Below are positions 1 through 64,000 of a DNA stretch of 64,000 nt, piece after piece. Numbering within the stretch: the stretch's first letter is position 1; the number at the start of each line of letters is the position of its first letter. The position numbers and the translations under genes are program-made. The notes beneath the pieces are model-generated. The model saw only the letters and a list, made by a program, of their open reading frames with translations, made no database searches and had not been told where the DNA came from. Source of the DNA: Brachycybe producta (Eukaryota > Arthropoda > Diplopoda > Playtdesmida > Andrognathidae). Location of the stretch: positions 12,742,100 to 12,806,099 of the forward strand of contig JAUPFP010000002.1 in assembly GCA_036925085.1 (NCBI GenBank), written 5' to 3'.

Positions 1-135
1 AGAGAGAAAAGTGGGAGGGGTGAGGAGAAAAGGTTGGAAAGTGTAGAAAGGGAGAGAGAGAAAAGTGGGAGGGGTGAGGAGAAAAGGTTGGAAAGTGTAG
101 AAAGGGAGAGAGAGAGAGAGAGAGAGAGAAAAGTG
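1..135. repeat. Purine-rich tandem repeat and GA microsatellite
   Basis: Two copies of a roughly 54-bp G/A unit (core GTGGGAGGGGTGAGGAG) are followed by an uninterrupted GA run and a third partial unit. The matching CT run lies at 281-299. The strand is almost purely purine. No coding sequence is seen. Confidence 0.85.
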
Positions 136-341
136 GGAGGGGGTGACTGAAATTGAAATGAAAGAAGTAAAAAAAGGAAAAAACGTCGCGCATGCGCACA
201 ATTGCCTGTGAATTTTGCTCCCGTCATTTATGACGGGTTACCCCACTAGTATTATAATAAAATTCACTCAAATTTCCCTCCCTCTCTCTCTCTCTCTCTT
301 CAAACCTATATCTTATTTTTCTTGAAACTTCTTATTTTAAC

Positions 342-1137
342 TAAGAGCTCGGATTTGTATGCAATATCAAAAGCAAATGTTTCTCAACTTATGGCTCAAG
401 AGCCAATTTTCCAGTAATAATTTCCCGTTTAAATCAAGCAACAATTATGGGGGTTTTTTTAGAGATGGGACATTCGAATTCCCGCGAATCTTTAAAAATA
501 TTCGAGATTCGATTAAAACTAGAATCTTCGCCGCTTTTTTCGTCTTTCGAATCCTAACCTTAAAAAAACTGTTAAAAACTTTGCTTAAAATTAGTTTTAA
601 CTCCATTGACGTCCAATGAGAAGCGTTCATTAATAAATAAAAAAAACCGGAGACCCTGAGTGCCGCCACACTTTTTTTATTATTACTTATTTAATATTAT
701 TAAAAAAATATTGAAATTGTTGTTGGGTTTATCTCAATGGGGTTTTTATATTTTCTAGTTTTGACAATGCATTTTCTATGTTGCGCTTGGACTCTTATCC
801 CTCTGCTATAGGCCTTTATGGCTGCTTGCAGAGTAATTTTTCAAATCAAATCAAAACATTTATTTGTATCTTTTTAATGAATAATATAGGATTTTTATAT
901 GAAGGACTCGAGAACCTTTTAGGATTCGTCCCACCTCTAGTTTTTTTTTCAATCAAAAACACTGTTTAGAGGCTAGAATTAGGCTATAGCTGCTAACCAG
1001 CCTTGTTGACTAGAAGAAAAAAAAGCATAATTGCAGTTGCACTTAATGATGATGATTAACTTCATAATTGGTACTTGGGGGCCACACAAATTGAGGAACA
1101 CGTCATGTTTTAATATTGCATAAAAATCCGAGCTCTA
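342..1137. mobile_element. hAT-type non-autonomous element, copy 1 (interrupted by another element)
   Basis: The left end begins TAAGAGCTCGGATTT and the right end finishes AAATCCGAGCTCTA, forming terminal inverted repeats. Flanking 8-mers are ATTTTAAC (334-341) and ATTATAAC (1138-1145), a 7 of 8 match that fits an aged 8-bp target duplication. Two further copies lie at 2683-2998 and 3636-3961. Compared with them this copy is about 480 bp too long because of a nested element at 461-939. No transposase reading frame is present. Confidence 0.85.
461..939. mobile_element. Nested hAT-type element (TTCGAAT-rich family), copy 1
   Basis: The element starts AGAGATGGGACATTCGAAT and ends AGGATTCGTCCCACCTCTA, so its ends are inverted copies of each other. 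GTTTTTTT directly repeated at 453-460 and 940-947 is an 8-bp target duplication, although low complexity makes it less decisive. Related copies lie at 49578-49994 and 50329-50677. It is inserted inside the older hAT-type copy at 342-1137. No protein is encoded. Confidence 0.8.
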
Positions 1138-1776
1138 ATTATAACCGAGTTTATTAGGATTATTCTGTATAGTAGAATGTCAATTATCGGAACTAATGTC
1201 GGGCATGACCACATTCCTGATAATAAGTTAATATAATCGAACTCCCATTAAAAAAGTGGAGAAAAGTAAGAAAAACACCGTTTGAAAAGAAAAATATTTT
1301 AATTTCAATAAGAATAAGTTTAAAAAAAAATTGGTTCCGATAATCGACGGTTCCAATAACCGATGTCCAGAGATAACCGACGTTCTCTGCTCTGTAGTAG
1401 AAAATCTAGCTATCAATCTCAGGAATGAGTTGGCCACTTCTTTGCGGCTTCTGGGCCACATTGAGCCCTACGGAGAACCCTTTCTAACGATTTTTAAAGT
1501 ATTGAGATTTTTTTTTTTTTAGATTTCCAGCAATTTCTTTCTAAAAAAATATCCAACGATTTCATCCAATATTTGTTCTTTTTAAATTTTTTTTTGAGTT
1601 TCGGCCTTTTGGGTCAAATTGGGGACCTCTTTTCTTTGTACAGTGTTTAAATTCTTTAAAGATTTTTGGCCATTTTTTTTTAATAAAAATCCGATTTCCA
1701 CATTTTTTCGAAAATTTAAAAATTCTTGAATTTTTGCCCTTTTTTGTTAAAAACAAATCTTTTTGAGACCCCTGTG

Positions 1777-2200
1777 GGGGTCAGGGTAAAAAGATGAACG
1801 AATGAACGGGATGAACATTGGGGTAACTCTAAAACCCGACACAGAATGCATATAGAATTAGATGAACACTATATTTTAATTAATGAACACACATTTTTAA
1901 GGGATGAACAGAGAGAAATAAAAGGATAAACATGGTTTTAAGGAGGATGAACATGGTTTTAGGGGGGATGAACATGGTTTTAGTTTAGGTTAGGTAACCG
2001 AACCTAACCTAAACCAAACCGAACCAAACCTAACCCCATAAAACCATGTTCATCCCCCTTAAACCTATGTTCAGCCCTTAAAAATGTGTATTCATTAATT
2101 AAAATAGTGTTCATCTAATTCTATATGCATTCTGTGTCGGGTTTTAGAGTTACCCCAATGTTCCTCCCGTTCATTCGTTCATCTTTTTATCCTGACCCCT
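1777..2200. mobile_element. Long foldback element (GATGAACA family)
   Basis: The sequence from about 1778 to 1990 is repeated in reverse complement from about 2030 to 2199, beginning GGGTCAGGGT and ending ATCCTGACCCC. Both arms carry the GAATGCATATAGAATTAGA block and repeated GATGAACATGG units. The centre is the pyrimidine/purine mirror TTAGGTTAGGTAACCGAACC. The structure is a MITE-like foldback without coding capacity; superfamily not determined. Confidence 0.8.
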
Positions 2201-2239
2201 TCTGTGGTCCCTGTTCAGCCCGATACTGAGCTCTTTTAA

Positions 2240-2560
2240 TGCGGTCGCCAACCTTTCGGACCTCACGGATTCCACTAAATTCATAATTTTAAATCCCGCG
2301 GACCACTAGTATGATATTTTTTTAAAAAAGATAAATACATTTGTCAAATAATGATCAAAGAACTTCCATTTTATTAATATGAAAGGCACCTATTTAATAT
2401 ATATAAGGCTAAAATTGTCATTCAGAATCTAAGAATTTCTTAGAATATTTTTTTGGTTTTATTATTAATAAAACAAAAAACAAAAAAAAAAGCAAATAAT
2501 GTCCAGATTTTTCTGCGGACCACCAAAATGTTCTCGCGGACCACTGGTTGGCGACCGCTG
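2240..2560. mobile_element. hAT-like non-autonomous element (GCGGTCGCCAACC termini)
   Basis: The left end GCGGTCGCCAACC is inverted at the right end as GGTTGGCGACCGC, with internal CGCGGACCACT motifs near both ends. Such 'GGTCGCCAACC / GCGGACCAC' ends are typical of short hAT elements in animals. Flanks TCTTTTAA and TGTTTTAG are a 6 of 8 match, too weak to prove the duplication. Confidence 0.65.
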
Positions 2561-2682
2561 TTTTAGAGTGTTTAATTTTTTTCTCTCCATTTTTTTTTAA
2601 AATTACTGGAATTGGAATTTCAGAAAATAGATTCTCTGACATTTCCAAGCTGACATTCCATCAGCTGACAATTTCTGATTAG

Positions 2683-2998
2683 TAGGGCTCGGATTTTTAT
2701 GCAATATCAAGCATATGTTTCTCAATTTGTGGCCCAAGTGCCAATTGTGAAGTAACCATCATCCTCATTAGACCAAATGCAATTGTATTTTTCTAATAAA
2801 AAAGGATGGTTAGAGGCTAGATGTCTGGTTACTACCAATTAGTAGCTAATGAATTTCAGCCTCTAACCAGTGTTTTTTTTTATTAAAAAAAAAACAATTG
2901 TTGGATGAACGAAATGGAGGAATGTAACTTCACAATTGGCTCTAGGGCCACAAGATTGAGAAACGTTTGCTTGATATTGCATAAAAATCCGAGCCCTA
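2683..2998. mobile_element. hAT-type non-autonomous element, copy 2
   Basis: Terminal inverted repeats TAGGGCTCGGATTTTTATG and ATAAAAATCCGAGCCCTA flank about 316 bp. The 8-bp target duplication CTGATTAG is exact (2675-2682 and 2999-3006), which identifies the insertion as hAT-type. The interior contains a second inverted pair around TTAGAGGCTAG and CAGCCTCTAACCAG. No open reading frame of note. Confidence 0.93.
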
Positions 2999-3635
2999 CT
3001 GATTAGCTATTTTTTCTTCAATATAAATGTATAATGTTGTTATGATCAATGGTCTTGATTGACACAATCATCAAAAACCACAACATGTTAATCAAACGTT
3101 GGAAAATATGGCCATAGATATATAGATGATTACGATGATAAAATGGCCACAACAAAAAAAGGAGGCGGAGGATAAGAAAAAAAAAAGGGGATGATCCTCT
3201 TCCTGTCATCATCATCATCATTTTGATCGTCAGATTTACTCAAAACAATCTTTCTGCAAATGTCAAGAAATTTACTGTGGAATTTTAAGAAAAAACCTGC
3301 CCCCCCTCGCCCCCCCCCCCCCCTTTATCCATTTGGCCATTATCGTGAAAAATCAAATTATCAGGAAAAAAAAAAAACCATCCATATGACGTCACATACT
3401 ATTTTATTAATTAAAAAGCAAGTTTTTAAAAAAAATTAATCACTAAACATCTTAAAATTTAACTTTATTTAGATTCAGATTTTGTTTGAATCTAATTAAT
3501 TTTAATTATTTGAATGAAACTATGTGATTTTTATTTTGCAATCACTTTCAACAAATAGAAAATTTCATTAGAAACTTATTTGTCAAACTGTCATAAAATG
3601 TTTATTTTGAAAGATCTTGAAAAAAGCATTATCAC

Positions 3636-3961
3636 TAGGGCTCGGATTTTGTTGAAATATCAACCAGAATGTTTCTCAATGTGTGGCCCAAGTGCCAATT
3701 GTGAAGTAACAGTCTCGTTTAGTTAATAAAAACAAACAATTGTTCTTTCTAATTAAAAAAAAATAGTTAGAGGCTAGAACTCTAGTTGACAACTGATAGT
3801 CACCCGACATCTAGCCTCTCTAACCAGCCTTTTCTGATTAGAAAAAAAGTATAATTTCAGTTTGCTCTAATAATGATGATTGATTGATTCCTTCACCATT
3901 GGCACTTGGGCCACAAATTGAGAAACATTCCGGTTGATATTGCATCAAAATCCGAGCCCTA
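3636..3961. mobile_element. hAT-type non-autonomous element, copy 3
   Basis: The ends TAGGGCTCGGATTTT and AAAATCCGAGCCCTA are inverted copies, and the exact 8-bp target duplication ATTATCAC is at 3628-3635 and 3962-3969. It is the same family as 2683-2998, with the shared block GTGGCCCAAGTGCCAATTG next to the left end and its inverse near the right end. Confidence 0.93.
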
Positions 3962-3969
3962 ATTATCAC

Positions 3970-5039
3970 CAACTATTCTAGTTTCTAAAACAAAGAATTC
4001 TTTTTCTCCTGAAAAGTTTGTTTTCCTGTTTCTCCTGAAAAATGTTCGCTTGAAAAATATAACTTTTCAGAAAATAATAGCCTCACTGCAGTGGCGCCAT
4101 CCGGAGGGACAAAAACAAACTAAATATTTATAAAACCACCTTTTAATGAAGATCTGAAATTAAAGTTTGACATTTTGATGGTTGGTTTCAGTCAATGTAC
4201 ACAATCTGTAGCCCATTTTTTTTTGGTTATTCCACCCACCTGTCCCCCTCTTAACTCAATTAGAAGTTATTCCTTCAACCCACCCCCTCCCCCTTCCAAA
4301 CACATACTTCACCCCTCATCAAATAACCCTCCCCTTCCCCTTCTCACCCCCTTTCAGTCAATATTCAATAGACTTATAATATATTTTCTATAAGCTCGCC
4401 ACGGGATCACCATCATCATCAAGAAAGAGAACCAAAATGGGCCACAAATAATATAATATTTTTTTTTAAAAAAATCTAGAACCAATCAACAACCCACCCA
4501 CACCTCCAACTGTGTTAAAGGGGGGTCATGAATGTGAAAATAGTAGGCCCTATGGGTCCAATTCGTATATCAACCCCCTTTTTAAAGCATCCTCTCTCTC
4601 TCATTATTATTATAATCATCATTATTCCAAATTATCAAATCGAATATATGAAGAAGAATTTTCTTAGAAATTTATTTCATCTTCTGACCGATTGTCAGAA
4701 TTGTAATTTTTCGCTTTAATGTAATAATTTTTGTTTATTTGTAGATTTTTTCTTTAGAATTTATTATTAAATGAAAGTCCATCAATAATGAACAATAACA
4801 AAAATATAACAATAAACTTATAATAAGAAATTCGGTTTCTAAAATGAACCTCTTATTGTAACAACAACAACCCTGACATTTTTAAAACAAAATTAAGGAG
4901 AAAGTTTGGGGGGAGGGGGTACACTGCCCCCCCCCCTAAAAATAGAGACCTACTTTTTCATTCAATTTATTTATGAAGTTAATTCAAAAATACACTTTAT
5001 GAAAACCTGATTTTATAACTTTTTATTATTCTTGTCTTA
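3970..5039. other. Intergenic, no gene seen
   Basis: This stretch is AT-rich with scattered C runs (for example around 4260-4350 and 4926-4938). Short open frames here lack splice signals, codon bias and recognisable domains. I see nothing that supports a gene. Confidence 0.6.
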
Positions 5040-5340
5040 ATCAGAAGAAGAAAATATGACAAAAGAAAGACTAGAAAGAGCAACTTTAATCAGTTTTAAT
5101 GATATTTTCAATGTTGATATATCTTTCAAAATAAAACTTTTTTTTTTAATTAAATAAAATAAAATAAATAAAAATATCGTCCGCATAAAGTTGTCATTTT
5201 CAAACTAACATAAGAAAGCTTATTTTGAAAGATATATCAACAGGAAAATATAGTGATTGAGCTACCCTTCTAGTCTCTAGAACATTTTTGAAGTTTCTCT
5301 TTATTTTGAACTCCTGAAATACAGAATAAATCAAAGTTAG
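5040..5340. mobile_element. Intronic-hairpin family, intergenic copy
   Basis: Left arm blocks (CTAGAAAGAG, TTGATATATCTTTCAAAATAA) recur inverted in the right arm (TTATTTTGAAAGATATATCAA, GATTGAGCTACCCTTCTAG), separated by a simple AT spacer. It ends with the CCTGAAATACAGAATAA motif shared by the other copies. This is one of about 19 copies in the window, most of the others being inside introns. Confidence 0.8.
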
Positions 5341-6331
5341 AATCAAAACAGAATAAACATCACTTTATAATTTATGCATATTTTTTTCATGTTTTTCTTG
5401 AAAAATCACAAATTTACCTAAAGTTTTCCGTAGATTCTGAATTTCCAATGCACACGGCAATAAGTTGCCAATAACCATCTTATAGAGGAGCCCTAGAAAG
5501 AGGCTATTATGACGTTTCATAAAAACCAGAGCCTCCTATAACTTCTATTGGAGGCTATTGTAAAAACAGGCCGAATTGCAAATAAAAGATAACAGCAGGA
5601 CGTCATCTACAAAGAGCGCTATTAGAAACAACGCAACGAGCTTAAAAAAATAACCGCATATATACAATGGCGCTACTAACACTATACAAGCGTGTATTAC
5701 CCCCCATCATAACACGACGACAGTCTTAAAACCTACTCTTTGATTTAAGTAGAGTACGTATATGGCTGTCATTCGTTAAATCAACAGAAACTGAACGCCA
5801 TGTTAGTTAACCCTAAATCACACACATTCATACAATATAAACTCCGCCCTATGCTTCAATTTGAGTGCATTTTCAAAGGAGACCATGTCCTATAACTGGA
5901 ATCTTCGTCCATATTTCATGTTTTATCAAATTCGTAATTACTGAATACAAATAATACAAAAGTAATAAAAAAAATTACGAACCGTGTTTATACTAAATAC
6001 GTACGGAACTGCTGACAGCTGACGAAACGCCAGCAGTGACCTAAACAAAAACGCGTCTAAAACCATTGCCCCCCCCCATTAACTACTATTGGCGGCCAAA
6101 GAGCGCGAAAACAAAAACGGGCCGATAACAGAAAACCTTAAAAAACTACCGAAATTATTATAAAAACACACGCAAAACGTTCTAACACGAAAATAAAATG
6201 TCTGATAGTCAACAAATGACGTGAAAGAGAAACTGTCGATGAAAAACAAGTTTATAAAAGCAGAAAGAAATCGAAACGCAAACAAAACACATGACGGGCG
6301 GCCATCTTTGAAAACAGAGAGGGCGGAGCCA

Positions 6332-6528
6332 AAGGAGCGTCCACACCTAATGAACGAACGTGACATCGAAAACTAACAAATACAGTGTGGACGTCTAGAC
6401 GAAAAACAAACATCACAAACAACGATGTGTCACTTGTCCGTACGGCTAAGAAAAAAATGTGTTCGTTCGTGTTCTTTTGTTTTTTGTGCTCGTTTGCGCA
6501 AGTTCGTTAGGTGTGGACACGCCTTAAG
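6332..6528. mobile_element. Terminal-inverted-repeat element (GTCCACACCTAA termini)
   Basis: GGAGCGTCCACACCTAATGAAC at the left is matched in reverse complement by GTTAGGTGTGGACACGCC at the right, about 197 bp apart. The sequence on the left flank (5340-6331) contains only AT-rich unassigned DNA with scattered short inverted motifs, and a 96-codon minus-strand open frame that shows no homology I recognise. Confidence 0.6.
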
Positions 6529-6564
6529 ACATCATGTGAACAAAAAGCGCGGGGAAACCAATTT

Positions 6565-6586
6565 GGGGGGGGGGGGGGGGGGGGGG
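6565..6586 (+). repeat. 22-nt guanine homopolymer
   Basis: An uninterrupted run of 22 G follows CAATTT. A run of this length can form G-quadruplex DNA and is prone to polymerase slippage, so the exact length in the assembly is doubtful. Confidence 0.85.
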
Positions 6587-6604
6587 TGATTATGTTATAG
6601 GTTA

Positions 6605-6960
6605 GAACAAGCATGTCAAACTCGCGGCCCCCGGGCCGCATGCGGCCCATAACGAATATATTTGCGGCCCAGCCAATATAACGGCATGGAACAAAAGTTT
6701 TAATAAACATTTCGTAGCTTATTTTTTAAACTACTTTTTCTCACCTTTGAAATATATTATAATTCTCATTTTGTGCTGCCGTTATTACATTTCTAAATTA
6801 ACAATCTATTGTCTTTTATAAACTACATTATGAAATAAACCTACGTTTCTATAAAAATTGAAGTTTTTTTTTGTTTGTGGCCCACATAAACTTAGACCTA
6901 ACACAGGCCAAATAAACAATTATTTGGCCCGTGTTAGCCTTTGAGTTTGATTGGGCTAGA
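6605..6960. mobile_element. hAT-like non-autonomous element (TCAAACTCGCGGCCC)
   Basis: The left end GCATGTCAAACTCGCGGCCC is followed by CGGGCCGCATGCGGCCC. The right end carries GGCCCGTGTTAGCC and GAGTTTGATTGGGC, partly inverted. 'TCAAACTC...GGCC' ends are a familiar hAT MITE signature, but no clean target duplication was found. Partial hairpin-family sequence follows at about 7018-7110. Confidence 0.5.
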
Positions 6961-7305
6961 AGTTTAGGTACCCAGCTTTTTAGAAGCAACTTTTAAAAAT
7001 AATTCAAAGTTTATTTGAAACTAGAAAAGTAAAGGAATTAAAATGAAAGTGTTTTCATATCGGTATCTTTTTCTATAAAATGTTTTCTAAACAACTGAGT
7101 ATCTAAAAGGAGATTTGTGCGTTTAAAATACAGTAAATAATTCTACTGGTTACAATTTAAAATATTTACTTGAATGATTCATCAACAATGTCTAATAGTT
7201 TAAATATTCAAAATTATAAAAAGACAAAACAAATACCATAATACAAACATCTGTTTGTACTTTGTTAAAAGGAAAAGTTAAACCAACTGAAAATGATCTT
7301 ACGAC

Positions 7306-10300
7306 TTACATTCTGTCCCTCTTCGTGTTCGTATTCGAAGATGGAGAGTGCTGAAACAGTTTACAAATGCCGGCGTCCTGTATGTCGCCATCCAGAATTC
7401 CAGTCTGAGAATTTCTGTATGGTCGAAAGACGGACGGTAGGTCCTTGATATAAACCTCGTTACGAAACATCTCACCGACATTTTTCTATAGTAAATAATA
7501 AAAGAAATCCTATCGTTTGATGCTTTGCCTCAAATCGAAATAGACTTACACCCATGACACCAGAGATGAGACCTCGAAACACTTCTTTCTTCCGCTTTTC
7601 TGATTGCTGTTTACTTCTGGTTTCGCTCAAAAGCATATCGTCAAATCTCTTAAAAACGATACCCAAATGCTTAAAATTGAGCTCAAACAAATCGATTGAA
7701 ACAACAAACCTCCACGCGTTTAGTCGTGACATCAGGAATTTGAAGCAAAATGTTGCTAATACTAGAGTACAACTGACGAATCACCTCGTACGAATGCAAC
7801 GCGAGGACAGCCAGAACACTCGAATTGGATTCGTGCTGTCCGTGTCGCTGAAGTCCCATTAGAACACAAGTGAAAATATGATGTGCTTCGGACTCTCCTA
7901 ACATTTGTTCAACAGCCAACTGAACATAATCGAAAACTAGAGTCTTAAAATCCAATAACACATGAAAGGGAATAGTGATGTGGAAACCTGTTTGATAGCT
8001 GGAAGGCAAATTAAAGTCGCACGTAAGCTTGCCGTGCTGTCGTTCCACGAGAGTGCAGAAAACAATGTCAGAAGAACGGAAGGAAAGAGACTCTGAAAAC
8101 GAAACAAATCACGAATATTAAAAAAGAAACGCAATGAACAACAACAATTGAAGCTAACCCTTGTTCGTATCACGAGCTGTCCCATCTCTCCTAGACCATC
8201 ACTCTGAGAAGCTGATGGAAAATCCTCTTCCATTAAATCTCCTCCACTGTCGGCTAGCGTATAACCTTTCTTAAACTGAAGCACTTGTACTAGAAAGAAA
8301 AAAAGAGGATCGAGAACTTTTTGAATCTTCTGATTAAGAAGAGGTTTGATGCTAAAGATCACCTAACATATCGATGTATTCACGCGTTAGTAATCGCACT
8401 AACTGATCCTCGAGAATCTCTTGGGCGTCTGCGTTATCCTCAGTGCCACAAAAGTTACTCTCGTTATTCGTTTCGTCCTTCTGATCTAATACGGCCCACT
8501 TTTCACTCAATCGCTACAACAATAGCAGAAACGAAAGGCATCACGATTAAAATGTTATTTTGCTTCCAAAAGACAGAATAACCAGAGTTCGACACACTTT
8601 AAAACCACCTTAAGTTAAGAAGTTCGATAAACCCATTTTTTCATTTTGTTCTAACCTTATGCATGTAAGGACAAAATTCCACTAAGAGTGGAATGACGGC
8701 CACTTCATAAAGTTCAGGCGGACAGGACATAACGTATGGCTTCACACAGATACGTTCATGAAACACAACTGGTCAAGGACAGTACTTTCAAAGAGATACG
8801 AAGAAATCATTTCAAATTCAAAAAAGGATATGGATAAAGGGACGTAACCGATAATCAGGGATGAAATCGAGAAGCGGAAACACAGTCGATGTCAGATTTT
8901 TAAGCAAATCGGTCTGGTAGTAATATTCGTGACCAAAACTGGAACCGGAGCTTCCAAGAACGTGCAAACTGTGATGACAACGTGAGTGCCTTTTGTTAAT
9001 ACCTTCTGTTTGGGCCGAAAGTGTGGAGGGAAAAGAGGGGGGAATAAATTTCTCACCTCGCTTCAAAACCAACAGATAAGAAGTTTTGCATTCGTTCTAG
9101 TGGCTGTTTTTCTTGAGAAGGAACATCGAAAGTATCGGCGGGAGAAGAAGAAGGAGCCATAGAACCTAATAAACCCAATCAAGAATCGATCAAATGAAAC
9201 GTTACGAGCGGTAAAACACTACAGCACGTGCACGACGCCACAGACAATACGTTTAGTGAAACTTCACGTTTCTAAAAACAAGGTCTCAAATTTAATTGAA
9301 GTTGCAATTGCATCTTGAATGTTGCGGCCAGATTTTAAGGTCCTTCTGGTTGCAATCTTCAAACGGGATTTTTATTGCTTGCTTGAGCCATTTAACTAAA
9401 ATTGGAACCTCAAAACTGACGCCGTCTCCTGGTGTGTACAACTCTGTAGTTGTTTCTAGGCTCTTAAAAACAGAATTCAATGAAGGATTCTACCGAACGA
9501 TGTGAAAAATACCTATAGTAATATTCTTTTCGCCACAAAACATTTCATTCGCCTTTGCGTATTCCGGAGAAAACCTTGCACTAACTTCGGGAATGAACAA
9601 CGACATGAACAATCTAAGAATAACAAAAAATAGAACAAGTGAAATGGTGAAAACGAAACAAACCATTACACTTTAAGCACCGTATTAGAAGACACATCGA
9701 TTCGAAAAGTGGAGCGACGAATTTGGTAGCTGGATTACATATAACTGGAATTTCTAACTGAGGAATATTGCGAAAAAATCCACCCTTCCTGGCAATATCC
9801 ACGTCGGTCGGCCATGTGCTACGTTTGATTGCGGCTACAATGAGGTTACAACCACCCATGAGCTGAAAAAGGAAACAATTGTTTCCTATTAGAAATTAAT
9901 TCTTAACGACCGGCTTCAACTTAACGTAAGTTTGAATTCTGACCTGAGATCTGTTTATTCCGCACACATCTTTACTGCTGGGTTCGACGGGTGGTTTATC
10001 CAATCCAATATAAGCCATGAACGCATCCACCGAAGAAAGAGTCCTAATGTAATGTATGAAGGTACATTATAAATAGTAGTCTAGCCATAACGAGCCGATT
10101 GTACGCCAATTTGCGTCTGAGGCAAGTGCCTCACTGGCTTCGCCTTAGTTACTGCTCTGATAAACAGCCATTACAAAAAAAAAGAACCAAAAGGAAGCAA
10201 AGAATGGAGTTCATCTCTGATTGTTCTGCATTTTATAACAAATTGAGCAAAAACTCGATGAAATTATTTTTCCTTCGTATATAAAATTATCGATTTTTCC

Positions 10301-13300
10301 TATGTTAAAAAAACAACCAAATTTCAATTTCTCGTTATAGTGTTTCTCTTAAAAACGCAGAATAAACAGAGTTCAAAAATCTTCTGACATCTTAAGTATT
10401 ACACACTTTTGTGTACGTAAATTGTGGAACATAGCTCCGATCGGCATCAGAATCTCCTTGAGAAACAAACTTTGCTTCTCAAAATCACCGTATTGATTGC
10501 TAAAATACAAAACAAAGCACTTGGTTACTACTTTGAAGTTTAGAGCCATAAATTTCATCAACTTAATATAGAAACCTTATCAGAATGAGCGATTCGATTA
10601 GAGTACACTTTTCCATTTGTGAAAGTTGTTCAGGGTCCGCTGTCAGAGACAGAACATGTTTGTAAATTTCGGCCGACGAAGGCTAAAAGTAACCAAAATA
10701 AAATATAAGTTTCAATAGCTAACAACTAGACGACTTAAGTGGTGGCATGTCAACGAAACAACTTACTAGTAATAAATCTGGGTATATTTTGCAGATTCTG
10801 ACTAAACATGAACATGCGTGCCTCCGTACGTTCTTAACGTTTCGACTACGAGTTCCCTTCGTCTGGCCTGGAAGTGAGAAAACAACGGCAGAAAAGATCT
10901 GAAAACAAAGAAAAACACCACCGTTCTAAATTATTTATCTCGGTGTTCATTTATTATCTAAAACTTTACTTTGTCCAAGATAGAAGACAGAAGTCTTGGA
11001 GTGTGTGGTAAGAAAACAATGAGCGCCGAAACACAGGACAATGTTGAAGATAAAATGAAAGGATCTTGTGTTCTGTGACGCAAAACCCGTTCCAATAAAC
11101 GAATTCCTTCATCCACAAGTGAACGCTTTCATGTAACATAATGAAGTTATCGTTAATATGAGAAGCGAAGGACATACACGATAAAGGTTAAGTTAAAATG
11201 ATCACTTGAGAAACGTGTGTATAATTCTGTTTGCCAATGACACTTTCGAGACATAAGGAGACTGCGTCCCATTCGATATACTCGGACGAATGCATGTCAC
11301 GTGGTTTCGCGACATCATCACCTATAAATAACAACATCAATAATAATACCAAACAACGAATCAACTCATTCCATCATATGCAAGACGCCATATATGCAAT
11401 GTTAAATAATATTTGACATTTCCATAAACTAGGTCTCGATCCTAACCGCTAATCTCTTCAAACCATGTTTTAAGCGATAACTGAAGTTACAATCGTTTTC
11501 TTGAATGGTGTGGCCAGACTTTAAGGTCTTTTGGTTGCAATATTAAAAGAGACTTTTATTTTATATAATTTTGAATTATGCTAGACCCATATTAAAGCTA
11601 GAGCCATATGAGCAACTTTAAAAACGCAAAATCGACCGTGTGCTGTGGCACGTGCAACTCTTGGGTGTCTCTAGGCTCGAAATCCATACCAGTCTCAATG
11701 GTTTTATCCAATTGATTAGAAAGCCAACGCGAAACGTAGCCAAAAGTCAAGTGAGGAGCAAAAGACGTTGCTTGGCGAAGAACATCCGTACAATTGGTGC
11801 GAATTCCTAAAAGAAAACAAGACACAAATATAAACTGCCTGACGATTACAGTTTCAGCTCGAAAGTTGACAACAATTACTGGCAAAATTAAAGTAGAAGT
11901 CTTCATCTGAATCAAAATCCAAACGCGAGAAAAGACAGCTCGGAGAGTCATTTCGAGACGGTAAACCAACCTTTTGAGTTAAAATAAGACAAAAAGCAGT
12001 GATGATGAGATATGCAGCAATTGAGTTAGATAGAAAAAGAAAACGGTACCTTGATTGATTTCATTGCGCATCCTTTAACCACTTTCTCCAGAACTTCGCC
12101 AAACGCTGCATTTTTAAAGATTTGTTCTTGACGTAACACCACGATCCAAAATACGAGCGACTGTGAAGCGAGCACCTTAGAAAGGAACGGATATAAGAGC
12201 CCAACAGAAAGTTAAAAAAACTAGCCAACAACACAATGAACAAATTCCACCCAACCTGACTGGGATGTTGCAAAAATTCTAACATCACTTCCAAATATAA
12301 AAGAAAATTATGTGGACATTCGATGCCACCCACATTGCCCTAAAGAACAAAATATAAATAAGCTCTCTTAATACACTCGGAAGTTAGCAAATAAATTAAT
12401 ACAAAAAGCAATCAGTACCAAACAAGAACAAAATAAGTTGCCAATGGAAACCAGCACCAAACAGATGCGTTTCAGAAAGTTGTAATTCTGTTCTTCGGCA
12501 GCATTTCTCCAAGCCAACCTTCAAGAATATCAGATCGAATGTATTAACTAACAATTTAAATAAACATAATTATCAAAGAAATGCAATCACCTGATCACTT
12601 TGATCATCGCCACCATCATTTCGTCGCAGAAAAAACAGATCAAAATTGGTTTCCTATCTTCTACATTTCCCTATTGTCGGACCAGATAAGAAATCTTAAA
12701 TCGGTGCATTTTAAACCGAATCTAGATTATATATATATATATATTTTTATTAAACCTTTCTGCTAGCAATTGCTAATAAACATTCGCAAGCGGCAAACTT
12801 CAGATGATCATCGCTGAGAAGAATGCAAAGCATTCGCAAAAGAACACCTTGATTTACAATCAGGTGGCAAACGGGAATCCAATCAACATATTCAGTTAAC
12901 GTCGCCAGAGTTGCAGCTACCAACTGACCGTGAATTCTGGCCAAATGTTGCTCGTTCTCAGCATGAATCACTTTCTGTACAATTAAACAACGAATAAATT
13001 TCCAAGAAATGGCCATATTCAACTGAGTTGATCGAACCATGCTGCAATAAGCTTCTGTATGTCTGATCAAACAATTTGTAAAGTAACTAAATAGTTCTGG
13101 AAGATTTGCTGTCAATTCCTGATGGATCGTTCTTCTTCTATTGCCACCAACAGTTTGCAACGAGACGAGTTCTTCCGCTAGCCTCAAGAAAACGAGCAAA
13201 ACGAGCTCCTTCTGTGAATCCTTCGAGACGAAAGAAAGATCAGAGAGGTTATCGAATTGAAATGATACGTTTTCCGATGATCTTACTCCTAGCTCCGAAA

Positions 13301-14266
13301 TCGTATACATCTCCTGTAACATCCCTGGCCATTGCTGAGGCCATTCGCGCTTGATGATCTCTACGACGTTTTTGGCAAACGCGTTCTTGATGTAATACTC
13401 TTCGTGAAGTAGATCGTTCTTTCTCTTTTGGTGAGAAAGACATAGAAAAGTGTCAAAAGTAGAAAACGATAACTCGATAAAGTTAAAACAGCAATACTTT
13501 AGCTAACAAATCCAAAATTGTGTCCTTGATGAAGACTTTCTTATCGAGGCTAATCACATTCCATTGGTGTCTGAAACACAAACGAGTTAATTGCATTCGA
13601 AGGGGTTCGGTTAAAAATAAAGTTCAGTTTAAGTTGTACTTGATGCAGTGTTCAACGAGAAGAAGGCCAAAGTGTCTGACCATCGGTGGAGCATCGCAGT
13701 TTGCGGCTAAACGAAGACCACACTGAGCGATTACGGGAGAATTGTTCTTGAAATTGTCCAAAAACTAAGAAAGTTTATGGTAGCTTTTAAAACACGTTTT
13801 CCCTTTTAAAGTTTACTTTTGGAAATTCTTTCGATTAGGAGCCGCTTAGTCTCTACGTACAGCCTTAAACAGCTCTTTAGTCTTAATGCGAGTATTCGAC
13901 ATAAACTATACAACAACTCCACAGCCTTAGCATCGAGGCTAGCGTCTTCTATTCGAAAGAATAACCTTTTTTCCAGGCATTTCATTAGTTTAATCAGATA
14001 TTTGAAATGTTTGATTGATTCCATTATACTTCTACTTTCAATGAAACTTTGAATTTCTTTCAATAGTTGCTTCTATAAAGTCTTAGTACCACAATTAATG
14101 TTTATACACCTCCCTGTTCATTGTAATGTATGGAACTGGTATATTTTTTTCTACTTACGGCGTTGGCGTCGATCCGCTTCTCTCTAGTCGCATTCGCGTC
14201 CATTACACAATTCAAAGCCTCCACCAATTGTCCTCCAATCCCTTCAACATCGTCCACAGAGTTCAT
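7306..14266 (-). CDS. XPO5: Exportin-5 (karyopherin-beta, pre-miRNA and RNA nuclear export)
   Basis: Exportin-5 carries pre-miRNAs and other double-stranded RNAs from nucleus to cytoplasm with RanGTP. The gene has over 20 exons on the minus strand. Defined first exons are 14266-14159, 13764-13640, 13570-13498, about 13425-13287 and 13220-12766; the last begins near 7487 and stops at 7306. Segments collinear with human XPO5 include VRHFGLLLVEHC (exon 2), IIKREWPQQWP, GNVEDRKPILI, SRLDFDSDEDF, WPTDVDIARKGGFF, IPDYRLRPF, GLQRHGQHES and the C-terminal FRNEVYIKDLPSVF. The ATG at 14266 gives MNSVDDVEGIGGQLVEAL, which aligns with the human N-terminus. The importin-beta N-terminal and Exportin-1-like HEAT regions are therefore complete. 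Introns are short, one being a 66-nt stop-free intron (13286-13221). ACTR2 lies upstream on the same strand. Identity is certain; several internal exon borders are approximate. Confidence 0.96.
9296..9480 (-). repeat. Dispersed repeat in XPO5 intron, copy 1
   Basis: Read on the minus strand, this segment starts AAGAGCCTAGAAACA and ends near ATTCAAGATGCAATTGCAAC. It is matched over both ends by 11690-11483, including TTGCAACCAGAAGGACCTTA and the GGCCGCAACATTCAAGA block. It lies between the exons encoding the PEVSARFSPEYAKANEMF and MAPSSSPADTF segments. Its 62-codon open frame is probably not coding, although in-frame inclusion was not excluded. Confidence 0.6.
11483..11690 (-). repeat. Dispersed repeat in XPO5 intron, copy 2
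   Basis: This is the second copy of the 9296-9480 repeat, diverged but sharing GAGCCTAGA, TTGCAACCAAAAGACCTTA and TTGTAACTTC in the same order and strand. It begins right after the WLSNQLDKTIETG coding segment, so the exon 3' border here is uncertain. TTAAGAGCCTAGA-type ends also occur near 26906 and 36333, suggesting a wider family. Confidence 0.55.
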
Positions 14267-15235
14267 TTTATAATTAAACGTGTGAAATTATGAATTACGT
14301 GAAATATAAACAAAAAAAACTGTCAAATTTCGGCAAGTTTCAATGAATGCGCGCCGCCATGACAGGCAAATAAAATCGATTCATCGATCACCTAATATCG
14401 ATCGAATCAAATACTTAAGTTTAATCGATATACTCATAATACTTATAAAACATGACGTCAATTTTTTAAATCATACTCTAGGTACCATACGGAGCGTACG
14501 AAAATGGCGTCTTACAAATACATTAATAAGTTACTGCGCCATATTTGGTCAACCTAGTTCTAATTCATTAGCATGTAATAGATGCGTCAAAATAACACTG
14601 TTGAATCCTACCTTGTATCCTTATGTCACGAAAACGTATGTCAAAAATATAATTTCACAATAAAATCAAATAATTAATGAAAGTATTTAAAAAAAAGAAT
14701 ATTTAATTAATTCACAAATGGCAAATTAATGAGTATTTGTAAGTTTCTTTTAAAATTTGTAAATAATAAAAAATATCAAATTGCCAAATTATTTTATATT
14801 GTACTTTCCGCACAGTAAGATGAAGCTTGTGACGTAAGAGGGGTTGATACAAAATTTAGGCTTATGTGATTCTCCCTGATAAAAAAGGGTAATAACAAAA
14901 GAATGGAAGAGCACTTATTTTAAATTGTTTAAACCGTTGAAAATGTTTGTTATCATCCATTGTTTTATCAGACTAAATTACAATCCTTCATTTTTTGGCA
15001 ACCCCTCAGACGTCATCAGCTTCGTCTTATGGTGAGGCAATTATAACTTGTAATAACAAATAAATTACTAAGGGACTCAGAGAGAAAGAGAAAATTGAGA
15101 CAATCGATTAAGAAGTTTACACACAAAACAAACTATGAAAAATGACACCAAACACATTACATGTATTTGATCCTCATAAAAAAAGAGACAATGAGCAAAA
15201 CAGTTAGGAAATATATTAATAATTAAAAAATAACG
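14267..15235. mobile_element. XPO5/ACTR2 spacer with CRE-containing inverted-repeat element
   Basis: About 190 bp upstream of the XPO5 start lies ATGACGTCAATT. At roughly 14815-15035 there is a copy of an inverted-repeat element: GAAGCTTGTGACGTAAGAGGGGTT on the left and AACCCCTCAGACGTCATCAGCTTC on the right, with inner GATAAAAAAGGGTAATAAC and TTATCATCC...TTTATCAGAC. Three other copies are at 29985-30180, 35799-36033 and 62545-62775. No gene is seen in the rest. Confidence 0.75.
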
Positions 15236-17305
15236 TTAACTTGCTCTAACTCCCAATTTTTCTAAAATTCTCATCCCTTTTTCCTGATATTCTTCCCTCG
15301 ACATCCAGAAGGAATCTTTGTCTTTCATTACGTCGGCCAAAACAGCTCCTCCGATAAAAACCATATCCTTTCGCCTCGGAGGATCCTCGATACGAATCTT
15401 GAACTTCTATTGTAAATAATCAGAATCAAGAAAACAATTAACAACGTTTAACACAAATGAGTAAAATTACAAAGTGATTGCTACACTAACGGCCAACTTC
15501 TCCGTGTCACCCCTCAGAACCCTCTCGAGATAAAGCTGCTTGATTTCGCGCTCCAAACGACTCGGAAGACCAGGATACATCGTCGATCCACCAGACAGAA
15601 CGATATGCTTATAAAGATCGGGTCGAATATCTATGTCTGCACTCTGAATCGTATTGAAAACGAGTTCTGCCAGACCTTGGCCCTCGACGTTGATCAAGTG
15701 AGGTTGAAACAAAGACTCTGGAGCTTCAAACCGCTCTCTGTCCAATCGAATCACTCGACCATCCGGAAGCTAAAGAAAGTTAATACTTAAAATTAAGTAA
15801 ATCTAACGAAAGGCTTTAAAAACAAACCGTGAACGTTTGAACGAGGACTGTTGTTTCGGTGGCCAACTTTTCTTCCTGCTCTACATCGTAAGCGGTGAAA
15901 CACAGTTTCTCTTTCATCATTCGGACCGTCTCGAAATCCGCCGTGTGATTGAAAGCGTAACCTCGGAGTAGAAGAAGTTTAATGAGGTAACGAGTGATGT
16001 CTCGACCGGCAATATCGAGTCGTTTCGTTAAGTGTGGAAGAGCAAATCCCTCGTAAACCGGACAGATATGAGTCACGCCATCACCGGAATCCACCACAAC
16101 TCCGGTTAACAGTCCTGAATAAACAAAAAACGCGTTCATTGCACCTCAAAATGAGCTTCTGATTTTTTATAATTCATACCTTGTGAGTACAAAGTAAGAA
16201 CAGCCTGGATTGCAATGTAAGCTCCAGAAAACTGATATTTCTCAAAGATGACCTTAAAACAAAGTTCTCTTAAGCATTCAGTTCGCCAGAAACAATCAGT
16301 TACTCCCTTCCGGTTTACATTTTTACCTCGATCATCTTTTCTCTGTTCTTGATCGGGTTCATCGGAGGTTCTGTCAGAAGTATTTTACAGTCGTGCGGAT
16401 CCAGGTTCATCTTATTCTTTCCAAAAGTATAGTCCCAAAGATGGCACATATCGTCCCAGTTACGAACAATTCCGTTTTCCATCGGATAACTCACTTCTAA
16501 CATTGAACGAAGGTTACTCGCTTCATCTCCAACCATCAAATCCTGCACAAAACCAGGAAAATCTGTGTCATCCATCGTTTATAAATGCTTACGAAAGTTG
16601 CTAAACTAATAATCAGATTTATTGTTGAAACAAATTTAAAAGTATCGATATGTATTGGCGTTGGTCGTTCGTGTTTTCAATCAGCTATCAAAAAGCGCCA
16701 TGAAACATTTATTTTCATTATTTTATTGTGAAAATTATATCGACGTTTTCGTTTCGTAATCCGCTTTAAAATAAACCTTGAAATTCTGAACACAATTTCT
16801 CTTTAGTGTTGCTCATCTGAAAGACAGCTAGCATTATTCATAAACCATCTTAAACGCTTTTTTCTACTTACTTGCAAGCAATTTGAGCTTTCCTGAGTTA
16901 AGCAAATTAGACAATAAAGACAAATAACAAAAGAAATTTATGTTAAAATATCATAATCGAAAAACGGTAGACAAAACTAAAAGCCGGTCCTTGAGATGGA
17001 TTACCTTAACTTCGATGTCACCCACTTTGTTCGTAGCTCTTATAATTGGTCGTCCAACGAGTGAAGGAAAAATATACGAAGGGAAATTGGCTCCTGCATA
17101 ACCACATTTTACAAACTGAAAAGTTAAAAAAACGAAACTAAAAACAGAATATTCAACAGAATTCCTCCCTCCCCCTCAAAATCCCACCCACGCAGTGAAC
17201 AGAAGACAAAAAAAAAACCTATTTCAAACTCGAATTCAAATAAATAAATACACTTACACCCGTTCCGTTATCGCAGACAATAACATGTCTTCCTTGGCTA
17301 TCCAT
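15236..17305 (-). CDS. ACTR2: Actin-related protein 2 (Arp2/3 complex subunit)
   Basis: ARP2 and ARP3 form the template dimer from which the Arp2/3 complex nucleates branched actin filaments. Seven exons join in frame: 17305-17258, 17115-17005, 16542-16327, 16252-16180, 16114-15828, 15769-15491 and 15406-15236. They give exactly 394 residues, the usual family length. The actin fold is intact: nucleotide-binding CDNGTG near residue 12, [18 protein letters not shown] near 155, [11 protein letters not shown], and [19 protein letters not shown] near 300. The start [16 protein letters not shown] matches human ARP2. Introns 4 and 5 are only 65 and 58 nt. The gene is divergent from ERCC8. An in-frame ATG inside intron 2 (16575) would give a truncated form and is probably accidental. 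Confidence 0.98.
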
Positions 17306-17794
17306 TTATTAATTTAAATTAGTAAAAACAACTAATTAATTAAAAAAAACCAAACGAAATCGATAACAAACTTCAAAAAACCATAGCAGTAACTACTTGA
17401 CTATCCGACAGAGGGCAACACTTATAACAAAAATGCCAAACGCTGAATTTCAGCTTGTATATGACTATAAGTGAACTGTGCCGCCTCCTCCTCAGTATTC
17501 TCATACGTGACGTCACTATAAAAGTGATGTCACAATGCAACCCAACAAGATGTGTTGCTTGCTATCACAATGAAGAAATATACAGGCAGTTCTGCTCAGC
17601 CATAGCCTCCTATGGGAGGATCGATAGGAGGCTATGGCTCAGCACAAGAAATTCGTTTGCCACGCCCTTTTCTTGAGCGTCATCAATTTCTAATTGGTTA
17701 CTTTGTCTGACGTCACATTCCCCCGCCATTTTATGAGTTTGAAAAGTTTCATCAAAATAACACCGTTTTTGTTTATAATTTAATCGTAAAACAA
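17306..17794. promoter_or_regulatory. Divergent ACTR2/ERCC8 promoter region with CRE-like sites and a foldback
   Basis: The two start codons are 489 bp apart and point away from each other, so this region must hold both promoters. It contains ACGTGACGTCAC at about 17507-17518 and CTGACGTCAC at about 17708, both CRE/ATF-type palindromes, and a near-perfect hairpin at 17600-17641 (AGCCATAGCCTCCTAT and its inverse). The block CGCCCTTTTCTTGAGCGTCA with TTTCTAATTGGTTA (17663-17700) is half of the element family seen at 30433-30633. Whether any site is functional is inference. Confidence 0.55.
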
Positions 17795-20086
17795 ATGATA
17801 AGTTTATTGGAAAAGTTACGTTGTGGTCTTATAGAGCCAATCGCTGTGACGTACGCTGAGTCGACGAAGCGCGCTTCATCGTTAAAACAGAGCAAATTGC
17901 GGAATGTTGAGGGAGTTCATGAAGGCGGCGTCAACTCCTTAGACATTGAAAACAGCGAAGGACGCTAGTAACGAAGAAATATAAATCAAATAAACCCTCC
18001 TAATTTAGATCTAATGTTTCGCATTGTCAGTTCGTATATGTGTGTTTCTTTATTTTTAAAGTTTGTTGTGTGGCGGGACGGAAGGCACTTTGTTCATTCA
18101 CGACTTGGAGAATCACAGTGGACAACCTCAGTACACCTGTAAAGCCATCTCTAAGATTGACAGGTTAAAGAGTGCAGACTAGAAGGGCAACAAGACACTA
18201 ATCATGTCTTCAAAATTAGTTTTAAATAGAAATTTAAAGCTTCTTGAAAAGTAGAATTTATAAAAAAAATCTTTCAATGTCGCAAAAACCCTCTAAAAAT
18301 CAGACAATTTTTTTGCCAGTTTGAGGAAAATGGTTAAATTTGACGTTTTTTGGAAACTTTCTGCTCAACTTGAAGAGAAAAAACGAAAATGAATTAATAA
18401 GAATTGTCTATTTTCAGAATGTCAAATATCTAAGACGCTTTCAATTATTTATTTAAGATGGTTTTAAAGGGTTAACCTCCTTCAAACTCTGGTTATTCTG
18501 TCTTTCAAACGCAAAATGAAGAAAAACTTGAAATTATTTTTAGAAACTATAATATGGCATCTCAATCACTATTTTCATGTTGATATCTTTCAAAATAAGC
18601 TTTGTTTTTATGTAAATTTTCAAATAACTCGACTCTTTTTCCTAAAAAAAAGTTTATTTTAAAAATTTAGCCACCGTTCTAGTTTCTAAACCACTCTTCA
18701 ATGTTTTTATTTATTTAAGATGCTGCAGAAACGCAGAACAACCGTTGTTCTACCGCATTGTTTTATTTCATTTGTTTATCTTGCAGTGATTTTTAAAGGC
18801 TATTTTATGGCTATTGTTACTTTCAGCAACACCATAGGTTATCACAAACGCAGCGTTGAAACAGTCCAATGGTATCCTTTCAAGACTGAACTGTTCACAA
18901 GCAGCGGAATGGATAAGCAGCTAAACATATGGGACAAGAATCAAATGAGACTACACTATTCGTTTGTGCTTCGAGAAAAGATCTTTCAGCATCACATCTC
19001 GCCAGTCGCCACACAACATTCTCTCATCGCCGGTATGAAAAATTTACTTTAACAAAAATAATGTTTTTGTTATGTTTTATGCACAGCTCAACTTTCGAAC
19101 TCAAGTTTACTCTGCGCTTCGGAAGAGCAACACTAAAAGATACATTGATAATCTGTTAAAAACTGGAATGGTTGCTTGAATCATTTTTCAAAATATTCTT
19201 TTTATAAATAAAAAAAAAAGTTGAGACATTTTCAAATTCATATAAAAAGCTGATTTTAAAAGAAAATCAAAATGAAAATACTCTTAAGTGATTGAGTTAC
19301 CATTCTAGTTTCTAAAACACTTTCAAGTTTCTCTTAATTTTGCTTCTGAAATTCGAAATAACCAAAGTTCAAAGGGAGTTTACACTTTCTTATCAGTGCA
19401 TTAAGTTTGTCTGCACTACGTACCAATTTCCGATTTCGTTTTTTTTTATCTCAGTTGGAACCACGTCTTCACAGGTGACTCTATTCGATATGAAGTCCGG
19501 ATCGGCTACGCACAAACTAAGAGGACACAATAATGCAGTGTTGACCGTCAATTGGTCGACGAACGACGAATACATTTTGGCTTCTGGAAGTTGCGACGGT
19601 CAGATTCTGTTATGGGACATCCGATCTGCTGGACGTTTTCTTTGTTCTCTCGATCAACACGGAGGAGAACTCGATCAGAATCATCACACGGCACATCAAG
19701 GACACGTCAACGGACTTCGTTTCACGAGAGACGGTCTCTTTTTAGTTTCTTTTGGAAAAGACAATCGTCTTCGCCTCTGGAACGCAACTACAAGTCGCCT
19801 AGAGAACGTAAACTTCGGTAAGACTCCTAACGGCAGTAGGAGGACGATTAAATTCGACGTTTCTCACCACACGATACCCGAATTGGTTTACGTTCCATCG
19901 AAAACAAACATCTTGACCTACGATCTGCAAACGGGACACAAAGTGAACACGTTACTCGGACATACTGATTCGGTAAATTGCTGTACTGTGCATCCGTTCT
20001 ATCAGGAGCTTTACAGCGGAGCCAACGATGGAAATCTACTTATTTGGACGGCCGATAGTGAACAGACCACAGGGCCACCTGCGTAA
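17795..20086 (+). CDS. ERCC8: CSA-type WD40 repeat protein ERCC8 (transcription-coupled repair)
   Basis: ERCC8/CSA is the DDB1-CUL4 substrate receptor that acts on RNA polymerase II stalled at DNA damage. Four exons join in frame: 17795-17967, 18062-18163, 18827-19032 and 19455-20086, giving 370 residues (human 396). WD40 blades are evident: GGVNSLDIENSEGRYLLCGG, SVETVQWYPFKTELFTSS, LRGHNNAVLTVNWS, ILASGSCDGQILLWDI, HVNGLRFTRDGLFLVSFGKD, and YSGANDGNLLIW at the end. The human C-terminal acidic tail is shorter here. The N-terminus MISLLEKLRCG differs but the KLRNVEGVHEGGVNSLDIE block fixes the frame. Introns 2 and 3 contain hairpin-family elements. A polyadenylation signal AATAAA is at about 20178. 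Confidence 0.96.
18440..18720. mobile_element. Intronic-hairpin family copy in ERCC8 intron 2
   Basis: Contains CAAACTCTGGTTATTCTGTC, TCATGTTGATATCTTTCAAA and the inverted right-arm motifs AAAGTTTATTTT and TTCTAGTTTCTAAACCACT. Arms are diverged. A half copy with only the right arm (AAAAAGCTGATTTTA to CGAAATAACCAAAG) lies in intron 3 at about 19205-19400. Confidence 0.75.
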
Positions 20087-21480
20087 CAAATCGACGCGCT
20101 ACTCCAATCTGAATTCTGCAGTTTATTCATATTTTATAAATGAATTTTCTAAATTTAAGTCTGTAATTACATTTGTAAATAAAAACATTTTATTATTTTG
20201 AATGGGATTTTCTGATTTTTTTTTAATGAATGAAAAAACTTTGAAAAATAACCAAAATTAACCTTAAAAAAGTCGCTATTTTATATTATAACAAGGAATT
20301 CAAGGAACTTTATGGACCTTCAAAAAGGTTTTAATATAGAAAATAAATCATTTTAAAAAATATATATCTTTATTATTTTAATTATTTTTATAAAAAAAAA
20401 TAATAATAAAATTATTCACTATTCAAAATCGGATTTTTGTAATTCTTCCTCCGAAATTCCGCCTGAAATCTCAATACGATGATCAATTTCTTCTTCATTG
20501 CCTTCTTTAAAATTTAAATGAAATAAATTAAGAATTATAAAATTAAATAATTTAATTTGAAAATATAAAAAACCTTTATTTTATATAAATATTTTTATAC
20601 AAAATATTAATTATAAAAACCGTTTTTCATTATTAAAAATCATTCATTTATAATAAATACCTTTTTGCAATTTAATTATTAAAAAACTATTTTAATTAAT
20701 TATTCACCATTCAAAATCGTCTTTTTTGTGATTCTTCTTCCGAAATTCTACTGAAATCTCAATACCCTGACTAACTTCTTCGTTGTCTAATTTGGAATCA
20801 ATTTCCAACAACCGAGTGTCTTGCAAAACATCACGATTTAAATTCTTTCCGTTTCTAATGGAAAGTAAAAAAATCCTTTTCTCTGTAGTTGGAATCGGAG
20901 CCGACTGTCGAGGGTTGATCGTCTTCGACCGAAGAAGTGTCGTCGGGAGATTGCGAATCCTCGTCTCTTTGCCACATCGAATCCAAATTAATGGTTGATC
21001 TCCGAGATTCGACAGATTTACGTTCGAAGTCAATTCGGCTTCCGATTTTTTCGAAGTGTCGAAATCACCTTGGAATACCGAACCCTTACAGATCCCCACC
21101 ACTGATAACGGCTATCGAGTGCCGTTTTCACTCGACTATAGGTCCTAAAAGGCCCTAAGAGGAGCATTATTTGCTGTTTTTAAAACTTTAATGATCTATG
21201 AAGTCAATATTATTTCCTTGATTGATTACACATTTTTTTAGGGATTTGTTATTCCATCGGAATTAGTCATAAATGTTGACCGAAAATTCACTAAAAAAAT
21301 GGCATTTTTATCGTCTAAAAAGGACCATAAAAGTTGCATTAAATAAACAAAATCGAAGTTAATTAGAAACTAGAAGAGTAAATTAAAACAATGAATTTGA
21401 AAGAATTAAAAGAAACACATGATTTTGAAGTATTTCCACTGATATTAGCCAACGCCCTTGAAAAAAAAAAACGTGCAGCG
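20087..21480 (-). pseudogene. Broken, partly duplicated coding region of unknown identity
   Basis: On the minus strand 21102-20704 has coding-like acidic sequence split over two frames. One frame reads SRIDFERKSVESRRSTINLD then SMWQRDEDSQSPDDTSSVED; downstream another frame carries LEIDSKLDNEEVSQGIEIS. The final block is duplicated at 20508-20419, where it reads IEISGGISEEELQKSDFE and then stops, one base longer than the upstream copy, which is frameshifted there. No splice sites cleanly join the frames. A decayed gene, or the terminal exons of a gene I do not recognise, are both possible. The surrounding bases are very AT-rich and otherwise empty; a half hairpin-family motif lies at about 21355-21455. 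Confidence 0.35.
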
Positions 21481-22730
21481 AGCGTATACTATTCCAGCAG
21501 TTGTTTTTTTCGCCCATTTTGAATGCGGTGACTGCGCTCCATGTTGCTCCCGAGGTAGCGCGTGCAGCATGAATAAAAAGAGAGGCGGTACAAAACCAAC
21601 CATGAGTTGCTTACTGTATCTAATCTAAAAAGGGGGGTTTTACCATTAGGAGGAGACAGGTCTGAAAACGTAAATCAATCGATGACGGCGGTTGGACTGA
21701 ATCCTGGCGGTCATTGGGTCATACAAAACATGGTTACAGACTCCAACCAAACGCGGCAAATATATAGCCTCATATAACCTCGCTATAAAATAGTATTTCA
21801 TAGCCTTCTATTATATAATTGAATGGACTTTTTATATAATAGAACGCACTTTTAACACGTGAACAGCTGTTTTTGTCGCCCATTTTGAATTCGGTGACTG
21901 CGCTCCATGCTGCACCCGAGGTAGCGCGTGCAGCATGAATAAAAAGAGAGGCGGTACAAAACCAACCATGAGTTGCTTACTGTATCTAATGGAAAAAGGG
22001 GGTTTTCTACCATTAGGAGGAGACGGGCTGAAAACGTAATTCAATCGATGACGGCGGTTGGACTGAATCCTGGCGGCCATTGGGTCATACAAAACATGGT
22101 TACAGACTCTAACCAAACTCGGCAAATATATAACCTCGCTTTAAAATAGTATGACATAGCTTTCTATTATAAAAAATGAATGGACGTTTTATATAATAGA
22201 ACGCTATTTAATTGATAATAACAATTTTTACCTTTGTATTGGTAATGTCCATATGTAATGTATGGTGCGTCTGCTATTCCAGCGGCATGGAACAATTTTC
22301 GCGCACTTTTAACACGTGACAGCTGTTTTTTGTCGCCCATTTTGAATTCGGTGACTGCGCTCCATGCTGCACCCGAGGTAGCGCGTGCAGCATGAATAAG
22401 AAGACAGGCGGTACAAAACCTACCATGAATTGCTTACTGTATCTAATGGAAATAGGGGGTTTTCTACCATTAGGAGGAGACGGGCTGAAAACGTAAGTGA
22501 ATCGATGACGGCGGTTGGACTGAATCCTGGCGGTCATTGGGTCATACAAAACATGGTTACAGACTCCAACCAAACTCGGCAAATATATAACCTCGCTATA
22601 AAATAGCTTTCTATTATAAAAAATGAATGGACGTTTTATATAATAGAACGCTATTTAATTGATAATAACAATTTTTACCTTTGTCCTGGCAATGTCCATA
22701 TGTCATGTATGATGCCCTTACTTAATTTCT
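21481..22730. repeat. Tandem array of three 400-450 bp units
   Basis: Three head-to-tail copies (about 21481-21830, 21865-22265, 22310-22715) share CGCCCATTTTGAAT, GACTGCGCTCCATG, GGTAGCGCGTGCAGCATGAA, CCATTAGGAGGAGAC, GATGACGGCGGTTGGACTGA and GTTACAGACT. Copies two and three are the most alike, copy one the most diverged. On the minus strand each unit keeps a roughly 90-codon frame (RIQSNRRHR, FSPSPPNGRKPP), probably conserved only because duplication is recent. No known domain is seen. Confidence 0.85.
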
Positions 22731-22764
22731 ATTGTTGTTTACAGGCGTTGACTGAGACGCGCTC

Positions 22765-23950
22765 GTGACATAACTTGGCCCTGGCACGCATGGTGGTATC
22801 ATTTGTTACACTCCACAAAAGCAAGTATTGGGGAGTAGCAGTGATGCTGTCTCCAAGAGATGCGGATAAAACCGCCGCAACTGATATAAGCTGGCGTGGA
22901 GCATCTTTGGTATTCCGCAGCCAATCTCCTCCATCGTATAGCGGCCACGAGGTGGGCAGATTTTGTTCATGACGTCAATCAGGGAAATATAAACTTACAA
23001 CGAAGAATCACAATCTCGTTCAGTATTCTATAATATTCTATATTATCAGAAGAAACTTGGTGATGGTGAAATAGCTGAACATTAATTTGTTCTAAGATCT
23101 TTAGGAGGCGGCTCTTTTTAGCTCTTGAGAGCTCTTTATGACTGAGTTATAAATCGGGGAGAACTTCAGTAGGCTCCGCCCTTTTTATGACGAACGCAAC
23201 TTCTAATTGGTTGGTTATGTAGTCCGACGTCCCATGCTCCGCCCGAACCACACAACAAATCAATTAGAAGTTGCTGGTCGTTATAACAATTAAGGGCGGA
23301 GCCAACTGAAGTTCTCCCCGATGTCTAACTGCCTGTCTTATTGTGAGCGTAAGAAAAACATGTGGCGGCCATGTTTCCTCCTAGTCCATTTCACATGGCG
23401 GGCGGTGGGTTGGGTACCTGTTTTAGAGTGTAGGGAACAGTAACAGATGAAGGCCAGGGTTGGGGTATACACTCTTGGTAATTATTATTGAACTTTGGCC
23501 CTGGCACGCATGGTATCATTTGTTACGCTCCACAAAAGCGTGAATCGGGGAGTAGCAGTGATGCTATCTCCAAGAGATGCGGGTAAAACCGCCGCAACTG
23601 ATTACCTGACGTGGAGGTTCTTTGGTATTCCGCAGCCAGCTCCTCCATCCTGCAATGGCCTCCAGATGAGCAGATTTTGGTCTTTTTTGTAATGTTCCTG
23701 ATAATGAGCGTTCGTTTCAAGATTGTTAGGGGGCGGTTCTTTACGAGCATAAGAAAAACACACGGCAGCCATGTTTTCCTCCTAGCCTATTAGCGTGCCG
23801 GCCTTGGTGGCTTGGTGGTGGGTACCATTTGAGCGTAGCAGATGATGGCGTCATTTGTACGACTGACTGATGGCAGACAGTTGGGACTTGGAAGAAGGCC
23901 GGGGTTGGGATATTACACTCTTAAACGATGGTAATTATTATTATTTCATA
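22765..23950. repeat. Second tandem segmental duplication
   Basis: A block starting TTGGCCCTGGCACGCATGGT and including ATCTCCAAGAGATGCGG, AAAACCGCCGCAACTGAT and GGTATTCCGCAGCCA occurs at 22770-22960 and again at 23490-23690. Blocks AAGAAAAACA...CCATGTTT (23350 and 23750) and GAAGGCC.GGGTTGGG (23450 and 23897) are also duplicated in the same order, so the unit is about 400-700 bp. Between them, 23140-23330 is an inverted-repeat element with ends TCGGGGAGAACTTCAGT and ACTGAAGTTCTCCCCGA, related inside to 30433-30633. Confidence 0.75.
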
Positions 23951-23990
23951 TCGGTTTATTAAGGGACAAAGAGAAAAATGTGTTAAGTGA

Positions 23991-24051
23991 AAAAAGGGGT
24001 GAAAATAAATTTTGATCATGTTATGATCAAAATTTATTTTCACCCCTTTTT
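23991..24051. repeat. Perfect 28-bp-arm hairpin
   Basis: AAAAAGGGGTGAAAATAAAT and the next eight bases (to 24018) are repeated exactly in reverse complement after a 5-nt loop TGTTA. The centre is TTGATCA-TGTTA-TGATCAA. It sits 400 bp upstream of MRPS18A. A second foldback at 24172-24215 (CATAGCCACCTTATATA and inverse) follows. Confidence 0.85.
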
Positions 24052-24450
24052 TTTTCCAAAAATTTTATTTTGTCCGATCTTTGGAGCGCTCACAGCGCAT
24101 AGATTTTATTTTTGGCGCCAAATGTCGGTTGTCACATGGTCTCGAAACGTCATTAGTGACTAGGTTCTAACCATAGCCACCTTATATAAAGTGGCTATAT
24201 AAGGTGGCTAAGCACTAATATTACCGCAGCAATATTTTGAAGCCAATCAACTAAACAAAAAAAAATAACCTAATATGGCGCTAAAATCACATACATGTAT
24301 ACAAAACGATATCGCCATCTTCGTTATACCCTTGCTCACACAAAATAAAACAATGTCAAAATTAAAAAAAAACTAACTATTACAGAAAACAACTATTTTG
24401 TATGCCATCTAGTGGAGGTATTTGTAAATAGTTTCTATAGTTTAATAAAA

Positions 24451-25484
24451 ATGCTTTCTAGTCGTGGAATTTTGCAGTTTTTAATACGTTCTCATGGTTT
24501 TAAGCATTTTTCAGAAAGGAATTGGCCCTTTTCAAGATGTTTTCAACGTCAGATTGCATTCTCACCGGTGAGAAACATCACAACGACGTCTGTTGACCGA
24601 TTAAAGGAGAGTAAGTTCAAGCAAAACATCATTGAAACTCAGACCATTACTCTGGTGTTAGATTGATGTGTGTGGTCCCTTCATGTAATTGGTTATTATA
24701 ATTACTTTAAACAGTAAGAGAGACTGTGACGGACAACAAAATAGTTATTGAAGGTGCAACGATCGAATCGGAAAAGAAGGATCATCTATTCAAACCAGAT
24801 GACGGATCAACTTCGAATGCCTGTCCCTTATGTCGACTCAACTTAGACCTCGAACACACGGTTTTCGATCGAACATTCACAAATTCCGATTTCACGCTTA
24901 TTCTTTCCAAATTGTTTTTTTTTCTTTCTGCAGGATGTTCTTATCTTGGCTCAATTTGTCGAGCCTAACGGCAACATGCTTTCACGAAGAGTGACCGGTC
25001 TCTGCAAAAAACAGCAGAAACTTGTACAAGCTCTTGTCGATCAAGCGAAGAAAGCAGGTAAATAGTTTAAGAGAACCTTTTCGAATACATTTCCCATTCT
25101 CCCTCATGCCATAGTGTGGATTTTAAAATTTAAACGACCCTCCAATTCTTATTATTCATTCTTTCAGGTGCAAAATGATAAAAAAACTTGAATTAGTTTT
25201 ATAAACTAATGAAGATATCAAACGTGAAAATACCCTTACGTGTTTGAAAGACCCTTTAGTTTCTAAAAGACTTTCTAGTTTGTTTTTTAATGTTGCTCTT
25301 CTGAAACACAGAGTTCGTAAATGAGCTGTGTTCATAAACCCATCTTAATTTCGTTACAGGTTTGATGCCTAATCATTACCCGTCGTGGTTTCAAAAGAGA
25401 TATTCAAGGAAGTATGCTTGGAAGATGTTCAATCGTTACTTTGTTCCCGAACCGAGCGGCAATAAAACGAAACGTTATCAATGA
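24451..25484 (+). CDS. MRPS18A: Mitochondrial ribosomal protein S18A (mL66, bS18 family)
   Basis: This bS18-related protein is part of the metazoan mitochondrial ribosome. Four exons join in frame: 24451-24610, 24715-24860, 24934-25057 and 25360-25484, giving 184 residues (human 196). The first about 50 residues are basic and hydroxylated with few acidic residues, as expected for a mitochondrial presequence. Matches to human MRPS18A are VIEGATIE, the CPLCRLNLDLEHTDVLILAQ region with its CxxC pair near residue 85, FVEPNGNMLSRRVTGLCKKQ and AGLMPNHYPSW. An in-frame ATG at 24412 would add 13 residues; 24451 is chosen as a better presequence start. Intron 3 holds a hairpin-family copy. AATAAA at about 25510 is the likely polyadenylation signal, and the stop is only 51 bp from the convergent ESF1 stop. 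Confidence 0.93.
25115..25355. mobile_element. Intronic-hairpin family copy in MRPS18A intron 3
   Basis: Contains TTATTCATTCTTTCAGGTGC at the left and CTCTTCTGAAACACAGAG...GTTCATAAACCCATCTTAA at the right. The centre is deleted. It fills most of the intron and stops just before the splice acceptor. Confidence 0.7.
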
Positions 25485-25535
25485 ATTACACTTTTAATCA
25501 TGTTTCACAAATAAAATACTTTTCAAAATGAACAC

Positions 25536-28500
25536 TTATCTGTTTGGGCGTTTTTTTTTGTTGAACTGAGCGGATTTGTTTTTGACAGATTTAACGAGAA
25601 CCGACAAATCGATATTGTCGTTTGGGGGATTAAATGATGACGACGTTCCTTCTAAACCATTATTTTGTCTATTGGCTGCAGACACAGATGAACCAGAATC
25701 CATGATTCGTAATCCTTTGGCCAACATTTCTTGTTTCTCCCTGATGAGCGCCTCCATTCCTTTTGTCTTTTTGTATTTATGGTCCGATGGATCTATGTTG
25801 TACAAGTGTGAAGTAAAGACGGCAGAAAACCTTGGATCTTTTACGTTCATCTGCAACAAAAGAAAGGGGTTGTTTAAATCGACTATGTTAACAATAGATT
25901 AACGAACGGGATTCTTAAATGTTTACCTGGAAGTTGTCAACCTTCCAATCCTTTTCATCTTCGTCGCTGTTGTCGTCTTCTCTTCCTATTCCCCGTTTCT
26001 TTTTCTTCTTCTTCTTCTCCTGTGCTTCTTTCGTTAATGTTCTGAGGTCAAAGTGATGTTTATTGTCATCTTCATCCATCATCAGTAGTTCTAACTCGCC
26101 CTAGTTAGCAAGAAAAGAGTCCTTGTCTGTGAAATTCTTGCATAAGAAAAGGACAAGTTAATTCAAACCTTTTCCTTCGGGTCCATTTCAATAGGAAAAC
26201 CATCATCATCATCATCATCATCAACCTTTGATTTCTTCCGTTTATTTCCTCCTTCTAAAAGAGAATCGTTTAAATATCAATGTAAGCTTGTTTCAAAGTG
26301 TAAACACCCAAATCGAACTCGGATAATACTGTCTTTCACAAGACAAAATTAAGAGAAACTACAAAGTGTTTTAGAAAACTAGAAGTTTAGCACAATGACT
26401 TACGGGCATTTTCATGTTGATATCTTTTAAAATAAGCTTTTTATGGTCAGCTTGAAAATGACAACTTTTATATCTTTGTTTATAAAAAGTTTATTGTGAA
26501 AGATATCAACATGAAAATTCTATTAAGTCACCATTCTAGTTTCTAACACACAATTTCTTCTCAGTGTTGTTCTTTTGAATACTCGGCATTAACGAGAGGG
26601 TTCGAATAATCAACCGTTTGCAAAACATCCCGAAAAGGATTGTTTATCGAGAAACTTACTTAAAGGTTTCTTTGAGTCTGTTTTAATCTTTTTATCTTCT
26701 CCTCTATCCAAAAAGAACGGATCGTTGAAACCAAGATCCTCTGGAAGTTCGTCGTCACTGAAAGCCTTTTCTTCATCATTTCCATTTTTATCCTTTGAAA
26801 CCTGCACTTTCTTCTTATCACGATTTTTTTCTTTGTCTTTTTTTTCTACTTTCTTTTTCATCCCAAATCCTGAAAAATATAAAAACCACACATCATGTTA
26901 TAGTGTCTCTAGGCTCTTAAGGCAAATGTGAACGTCTGAGGATTCACCACTATTCCAAGTGATTTCCAGTGTCTCTTCTTCATCTTTCTTCTTTCTTTCT
27001 TCGTCGTCCAAGTTGAGTAAAAGAGCCTTGTACTTCGAAATTCTATTGTCCTCACTGGCATTATTTTCGTCCTCGTCGCTGGAGGAAATATCTTTCGTGT
27101 CGATACTTTTTTTGGGTTTTTCATCAGCTATGGAAATAGAAAAAAACAACGATAAATACATCAAACATAAACCGTACAGTCGATTTGTTTCTAACAGTCA
27201 TCTTCAGACGATGCTAAATACGCAGCCATGTCAAGTTGATCTTTGCCATCTTCCTCAAATGCACGTTGAATCAAATCCTTACGCTGTGCATCCGTTTCGT
27301 CCCACGACAACTTGACACTACTATAATGCAACGCACCGGTCCGAAAAAACTTCGGTCGATACACAGTGCTGTCTATCCCACCACTGACGGCATCTGTTGG
27401 TTGCTACAATTCAAATAAATCTTCAAACTGTTAGTATACAGCACAAGGTTAGAAACCGCTTAACACGAAATCAATGGGACCGGAATATTTTTTAATATTT
27501 AAAACGTGCATCTTGAATCCGCATACTTTTTTTAAACATAAGCAAAACATAAGTAATTTTGGAATGCTTTATATTTTACATATAATACGTATTTAAGCTG
27601 TCTTATTAACAGCTCATCTTTGAATTTTGATTATTCTGTCTTTCAGAAGAGCAAATTTAAGAGTAACTAGAAAGTGTTACAGAAAACTAGAATGGAGTAA
27701 AAAAAAACATTTTCATGTTGTTGATATGCTTCAAAATAAGCTTTTTATAGACACAATTTTAAAAAGATCTGCTGCTTTAAATTGTGTCATTTTCAAACTG
27801 CCATAAAAAAGCTTATTTTAAAAGATAAGAACATGAAAATACCCTTCTAGTTTCTAAAACACATTCAAGTATCTCTTCATTTGGCACCCAAAAGCCATAA
27901 TAACCAGAGTACAGGAGGCAATTGCACTTCAAAACCAGCTTAAAGTGCTTTTTCAAGTATGAAAAGGGTTTTACAAAAGATAATTGGAAAACGAGTTCTT
28001 GAATTTTATTCGGAATAAAAAAAAAAGATCTGACATAAGATTTTTATTGACGAGAGCAAAACATTTCTTTTTGCTAACCGTTATTTTCTTGTTATCCATT
28101 TCGTCTTAAACGAATTAAAATATAATAAAATCCTTACACTGAGAGACGATATAGAAAAATGTTTCGTGTTATCCGATTTTTCGTGTTAAACGGTTTTCAC
28201 TGTACAAACATCTCGCAATTGCTGATTTGCTTTTCTTTTTCTCTTACATCATTAAACTCCATATCCTCGGGAACAAAACGAATGTCCAATTTAGTTCCAC
28301 TGCTCTCGTACTCGAGTCCATCACATTCCATAATAATCTTATTGGCCGTATCGACAACATCACATTCCACAATGGCGTAATAATAACGTAATCGACTTAG
28401 CTCGTATTCGCGCACTTTCTCACTCTGAAAACCTTCTCCTTCTGTTACTTCTTCAGTCATTTCCCGCTCTTTTTCTGCCTTTTCGTTATACATATAACTT

Positions 28501-29670
28501 ATCTTTTTCCCACTCGTCTTCAACTCTTCGGGACCGTTCACATCCTCGTACGCTAAACGTTCACGACCGAAATCCGACAGATAAATCTTTAAACAGAATT
28601 TTTTTTAATTGATTTTTAAACTTAAGATGTCTCATAAAAAGCTGATTTTTGGACTCGTGATATTCTACAGTAGTTTCAGAAAAGCAAAACTAAACAGAAA
28701 TTGAAAACGTGTTATAAACTACAACGGTAACTAATCACTTAATAGTATTTTCATATTGAAATCTGATAGAAATGAACAAGAAAATATCTGTACAAGCGTG
28801 ATTGAGCTACAATTCTAATTTCTAAAACAATTTCAAGTTTTTTCTTAAATTTTTCTCCTAAAAAAATGAGAAAATTTCGATTAGCAGCCGCTTAGCCTCT
28901 ATGCAGGAGTACAGCTTGGAGGCTCCCGGCTTATAATCGAAAACTATCAAGAAAAAAAAAAGAGTAGATACTTTGACAGATTTAATGATTCCGCCAGCCG
29001 GCACAAAAGAATTGAGAAGAACATAAATGTCCTTTGCTTTGATGTTATCCCAGTCCAAATGACAAACGGCAAGACGACTTGTCGGTTCCGTGATTATCTC
29101 AGCATTCACATCCAATTCACCCCACGGATGAATAGTTTCTTCTTCCGGTTCTGTAAAAATATAATGAAAGTTTGAAATAGCAAAGTGGTAAAAGATTTTT
29201 GAAACGAATCATACGATGATCCACTTACCGGTATCCGAAGAATCATCGTCACTCGAACTTTCGATCATTCCTTTTCCTCTCGCCAAATCCACAGACGAAT
29301 CATCATTATCGTCGTCGTCGTCGTCTTCTTTTTGTTCTGATGTGGATGCATCTTCGATGTTCTTTCGACGAGCAACATTTTTTTTCCTATTCCTTTCTGC
29401 TTCTTCTTCATTATCAGAATCATCGTCGTCGTCTTCAGAGGAGGAAGAAGAGGAAGAAAGCTCGTAAAAGCGCTTAAGGTCTTCTTTAGTTGAGTGATTA
29501 GTCGGTCGTCCTCTTTTGTCCACCGTATAATTGAGCCTGAATTTCTCATCTGTGAACATTTCCTGGAATCTGCTATCGATCTTGACTTTTCTTTCATGTC
29601 GAGGAAGTTCTCTGAAACGCACATCTTTAGTAAGATGTGCGAAACGTTTATCCCTTGTCATACGATACAT
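25536..29670 (-). CDS. ESF1: ESF1 nucleolar pre-rRNA processing protein
   Basis: ESF1 (ABT1-associated) is needed for early 18S pre-rRNA processing in the nucleolus. Nine exons join in frame: 29670-29229, 29150-28972, 28586-28248, 27403-27196, 27127-26948, 26869-26660, 26254-26169, 26100-25927 and 25850-25536, giving 710 residues (human 851). Conserved blocks are DSRFQEMFTDEKFRLNYTVD near residue 32, KRGRPTNHSTKEDLKRFYEL, the Ser/Asp runs, DLARGKG, TSRLAVCHLDWDNIKAKD (RRM-like N-terminal ESF1 domain), RLRYYYAIVECD, VKLSWDETDAQR, and the NUC153-type C-terminus DPRFSAVFTSHLYNIDPSDH near 610. Long Asp and Lys tracts are normal for this family. Introns 3 (28247-27404), 2 and 6 carry hairpin-family elements. 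It is convergent with MRPS18A and divergent from GCC1. Confidence 0.96.
26290..26600. mobile_element. Intronic-hairpin family copy in ESF1 intron 6
   Basis: Left arm ACAAAGTGTTTTAGAAACTA...TTCATGTTGATATCTTTTAA is mirrored by AAAGATATCAACATGAAAAT...CACCATTCTAGTTTC. One of the clearer full copies, with arms of roughly 130 bp around TTTATGGTCAGCTTGAAAAT. Confidence 0.85.
27600..27950. mobile_element. Intronic-hairpin family copy in ESF1 intron 3
   Basis: Shows TTGATTATTCTGTCTTTCAG, GCTTCAAAATAAGCTTTTTA and the inverted AAAAAGCTTATTTTAAAAGA, ending AAAAGCCATAATAACCAGAG and CACTTCAAAACCAGCTTAAA. Another diverged copy lies in ESF1 intron 2 at about 28625-28860, followed by the short shared motif AAGCGGCTGCTAATCGAAA also found in XPO5 intron 1. 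Confidence 0.85.
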
Positions 29671-30714
29671 TTTGATAATTCACTAGTAGTAGCAATCTTA
29701 AATTAAACAAAAATTAATTCAATACGATCAAAATCTACTTATTAAGTAGTAAATTATGATAAATACCACACGAAATCCACACAAATTCCGTAAATTCGAC
29801 AAGAAACTACCACGCTCACGATGGTTATGATTGTTGATTGTCTAATATTCACGATAGATGTCGCTATCAAAAGCAAAAACACAGAGCCATGGCAGAAATA
29901 ATAAAAGATGACATGAAAATGAAGCTTTATGATAACATATTGAAGCTAAAAGCCTAACTAGATTAACATGCATCACTCTTAGAGGAAGATTGTGACGTCA
30001 GATTGGTTTAAAGAAAATTCAAGCTTGTGTCATTTTGACTGGTAAAAAGCGAGTAATAACAAAAAATAAAAAATTAACCTGTTTACATTTTTGAGAACGT
30101 TTGACATAATCTATTTTCTATTAGAGTAAACGACACAATCATAAATTTTATGTCAACCCCATTGACGTCACAAGTTTCATTTAGGGGCGAGCCAAATTAA
30201 CACACGATTCGTTGCACAAACAAGGCGTATAACTCTATAGATGTTATAAGTAGCGTCGGGTCGTTGAAAATTGCTTCATTTATTTTGAATGGTGCCTCAA
30301 ATTTTAGAGCAACGATTACAAGCATTGACAAATCATGAATGTGACGTTTTTTGGAAAATATACTAAATAACCAATCAAACAAAAGAATCTATCTTTATTG
30401 CTAGTAAATACTGGTAAAATGCTAAAAGGACAGGCATCTGTAGACAGCTTCAGAATTTCTTTGACTCCGCCCTTTTATGAGCGTCAGACTAAATATAAAC
30501 CAATTAGAAATAAAAAGGGCGGAACATGTGACATCAGACCCAGTCACAAACTAATTAGAAATTGATGACGATCATAAAAGGGCGGTGCCAAAAAAAATTC
30601 TGAAGCTGTCTACAGATGCCTGTGCTAATAGGAGAGACGAAACGGTGCCAGGGCGCAGTCCTTGTTTTGTTGTGTTTTTAAAAGTAAACAACTGATTTAA
30701 ATAAGTTTAAGACG
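29671..30714. mobile_element. ESF1/GCC1 divergent spacer with two inverted-repeat elements
   Basis: At 29985-30180 lies a CRE-containing inverted-repeat element (GATTGTGACGTCAGATTGGT and CCCATTGACGTCACAAGTTT). At 30433-30633 lies another element with exact 29-bp ends (ACAGGCATCTGTAGACAGCT and inverse) and internal inverted CGCCCTTTTATGA blocks; its closest relative is at 23140-23330. The remaining sequence must carry the promoters of ESF1 and GCC1, but no core element stands out. Confidence 0.8.
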
Positions 30715-33513
30715 ATGGCTGATAAAAAGGATTTACTAAAAACTATCGAAGAACAACAACAGAAGCTTAATCTTTACGAGAAACGTCTCCGTGGTGAGCA
30801 AACATATGTGACACGAGAAAATTAAAAGAGAGACGTGGATGTCATTTGAGTTTGTGTCCGATTGCCTAACATTACAATTAAGTCTTTTTTTCTTCTAATT
30901 AGATGTTATCACTGCGTACAAATCGCTCGTCAAGGAGAAAGAAGCACTGGAGGCAAGTTTAAAAGCCCTGACACATACGTCTGTCAGTACAGCCACATCG
31001 GACCAAAACAACAGCTCGGATCCTTCGAACCAACAAGAATCAGTAAATGGCTTTTCATAATAATTCGTATCGTCTTCCTACGAAACTGAACTTTTATCTT
31101 TAGAATGAAACTGACCGAAATTCGGATGTTCGTCTCCGTGAGAAGGTGTCCACGTTAACTCTTGCTTTGACCACACTGACCGAAGAAAAGACACGAATGG
31201 AAACCAGTTTTCAGGCAGACAAGAAGAAACTGAAACGAGAAAAAGAAGAACTAGAAGTCAAATTAAAGAAAAAGTGTGAAGATGCCGAAAAGAGCGAACG
31301 ACACTTAAGCGAACGAAATGCAGAAGTAGAAAGTCGATTTCCCATTTTCTTTTTTCATTCGTTAATCATTTCACTTTCCAATGCATACCAGTTGATTTCC
31401 AAACTAAGAAGTCATCAAATGGAACGTGAGAAAGAACAGAACAATCACGCGATTATGTTGAGAGAACTTCAAACGTTGGTAGCATTGGAAAGGAGTGCGA
31501 AAGAAGAACTCGAGAACCAGTTGGACGATCTGCATAGAAACTTAGACAAGAGAGATCCGATTCACGATAAATGCGAGGAATATCGACAACAAATCAGAGA
31601 TCTATCGAACGAATTGCAGGTAGTGAGAGGTAGGATGAAAGCGGCCGAGGAAAGGGCGTCGCAAACGCAGCCGATACTCGTCAAATTACAAGAAGAGATG
31701 GTCGACGTCAAGGTATTTCGTATACATTCTTCGGAAAACAAGTTCATTCACCGATACGTTCATTTTTTTTAAAAAGGCACAAAATCAAGACGCGATCCTT
31801 CGCGAACAATGTCGTGCAAACGAAGCTGAGGACAGATTGCAACAGACGGCGAGGTTGAGCGAAGATCGAGTGGCTAGTTTGGAGTTGAAGTTGTCCGAAT
31901 TGTCCGAGATCGTTGGAAGTAACGAAAGAGTAAGACAACAGGATCAACAGGCCATTCAGAGATTGAAGGTGATACATCGATCAACGAATCGTTATGTTGC
32001 TTTCGATTGAGAGGATATTGGAGCTGCATCGAAAATGATTATAATTCTAGTTTGAATTAAGCTGCGTCAACATTTTGAATCTCATTTAAAACTAGAAGAG
32101 CAAATAAACAAAAGACAATTTGTACAATAATATTTTTTAAAATAAACTTTTTATGGCAATTTTTTTATTTTTTTGGATGGAAAAAAATGCCATAAAAAGT
32201 TTTATTTTTAAAGCAACGTTTTTGAATACTGAGGTTAATCTTCGTTCCTCTTCTTTCAAAGGAGAGAGTTGCTCAGTTGGATATAGAAAACACGGCTCTC
32301 GTACTTGCGGCAGGCCACGCACGTTCCGAAGAAAAGTCCGACGATAACGACGAAGACCTCAACTTGGATGCACAGAGTTTAGTACAAAAGATTATCAAGT
32401 TAAAAGGATTATTAAAAGTAGCGAACCAGAAATCACAGAATGCAATAAATATCGAGGGTAACTAGCAGCTTTTGAGATTCTTTTTCGAGTCAAAAGAATG
32501 AAACATTTCTTAAATCTCGTACAGATTTCTTGAGACGAGAAGGTTTTATGATGGAGCCAGACCATGAAGCTTGTAAAGAAGAACTGTTCAGACTAAAAGA
32601 AGAATTCGAACGGTATAAACAGCGAGCACATTCGGTGCTCAAGAACCGTAACACGAGAGATGGAGATTCTTACAAAGAAGTTGAAACTCTCAAATCCGTC
32701 GTGACCGATTTAAAAAACAAGGTTAGAAAGTTAACGGAAGAAATGGAAGAACGAGAAGCGGATCATCTGCGAAGAATTCAAGGTATGGAGGCCGCAATCG
32801 TAAGCGACAAGTTGCAGAATTCTCAAAAACAGGCCAAAAGAGAAACAGAGTTCAAAACGACGGTCGCCGAATTAGAAAGTGAGATGCAGAAACAACGAAC
32901 GAGGACCATTGCACTAGTTGAGGAGAAAGACGCAGAAATGAAACTACTCAAAATGTCCCTCGGTATTTTAAAACCGTCCTCGAGAGAACGGAAAGACGAA
33001 GACGATGACGAAAACGTCTTTTCCAGAGAAGGAACGGACTCTGCGACAGAATCGTTATCTTCCGAACTATCTCGACTTCTCTCTATGGGTCATCGAGATG
33101 GACATTTACTCCATTATGCGCAAGAGATTGCAAAAAAAGAAGCCGAAGTGTCGAACCTACGAAGAAACAAACACCAATTGGAAGGAGCATTACGTGAACT
33201 TCAAGCGACCGTCGTTGCGAGAGACGAAAGACATTATGACGAAATAGAAAACCTTCAGCTGGAGATCGGACGTCTGAAGAGAAACTGCTCTCGAGAAGGA
33301 GCAAATCTGGAATACTTGAAGAACGTCGTCCTCAGCTACATGTTGAGCTCTGACGCGAACAGTAGACGACACATGTTGAATGCCATTGCGACTCTTCTGA
33401 AATTCAGTCCAAAAGAACTGCACAACGTTACGCAACATAACGCTTCTCGGTGGTGGCAACAACCTTCGACTCCTACTTCGTCGTCATCTGCAAGCAGATC
33501 CGATGGTCATTGA
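30715..33513 (+). CDS. GCC1: GRIP and coiled-coil domain protein 1 (GCC88, trans-Golgi golgin)
   Basis: GCC1/GCC88 is a long coiled-coil golgin recruited to the trans-Golgi network through its GRIP domain and Arl1-GTP, tethering endosome-derived vesicles. Seven exons join in frame: 30715-30793, 30903-31042, 31104-31325, 31392-31712, 31777-31968, 32262-32457 and 32525-33513, giving 712 residues (human 775). The N-terminal DLLKTIEEQQQKL and AYKSLVKEKEALEASLKAL blocks match human GCC1. Most of the protein is heptad-rich. The C-terminal GRIP domain EGANLEYLKNVVLSYML, then RHMLNAIATLLKFSPKE, sits at about residues 635-690. Intron 3 (31326-31391) is 66 nt, stop-free and a multiple of three. Intron 5 carries a short hairpin-family copy (32085-32235). 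It converges on TSNAX. Confidence 0.95.
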
Positions 33514-34008
33514 ACGTGGAATTTGTTTTAAATGTTTACAAATTAATTTTGAAGCTGTAGCATTTTTTTCTCATTGATTAAAAATTTATTAATTTATGTT
33601 TTCTCATTGAGTTTTAATTAATATTAAAGCTTCAGATTTTTTTTTTAAAAATTTCGAAAATATTTAAAGGATGCGGAATTATTTTTCAAATGTTTTTGAA
33701 AGATTGGAAGAGAACGAGTGGGAATTTTTCTGCATCATTTTCAATATTTTTTTTTGGTAATTTGTAGTTTCCGTAGTTAACACTCATAATAATACGCAAA
33801 AAATTGCACTCCTTAAAACCTTTAAAAACATATCTGCACCATTTAAACACATCAGAGACAAAACAGAAAAAAAATCAACAGTTTCAAAATTAAATTATAA
33901 CAATTTTAAAACAAATTCTTAATAAAAATTCCTAATAAAATAGCTTGCAAACGAGGAACTTTTATAAACAACAACAAAGAAAAAGATACATGTAAATAAA
34001 TGCCGAAA
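33514..34008. other. GCC1/TSNAX convergent 3' region
   Basis: AT-rich sequence between two convergent stop codons. It should hold both 3' UTRs. Nothing else is seen. Confidence 0.5.
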
Positions 34009-35588
34009 TTAAAAGTTATCTGCCAACATTTCGTTGTCCGTTTCTGTCGATTCTCTTGCGCCCTGATTCAAAAGTAAAACATCGGACAATTTGTAATCCG
34101 GAAATTCCTTCCTCCGCACTTGAATGGCGTAACAGGCGTTCTCGACTTTATCGACGCTCTGACGAAGGACGTTCAACTTACTACTGACTTCTCTCGGTCC
34201 GCAGTTTCCGATACGAGAGAATCCTTCTAGAATCTCTCTCAAAAACAAGCGCAACTCGAAAGGAACGGTCACGTTGCCGGCACCAATGCTATTGATGCAC
34301 TTACGCATCAGTTCGCCGGTCAGATCGGCAACGCCCAGAATGTATTCCGAAGGTGGCAGATGTAAAGTGATCGTCTCGGGTTCTTCTCCCTCCGTCATTT
34401 CCTTTATAATAGATGTAACGTTCGATTATCTTCAGAAAAGAGGGTGTATTAATGTCGGGAATAGAAACCTTTTTGTCGAAAACCAACAGCAACTGAACTT
34501 CACTGTAAGGAAAAAGTCCGTTTCCTTTCAGATAATGAAAATACGAAAGAGCCTCTATGTATTCTTGCAATCCGGCCGTGTATGCTCTGAGAAACAGATA
34601 CGGATCGCTCGTGGCCACTTCTTCTGCGATCGATCGTAATCCACCATTACGGAGTTCTCGAAGTCTCTTGTCGGCTTCACTCAAGATTCCGTCTTTCTGT
34701 TCCTCTCTTCGTATATCGACACACACAAAACGAGAGATATGAGATTTACACAATTCAAATATCAATCATGGAAAATGAACAGACCTGGCGATACGATGTA
34801 AAAGAAAGATGATTCGCTTGCTTTCGATCGTCACATCGCGGCTGTGTTTTACGAGACGTTCGTGTTTGTCGTAACGAGCGTCCAGTTCTTTCTGATATTG
34901 TTCAAAGTCACGTAGGACACCTGCAGTGACAACATCGTGGACAACTGAACCACCTCTTCCGTCTTCTTCCATGTCTTCGGTGTCGGTTCGCTTCTTGAAG
35001 TAATGACCACGATGATCTATAAAATGTACATTTAGTCAGAATAAAAGTACAATTTTCCGCACAAATAATCCTTTTGAATAAAATCGTGTTAGTGTCACAG
35101 TATTCGAAAGCCTTCATTCTGACGATTAAAAAATGTATGTACGTAGCAAGTACAGACATTTACGCGTTTGAATTTTCTAGGGAAAGTGGCATTTAGCCTT
35201 GCTTATGTGCACTGCAACACGTCAACCGCAGCTGAAATCTAAGTAACCATTTCAGGTTTTTAAAAATGTTTTCATTGCTGCCCCTGTAATGTTTCATGCA
35301 ACTGACGGTTATGCACATGTGCATTGCTAAATGATTCCTTTACACAAAATTCAAATGCGTACTTCTCGGCCCGTGGTGGAAATATGCGCGTGCTGCACGC
35401 ATTTACGTAACTGTCAGACTGCGGGTATTCGAATAAAAACGGGTCTTAGAATTTAGAACACTAAAATACGATTCTACCCCCTTTTTAAACCCCTAATGCA
35501 GTCGTGTAAGATTAACGTAATTACTTATTTTATCACCTCGACCGTGGAAATCACGTTGCCGTCTTCCTCTATCATGTTTCCACGACAT
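34009..35588 (-). CDS. TSNAX: Translin-associated protein X (C3PO endonuclease subunit)
   Basis: TSNAX pairs with translin to form C3PO, a Mg-dependent endoribonuclease that removes passenger strands during RISC loading and trims tRNA 5' leaders. Four exons join in frame: 35588-35537, 35016-34785, 34706-34469 and 34401-34009, giving 304 residues (human 290). The N-terminus MSWKHDRGRRQRDFHGR is basic like the human one. Conserved blocks are YQKELDARYDKHERLVKHSR, VTIESKRIIFLLHRI, AYTAGLQEYIEALSYFHYL (catalytic acidic E of the family), LGVADLTGELMRKCINSIG and KVENACYAIQVRR. Intron 3 is 67 nt. No translin gene lies in the window. XPO5, another small-RNA factor, is 20 kb away; this proximity is probably chance. 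Confidence 0.95.
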
Positions 35589-37018
35589 AATTCACTATAA
35601 GAAAAATACCAGTTAATACCAAAAAAAACAGTAGTAAAAACGAACCAAACTAAAGAAAAATTAAACAATGAAAACAATTTCAAGAAAAACAACACAGATA
35701 TACAGATAGCTCAACTTAAAGAGCTCTACCTAATGAGCATTCTGTGCAATACCTAAGCGTCGCCAATAGATGTCACTACTGTTAAATTCCTTCTCAGGTA
35801 TACTTGCCAACACGTAAGAAGAAGCTTGTGACGTCAGAAGGGTTAACACATAAAATATAATATATTCCTTCTCATAAAAATAGACGATATCAAATGTTCT
35901 CCAACCGTTTAAACAAAAGGATTTTTACATTCATTTATTATTTCCCTTTTATTAGACAAAATAACACAAGTCTAAATTTTTAATTAATCCATCTGACGTC
36001 AGAAAGCTTCGTGTTACGACTAGCCAAGTATACACTCAAGATTCATAATTTTAAAAAAGTGGGTAACCATATAAAAAAGATTCGAAATTCCCTTATATAA
36101 AAAGAATGGAATGTAAACTGAACCATAGCCTCCTATATGAGGTATCTATAGGAGGCTATGACTGAACAAAGCGAACTCGAACAGAGGCTGTACGATTAAA
36201 GCTCACTCCCTAACGTTTTTCTAATATGAGAGTTGAGTTACCTCTATGTGTACGGCGAATGGCCGACTACAGCGCCATCTAGTTTATATAGAGTACAACA
36301 CATCCAAAACAAATAACACGCGAAATATATTTTTAAGAGCCTAGATCCACGTCCATCTTGTTGTTTTGAGCAGACGACAACGAGACAAATGAGTGTTCTT
36401 ATATGGTGTTACTAAAACTGCAAGAAATCGCCTCACAATCGCTCAATTAAAATACAGTAAAGCACAAAATGCAATAAAAAGTATTGTTCTTCACGTGCTC
36501 GATTTATATAATTTTTAAAAAGGTCCTTCTATTTTTAAACAAGGTTGAAAGTCGTTCGTTTTTTCAACCCCATGTTAAATCCCATTGGCCCCGAAACCGT
36601 CCCACAAACATTTGAAACACTCTCTTTAAAAACAACTCAGAACAATAACAAAATAATTATTACGTGCATTAATCTATTGGCTTCACCATGTTTTCTTTTC
36701 ATAAGGTTAGCACGCGAAATTATTTTTCAATTAATTATTATGTGACTTCGAACCGGGAGAAAAAACGTTAAAAAACCGTTTTTCAATCAACAACGATCGC
36801 AGCGATTACATTTGGAGAAATTTTGAACTAAACGATGTATCTAGGCTCTTAAGAATTTTTTATTTCTTCAGAGAAACCTTCAGCCTTAAAAAAATAAATT
36901 TCAACACTTGAACCGTCTGTGTAGGGTTTCTACGTATCACTTATTCAATGATACTGAAATAAAACACGGTTTTTACTATTTTGGAATCGATTAATTGAAT
37001 ACATTTTGCACATTAATT
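35589..37018. mobile_element. TSNAX-upstream spacer with best-preserved CRE inverted-repeat element
   Basis: The element at 35799-36033 has outer ends GTATACTTGCC and GCCAAGTATAC, then AAGCTTGTGACGTCAGAAGG at the left and CTGACGTCAGAAAGCTT at the right, total 235 bp. It lies about 210 bp upstream of the TSNAX start. At 36122-36163 is a hairpin CCATAGCCTCCTATA with its inverse, like that at 17600-17641. TTAAGAGCCTAGA at about 36333 and its inverse at 36840 may bound another repeat. No gene is supported. Confidence 0.75.
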
Positions 37019-39254
37019 TTAGACGACAACTTTTTTATTTTTAACCACGACAGGAAATCGAGTCATTTTCGACTTGTCAAAATTATCGTTCCTTAACAAA
37101 CAGAGCCAAACGTTCGGTGTTTCGTAATTATATCTTTCCTTTCCATCATCGTACGGTATGTGCCAACCGGACGACGACAATTGAGCAACGTGATTGTGAC
37201 GTAAAGGAGTCTGCGAAAATAAAAACAACAAGAAAACGGTGAAGAAACGAATTTCGTCTGCCTTCATATGAAATTCACCTTAAAACGTAGAGGTTTAAAG
37301 GGATTTACGGTAAGAAGTTCCAATTGGTGGCCATTCTGCCACCTTTTAAAGAGTGACTTCAATTCATTATCTTGTAGACAAAAGAGATGGTCTCGTAACA
37401 TGTCCTTAGAAACGAAAAACGTTCCTTGACCACTGTACATTGCAGCATAGATCATAAAAGGATCGTCTTTTGACCTGAGTATAAATGAAACAATCCAGAT
37501 CACCAGTAACAAGTAACGGGAAAAAACGGTAACTCACAAGTTATCTGCAAAAAACAAATGACACAATTCGTTAATCTGTTTCATGATGTTTTTTGGCCAC
37601 GTTCCCATGTGATGTCTTCCCAAAATCAATGGTTTACGTGAAGCGTTTCCATTTTCGCTCAGCTGTAACACAGCTTTAAGTAACTGAAATCCAATCAAAA
37701 TTCACAAGAGTTCTTTAAGAATGATATATACGAAGAAAAGTGGGGCGGGGAGGACCTGGTCAGCAAGAAGAGAAGACGAGATCAAACGTTTGCTTTGAGC
37801 AAAAGCAATGTTTAGACCATCAATAACGACAGAGTATGGAGCAGTTTTCGCAACAAATCGTTTAAACTTCCCCAACTCGTAAGGATTAGTCTTGAGATAG
37901 ATGTCGGGACCTTCGATGACCTTAGAGATGAAATTCAGTTTCAGTTTCTCGAAATCGGAATCGCTCAACCGAACATTTTCAAAAGAAGCTTCGCAATTTC
38001 GACATTTTCCTCTTTAAAACAACAATTCAATACATTAATGTGAAATATTTTGCATTTAAGGTGGTTTTAAAGTGCAAACGGCTCTCGAACTTTGATTATT
38101 CTGTCTTTCAAGTTTCTCTTCACTTTGCTTCTTTACGACAGAATAACCCAAAGTTTGAAAATGAGCTTTTCTTAATTCATCTTAATAACAGCAGTTACTC
38201 TCGAGTGTTGGTTGTAAATGTTCCAGTCCAATCTTCGTCCTTTCGTCTAAAGAAGAAATCAAAAAAATGAAACATTTATTATGTTTTAAAAAAACAAAAA
38301 CTGTTCCCACCCTTCAAACCAAAACTTTATTTCTTCCGCAGTTGTTTTCGAAATGAGTGTACCGTGGTCCCGTATCAAACAGAGCAATCGTTCAACCATC
38401 GATTTCTGATTGGATTCGTTTGTTACACGAATCACATCCATCCACTTCAAAAGGATTTTATCGACAGAAAGGCTGGAAGCCTTTGACGCCAGTTCTTCCA
38501 AATGTCCCCATCCATACTCATGGTCGCCATATGTGAAAGAAGCCATTATTAAGTCTTCATAGATATTCTGTGGCATTGAACTGTTCGTGACCGAAACAGA
38601 TTCGACGTATGGAAGGCATTCTTGCCAACGTTTCGTTTGACACAAACTGTGAACGATATCTGAAACGGTGAGAACATCGAATACCGAATGCCGCTTCCTA
38701 ATCTCTTCATACGTCTCAATAACGACTTTCTTTTCACATTCGTCTGGACAGTCGGCACAAAGTCTCAAATATTTTGCTAATGTCACCAAATTCGGTTGTT
38801 TGTTGGACATTCGCATCCAATTCATTAGTGAATTACCAAGAGAATAATTTTGCTTTAAAGAGCATGCATACATTGCTTGACTTTCAAAGTTACTCTTTGA
38901 AACCAATATTTCCCTTTCAGCTTTATTTCGTAATTCCTCCCATTCCAGCGAATTTAGAACTTTGACTGATGAAGCAACTTCTTCAAACCAATGTTTAGGT
39001 GTTTTTTTCTTGAACGAACCAGTCTCCAATTCTCTCGTGTTAACGGAATTTTCCGAAATGCGTCGGCCTGCGACCGAAAAATATCTTAAAAATTGTGATT
39101 TCATGAGATTAAAGTTGGTTTTACTGTGAATTTCAAACAGTTCTCGCTTGAAAATACGTTTAACTGCATTTAAATTATGTTTCCGCCTAGAAAATGCTAA
39201 AACCGATCTGTTACACAGTACCTCAACGTTACAAATTGCCATTTTCCCTGCCAT
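37019..39254 (-). CDS. PRORP: Protein-only mitochondrial RNase P catalytic subunit (MRPP3)
   Basis: PRORP cleaves the 5' leader of mitochondrial pre-tRNAs, with TRMT10C and SDR5C1 as partners in animals. Six exons join in frame: 39254-38311, 38246-38199, 38011-37756, 37683-37538, 37474-37279 and 37210-37019, giving 593 residues (human 583). The first 60 residues are basic and fit a mitochondrial presequence. A helical PPR-like region fills the rest of exon 1. The zinc-binding CRNC pair is followed by the NYN metallonuclease: VVIDGLNIA (first catalytic Asp), LILGRHHMG, LSKDDPFMIYAAMYSG (paired Asp), VSKDMLRDH (fourth Asp), and late zinc-binding GWHIPYD with WLC. All four acidic residues are present, so activity is expected. 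Intron 2 carries an internally deleted hairpin-family copy (38050-38190). Confidence 0.96.
38050..38190. mobile_element. Internally deleted intronic-hairpin element in PRORP intron 2
   Basis: Starts TTTAAGGTGGTTTTAAAGTG, continues TTTGATTATTCTGTCTTTCA and immediately joins the opposite end (ACGACAGAATAACCCAAAGT). Most of both arms is missing, leaving only the outer portions. Confidence 0.75.
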
Positions 39255-39644
39255 TTATTCAAATATCTAGCAAAAAAAAAAAAAACACTTAAAAACATCC
39301 AAAACTATGCATCAAGATGTGCCTATTTGCACTCACGAGATAATTTTAAACTATCAATGGAGGCCGCCATCTTAGGTAAACACCACAAGTAAATTACGGT
39401 CATTAACCGCCGCCGATGATAAATTTAAAAACAAGCCGCCAATAAAAGTAGACCAAATTGTGTTCAAATTACGTAATCTGAAGTTACGTTTACATTTTTC
39501 AGTTTTTTATAGAAATATCTGGATGGTTTCAGATTTTATTTTGTAAAAAAAAAAAAGCTAAACAACAATAGCCGCTTTAATCTGCCGCCGTTTATAAATT
39601 CTGAAATCGATGCATTCATATCGATATAATCAAGCGCGACGACA

Positions 39645-39840
39645 CAGGAGAATGAATCTCGTACAACACGGCAAGCCAAATTACTTTTTATTTGTGTTTT
39701 ACTGGGATTTCCATAATGAATTAAATTCTATTCTCGGCATCCATTAAGAAGTGGATAACATATAAAACGGGCTTGTAATAACGCTGAGAATCTCAGTGAA
39801 TCTCGTACAGAATTTTCTTATAGGTCTTCCCCCTTTATTC
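39645..39840. repeat. 190-bp dispersed element with direct-repeat ends, copy 1
   Basis: It begins TGAATCTCGTACAACA and ends GTGAATCTCGTACAGAATTT followed by CTTCCCCCTTTA. The same layout recurs at 62340-62530 (GTGAATCTCGTAC...TAAATCTCGTACATGATTTT...CGCCCCCTTTA) with ATTACTTTTTAT, TTTTACTGG and GGATAAC blocks in the same order. No coding frame. Could be a transposon relic, a small RNA gene or a regulatory repeat. Confidence 0.7.
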
Positions 39841-40267
39841 ATATCGATCTATGATTCCAGAGAGCAAAAATAATAAAACAAAAAACGGATTACAGCAGCG
39901 ACACCTAATGACAAAAAATCAACTAAATTCCGACTTTTGGGCGGGAAATTTAATAATACTGAAATATTTTCATTTATTCGTTCAATAAAATTATTGCACT
40001 TTTATGCTAAATATATTTCACGATTTTTATTAAATATGAATCCAATAACCTGCTTATAAAAAGCACTCGAAATTAAACAATGTCAATATTACCCACATAT
40101 TTGTCATTCAACCAGCAATATGACGCACACCACGTTCATAAACCTCAAACGTGACGACACACTGCTACAATAAAATCAATGAATAATAGATTGCGAAGGT
40201 TTTATTTAACTTCATAGCTACATATGTTGATGTCATAATATATAGAAAGGGCCGTTTTAAGATCTTC

Positions 40268-40525
40268 GTAGGCCCTAGACCAGGCATGTGCAACTCATTA
40301 AGCGTGTGGACCAGATGGCGAATTTTAAATAAATTCGCGGGCCATACCATATGATGTTTATTAAACAATTTTAATGAATATAATTTGTAAAGTTTGCTTA
40401 ACAAAGAAAATGAAGTTAAGCTTTAAAACATCAGATGCATTGAATCAGACGGGATTCAGTGGATAAAATTAGGGTGGGGCTAGATACGACCCGCGGACCA
40501 TATGTTGCACATATATGACCTAGAC
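40268..40525. mobile_element. hAT-like non-autonomous element (GTGCAACTCAT termini)
   Basis: Left end GGCATGTGCAACTCATTAAG with GTGGACCAGATGG; right end CCGCGGACCATATGTTGCAC, an imperfect inverse. Ends of this style are common in animal hAT MITEs. No clear target duplication was found. Confidence 0.5.
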
Positions 40526-43155
40526 ACTCCTAATTTTAGTATTTTAGAATATTTCAAATTAATTGAATAATATATCCAAATTAATAATCATCAAATAAAC
40601 ATTAGAATCAATTTGTATTTTTTGCCTAAAAATTCCATAGAATCATAAAATTAATAAAATGGCCCTGCATATAGATTATTGAAAATTAAAATTAACAAAA
40701 TGATTTCAATATATTCAATTTCAATATATATTTTTTTATGGATTTATTTCTTTTTTGGCGTCTATAGGAAACCGGGCAAGAGTACCCGGAGGAAAACCTA
40801 TGACTTGTTACTTAACAATATTAGAAGATACACATGAGAAGATAACAGAAGTTTACAATAGTCTTATAATAAAACAGTTTGAATTGGTGCTAATAATTAA
40901 CTCCAATCAATATTGTTACCACATTATTCATTAATTTAAAAATATTGCTTCTTCTTGATAACAATCAATTACAATGGCAAAACTAATAGTGTATATTTCA
41001 ATTGGCACTCATTCCAATCTATTCAGTTCACCACCCATTCCAATTGGTGCTCATTCAGTGAGGGGTTAATTCCAGTTGGTGCCTATTCAGTTTGGCATTC
41101 CTAATTGGCGCCTATTCAGTTTGGCACTCATTCGAAGTTGCAATTATTCAGTTTGGCACCCATCCTTTGATGCAAAATAATTGAAATAAATAACTGCATT
41201 GTTGCTACAATGTAAATTGTCTAAATTTAAAAGTTCACAAAAATTGTATTATAGGGTGGTATATTTTATGTGGGACAATTGAGCAAACCTTCTAAAACCC
41301 TAGACCAAACCTAACTTGTAATGAAATCTTATAATATAGGTACAACTAACACAGGAAAATTAAAATAACCAGAAAAAAACTCAACTAATTAATCAATATA
41401 ACCACAGAAAAAGAAATCAGCTCAAAATAAACTAACAAACCAAAAACTCCCCTAATAAAACAGGTTGTTGGCCAACAACTATACTGACTAGACTAACTAA
41501 AGACTGAATCTTAACAAGTAACCAAAGAAACTAAACATATCTTACTTAAGCAAGGAAAAAACTTAACTATCCCAAAAGAAATGAACCTGACTTATAAGTA
41601 TAAAATTACTAATTGATCAACTGCCCCACATTAAAATAAAACCAAATTTAATTTGCAAAAATGAATGTCAAGAATTAATATCATGTCAGATTAAAACAAT
41701 GCAAATTATTTTGTTCAAGTGTATTATTGCATAAATTTAATAATAATAAAGTGTGCCATATAATTTATGCAAAAAATATATACTGTTTAACTAATTGCAT
41801 CGAGTAATGAGGCCAGATGGTAACTCACGCGATTTCACGGGAGATCGCTCAATTTTGGATTTCCGAATCCCGAGAATGTTTCCCCACCCCCCTTGAAAAA
41901 CTATAAAACTGAAAAAAGCCAGTTGAAGCCAAATTTTATGCCAAACTCAATTTGCATCAACTGTAAAAAATGGCCCTTTCGTCTTGATTTAACAAGATAC
42001 GAAAACGATCGTATTTCCAATGTTTGGTAATTATTGAAAATGATGATTATAATGAGCCCCACATCATGAAGGACTAATCAGTCCCCACATTGTGATTAAT
42101 CAACAATCACAACTGAAGAAAATTATAAAAAAGTTAAAGCAAAATTCTGCAATCTTCTCAAGTGCTTACAAAAATTATTGGAAAAAACAAATTCACAAAT
42201 GTTTTGTTTAAATTGAGGCTAAATTAACAATAATCTCTTAAGCTAAAGCGATGTCAGCCAAGTGTTCAATCCATCATATTGACAGCCAATCAACTTCCTA
42301 CACTCCATCTTCATTTATCTGGTTTTCATCCTATTTTTTTAAATTTCATTTTTCATTAAAATTATTCAAATTTCAATTTTTTCATTAAAAATTCTTCGAA
42401 TTTCATTTTTCGTTAAAATTTCTTCAAATTTCATTTTTCATTAAAATTTTAAAAAAATGCAACTTCTTAAAATTACCAAACCTTTGGTATGAGACGACGT
42501 CGAAAACCAGCATCAACTTCTGTTCTTCATCCTATCTGAATATTTTAAATATAATTTTAATTAAAAATCATCGAAAATTCCAACACTAAACAATGAAATT
42601 TTTGGTACAAGTGGTCGGTACACTCACCCTCCAAATCACCGAAAAATAGCCCATTATTGTCCCGGCACGTCTGAACCCTCTGCTGCTGAAAATATCCTAA
42701 ATAGAGAAGACTTAACAAAAAACATTCCAAGTATTAAGCAAAAATAATCCCTGGGACCTATTTAAAAAATTACTTTCCCATAAAATACCATAGATAAAAA
42801 CAAACGCATTTGCAGCCACTAATGTTAAATTGTTTTTAGTAGTCTTTTATTTAACAGAGAATAACTTTGATAGTTCAGATTACTTCCATGGCCCTGAATC
42901 ACATTGTTTAATTCAATTAAAAATATGTAATATTCCACTGTGCCCAGTGTATTCATAATGCAATAGGATTCTGAATATAATTTCAGGTTTAAAAACACCA
43001 ATATAATGTGCACCCTAACAAAACTACGCGCAGTACTGGGACTTACACACAATACATTTTATTAACATATGGGTTAGGTTGTTATTTGTTTTACTGGACT
43101 TCAGTCACACCACCATTTCACGACAACTGTCGTAGACACAACATCTTAAGAGTGA
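40526..43155. other. AT-rich region, no identified gene; short degenerate repeats
   Basis: Around 41030-41170 the phrase ATTCAGTTTGGCA recurs about four times. Around 42330-42460 a roughly 34-bp unit (AATTTCATTTTTCATTAAAA) is repeated. One possible minus-strand exon is 42685-42628: acceptor ATATTTTCAG, open frame QQRVQTCRDNNGLFFGDLEG and donor GGTGAGTG. It matches no family I recognise. Confidence 0.3.
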
Positions 43156-43159
43156 ATTG

Positions 43160-43850
43160 GGTATTTGATGCCTACGAAGCGTGGTAACGAAGCAAAAAAA
43201 AAAAAAAACGAAGCGTGGTAACGAAGCAAAAAAAAAACCGAAGCGTGGTAACGAAGCAAAAAAAAATACAAAGCGTGGTAACGAAGCAAAAAAAAATACG
43301 AAGCGTAGTAACGAAGCAAAAAAAAAAAAAATACGAAGCGTAGTAACGAAGCAAAAAAAAAAAAAAATACGAAGCGTAGTAACGAAGCAAAAAAAAAAAA
43401 AAAAATACGAAGCGTAGTAACGAAGCAAAAAAAAAAAAAATACGAAGCGTAGTAACGAAGCAAAAAAAAAAATACGAAGCGTAGTAACGAAGCAAAAAAA
43501 AAAATACGAAGCGTAGTAACGAAGCAAAAAAAAAAATACGAAGCGTAGTAACGAAGCAAAAAAAAAATACGAAGCGTAGTAACGAAGCAAAAAAAAAATA
43601 CGAAGCGTAGTAACGAAGCAAAAAAAAAAAAAATACGAAGCGTAGTAACGAAGCAAAAAAAAAAAAATACGAAGCGTAGTAACGAAGCAAAAAAAAAAAT
43701 ACGAAGCGAAGTAACGAAGCAAAAAAAAAATACGAAGCGTAGTAACGAAGCAAAAAAAAAAAATACGAAGCGTAGTAACGAAGCAAGAAAAATACGGAGC
43801 GTAGTAACGAAGCAAAATTTACGAAGCGTAGTAACGATGCAAAATATACT
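43160..43850. repeat. Minisatellite, about 20 units of CGAAGCGTAGTAACGAAGCA plus a variable A-run
   Basis: About 20 units consist of an invariant 20-22 nt core (ACGAAGCGTAGTAACGAAGC) followed by 6 to 17 A residues. The first few units read GTGGTAACG instead of GTAGTAACG. Because the A-runs vary, all reading frames stay open; the minus-strand Phe-rich frames (FCFVTTLRIF) are not proteins. Confidence 0.95.
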
Positions 43851-44499
43851 AAGTGAAGATACAAAGCGAAGAATGCATTTTACACAATGCAATTAAACTT
43901 TTGTCCCTTTGCCACATGCCTTCTAGGCTGCTTGCAGAGTAATTTCAAAAGTCAATTATATTCTCAAACCAATATAGTCGATGGTTTCCATCAAAACACT
44001 GGTTTGAGGCGTCCGCAAAATGCAAAGACACAAAATAAAAACTGAATGTTAAGTACGTGTTTGTTATGTACTTGTTTGTGTTAATACAAAGATTAACGAG
44101 AATCCACATTTATACAGAAGAAGTTCCACGGTGTGCTCAATTACTCAAATATAAGTACAGCATGAATACCACATCCTTAAGACAGGCATCAATCAATCGG
44201 AACCATTCTTCAGGATTCTAATGTCCATTTCACAGCAAACTCAAACAACACGAAAATCCGTAATTAATAAACTGTTTTGTGACGCCCAAAATTGCTAAAT
44301 TGAAACTTGCTGGCAAGCACTGCCAATTCCCGCTCTCGAATCGCATCCATTCATAGTTATTTCAATGAAATAACTGAGTGGTCATATTTGTTACCCAATT
44401 TTACATTCAATTTCAATGCAATAAGGCAACCAGAACCAAATGCACTTAATAACTTCGAGTCTATGTAAGGCTATGCTAGGCTCCTGGTTTCACCTTTGA

Positions 44500-44760
44500 A
44501 TTCTAGCCTCTAACCAGGTTCGGAAACCAAAAAATTGAAGACTTTTGCTCTCGAACGCCAAAACCTAGCTACACCACTGATTTCTATCAACTGAGGGTCC
44601 AAGGTAATGCCAGATTTCAAGGTCCCAAAGTGTTTGACAATACTTTTTTCCTTAAATTTAGGAAGTTTCAAACCTATAGTGCATCTAATCTGAACAACTG
44701 CGATCACCACTGACTGCAAACATTTGTCTTAAATCAAATTAACCGCCACAAAACAGTAAT
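44500..44760. mobile_element. Possible transposon end (CAGTGGTGTAGCTAGG)
   Basis: Minus-strand CAGTGGTGTAGCTAGGTTTT at about 44585-44566 closely resembles the terminal sequence of many animal hAT and Harbinger MITEs. AGCCTCTAACCAGG (44507-44520) resembles blocks inside the hAT-type copies at 2683 and 3636. No full element could be delimited. Confidence 0.35.
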
Positions 44761-45078
44761 CAATTCAAAAAAATCTCAAAATAGTTTAAAGGCCCAACAC
44801 CATGCAGTGATAAAACCCATTTGATAATTAACCAATTCATATCCTTGTTATCCTTCCTTGAAGTACTGTGTGTGTACCAAATTGTTCCATTCAGAAATTA
44901 GGATCCAGACTGCATGCTACCTAAAATAAAATAAAATCTAAAAAAAAAAGAAAATACATGTAGTTAAATACGAAAACATGACAGAGAAGAAGAGTTCCGA
45001 AACATCTAAAAGAAAGAAGAAAAAAAAAAATAAGTTCAGTTAAGTGTCTTCCAAATGTAGCGAAAATTAAGATTTCAC

Positions 45079-45162
45079 CTTTTGGAAAAACATTGACTTG
45101 ATGTTCAAACTGCACAACGAAAGGCAAAAAAATCACAGGTCTACTAGAACTGGAAATCAGTA
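45079..45162 (-). other. Candidate exon of an unidentified gene
   Basis: Flanked by acceptor TATTTTCAG and donor AAAAGGTGAAA, with an open frame SSSSRPVIFLPFVVQFEHQV followed by NVFPK. It looks like coding sequence but is isolated and matches no family I recognise. The plus-strand Gln/Asn/Lys-rich repeats at 45240-45480 (GCAAAAGCAAACAACTGCAA units) are most likely simple repeat. Confidence 0.3.
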
Positions 45163-45594
45163 CCTGAAAATACTCAAAAAGAACATTAAGTCTGTCTGAA
45201 AAAACCTGAAAAAAATTATGGAATGAAATGAAAAAGGGTCCTAACAGCCCTAACAGAACAGCCCTAACACCAAAACATCAAATTGCTGCAACCACAACCG
45301 CAAAAGCAAACAACTGCAAATGCATGCACCAAAATCGCAAACGCAACCGCAAAAGCAAACAACCGCAAATGCACACACCAAAAATCACAAACGTAAGCAA
45401 TCAAAAGACTGCAAATTCAAATAAAAACGCCTGTTTAGGAACAAACAACAACAAGCAAATTAGCAAACACATTCATAAAACAATGACAAAGATCCAATCC
45501 CCCAATTAAAAAAGGATATAAAAACCAATCAACCCCCCTTTTATAATAAAATTTAAAATTTAAAAACCCGAGAAAAACAAAATAAAACATTTCA

Positions 45595-45960
45595 TTTTAA
45601 ACCAGTTTCATTTTTTTAAAACCAGTTTCATTTTTTAAAACCAGTTTCATTTTTTTTAACCAGTTTCATTTGTTTTAAACCAGTTTCATTTGTTTTAAAC
45701 CAGTTTCATTTGTTTTAAACCAGTTTCATTTGTTTTAAACCAGTTTCATTTGTTTTAAACCAGTTTCATTTGTTTTAAACCAGTTTCATTTGTTTTAAAC
45801 CAGTTTCATTTTTTAAACCAGTTTCATTTTTTTAAACCATTTCATTTTTTTTAAACCATTTCATTTTTTTAAACCAGTTTCATTTTTTTTTAAACTATTT
45901 CATTTTTTAAACCAGTTTCATTTTTTTAAACCAGTTTCATTTTTTTAAACCATTTAATTA
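45595..45960. repeat. 20-bp minisatellite AAACCAGTTTCATTTGTTTT
   Basis: About 18 head-to-tail units. The central units (45665-45800) are identical with TTTGTTTT, while the outer ones have pure T runs of 5-8 and some lose CAG. Greater homogeneity in the middle suggests recent expansion there. Confidence 0.95.
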
Positions 45961-46603
45961 AAATATTCATTTACCAAAACTTAAAACTAAACGACTTAAA
46001 ACCAGGAGCCAAAGATTTGCGTAAAAAACAACAAATAAACAAAACAAAAAATGTTAAAAGACTATTCCACAAAACGAAGAAATAAGATGCTCTAAAGATG
46101 ATCCATCGAAGCGCAGGGCGTGTACCTAAACCGTGGGGCAGACAAAGCTGTAGTGTGTTGAGTTTTGCCTCCCTTTACCCTCAATTGTGTGCAGCACTTT
46201 TCCATATTTTAGACATAATATATTATATAGGTGCAAGCCCACACAAGTGTCAACTATGCATTTGCAATGGCACATGTTGCACAGAACGCCACTTGTAGGC
46301 ACCTTTTAGCGTCTTTTGGTTCTAAGGTGTTCTCCGAAGAGTACCCACCGTCGGTCTCCCCAAGACTTGATGCTCGTACGTGCGGCCAGTCTGATTAACT
46401 ACCATAGCCTTTTTTTGTATATCACAACAAAAGATCAACTGATTTTGTCAGCCAACCCACATCCAATTCAATTATATTTCCTCCAAAAAATCCACAATCA
46501 TTCCAACTTTATAGAGGATAATATTACAAATTGTTGCTATCTTTTCAAATATTAAACGAATAGCTTCGTTGAACCGAACACTTCCAGATGGCACAGGACC
46601 TAC

Positions 46604-46843
46604 CATTTGAAAGATCAGGTTCATATCCTAACCATAATTCAGCCCCCTTAATACCCTGACAACTTGAGGCTCTCCGAGAAACACAACGAGCAAACTTGTG
46701 AACGGAACCATAACATTTTGAGGAACCAACCATTTTTTTGTCATCCAACGATGAAATCCGTTGCAGAGCTCCAACGATGAAGGATCCCGCCACCATCAAC
46801 GGATAGTGGCAAACAATCCATCCACCGATGACAAATAAAACTT
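46604..46843 (-). other. Candidate 240-nt exon of an unidentified gene
   Basis: A minus-strand frame is open from an acceptor-like TTTTTTAG (46845) to a donor AAATGGTAGGT (46604). It begins VLFVIGGWIVCHYPLMVAG and later has SSKCYGSVHKFARCVSRRAS. The opening resembles a kelch strand (VLFVIGGW) but the remaining spacing does not fit a kelch blade. No supporting neighbours were found, so this may be chance. Confidence 0.25.
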
Positions 46844-46856
46844 CTAAAAAAAACAA

Positions 46857-47770
46857 AAAAAGGTGGGGGGGAATACATAATTATACATTAACAGGTGCAT
46901 GGTGGTCGACCAACAACTTTTAAATGACAGAAAAACTGCCACTCAAGAAGTCGTTGCTCTGGGTGTAGGTCAGTCAGTTGTGTATTGAAGTATGCGCAGC
47001 CTACAATTCTGTTTTTGGACCCATTTTAATTTTTTGTATTCCTAGCATAAACCTATTGCTCTTAAGAGAGCTGCAAAAAGAAGCTACCGTTCAACAAGTC
47101 GCCACGCGTGCCCCTCACACACTCGCACTTTGTCATGCACACCAGGTTAAACCCTCGGTGACCCAGATGATACTTGTGTCTTGCCGCCCTGCACGCGTAA
47201 AAAATAAAAAGGCAACAAAAACACCAAATTAAATGAAACACGCACGACATTTAACCAAGCTCCATTCGTAGGACACCCTTTTATCTGCATAAGTCACCTA
47301 TATGCAGATGTGAACCGAAATGCACATCATATTAATATGCAGTGATTCAGTGAATTATTTTAAGGTCAAAAGTCGTGATGCAAATCTTTGGCTCATAAAA
47401 GTAAAAAAAGGTTGAAAACTGCTTAGATCTATAATAAGAAAGGGGAAATTCTTTTCCTACTATGCGAAGACATCGGCAGGACATCAAAAAAAAAAGTTCA
47501 AAGTTCAATCGATTTCACACAAATTTAACCAATAATAAATTTCTTTAAAAAAACACCAAATGAGCCTCCGAATTTGAGGCACCAAAGCACCAAGAAAATC
47601 TTGAATGATCCTTTTCATCATCATCAGTTCCCACACAAAACCACGAGTCCTTTAAAAAAAAAAAAAGGGAAAACAATCTATTAGAACTTTCTACAGTAAA
47701 AGTAACAAATTTTGGGAATTACTTCTTGTGGAACCAAAGAAATAGATGAGTTTACCCTTCATACACAATC
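46857..47770. other. Intergenic, nothing supported
   Basis: GC content is somewhat higher at 47080-47200 (CACGCGTGCCCCTCACACAC) but no consistent exon structure was found on either strand. The remainder is AT-rich. Confidence 0.45.
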
Positions 47771-47771
47771 A

Positions 47772-48212
47772 GTAAAGCCTCGTTTTCACGATGATAGTTG
47801 TCACGATAGTTGTTGTCATGAGAGCAGCAACTATCGCGAGAACTATCATCATCGTGAAGACCACGCGATAGTCACTATCAAACTGTTGCGATAGTAACTA
47901 TCACAACTATCTCGTTTGACTAGACAGTTGATAGTACTATCGCAATATAGTATAATAGTTGTTGAGTGACAACTTTGTAGAGAAATACCTGCACTTTGTA
48001 GGGAAATTTGGTTTCGGGAGGAAGAGAGAGGCAACACTGTTGTTGACTCAATAATATCTAGTGAAGTAAGACATCACACTGTCATGACAGTGAACTATCA
48101 CGTTACTTCAAGACATGTAGACAGTTGCTATCGTGAGACAGTGAACTATCGCAACTTTCATGACAGCTACTCTCACGATAGAACTATCGCCACCATGAAA
48201 ACAAGGCTTAAC
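47772..48212. mobile_element. Inverted-repeat element built from ACTATCGC motifs
   Basis: Ends AAAGCCTCGTTTTCACGATG and CACCATGAAAACAAGGCTTA are inverted copies about 440 bp apart. Inside, ACTATCGCGA / GATAGTTGTCACGATAGT type motifs recur in both orientations near each end, around a unique centre (GTAGAGAAATACCTGCACTT). No coding frame. Superfamily not determined. Confidence 0.8.
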
Positions 48213-48464
48213 AAGAAGTAAAGCGCGCGCCTCAAAAGTTAGGCCTGATTTAGAGTGGGCGTGGTTAGAGTTTCTATAGATGTTATTAACATTTCTAGAA
48301 ACTTAATAATGTTAATAGCATATGTTATATCAACAAATGAGACAACAACACTTCGTAGGCTGATTTTTAATATTTTTTTAAAAAACATTGGTAACAAACT
48401 AACAACACTTGTTATCAGCAATGTTACCTGTTGTCTAAAATGGCGTCCAGACTAGAATGATCAT

Positions 48465-48900
48465 AAACTAGAATGGTAGGCCATACTGAATCACCTAAAA
48501 CAAACTTTTTATGAAAGTTGGGTTAGACTATTTTCAAACTGCCATAAAATGTTTATTATGAAATTATATCAAACACGAAAATACTATAGACTATTCGTCG
48601 TTGTTTGGGCTAAACCCCTTCTAGTTTCTAAAACACTTCCTATTTTTTCGTAATTATTTTACTGAAAGACAGAATTAGCTACCTCATTATACAAAAAGAA
48701 AATGAAGTATCGTCGTAAGACAGTAGAGGGCCTATAAATTGTCATAAGCTATAACTAATAACTTTTGACTGTCACAAAGGACTGTCATGACTATGACAAA
48801 TATTGTAATATCACTGTCATTGACAAGCAGTGACATCATATAAATTATAACTGATTTTGGAACTCCGGATCCTCATCCGGAGTTCAAAAATCAGCAGTTC
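48465..48900. mobile_element. Hairpin-family copy and a separate small hairpin
   Basis: 48465-48690 carries AACTAGAATGGTAGGCCAT, AACTTTTTATGAAAG, TTTATTATGAAATTATATCA and CCTTCTAGTTTCTAAAACAC with CTGAAAGACAGAAT. At about 48850-48897 a perfect stem CTGATTTTGGAACTCCGGAT closes over CCTC. Sequence to 49577 is AT-rich without gene signals. Confidence 0.65.
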
Positions 48901-49577
48901 ACAATTCATTTTATAAGCTTGTAATTAATTAAGAATTTAGAAACTAGAATGTGTCTTGATCGAAGCACATTTTTATTAAAAAAAAAAACATTTATGCAAA
49001 AAACCAATAAATTTTTAAATTGCAATAGTTTATTTTGAGGAAAAAATATCGTCACTTTTTAACAAATTCATCTCGTCTTCTTAACAAAAAAAAATATGTT
49101 AAATTTTGTTGAAAAAAGAGTGAACCACCGAAAAGGCGGCATTAAGACATCTAGGCCTTAGTGTGAACCATGCCTCCTCCCCTTTATTCAGTGAATAACA
49201 AACATAAAAAGCCCCATCAAAGACAGAAGCCGCTTTTAGAAAAAGGCGACTGGATGACGTCACACAATAAAAACGACGAAATTACTTCGTTTTTAAACTG
49301 AGAGCAAAAAAACGAAATGTGAAAAAACAAAACCCTGAATTTTATTTAATAAAAAACAAATCTTGAAAATTCTAGTCTTTTGTTTCTCTTAGACCTAGAA
49401 TAAAACAAACAATTCTGGATTGTCAATCCTCGACGTGAATACGCAGCAATCAGAAAATGATTAATAAAATAAGCCTCGGATTTTTAAACAAAAATATTAA
49501 ACAAAACACAAAAGTCGCAGAAATGTTTTAGAATTGTCGCCAATTTGTCTCGGATTAACAAAAAAAAAAAAAAAAAC

Positions 49578-49994
49578 TAGAAATCGAACATTCGAATCCT
49601 CGAATCTTGAAAAATAATATTCGAGACTCAAAAACTCGAATCTTCGCCGCTTTTTTCGTTGTTCGAATCCTAACCATAATAAAAAACCTTAAAAACTTTG
49701 GTTAAAATTAGTTTTAACTCCAATTGACGTCCAATAGAAGCGTTCACTAACAAAAAAACCGACGATTGTTGCAATTTCGGTTGGTATCCGGATCACCAAT
49801 GTCCTCACCTTGTGGTGACCCTGAATGTCACTTTTCTTATTATTAATAATTTAATATTTAATATTATTTCATTTATTTATATCTTCTTAATGAATAATAT
49901 AGGATTCTTATATGAAGGATTCGAGAGATTCGATATTCGTAAGATTCGACAACCGATTCGGATTCGAGAAAATTTAGAATTCCTCCCACCTCTA
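49578..49994. mobile_element. TTCGAAT-rich hAT-type element, copy 2
   Basis: Starts TAGAAATCGAACATTCGAAT and ends CCTCCCACCTCTA. Shares TTCGCCGCTTTTTTCGT, TTAGTTTTAACTCCA, TTGACGTCCAAT and GAAGCGTTCA with copy 1 (461-939). Flanks AAAAAAAC and CAAAAAAC are low-complexity but compatible with an 8-bp duplication. Contains the inverse pair GGTTACC/GTGGTGACC-like motif CCTTGTGGTGACCCTGA. Confidence 0.8.
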
Positions 49995-50328
49995 CAAAAA
50001 ACCGCAAAGGATGGACAAACCAGAATTGACCGTTCGTATAAGCGACCTTTATACGTTGCTATTGGCCGGCGGCAGTAGAGAAGAAAATCAGGGTCGTACC
50101 TTCTTTGTTACAAATAAAACAGCTTTACAGCTTTACTTTAAAAGAAAAAAACTGAATAAAAAAAGCCCAGCCAATCAAATGTTGTATAAAAAAAACCCCC
50201 TAAAAATTTGTAAAAGGCGGTGTCCGGCTCAACGTGGTCAAACTATAGTAGAAGCGATTTTCAATTGAAATTCAATACTTAGGAAGTCAGCGTTCATTTG
50301 CGATCACACTCAGATTATGGTTTTAAAT

Positions 50329-50677
50329 AGGAATTGGGGACATTCGAATCCTCGAATATTGAAAAATATTCGAGATTCGAAAACTCGAATTTTCGCGCTT
50401 TTTTCGTCTTTCGAATCCTAACCTTTAAAAAACCTGTTTTTAAAAACTTTGGTAAAATTAGTTTTAACTCCAATACAAGCGTTCACTAACAAAAAAAACC
50501 GGCGATTGTTGCAATTTCGGTTATTATCCGGATCACCAATGGTTTACCTTGTGGCCTGACCCTGAGGGCCACACATTATTATTAATTTAATATTTCATTT
50601 ATTTGGATCTTCTTAATGAATAAACATAGGATTATTATATGAAGGATTCGAGAGATTCGAGAACCTTTTAGGATTAG
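50329..50677. mobile_element. TTCGAAT-rich hAT-type element, copy 3
   Basis: Starts AGGAATTGGGGACATTCGAA and ends CCTTTTAGGATTAG, lacking the usual last bases. TTTTAAAT is directly repeated at 50321-50328 and 50678-50685, an exact 8-bp target duplication. The interior matches copies 1 and 2. A copy-free 330-bp spacer (49995-50320) separates it from copy 2. Confidence 0.85.
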
Positions 50678-50727
50678 TTTTAAATAATAAAATTTTTTTT
50701 GAACCGGGCCCATCTTATAATGTGATT

Positions 50728-51350
50728 CGGTCCTAAAGGGGGTCGCAAAGAACGACGGACGGAAATTCCGTAACCTATAGGTTACGGAATTTCCGTCTTT
50801 TATACCGCGACCCCCTTTCAATATTGTTGTAAATTATACTTAGCAACATTACGGAATTATATTTAATTATTAATTCATCTATTGAATTCAGTTATGCATC
50901 GATTAAACGCGACAGAAATTTTATAATTAACTTAAAAAATTAAATTAAAAGCTAAAGAATTTCTTTTCCTATTACTTTTTCAATGTAATGAAACCTTATT
51001 AGTTTCTAATTGATTTTAAACTGACGGAATTTTTAATAATTAATCTCTAAATTAATTTTACATATTAGGAATAATTGTAAAATGTGAAATTAATTAGAGA
51101 TTAATTATTAAAAATTCCGTCAGTTTAAAATCAATTAGAAACTAATTTCATTACAATGAAAAACCTACAGGAAAAAAAAAATCCGTAGCTTTTAATTTAG
51201 TTTTAAAGTTAATTATAAAACCTCCGTCGCGTTTAATTGACGCATAACTGAATTCAATAGATGAATTAGTAATTAAATGTAATTCCGTAGTGTATGAGGC
51301 TTTCGTAGATTATGGAAATTCCGTCTTTTATACCGAATGGGGCCCCCATA
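50728..51350. mobile_element. About 600-bp palindromic foldback with nested hairpins
   Basis: The arms at about 50845-51062 and 51072-51290 are near-exact reverse complements (for example TTCATCTATTGAATTCAGTT and its inverse; ACTGACGGAATTTTTAATAA and its inverse). The outer left end contains a complete smaller hairpin at 50756-50794 (ACGGAAATTCCGTAACCTAT and inverse) itself bracketed by GGGGGTCGC and GCGACCCCC. GACGGAATTT/AATTCCGTC recurs at least six times. No protein coding. Confidence 0.9.
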
Positions 51351-51574
51351 CGGTTTTTTTTTTCTCATTTTTTCATAAAATTGAAGGACCACAAAATAAA
51401 GAAGAAATTGGGGGGAGTATACGAGGTGGGGACAAGAGAAGGAAAAAACCGCCTTAGGAATGAGGAAAATGTCAATTTTCTTAAAAAATAAAAATTAACT
51501 TAAATTAAACAAATTAAATAAGGCCTACTGTGTGTTAACAATAGAAAATATATGTTGGCTTTATTTTTTGTGTA

Positions 51575-52190
51575 TTAAAGCGGCAAAAAAGCCGCGAAAA
51601 CGATGGGGGGAAAAAGCCCCGAAAACGATGGGAAAAAGGCCGCGAAAACGATGGGAAAAAGGCCGCAAAAACGATGGGAAAAAGGCCGCAAAAACGATGG
51701 GGGAAAAGCCGCGAAAACGATGGGGGAAAAGCCGCGAAAACGATGGGGAAAAAGGCCGCAAAAACGATGGGGAAAAAGGCCGCAAAAACGATGGGGGAAA
51801 AAGCCGCGAAAACGATGAGGGAAAAAGCCGCGAAAACGATGAGGGAAAAAGCCGCGAAAACGATGGGGAAAAAGCCGTGAAAACGATGGGGAAAAAGCCG
51901 TGAAAACGATGGGGGAAAAGCCGCGAAAACGATGGGGGAAAAGCCGTGAAAACGATTGGGGAAAAATCAGCGAATACAATGGGGGAAAAGGCAGCGAAAA
52001 CGATGGGGGAAAAAGCCGCGAAAACGATGAGGGGAAAAGCCGCGAAAACGATGAGGGGAAAAGCCGCGAAAACGATGAGGGGAAAAGCCGCGAAAACGAT
52101 GGGGGAAAAGCCGTGAAAACGATTGGGGAAAAAGCAGCGAATACGATGGGGGAAAAGGCAGCGAAAACGATGAGAAAAAGCCGCTTAAAA
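51575..52190. repeat. 23-bp minisatellite GCCGCGAAAACGATGGGGGAAAA
   Basis: About 27 units. Because 23 is not a multiple of three, all three frames stay open on both strands, giving artificial proteins such as KRWGKSRENDGG and SFSRLFPHRFRGF. Variants with AAAGGCCGC, GATGAGGG and GAATACAATG are grouped in blocks, including a higher-order repeat between about 51920 and 52190. Confidence 0.95.
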
Positions 52191-54150
52191 TACTGAAAAA
52201 AAGGACGAAACCCCCACAAACCCCAGTTAAAACGACACATGAACCCAGAAAAAGCCTTAAGATGAGATAAATGTTCGCTTTTAATAATTAAAAACAAAAA
52301 ACGAAAACGTTTTAGTAAAATAAAACTAAATTTCGTGGAAAAAAATTAAAAATAAACTTAATTAAATAAGAAGACCTACCGTGATTTGTTGGCTTCAAGT
52401 TGTCCCCTCAAAAAGTTCCCACACAAACCCGGGGTCACGTCCAAACAGCACAAAGACAGACGCCAAAATGAAGGCGCGCTAACAACATTTGTACCCTGTT
52501 GCGAGACTATTTTTCGCTAACAGCCAATTAGAACGGTTCATTTATGACGTAATCTAACGTCATATGACGTCAAATGACGATTTTCTACCAACCAATCACA
52601 ATCATTACCTGTAATTCTATGAGGGTCAAGAATGGCTTCCAATTAAGGGGTGGTAAAAATGGGGGACCAAAAACGAAGAATCTTTTTTTCGAGAAAATAA
52701 ATCTCGAAACGAACTTTTCGTCGCGTTCAAATCGCATTAAATTTTGTGTTTCAACTCAGAATTCTAGTGTCAAAAGTTTCTTTGAACATCGCGCTTTAAC
52801 ACTATATTAATGCCAAAGTTTATTTTTAACGTTTTCATGGTTAATTTTAATAAATAAAAAAAGCCCTAACAAACTTTGTAGCCTCAAAACCAGCCAATTC
52901 TTCTTATTAGTTACTTGTGTAGCCATGCTGTCAATGACGATTTTGTTGGTTTGAAGCGAGGCTATATTCAAATTAGCGGCAAAAAGTTATTTTTAGTTCA
53001 ACTTCCGGTTTAGACCTATTGAAGGCCCGCAAGAAGGGAATTTAGCCTCTAACCAGGGTTCAAACATGAAAAAACACCTGTTTTATTGAATAAGCTTCAA
53101 TAAGAGGCTTTATATGTTGACCTTTGAAACTTTAGTCAATAAATTTCAGATGAGATTCAAGTTTAAAGTTTCACTCTTGAATTTTGACCATAACTTTTGA
53201 GTCAAGAAAAATGGACTAAACGCTAAAATAAAGAAAATTTCACAAATGAAAACAAATTAAGAACGGTAAATACAATTGTATTTCAAAAAATAACAATAAC
53301 TTAACATCTTTTGGCTTAGATGTTTTATTATGGTTTATGAACAGCTGATTTGTCATCTCCGATTCATAAGCAATTTACAAGGTGAACGATACAGTCACTG
53401 CAATGTGGAGGGTAGCTTATGACGTCAGAAGAAAACTTAATATAGTTCATACATTTAAAAAAAACAAATACGATGGGTGACCCAATATGGCGTCAAGATT
53501 TTATCATAATCTAAACGTAAATGCCGCCATGTGTGTCTACCCGAAATAGTAACTGAATTACGTCATCATGGCTCGGTCATGCCTATTCTGTTCGTTCGTC
53601 GACAGTTATAAAACTTTCTTTTTATGGCCCTAGATGGCGGTAGTGTGCTTAAAAATACGAAGAAGCGTGTTTTCGCCTATAACAAAACTATAGGCGGCTT
53701 CACGCCGCCTATTACATATTCGACTGATGTGAAACATCGCTTTGTTTTTTTTTTCAACCGGTTGAAATAAAAAAAATGTCAAGCAATATAAAGAGAAAAA
53801 AATCGAATAACATAATTATTTAAGTTGAAAAAATCCAAAAAAAAAAATAAATAAAAATAAAAATTGCTAGCCGACGCCTTTAGTTACTTTTATGTCGGCG
53901 CAAAAAAGACACAAGTATGTGTATTTTTTATTAAAAACTGAAGCAATTGGCTTGACTGTAACAGCTCATTACAATAAAGCAACAAGGGTAGACAAATATG
54001 GCGTCATTATCGTATACATAATATGACATTGAACGATGCCATTTTAGTACACACGTCCTACAGAAATATGAAGTCATGTCACATCGTAGTCTTCTGGAGG
54101 TCTTGGGTTCAAACCTCAGTATGGTCTTTTAGTTTTAATGTATTTGATTT
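52191..54150. other. Intergenic, no gene seen
   Basis: Contains a cluster of TGACGT motifs at 52545-52580 (TTATGACGTAATC, CATATGACGTCAAATGACG), a diverged CRE-element fragment at about 53415, and a foldback TATAGGCGGCTTCACGCCGCCTA at about 53692. At 54103 the string GGGTTCAAACCTC resembles a tRNA B box, but no tRNA fold can be drawn around it. Confidence 0.5.
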
Positions 54151-54745
54151 TTTAGACTTTTTTATAGACCAAATTTAAAAAAAAATATCGTCTGCTTAAA
54201 AGTATAGTCATTTTCAAACTTGACAACATAAAATGTTTATTTTGAAAGATATCAACATGAAAATACTCCTTAAGTGATTGAGCTATGTTTTTAGTTTCTA
54301 AAACACATTCAAATTTCTCTTCATTTTTCATCTGAGTAATTATAGTCAAAACGCAGATAAAAAATATAGTCTACGTCCCATTTTTCACCAGTTGAAATTT
54401 TCCAAAAGTTGAAATTTTCATCTCAACTTGAAACAAGGCCTAAAGTATAAATGTCTCTCGAACTTTTGATTATTCTGTTTTTCAGGTGCAAAATGCAAAG
54501 AAACGTGAACGTGTTTTTTATGTCGTTTTGAAAATGACTCAATTTTAAACAGACGATTTTTAATTTTTGCCTATAAAAAGTTTATTTTAAAAGATATCAA
54601 TAGGAAAATACCTTTTACGTGATTGAGCTATCCTTCAGTTTCTAAAGCATTTTCTAGTTTCTCTTAAATTTGCTCTTCTGAAAGACAGAATAATTAGAAT
54701 TCGAACAATCAGCTGTTCATAAACCATTTAAAGCAGAAATTTACA
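54150..54745. mobile_element. Two adjacent intronic-hairpin family copies
   Basis: Copy 54150-54370 keeps mainly the right arm (TTTATTTTGAAAGATATCAA, CTCCTTAAGTGATTGAGCTA). Copy 54425-54745 has both ends: CGAACTTTTGATTATTCTGT at the left and TCTTCTGAAAGACAGAATAA with CAGCTGTTCATAAACCATTT at the right. They lie just beyond the 3' end of PIGH. Confidence 0.8.
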
Positions 54746-54869
54746 TATTTCTCAATGAAGTTTAATCATATGTAAAAGGCACTTATGACAATTTATATTA
54801 AATTTATGTCCGACTATTATGTCTATTTGTATTTTTTGATCTTTGGCAATAAAAACGATGACATGCTCG

Positions 54870-55988
54870 TCATGAGAAACGATTTCCCGTTTCGTTGTTC
54901 AAAATCATTGTGTTCACACAATTATAAACCTGAATTAGGAAGTTAAGGCGAGGCCAAGTCGACTGTAAATACAAGAATAAACATCATTTCGATAATTAAA
55001 AACATATATTGTTTCATATTGAAATTTCATACTGGAAAGATAATCTGCATCTCTTTGGAATCTTCTTTAAGAATGACTGCTAAGTAGTACAATATACAAT
55101 GCTGAAACATATAAAAATAAAATTTATTTTCATCTGTTAACACGTGAAGAAACCCGAAGGTTTACCATTGTAATGCCTTCGTTTATGATAAAAGCTTCGA
55201 TCGAGTGAGATCCAATAAATTTGGATACTTTGCGGCCACTGACAAACGTCGTAGTCAACTGTAGGCCCATGGAAGAAATGACTAGCAACGATTCTTTGTA
55301 ATACAAAAACAGTATTAATCAGTAAACGACAACGACAAAGAGTTCACACAAAATGATACCCTTTTGAACTGTTAAATGAACCTTTAGAATCAAAGCGAAG
55401 ACTAAAATCACGCACAGAAATCCCTGAGTGTACGAATTCTGTTCGAAAAACGAGAAAATGAATAAGTATAACGATGTTATTTTGTAGTTAAGGTGGTCTT
55501 AAAGTTTAAACGCACCTCAAACTCTGGTTATTCGGTTTTTCAAGTGCAAAATGAAACAACTAGGTGGTTTGGAAACTAGAATGATGGCTCAGTCACTTAA
55601 GTGTATTTTATTCTTTGATATCATTCAAAATGAACTTTTTTTCGTGAGTTTGAAAACGAAAAACAAGCAGATGATTATTTTTTAAATTTAAGTCTATAAA
55701 AAGTTTATTTTCAACTTCTCCCCAGTGTTGCTTCTGAAAAACAGAATAACCAATAGTTCGAAAATTAGCTGTTCATAAACCCCCGGTCTTAAAACAAACC
55801 AGATTATGCAAATTGAGGGCGTATAAAAGGGCGGAAAAGCAGAAACATTTAAAGAGCCAACTAAAGAAGTTGAACGGCCGACGTTCGACGACGAACTCTT
55901 TACATCTCGATAAAACATCGTGTTGAACCGTACGACAAGTTAAACGCGTTCCCAACACGTTCCTTTGTGTCTCAACAACTTCTTTCAT
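54870..55988 (-). CDS. PIGH: PIG-H, subunit of the GPI-GlcNAc transferase
   Basis: PIG-H belongs to the ER-membrane complex that transfers GlcNAc to phosphatidylinositol, the first step of GPI-anchor synthesis. Five exons join in frame: 55988-55800, 55438-55360, 55293-55166, 55101-55033 and 54962-54870, giving 185 residues (human 188). There are two hydrophobic segments, WLFKCFCFSALLYAL near residue 45 and GFLCVILVFALILKV near 70, forming the membrane hairpin. The cytosolic PIG-H domain follows: ESLLVISSMGLQLTTTFVSG, FIINEGITMHCILYYLAVIL, and a last exon TWPRLNFLIQVYNCVNTMI matching human KPRLDCLIEIYRSCQEIL. Intron 1 is occupied almost entirely by a hairpin-family element (55490-55795). It is divergent from CFAP36. 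Confidence 0.93.
55490..55795. mobile_element. Intronic-hairpin family copy in PIGH intron 1
   Basis: Starts TTAAGGTGGTCTTAAAGTTT, continues CAAACTCTGGTTATTCGGTT and AATGATGGCTCAGTCACTTA, and ends AAAAACAGAATAACCAATAG with CTGTTCATAAACCCCC next to the exon 1 donor. The element is about 85% of the intron. Confidence 0.85.
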
Positions 55989-56381
55989 CTTTAATTATGT
56001 GCATTGTTTAAATTAAATGCAATTAAAAATGCAGAAACCGAACAAAACGCCTTTTTTTCCGCCATTTAAAATCGTCTGCATTAGCGGCTGATCATAAATT
56101 TATTAAGCGGCCGCTAATATTAGCCGTCGCCATATTATTATCGATAATCAATGCAATATCGATATAGTTCAAGGGAGCGCGGGAAATTTAAAATGTAAAT
56201 ATCATCATTGATCGCAGAGTTCAACTGTTTCCATGGCAACCACATGTATTTCAATCAAAACATTAGACTGAAGAGCCTCATTAAACCTGTACGAAAAGAG
56301 CTTTATAGAAGTTACGTTATGTGTGCACAAATTAACACAGATAAAATTTATACAATCACTCGAGAAGGTGGCAAGAAGAAG
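55989..56381. promoter_or_regulatory. Divergent PIGH/CFAP36 promoter region
   Basis: The two start codons are 393 bp apart on opposite strands. The region has GC-rich patches TTAGCGGCTGATCATAAATT and GCGGCCGCTAATATTAGC near 56080-56120 (a NotI-type GCGGCCGC palindrome), and mirrored GCGGC...ATAA blocks. No TATA box at a convincing distance from either start. Confidence 0.5.
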
Positions 56382-58729
56382 ATGGAAGGCGATAAAGAAG
56401 ACAACGGCTGGGTATTTGAGTCCTTGGTTGGATTTCTTACGGGACCTGTTTGGAATATTCCTATCATGAATTTCATCGAAAACAAATCATCGGGTACAAC
56501 AAAAAAAAACGTCCTATAAAAATAATTTAACTTAATTTAAAGTATAAACACCCTTCGAACTCCGATTATTCTCTTGTATTTCAGAAAGACAAATTAAGAG
56601 AAAGTGTTTTAGAAACTAGAAGGGTAGCTCAATCACTTAAGAGTATTTTCATATTGACATCGTTTAAAATAAGCTTTATTTCAATCTTTAAAAAAAATCC
56701 TATTTTAAACAGAAGATATAAAAAAGTTTATTTTGAAAGATATCAACATTTAAATACTATTAAGTGATTCTGCTACTCTAGAAATTCTAGTTTCTAACAC
56801 TTTCAATTTCTTCTTAATCAGAGTTTGAAGGGAAATTAACCTTTAAAAACCACCTTAAACAATTTCCCGTTCTTGTAATTCTGTTGCAGTTTTCGATCCG
56901 AACGAAGATAACCAAGAGGAATACATGAAAATCCACGAAGAGTTTAAGAATTTGGTTTGTTTTAGATTCAAACAATTCATAAAACATATAAATAATACCT
57001 AAAAGAATCATGTTTTTGTATTCTTTCCGCATTTGAAGGTGGATCTCATGTTGAATAGTTTCACACAAGACTTAGGAATCACTGGCGAACAATTTGAAAA
57101 AGCTTGCGTCCAGACAACGGGCGACATGGTTACTTCACAACTGCAAAAAGTTAACCCCATTATGCAAATTAACCAAGCTGCATAAATGTTGACACAGGAA
57201 CAACATTATGATAAAATTCAAATTGTTTTCAAAACTAGAATGGTTCAAGATTAGGCCATACTGCCATAAATAGTTTATTTTGAAAGATGTCAACAAAAAA
57301 AAAAAAACGTTTCGCAATATCACCAACTATTTTAGTTTCTCAAACATTATGAATTTTTTCAGAATGGTTCATCTGAAAAACGTTTGATTGAAAACCGTAA
57401 ATTGTCGCAGAATCGCGGAGAGAAATTGTTTTTACTTTCAGTGTATATAATTAATGTGGCGAGATAGTTGAATCGAGTCACATTAATTATACGGAAAGTA
57501 ACAACAAAACAATTGTCTCATTTTTCTGCATTTATTTAAGACGTTGTTCGATCAGATTTGGGCTGCCGAAGATTATTCCGTGTTTGTTCGCATGATGATT
57601 CAAAAGAATACCGAGTTACAACTTCAGGCATTAGAGTTTCTAAAAGGAAGAGGAATCTCGTTCGATACGAGCGACGACTCCGTAGGTGCCGACGAATACA
57701 ACGATAACGACATTCTCAAAGAAGCGTTGCGTCAATCGTTCGAGGAACACAAAAAAAATGCGAGTCAAAGCAACAAAGAAGAAGAAGATCTCAAGAAGGT
57801 TCTTGCGGCTACAATCGATGAAGAGAAACGTCGACTTCAGTTAGAAAAACAAGCAGATCAACAACTTTTGCAAAAAGTAGCAAAATCTAATCATTAATTC
57901 TTACAATCTTTTAATCGCTCCCTCTCTGAGCATTTAGTTGCTTTCTCTCGTAGGCAATACAACTGTCATTGGAGCAGGGTGGAGCAACCGGGGGAGAAAG
58001 AGGAGCAGGAGCAGGAGACCGTCCGGCCTCGTTGAGTCCATCTTCGGACGATGTCGTAACGATGCCGATCGAAGAGCCGAAAAAAACGAACATGACAGAC
58101 ACTGGAAATAAACCAGTATTAACTTTTTATTAATTTATTTAAGGTGGTTTTAAAGTGTAAACGGCGTCTCTCGAACTCTGTCCTTCAGGAGCAAAATTAA
58201 GATAAACTAGAAAGTGTTTTAGAAACTAGAAGAGTAGCAGAATTACTTAAAAATATTTTCATAAAAAGCTTATTTTTGAAAGACGTGAAAATACCCTTAA
58301 ATGATTGAACTAGTCTTCTAGTTTCTAACACACTTTCAAGTTTCTCTGAAAGCCAAAATAATCTGAGTACGAAGAAGACCCGTTTACACTTTAAAACCAC
58401 CACCTTAAATTAATAGCACAGATTCAATCTAATACAAATTGTGTCTTAAGGAAATATCCCAAGAGGAGATTGCCAAGAGACAGTCTTATCTACGTCAACA
58501 GCGAGACAAATTGGTAGCTTTGAAGATGAAAAAGAGGTTACAACACTTGGATGAAATCGGTAAAGTGGAAGGAGCCGACTCGAGACCGAGGTCGGCAAAA
58601 GTTGCGAGAGATGCGCTTCAAAACAAAACCAGCGGTCACGAAGAATCGGATGTCAACCCTAAGATGTTGGCTGCAAGACACGCTCTCGTTGCAAGGCTCA
58701 AAGCCGAAGTTCTTGCAAAAAAAGACTAA
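56382..58729 (+). CDS. CFAP36: Cilia and flagella associated protein 36 (BART-like domain)
   Basis: CFAP36 (CCDC104/BARTL1) binds active ARL3 at the base of cilia through a BART-like helical domain. Six exons join in frame: 56382-56493, 56890-56954, 57039-57149, 57541-57876, 57954-58115 and 58451-58729, giving 354 residues (human 342). The BART-like domain covers roughly residues 8-125: WVFESLVGFLTGPVWNIPIM, YMKIHEEFKNLVDLMLNSF, DLGITGEQFEKAC and IWAAEDYSVFVRMMIQKN. A Gly/Ala-rich linker GGATGGERGAGAGD follows a coiled coil. The last exon, EISQEEIAKRQSYLRQQRDK, matches the human C-terminal coiled coil; its acceptor (GTGTCTTAAG) is pyrimidine-poor and was chosen on frame. The upstream frame is open to 56208 but the ATG at 56382 matches the family. 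Introns 1, 3 and 5 carry hairpin-family DNA. AATAAA is at about 58747. Confidence 0.93.
56530..56875. mobile_element. Intronic-hairpin family copy in CFAP36 intron 1
   Basis: Left arm CGAACTCCGATTATTCTCTT...AGAAACTAGAAGGGTAGCTC and right arm AAAGATATCAACATTTAAAT...TCTAGTTTCTAACACTTTC, ending TTTAAAAACCACCTTAAACA. It fills nearly all of the 396-nt intron. A half copy is in intron 3 (57205-57390). Confidence 0.85.
58135..58415. mobile_element. Intronic-hairpin family copy in CFAP36 intron 5 with intact termini
   Basis: This is the copy with the clearest ends: TTTAAGGTGGTTTTAAAGTG at the left and CACTTTAAAACCACCACCTT then AAA at the right. TTAA-type sequence adjoins both ends (TTATTTAAGG and CCTTAAATTAA), which would fit a TTAA target but also the element's own ends. 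About 280 bp, filling most of the 335-nt intron. Confidence 0.85.
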
Positions 58730-59717
58730 AAGAAATGAACTTGCAAAATAAAACATTAATTAATGGCACTTAAAAATAAAGAAAGTATTGATAGATAATT
58801 AATTGTCACACGTTTGTTTGATTTGCACAGAATTTTATTCAATTAAAAATGCAAAATCTAAAGATTGAGACACGAAATGAACCTAATTACGAGATTTTAA
58901 ATGTTTTTATTAAAAACTATATCTAAATGTAGACATTTCAATTTTGTGTCATGAATAAATTTGTATTGTCGAAAAATGCGTCAATTTCCTTAATTTTACT
59001 AAGATAACGGCTCCACGCAAAGGAATAACATTTTAAAAGAAACTATAGAAAATTCATCTACAAATATAATCCTAAAAAGAAATACCCGCGACCCTTCTAG
59101 TTTTTAAATGGAAAAACCTAGCAACTCAACCTCTCCATCAACTAAAATTAGAAGATCAAAACAAAAAAATATTTTAGAAAAACTTCATAAAATTAAAATA
59201 AACTTTAAACTAAACTAAAAAAACATAACCCTAAAAATAAAATACCATGACCCTTCTAGTTTTTAAAAAGAAAATTAAAAACCGAGCACAACTATTTCCT
59301 ATACAATTAACATGAGAAAATTACAACGCGAAACATTTTCTAAAAAGTAAACAGCTGTATAAAATTGGTTAAAATTTTAAAATAAACTAGAAAACACATC
59401 CGCAAACGTAACCTTAAAAGAAAATTTCTGTTCACATCCTAAAAAAAAAAAGAATTTTAATGTTATGTCAGAAATTGATTAACACTTTGCGGCTAATTAA
59501 TTATTTTTCCGTACGCGAACGCCATCTGGTGCAAACAGCTGATTTCATCAGCCTGAAAGAAATGATGTAATAAATACTACCACGTGTTCGATTGCTGTAT
59601 GTATAGGTCACATAAGCCTCTCTGTCCTAATTTCAACTTGACGTTCATTTTCCCATTGTTTTATTCATCATTTCTCTCCTTGTTGTAACTGGCTGTTGTA
59701 TATATTTGCAGTAAATC
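58730..59717. other. CFAP36/GSTZ1 spacer with a short tandem-like repeat
   Basis: The phrase ACCCTTCTAGTTTTTAAA with upstream CCTAAAAA.AAATACC occurs twice (59090-59110, 59250-59270), and AATAAACTTTAAACTAAACT/AATAAACTAGAAAACAC occur beside them. Otherwise AT-rich. Must contain the GSTZ1 promoter, not recognisable. Confidence 0.5.
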
Positions 59718-60787
59718 ATGAATTACAAGGTTTTGTTTAAATAATTTTATTGTTTAATTAATATTGAAAACATCAGACTAATTTAATATTATCAAACTCT
59801 CACATTATGTTTTTTTTTTTTGCAGCCAATTCTTTATTCCTACTTTCGAAGTTCTTGTTCATGGAGAGTTCGATTTGGTATAAAGCAATAAGGATTTCTC
59901 TCGTAATGTATATTATGGTACTTGTGTCTAAAGCTAAAACCGTTTCATTGCAGCTTTGGCTCTCAAAGAAATCGACTACGAAATGAAACCAGTAGATCTA
60001 TTAAAGAAAGAACAAGTTAACTATAAACACAACGTAACGATCCTTCAAATTGTCAATCGTTATTCGTTTTGCAGCATTCGGAGTGGTTTCGAAAGGTCAA
60101 TCCAATGGAACAAGTTCCAGTCCTTGTCATTGATGGACACAAACTCACCCAATCTGTACGCAATTGCAACGTTAGACTTTTATTTCGCCGTTGTGCATAA
60201 AGTTGAAAGTTGACTTTTATTTTAAGTTGAGCATCATTGAATATTTGGAAGAGACGAGACCGAATCCTCCTCTCTTACCGGATAGATCGAACCCAGCTTT
60301 AAGAGCAACCGTTCGAAAGATCTGCGAGGATGTGGCTACCGGAATCCAACCACTTCAGAATCTAGCAACTTTGAAAGGTGTCGAAAGTGAACGTCAACAG
60401 CAATGGGCTTGTCAACACATCAGTAAAGGATTCGATGGTTCGATCGATTGACGTTCATAATGTGATTCAAATCGCTCACTTTTGAACTCATATTTGCAGC
60501 TCTGGAGCAAACTTTGAAAGAGACTTCTGGAAAATACTGTGTTGGAGACCAACTTACGATGGCCGACTTATGCCTGGCACCTCAAGTGTTCAACGCAAAC
60601 AGGTGATCGATTTAAATCGACAAAAAATACCGTTTCGATCGCTTATATTTCGCTTTTATTGGTTCATAGATTTAAAGTGGATATGTCGAAATATCCTATC
60701 ATAAATCGAGTGATGGAATCCATTGAAATGGTGGCTGAATACAGAGAAAGTCATCCGGATAACCAACCAGACACTCCTAGAAATTGA
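59718..60787 (+). CDS. GSTZ1: Maleylacetoacetate isomerase, zeta-class glutathione transferase
   Basis: GSTZ1 isomerises maleylacetoacetate to fumarylacetoacetate in tyrosine and phenylalanine breakdown, using glutathione. Seven exons join in frame: 59718-59729, 59826-59877, 59954-60015, 60075-60155, 60227-60437, 60500-60602 and 60670-60787, giving 212 residues (human 216). The first exon is only 12 nt (MNYK). The zeta signature follows at once: [20 protein letters not shown], containing the SSCSWR catalytic Ser-Ser-Cys near residues 13-18. Then [25 protein letters not shown] (glutathione gamma-Glu binding with Gln-Ser before it), [28 protein letters not shown] and HPDNQPDTP. All introns are short except the first (96 nt). 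AATAAA is at about 61007. Confidence 0.95.
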
Positions 60788-61270
60788 ACACTTATGATTC
60801 ACCTAAGAACGACTTTTAAGTGGACGATAAATACTGTAAAAAGTGGTCAACGTGTGGCCGAAACCCATCAATCGAGTGTCGACTGCCAGCGGTTTGGAAG
60901 TGGTTCTTATGTAATTGAATGAACTTCAAAAACCACTTTTTTGCAGCACATCTCGGCCACTAAAACAGCTTTGAAAAATATGAATTGTCATTTTTTGTCC
61001 AATTCGAATAAAAAATCTACTATTAAGTGTTTCTTTTACTCTTCTAGTATCTAAAACTCCTTTAAATTTCTTTATTCTTAATAATGCATTTCTAAAAAAA
61101 CGCAGAATAACTGGGAGTTCTATATTTATATTCTTTCATTTTGCATATTTTTACAAAATAGTTGATTTACAAAAATAATTTCGTTATTTTTGTATAATTT
61201 ATGTGATTTTTTATGACAAACACAACTCCTCTGTCTATGTATTGAATTAACCAATGAAGAAGAACAAAAA
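60788..61270. other. GSTZ1 3' region
   Basis: AT-rich, convergent 3' flanks of GSTZ1 and the 61271 gene. CACTTTTTTGCAGCACATCTC near 60938 is acceptor-like but no exon follows. A hairpin-family fragment (TTTTACTCTTCTAGTATCTA) is at about 61031. Confidence 0.45.
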
Positions 61271-62163
61271 TCAGTCAAAGATATCTTCTCCGACAAACAG
61301 ATAGTTCCCTGGAACCGTTCTCAAAGAAACGATCGCTTCGATTCTACGTTTTTGCTCCACAGAACGCTTCACTCCAGGCCCAGAAGAGTAACTGGAGGTT
61401 ACGGAACGATCTCCAGATCCTTCAATCACTTTACATCTTCTTTCGTTCCACAACATCTTAAGGTTTTGTATCCGTTGAGCCCTTGGAGTACGAGGAACGG
61501 TCTGTTCGGCTGCAAAACCAAACGAACGGACGTTATACTGAACGTGTTATAGCGATTTTCGAGTGTAAACAGGGATTATCGAACTCTCATTATTATGTCT
61601 TTTCAGGCAAAAAAATTAAGGAGAAACATGACACTGTTTTAGAAAATAAAGGAGTAACTCCAATCACTGAAGGTTATTTTCGCATTGAAAATAACCGCCA
61701 GTTCAACTTTGTAAAACACTTTGTAGTTTCTCTTTAATTTTGCTCTTCTGAAAGACAGAATAATCATTAATCAGAGTTCAAAAATCAGCTGTTCATAAAC
61801 CATCTTAAGGCAAAAAGAATTTTCATTTAACGCTTCCGATTATACCCTGAGATGGAACGGTTAACGTTGTGGTTGTCGATCTCGACGAAATTGACGACAC
61901 GGATGAAGCCGCCGGGGTACAAGGAACATTTTGTTCTCTACTGAAACCACTCGATGCTTGAGAACGAGCTGCAGCATAAAAATAAAACACAGCGTAAAGA
62001 AAAACCACAATCAAATGACATTTAGTATTTTACTTTGAAAGTTTTGAGGTCGTGACAATGGAGACGAATTGGGAACCTCAAAAAACGATGTTTTCAAGTG
62101 TCTTTCATTCAAATACGGTGTCGATGGCACTTCCTGATAGCCAGAATCTTGCGTATACATCAT
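61271..62163 (-). CDS. Uncharacterised Ser/Thr-rich protein, 163 residues
   Basis: I do not recognise this protein. Three exons with good GT-AG borders join in frame: 62163-62034, 61968-61846 and 61509-61271. The N-terminal half is Ser/Thr/Pro-rich and low complexity: MMYTQDSGYQEVPSTPYLNE, then SSVSSISSRSTTTTLTVPSQ. The last exon is more conserved-looking and basic, with QTVPRTPRAQRIQNLKMLWN, RSVEQKRRIEAIVSLRTVPG and the ending NYLFVGEDIFD. Two TP sites (STP, RTP, CTP) could be proline-directed kinase targets. No membrane segment or signal peptide. Two ATGs stand in tandem at the start (62163 and 62160). Intron 2 contains a hairpin-family copy. Gene reality is supported by consistent phases (1 and 1) across introns. 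Confidence 0.7.
61555..61810. mobile_element. Intronic-hairpin family copy in the 61.3-kb gene
   Basis: Left end TCGAACTCTCATTATTATGT; right end TTGCTCTTCTGAAAGACAGA with TTCATAAACCATCTTAA. The centre is deleted between GAAGGTTATTTTCGCATTG and its surroundings. It fills most of the 336-nt intron 2. Confidence 0.8.
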
Positions 62164-62339
62164 TAAAGATCTAGTTGAATCCGATCTTTATGATCTTTTC
62201 TTGTAAAAACGAAAGGAATTTGAAGAAAATGTCAATTTCAAGTGCGCCGCCATGTTGTGTTTTTCTATCCGTTTAATCCAGAGTGCAAAGAGCTAACTAC
62301 ATACAACAAAAAAAAGCTGAAGGGAACGACACGGAAGAA

Positions 62340-62530
62340 GAGGTGAATCTCGTACGGTGGTGCAAGTAATTTTACTTTCTATCCGCGTTTTTACTGGACT
62401 TCTATACTTCAGTTCTATTGTTCGTATCAATTAAAGCGCGGATAACGAGTAATACTGCTATCCATACACGCGCTCTGGCATTGCTGTGATTCATTGTAAA
62501 TCTCGTACATGATTTTCTTCCATGTCGCCC
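62340..62530. repeat. 190-bp dispersed element with direct-repeat ends, copy 2
   Basis: Begins GTGAATCTCGTACGGTGG, ends TAAATCTCGTACATGATTTT then CCATGTCGCCCCCTTTA. Shares the block order of 39645-39840. It lies 180 bp upstream of the 61.3-kb gene start and directly abuts a CRE inverted-repeat element. Confidence 0.7.
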
Positions 62531-62544
62531 CCTTTAATAAGACA

Positions 62545-62775
62545 GTATACTTGCCTTGTCGTATGGAGTAGCTTGTGACGTAAGAAGGGTTAACACAAAA
62601 CTTATGCTTGTGTTATTTTCTCTAATAAAAAGTGGGGTAATAACAAAAAAAAAATACAAGAACCTTTTTATTTAAACTGTTGAAAACGTTCGCTATCATC
62701 CCTTTTCTATCAGACTAAATGACACAATCCTAAATTTTAGGTGTTAACCCCTCTGACGTCACAAGCTTTTTCATC
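62545..62775. mobile_element. CRE-containing inverted-repeat element, copy 4
   Basis: Starts GTATACTTGCC like the copy at 35799, then AGCTTGTGACGTAAGAAGGG and GTTAACAC; the right end reads GTGTTAACCCCTCTGACGTC followed by ACAAGCTTTT. Inner AATAAAAAGTGGGGTAATAAC and GCTATCATCCCTTTTCTATC are also mirrored. About 230 bp. No coding. Confidence 0.85.
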
Positions 62776-63109
62776 ACCTAGTGATCTGAGCGCTCCATAT
62801 AAATTACATCTGCTATATTTATACACGGCTGTCTGCAAGTTCCACATGAGTGAGTGCATTTGAAAATTACGACATACAGTATAAACAGTAGCGTGATTGA
62901 ATGTAACTGCATAGACATCTATGGACATGACGTCATAACAGCGCCAAAGTGCAGTTTTACTGCAGGAGTTAGAATCTTATAAATTTTGGCGGCTAATTCC
63001 ACTCGTGGCATTAATTAAAGAGATGTCAGATCGTCGAAAGAAACATAAATTACTTCTGGCGCGAATACAAGGTTTTTGTTGGAACAATTCATAAAATAAT
63101 ATCGAGATT

Positions 63110-63715
63110 AATATTTGAAACTAGAAGAGTAAATGATTGAAATATATAAAAGTATTTCCATGTCGATATCTTTAAAATTAACTTTTTATTGAACTTAGAA
63201 GATGAAAAGTGAGTTTTTTTTTAATGTTTTAAGGTTTTAAAACTTTAAGAAAAAAGTTTATTTTAAAGAATATCGCCATATCAAGGACAAATACACATTC
63301 CTTTACTCTTCTAGTTTCAAATATTTGTTCAAATTCTTTTAACATGTTTTAGAAAAAGGTAAATTTGGAAAATAAATCTGCGTTTCAGGAGCAACAAACA
63401 CGAAGAAAAATTTAACTTGAAGGGTAGCTAAATCGCGCTTAATTGTATTTTCATGTTGAATATCTTTCAAAATATAACTTTTTTATAAACAAAAATTAAA
63501 AAAAAAGCACACTTGAAGTTGGGACATTTTTAAACAGATATAAAAATGTGATTTAAAAAATATTAAACATGAAAATAACCCTTAAGTGATTGAGTTATAT
63601 CCTTCTAGTTTCGAAAAAACCTTTCAAGTGTTTTGTCATTTACCTCCTGAAAAACAGAATAACTAGAGTTAAAGGGACTCCGGTGTTTACATTTGAAAAC
63701 CATCTTAAAAGTTGG
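63110..63715. mobile_element. Two hairpin-family copies of different subtype
   Basis: 63110-63340 is a subtype with ends TTTGAAACTAGAAGAGTAAA and TTTACTCTTCTAGTTTCAAA, CCATGTCGATATCTTTAAAA inside. 63390-63715 is closer to the common type (TTGAAGGGTAGCTAAATCGC, CCCTTAAGTGATTGAGTTAT, ACTCCGGTGTTTACATTTGA). Both are upstream of the exon at 63792. Confidence 0.75.
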
Positions 63716-63791
63716 GTCAAAAAAAAATCGTCATTTGTAAAATCTAAAAAAAAAAATACAATGATTATGTTTCAATTTGATAGCTGCAAGG

Positions 63792-64000
63792 ATGAAGAAA
63801 AAGAAGAAAAATAACCCACAAGTTTCAACGATCGAAGAGCTGACGGAAAGGAGCATCGAAGATGTTCGTGATGCTTCGGCTCCCGGATACTCAAACGACC
63901 TTGCTGATAGTCAGAAACAAAAATATCAATCGTCTTGAATTTAATCGAAAGCTCGTTATTTCATTCTTTGTTTTTTTTATGAATTTCAGGTCTTAAACTG
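63792..64000 (+). CDS. Partial gene of unknown function, N-terminal exon(s)
   Basis: A likely first exon runs from the ATG at 63792 to 63909 (donor ATAGTCAGA) and the next begins at 63990 after TGAATTTCAG, in matching phase 1. The translation opens with a lysine run (MKKKKKNNPQVSTIEELTER) and continues SIEDVRDASAPGYSNDLADS. A basic start followed by a hydrophilic acidic segment is all that can be said; no family is recognised. A stop codon in the same frame just upstream (TGATAG) supports either this start or a splice acceptor at 63782. The gene continues beyond the window. Confidence 0.45.

Follow-up and report, generated by a model that had tools for sequence, protein, structure and literature searches.

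The hairpin sequences that recur in the introns of this window, by which we mean the whole 64,000-nucleotide stretch of Brachycybe producta DNA analysed here, belong to one family that is short, non-coding and high-copy, has terminal inverted repeats, and is as such a miniature transposon (MITE). From its sequence features, and with a probability of roughly 0.85, we read it as a non-autonomous DNA transposon of about 378 bp that inserted at TTAA, carries GG...TC ends, fits the Kolobok superfamily and has since decayed. It looks like an ordinary, though very abundant, member of an element class already known rather than a new kind of element; no published description of it was recognised in the literature searched, which carries little weight.

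Copies in the window and structure of the element

A profile built up from genome copies of the family and applied at an E cut-off of 1e-4 matched 21 merged places in the window, or 22 copies, as one place holds two, and these occupy 5,365 bp (8.4%). The reversed window sequence gave 0 hits with the same profile, and no Rfam family matched the window at gathering score. The four motifs quoted in the original prediction occur 8, 8, 9 and 16 times (up to 3 mismatches), against expectations of 0.00-0.15, and its count of about 19 foldback copies of a single family was borne out, since 19 of the 22 profile copies lie inside 18440-63715 and only the first three listed below fall outside. The strand is given where assigned.

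4996-5342, minus: near full-length copy outside gene models (nhmmer E 1.3e-43)
6956-7071: partial copy outside gene models (profile hit)
8554-8613, minus: 60-bp end fragment in an XPO5 intron (profile hit and gene model)
18453-18755, plus: ERCC8 intronic copy, intron ends uncertain (profile hit)
19073-19388, minus: copy in the next ERCC8 intron, 19033-19454 (profile hit and gene model)
25118-25348, plus: copy in the last MRPS18A intron, ending 11 bp before the acceptor (profile hit)
26283-26629, plus: copy making up 85% of ESF1 intron 26252-26659 (profile hit and gene model)
27594-27943, minus: copy within ESF1 intron 27404-28247 (profile hit and gene model)
28626-28891: rearranged copy in ESF1 intron 28587-28971 (profile hit and gene model)
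32085-32213: partial copy in GCC1 intron 31969-32261 (profile hit and gene model)
38056-38184, plus: short copy with both ends and no core, in the PRORP intron modelled at 38012-38319 (profile hit)
48451-48679, minus: partial copy outside gene models (profile hit)
54156-54336, minus: partial copy 3' of PIGH (profile hit)
54440-54729: copy 3' of PIGH (profile hit)
55488-55781, plus: PIGH intronic copy, intron about 55439-55799 (profile hit)
56536-56858: copy making up 82% of CFAP36 intron 56494-56889 (profile hit and gene model)
57195-57382, minus: partial copy in CFAP36 intron 57129-57540 (profile hit and gene model)
58133-58414, plus: compact copy within CFAP36 intron 58116-58450, both ends present (extended by eye beyond the profile hit, 58139-58401)
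60971-61123: partial copy; a gene identified by eye as glutathione-transferase-like lies just upstream (profile hit)
61554-61808: copy in the 61.3-kb gene, modelled intron 61510-61865 (profile hit)
63114-63338: partial copy outside gene models (profile hit)
63346-63708, minus: copy outside gene models (profile hit)

The hand-read consensus is 378 bp long with arms of about 160 bp; it is palindromic and folds into 163 pairs at -221 kcal/mol, with a longest helix of 79 bp. The family's end sequences are TTAAGGTGG or TTAAGATGG, and each consensus arm contains the acceptor-like motif CTGTCTTTCAG.

Target site, superfamily and age

The termini read TTAA-GG...TC-TTAA, a 5'-RR ... YY-3' pattern next to TTAA. 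Of 16 near full-length copies read by eye, 13 have TTAA at the right end and 11 have it at both ends. A TTAA target with RR..YY termini is described, in the excerpt of PMC9587614 used here, as the Kolobok signature that separates this superfamily from piggyBac, and it is on this combination that we base the Kolobok-like reading. Inverted repeats and a length of 378 bp, close to the average of about 386 bp that an excerpt of PMC5199201 gives for insect Kolobok MITEs, add to the likeness in sequence features; the hairpin family differs in that its arms span nearly the whole element, making it an almost complete palindrome. Mobilisation of the same MITE by a transposase of piggyBac, the other common TTAA-specific superfamily, appears unlikely: the target site is shared with piggyBac-derived MITEs and the genome does contain piggyBac genes (PF13843 has 93 matches, and the nine top-scoring ones lie in open frames 559-624 aa long), but the terminal bases are those said, in the same excerpt of PMC9587614, to set Kolobok apart, and the ends of the family were found within 3 mismatches at 0 of 10 piggyBac loci checked among the 93, a single end occurring at 4 mismatches in one of them. 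No autonomous partner with family ends was present among these 10 loci, a point against the Kolobok-like account; one of the 10 (L056) contains two fragments of the hairpin family. Seed L018 was considered as a longer autonomous element and rejected, since no more than about 55 bp of its inner 577 bp match elsewhere; many of these matches fall in tandemly repeated units of about 305 bp on C33, which look like 5S rDNA.

Newer copies are joined to older ones via one shared TTAA: 10 of 29 listed adjacent pairs meet at an element end across a single TTAA (loci L003, L021, L022, L024, L026, L059, L060 and L062), and in L024 and L059 the host copy lacks its second half. Of 28 seed loci, 7 show landing in one of the family's own older copies, while the share of TTAA sites that lie in copies is 6.7% (p=0.002), or 9.0% on a stricter count (p=0.010). 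KolobokP composite elements likewise combine a TTAA target with tandem copies sharing an end, but they have long direct terminal repeats and code for proteins (PMC9587614, as excerpted), whereas in the hairpin family the arms are inverted and the length does not suffice to encode proteins; the family's tandems look as if one copy had inserted at the TTAA of another.

One 19-bp end has 5,742 genome matches when up to 2 mismatches are allowed, whereas its reversed pattern has 35, and a profile search of a 200-kb stratified sample from four contigs found 29 places covering 3.9% of bases; by extrapolation, the family numbers tens of thousands of copies. Substitution levels of 7-17% (37 copies) and identities of 85-93% among the best scored genome-wide matches (40 of 6,095 candidates scored) go with copies that, as far as seen, are old and decaying. 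We envisage that a transposase made elsewhere cut and pasted the element, and that a burst to tens of thousands of copies would have been followed by silence, as far as the copies seen can tell, and by the present decay.

Position of the copies within introns

All intron hosts named in the original prediction hold in the gene models, namely ERCC8 (two copies), MRPS18A, ESF1 (three), GCC1, PRORP, PIGH, CFAP36 (three) and the 61.3-kb gene, and the XPO5 fragment is an addition. Of the 13 gene spans used, 9 have copies in their introns, and the copies make up about 24% of intron bp there; for the window, the proposal that the family may be a major source of intron length is upheld to this extent. 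The models come from a strict self-trained gene finder that missed the last MRPS18A exon and the whole of PIGH, both added by hand. They are weak for the 61.3-kb gene, whose second exon scores 1, and for PRORP, which has an in-frame stop at the join, and the ends of the first ERCC8 intron were set partly by eye, its acceptor possibly being 18825 rather than 18779. An excess over random expectation was found in the window, where 14 of 22 copies are intronic and 8 lie outside gene models (p=1e-4); the two hand additions targeted genes already named and bias this count towards introns, and without them it is 12 of 22 (p=0.0015). In the 200-kb sample the excess is not significant, as 8 of 29 copies fall in predicted introns that form 20% of non-coding bp (p=0.21).

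In all 14 introns, and on both sides, a distance of 11-304 bp separates the element from the modelled splice site. Subtracting the copy leaves 51-119 bp in nine of them, similar to element-free introns (18 of 33 within 58-84 bp), which argues for insertion into small introns that already existed; 11 of the 14 copy-bearing introns span 293 to 422 bp, so that a large part of the differences in intron length across this gene-dense window is accounted for by the family. The five introns with 164-494 bp left, together with the halved host copies in L024 and L059, count against the Kolobok-like account. An introner, that is, an element that creates an intron on landing in an exon by supplying splice sites, would resemble the hairpin family in being a short non-autonomous transposon present in many introns, and some introners carry 4-bp target duplications and inverted repeats (PMC9860276, as excerpted). 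The acceptor-like CTGTCTTTCAG in each arm and the filling of more than 80% of the intron could be read this way, but such filling, predicted to be frequent, occurs in only 4 of 14 introns. According to the same excerpt (PMC9860276), introners bring splice sites or borrow them at the insertion site, and their ends are the intron ends; as the hairpin ends stand off from the splice sites, the remainder is of normal short-intron length in most cases and over a third of the window copies (8/22) lie outside gene models, an introner origin is extremely improbable. Under the Kolobok-like reading, intronic copies would mostly be insertions into ordinary short introns, as judged from gene models, and were probably tolerated because both splice sites were left untouched.

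Purging of acceptor-like AG from sense-strand copies is not supported. The first set, in which YAG was kept at 6 of 14 sense sites and at 69 of 91 other sites (p=0.016), included seed loci picked for an intact end; over the window and random stretches with corrected models, AG survives at 9 of 16 sense sites, 7 of 12 antisense sites and 18 of 23 sites outside (p=0.23, or 0.17 before two introns were added; L029 and L047, with weak models, are omitted).

Folding of the copies and a possible RNA role

The stem of over 100 bp predicted for each full copy holds insofar as copies could still fold, but not as a continuous duplex: folding 19 of the 22 copies gave 39-117 pairs in all per copy and a longest uninterrupted helix of 7-23 bp, compared with 79 in the consensus. 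In pre-mRNA an interrupted hairpin would form and be removed with the spliced intron. Here we speculate that the element might be an 'intron-safe' transposon whose transcribed palindrome folds, hides CTGTCTTTCAG and draws the splice sites together, and which also prefers the TTAA of its own older copies. As a whole this is unlikely; if true, introns several times the normal length would still splice.

In 37 copies, pairing departs little from what neutral decay would leave, although the arms match each other slightly too often: the mean z against neutral simulation is -0.54, with 23 of 37 copies negative, and strict double changes amount to 45 compensated cells, against 27.9 (sd 4.5) in shuffled arms. 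Retention of intronic hairpins by selection for an RNA role (in splicing, circular RNA formation, or as ADAR or Dicer substrate) would agree with this excess, with the intron enrichment of the window and with negative values in all six copies labelled intronic (-0.15 to -1.21), but, set beside the other copies (+2.72 to -4.89), the intronic ones do not show stronger pairing, the helices are short, the sample shows no significant intron enrichment and subfamilies could generate the excess, so that we consider such retention by selection very unlikely. Selection holding the hairpin was rejected, the excess being weak and seen outside introns too. A single hairpin present in thousands of copies, decayed to varied degrees, may offer a natural series for studying how much intronic double-stranded RNA is tolerated, edited or diced by a cell. 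The excess of arm-arm matching is a feature that the Kolobok-MITE account does not require.

Structure, target site and affinity of the hairpin family

The hairpin family is a real, abundant and old Kolobok-like MITE, copies of which are frequent in the introns of the window; this class of element is already known, and the points of interest are the near-complete palindrome and the load carried by tiny introns. Across the genome (295 Mb, 442 contigs), one 19-bp end gave 2,885 + 2,857 matches with up to 2 mismatches, compared with 17 + 18 for the reversed pattern. We read 28 seed loci, all with an intact 19-bp end, of which 8 came directly from the end search and 20 were hand-chosen from its list; 21 entered an automatic majority alignment, and the 7 left out were internally divergent. 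The unit common to the aligned seeds runs from TTAAGGTGGTTTTAAAGTGTAAACG... through an arm of ~160 bp, a loop and the mirrored arm to ...GTTCATAAACCATCTTAA, and the hand-read consensus of 378 bp has 163 paired positions and a fold of -221 kcal/mol. An acceptor-like CTGTCTTTCAG is present in each arm, and no sound sign of its loss was found in sense-oriented copies. A search of the window against Rfam, with the gathering score as cutoff, gave 0 matches.

Among 16 near full-length copies inspected by eye, TTAA stands at the right end in 13, at the left end in 13, a count that is biased because the seeds were picked for that end, and at both ends in 11, while the outer flanks are dissimilar among copies except where another copy adjoins. 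Ten of 29 adjacent match pairs meet at an element end over one TTAA (loci L003, L021, L022, L024, L026, L059 twice, L060 and L062 twice), as expected from a duplicated TTAA target; the remaining pairs are mostly breaks within a copy. Two halves of a host copy flanking a nested copy were not recovered, the expected second half being absent in L024 and L059. The units that copies abut at these two loci begin at a TTAA inside the element, near consensus position 71, possibly through the use of an alternative element end. Self-adjacent insertion was seen by eye in 7 of the 28 seed loci (L003, L008, L021, L022, L024, L025 and L026), which exceeds the share of TTAA sites lying in copies, whether this is taken as 6.7% (p=0.002) or, more strictly, as 9.0% within copy-bearing stretches alone (p=0.010).

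A passage in PMC9587614 gives TTAA targets for piggyBac and Kolobok and RR..YY termini as a Kolobok mark; the element has GG..TC termini. The mean length of Kolobok MITEs of insects is put at about 386 bp in a passage of PMC5199201. The genome also holds 93 piggyBac gene matches, and at the 10 compared no element end was found within three mismatches, with one single end at four; one piggyBac locus (L056) contains two family fragments. On sequence grounds, a Kolobok transposase may have been the mobilising enzyme. On contig C1, the region of about 5.5-18.4 Mb holds 63 of the 93 piggyBac matches, and the exact hairpin-end matches listed for that contig leave a gap at about 10.7 to 19.9 Mb; the repeat make-up of this part of the contig is different.

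A random sample of twenty 10-kb stretches, regularly spaced on contigs C1-C4 (59.5 Mb), holds 29 family places amounting to 3.9% of bases, with 8 of the 20 stretches empty; extrapolation from this uneven sample, whose contigs are one fifth of the genome, would give about 43,000 places in the whole 295 Mb. Substitutions range from 7.2 to 16.7% (mean 11.1%) in 37 copies, each aligned over at least 260 consensus positions, and when 40 of 6,095 genome-wide candidates were scored against the full consensus, the best were 85-93% identical to it. No young copies were seen in either set.

Copies in the window and their introns

The original prediction of about 19 copies at 18440-63715 agrees well with a search of the window by a profile grown from genome copies, which found 22 family copies, merging into 21 places that cover 5,365 bp, with 19 of the 22 in that interval, and 0 matches in the reversed window sequence. 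The four motifs said to be shared by the copies do recur, with 8 to 16 occurrences each in the window (up to 3 mismatches) versus 0.00 to 0.15 in shuffled sequence. Fourteen of the 22 copies are intronic and 8 lie outside the gene models, which came from a self-trained gene finder with the last exon of MRPS18A and PIGH added by hand.

Genes of the window and the basis of their names
ERCC8, MRPS18A: named from our own search results
PIGH: window 55154-55291, PF10181 match
GCC1: GRIP domain match; exact name from the original prediction
ESF1: NUC153 match; exact name likewise
CFAP36: BART domain match; exact name likewise
XPO5: Xpo1 match and sub-threshold Exportin-5 match
PRORP: sub-threshold PRORP match and mitochondrial RNase P subunit result
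Actin, translin: matches also in the window

Copy ends lie between 11 bp (MRPS18A acceptor; 12 by an alternative tabulation) and 304 bp from a splice site. The MRPS18A copy (window 25118-25360) stops just short of the acceptor and, judging from the exon ends, the branch point of that intron is probably inside the transposon. With the copy subtracted, the residue is 51-119 bp in 9 of the 14 introns and 164-494 bp in the other 5; element-free introns measure 58-84 bp in 18 of 33 and 91-1,460 bp in the others, some of the longest being doubtful models. The simplest history would be insertion of copies into pre-existing introns. The PIGH intron is approximate, as exon ends give 55439-55799 with a fill of 81% and a residue of 67 bp, against 85% and 51; the end of the first copy-bearing intron of ERCC8 is uncertain and may be 18825; the modelled PRORP join carries an in-frame stop; and the second exon of the gene at about 61.3 kb scores just 1.

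The proposed intron excess holds within the window, at 1.27 copies/kb of intron vs 0.23/kb outside (p=1.1e-4 when scaled to length and 1.6e-4 when scaled to TTAA sites; 12/22 intronic and p=0.0015 before MRPS18A and PIGH were added), with a p-value that is optimistic because the intron pattern itself prompted the finding. It was not significant in the random stretches, where predicted introns make up 20% of non-coding bp and contain 8 of the 29 places (p=0.21; rough models that may miss exons). Two genes with intronic copies in those stretches look by eye like COQ8 and DHDDS.

Folding of the copies

Each full copy had been expected to form a stem of over 100 bp, and the 19 of 22 window copies folded singly give 39-117 pairs; the longest uninterrupted helix, however, is 7-23 bp. 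Fold energies were close to those of a neutral control, in which the consensus was mutated in simulation with change numbers matched to each copy (z averaged -0.54 in 37 copies and was negative in 23 of them), and six copies labelled intronic all had z below zero, yet no lower than other copies. Arm-arm pairing was kept in 3,884 of 4,460 cells versus 3,861.7 in shuffles (sd 7.3), and strict double changes numbered 45 versus 27.9 (sd 4.5). This slight excess, which extends beyond introns, could arise from subfamilies, inter-arm gene conversion or weak selection.

Other repeats and mitochondrial sequence

A separate nested inverted repeat occupies window 50846-51293; its outer arms (104 bp) are 88% and its inner arms (60 bp) 95% complementary, and they are better preserved than those of most copies of the hairpin family. 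Several more inverted repeats lie at 1767-3968, with arms of up to 109 bp at 94% complementarity. At 43108-43893 and 51538-52345 both strands carry long open frames built from short tandem repeats; these are probably minisatellites, not genes. By eye, mitochondrial COX1 (contig C442) matches the residues expected there when AGR is translated as serine and AAA is translated as lysine, a code that points to a protostome. Extra COX1 matches on large contigs, at C1:12697416-12698753 (nearly intact) and C17:4027703-4029047, are probably nuclear copies of mitochondrial DNA.
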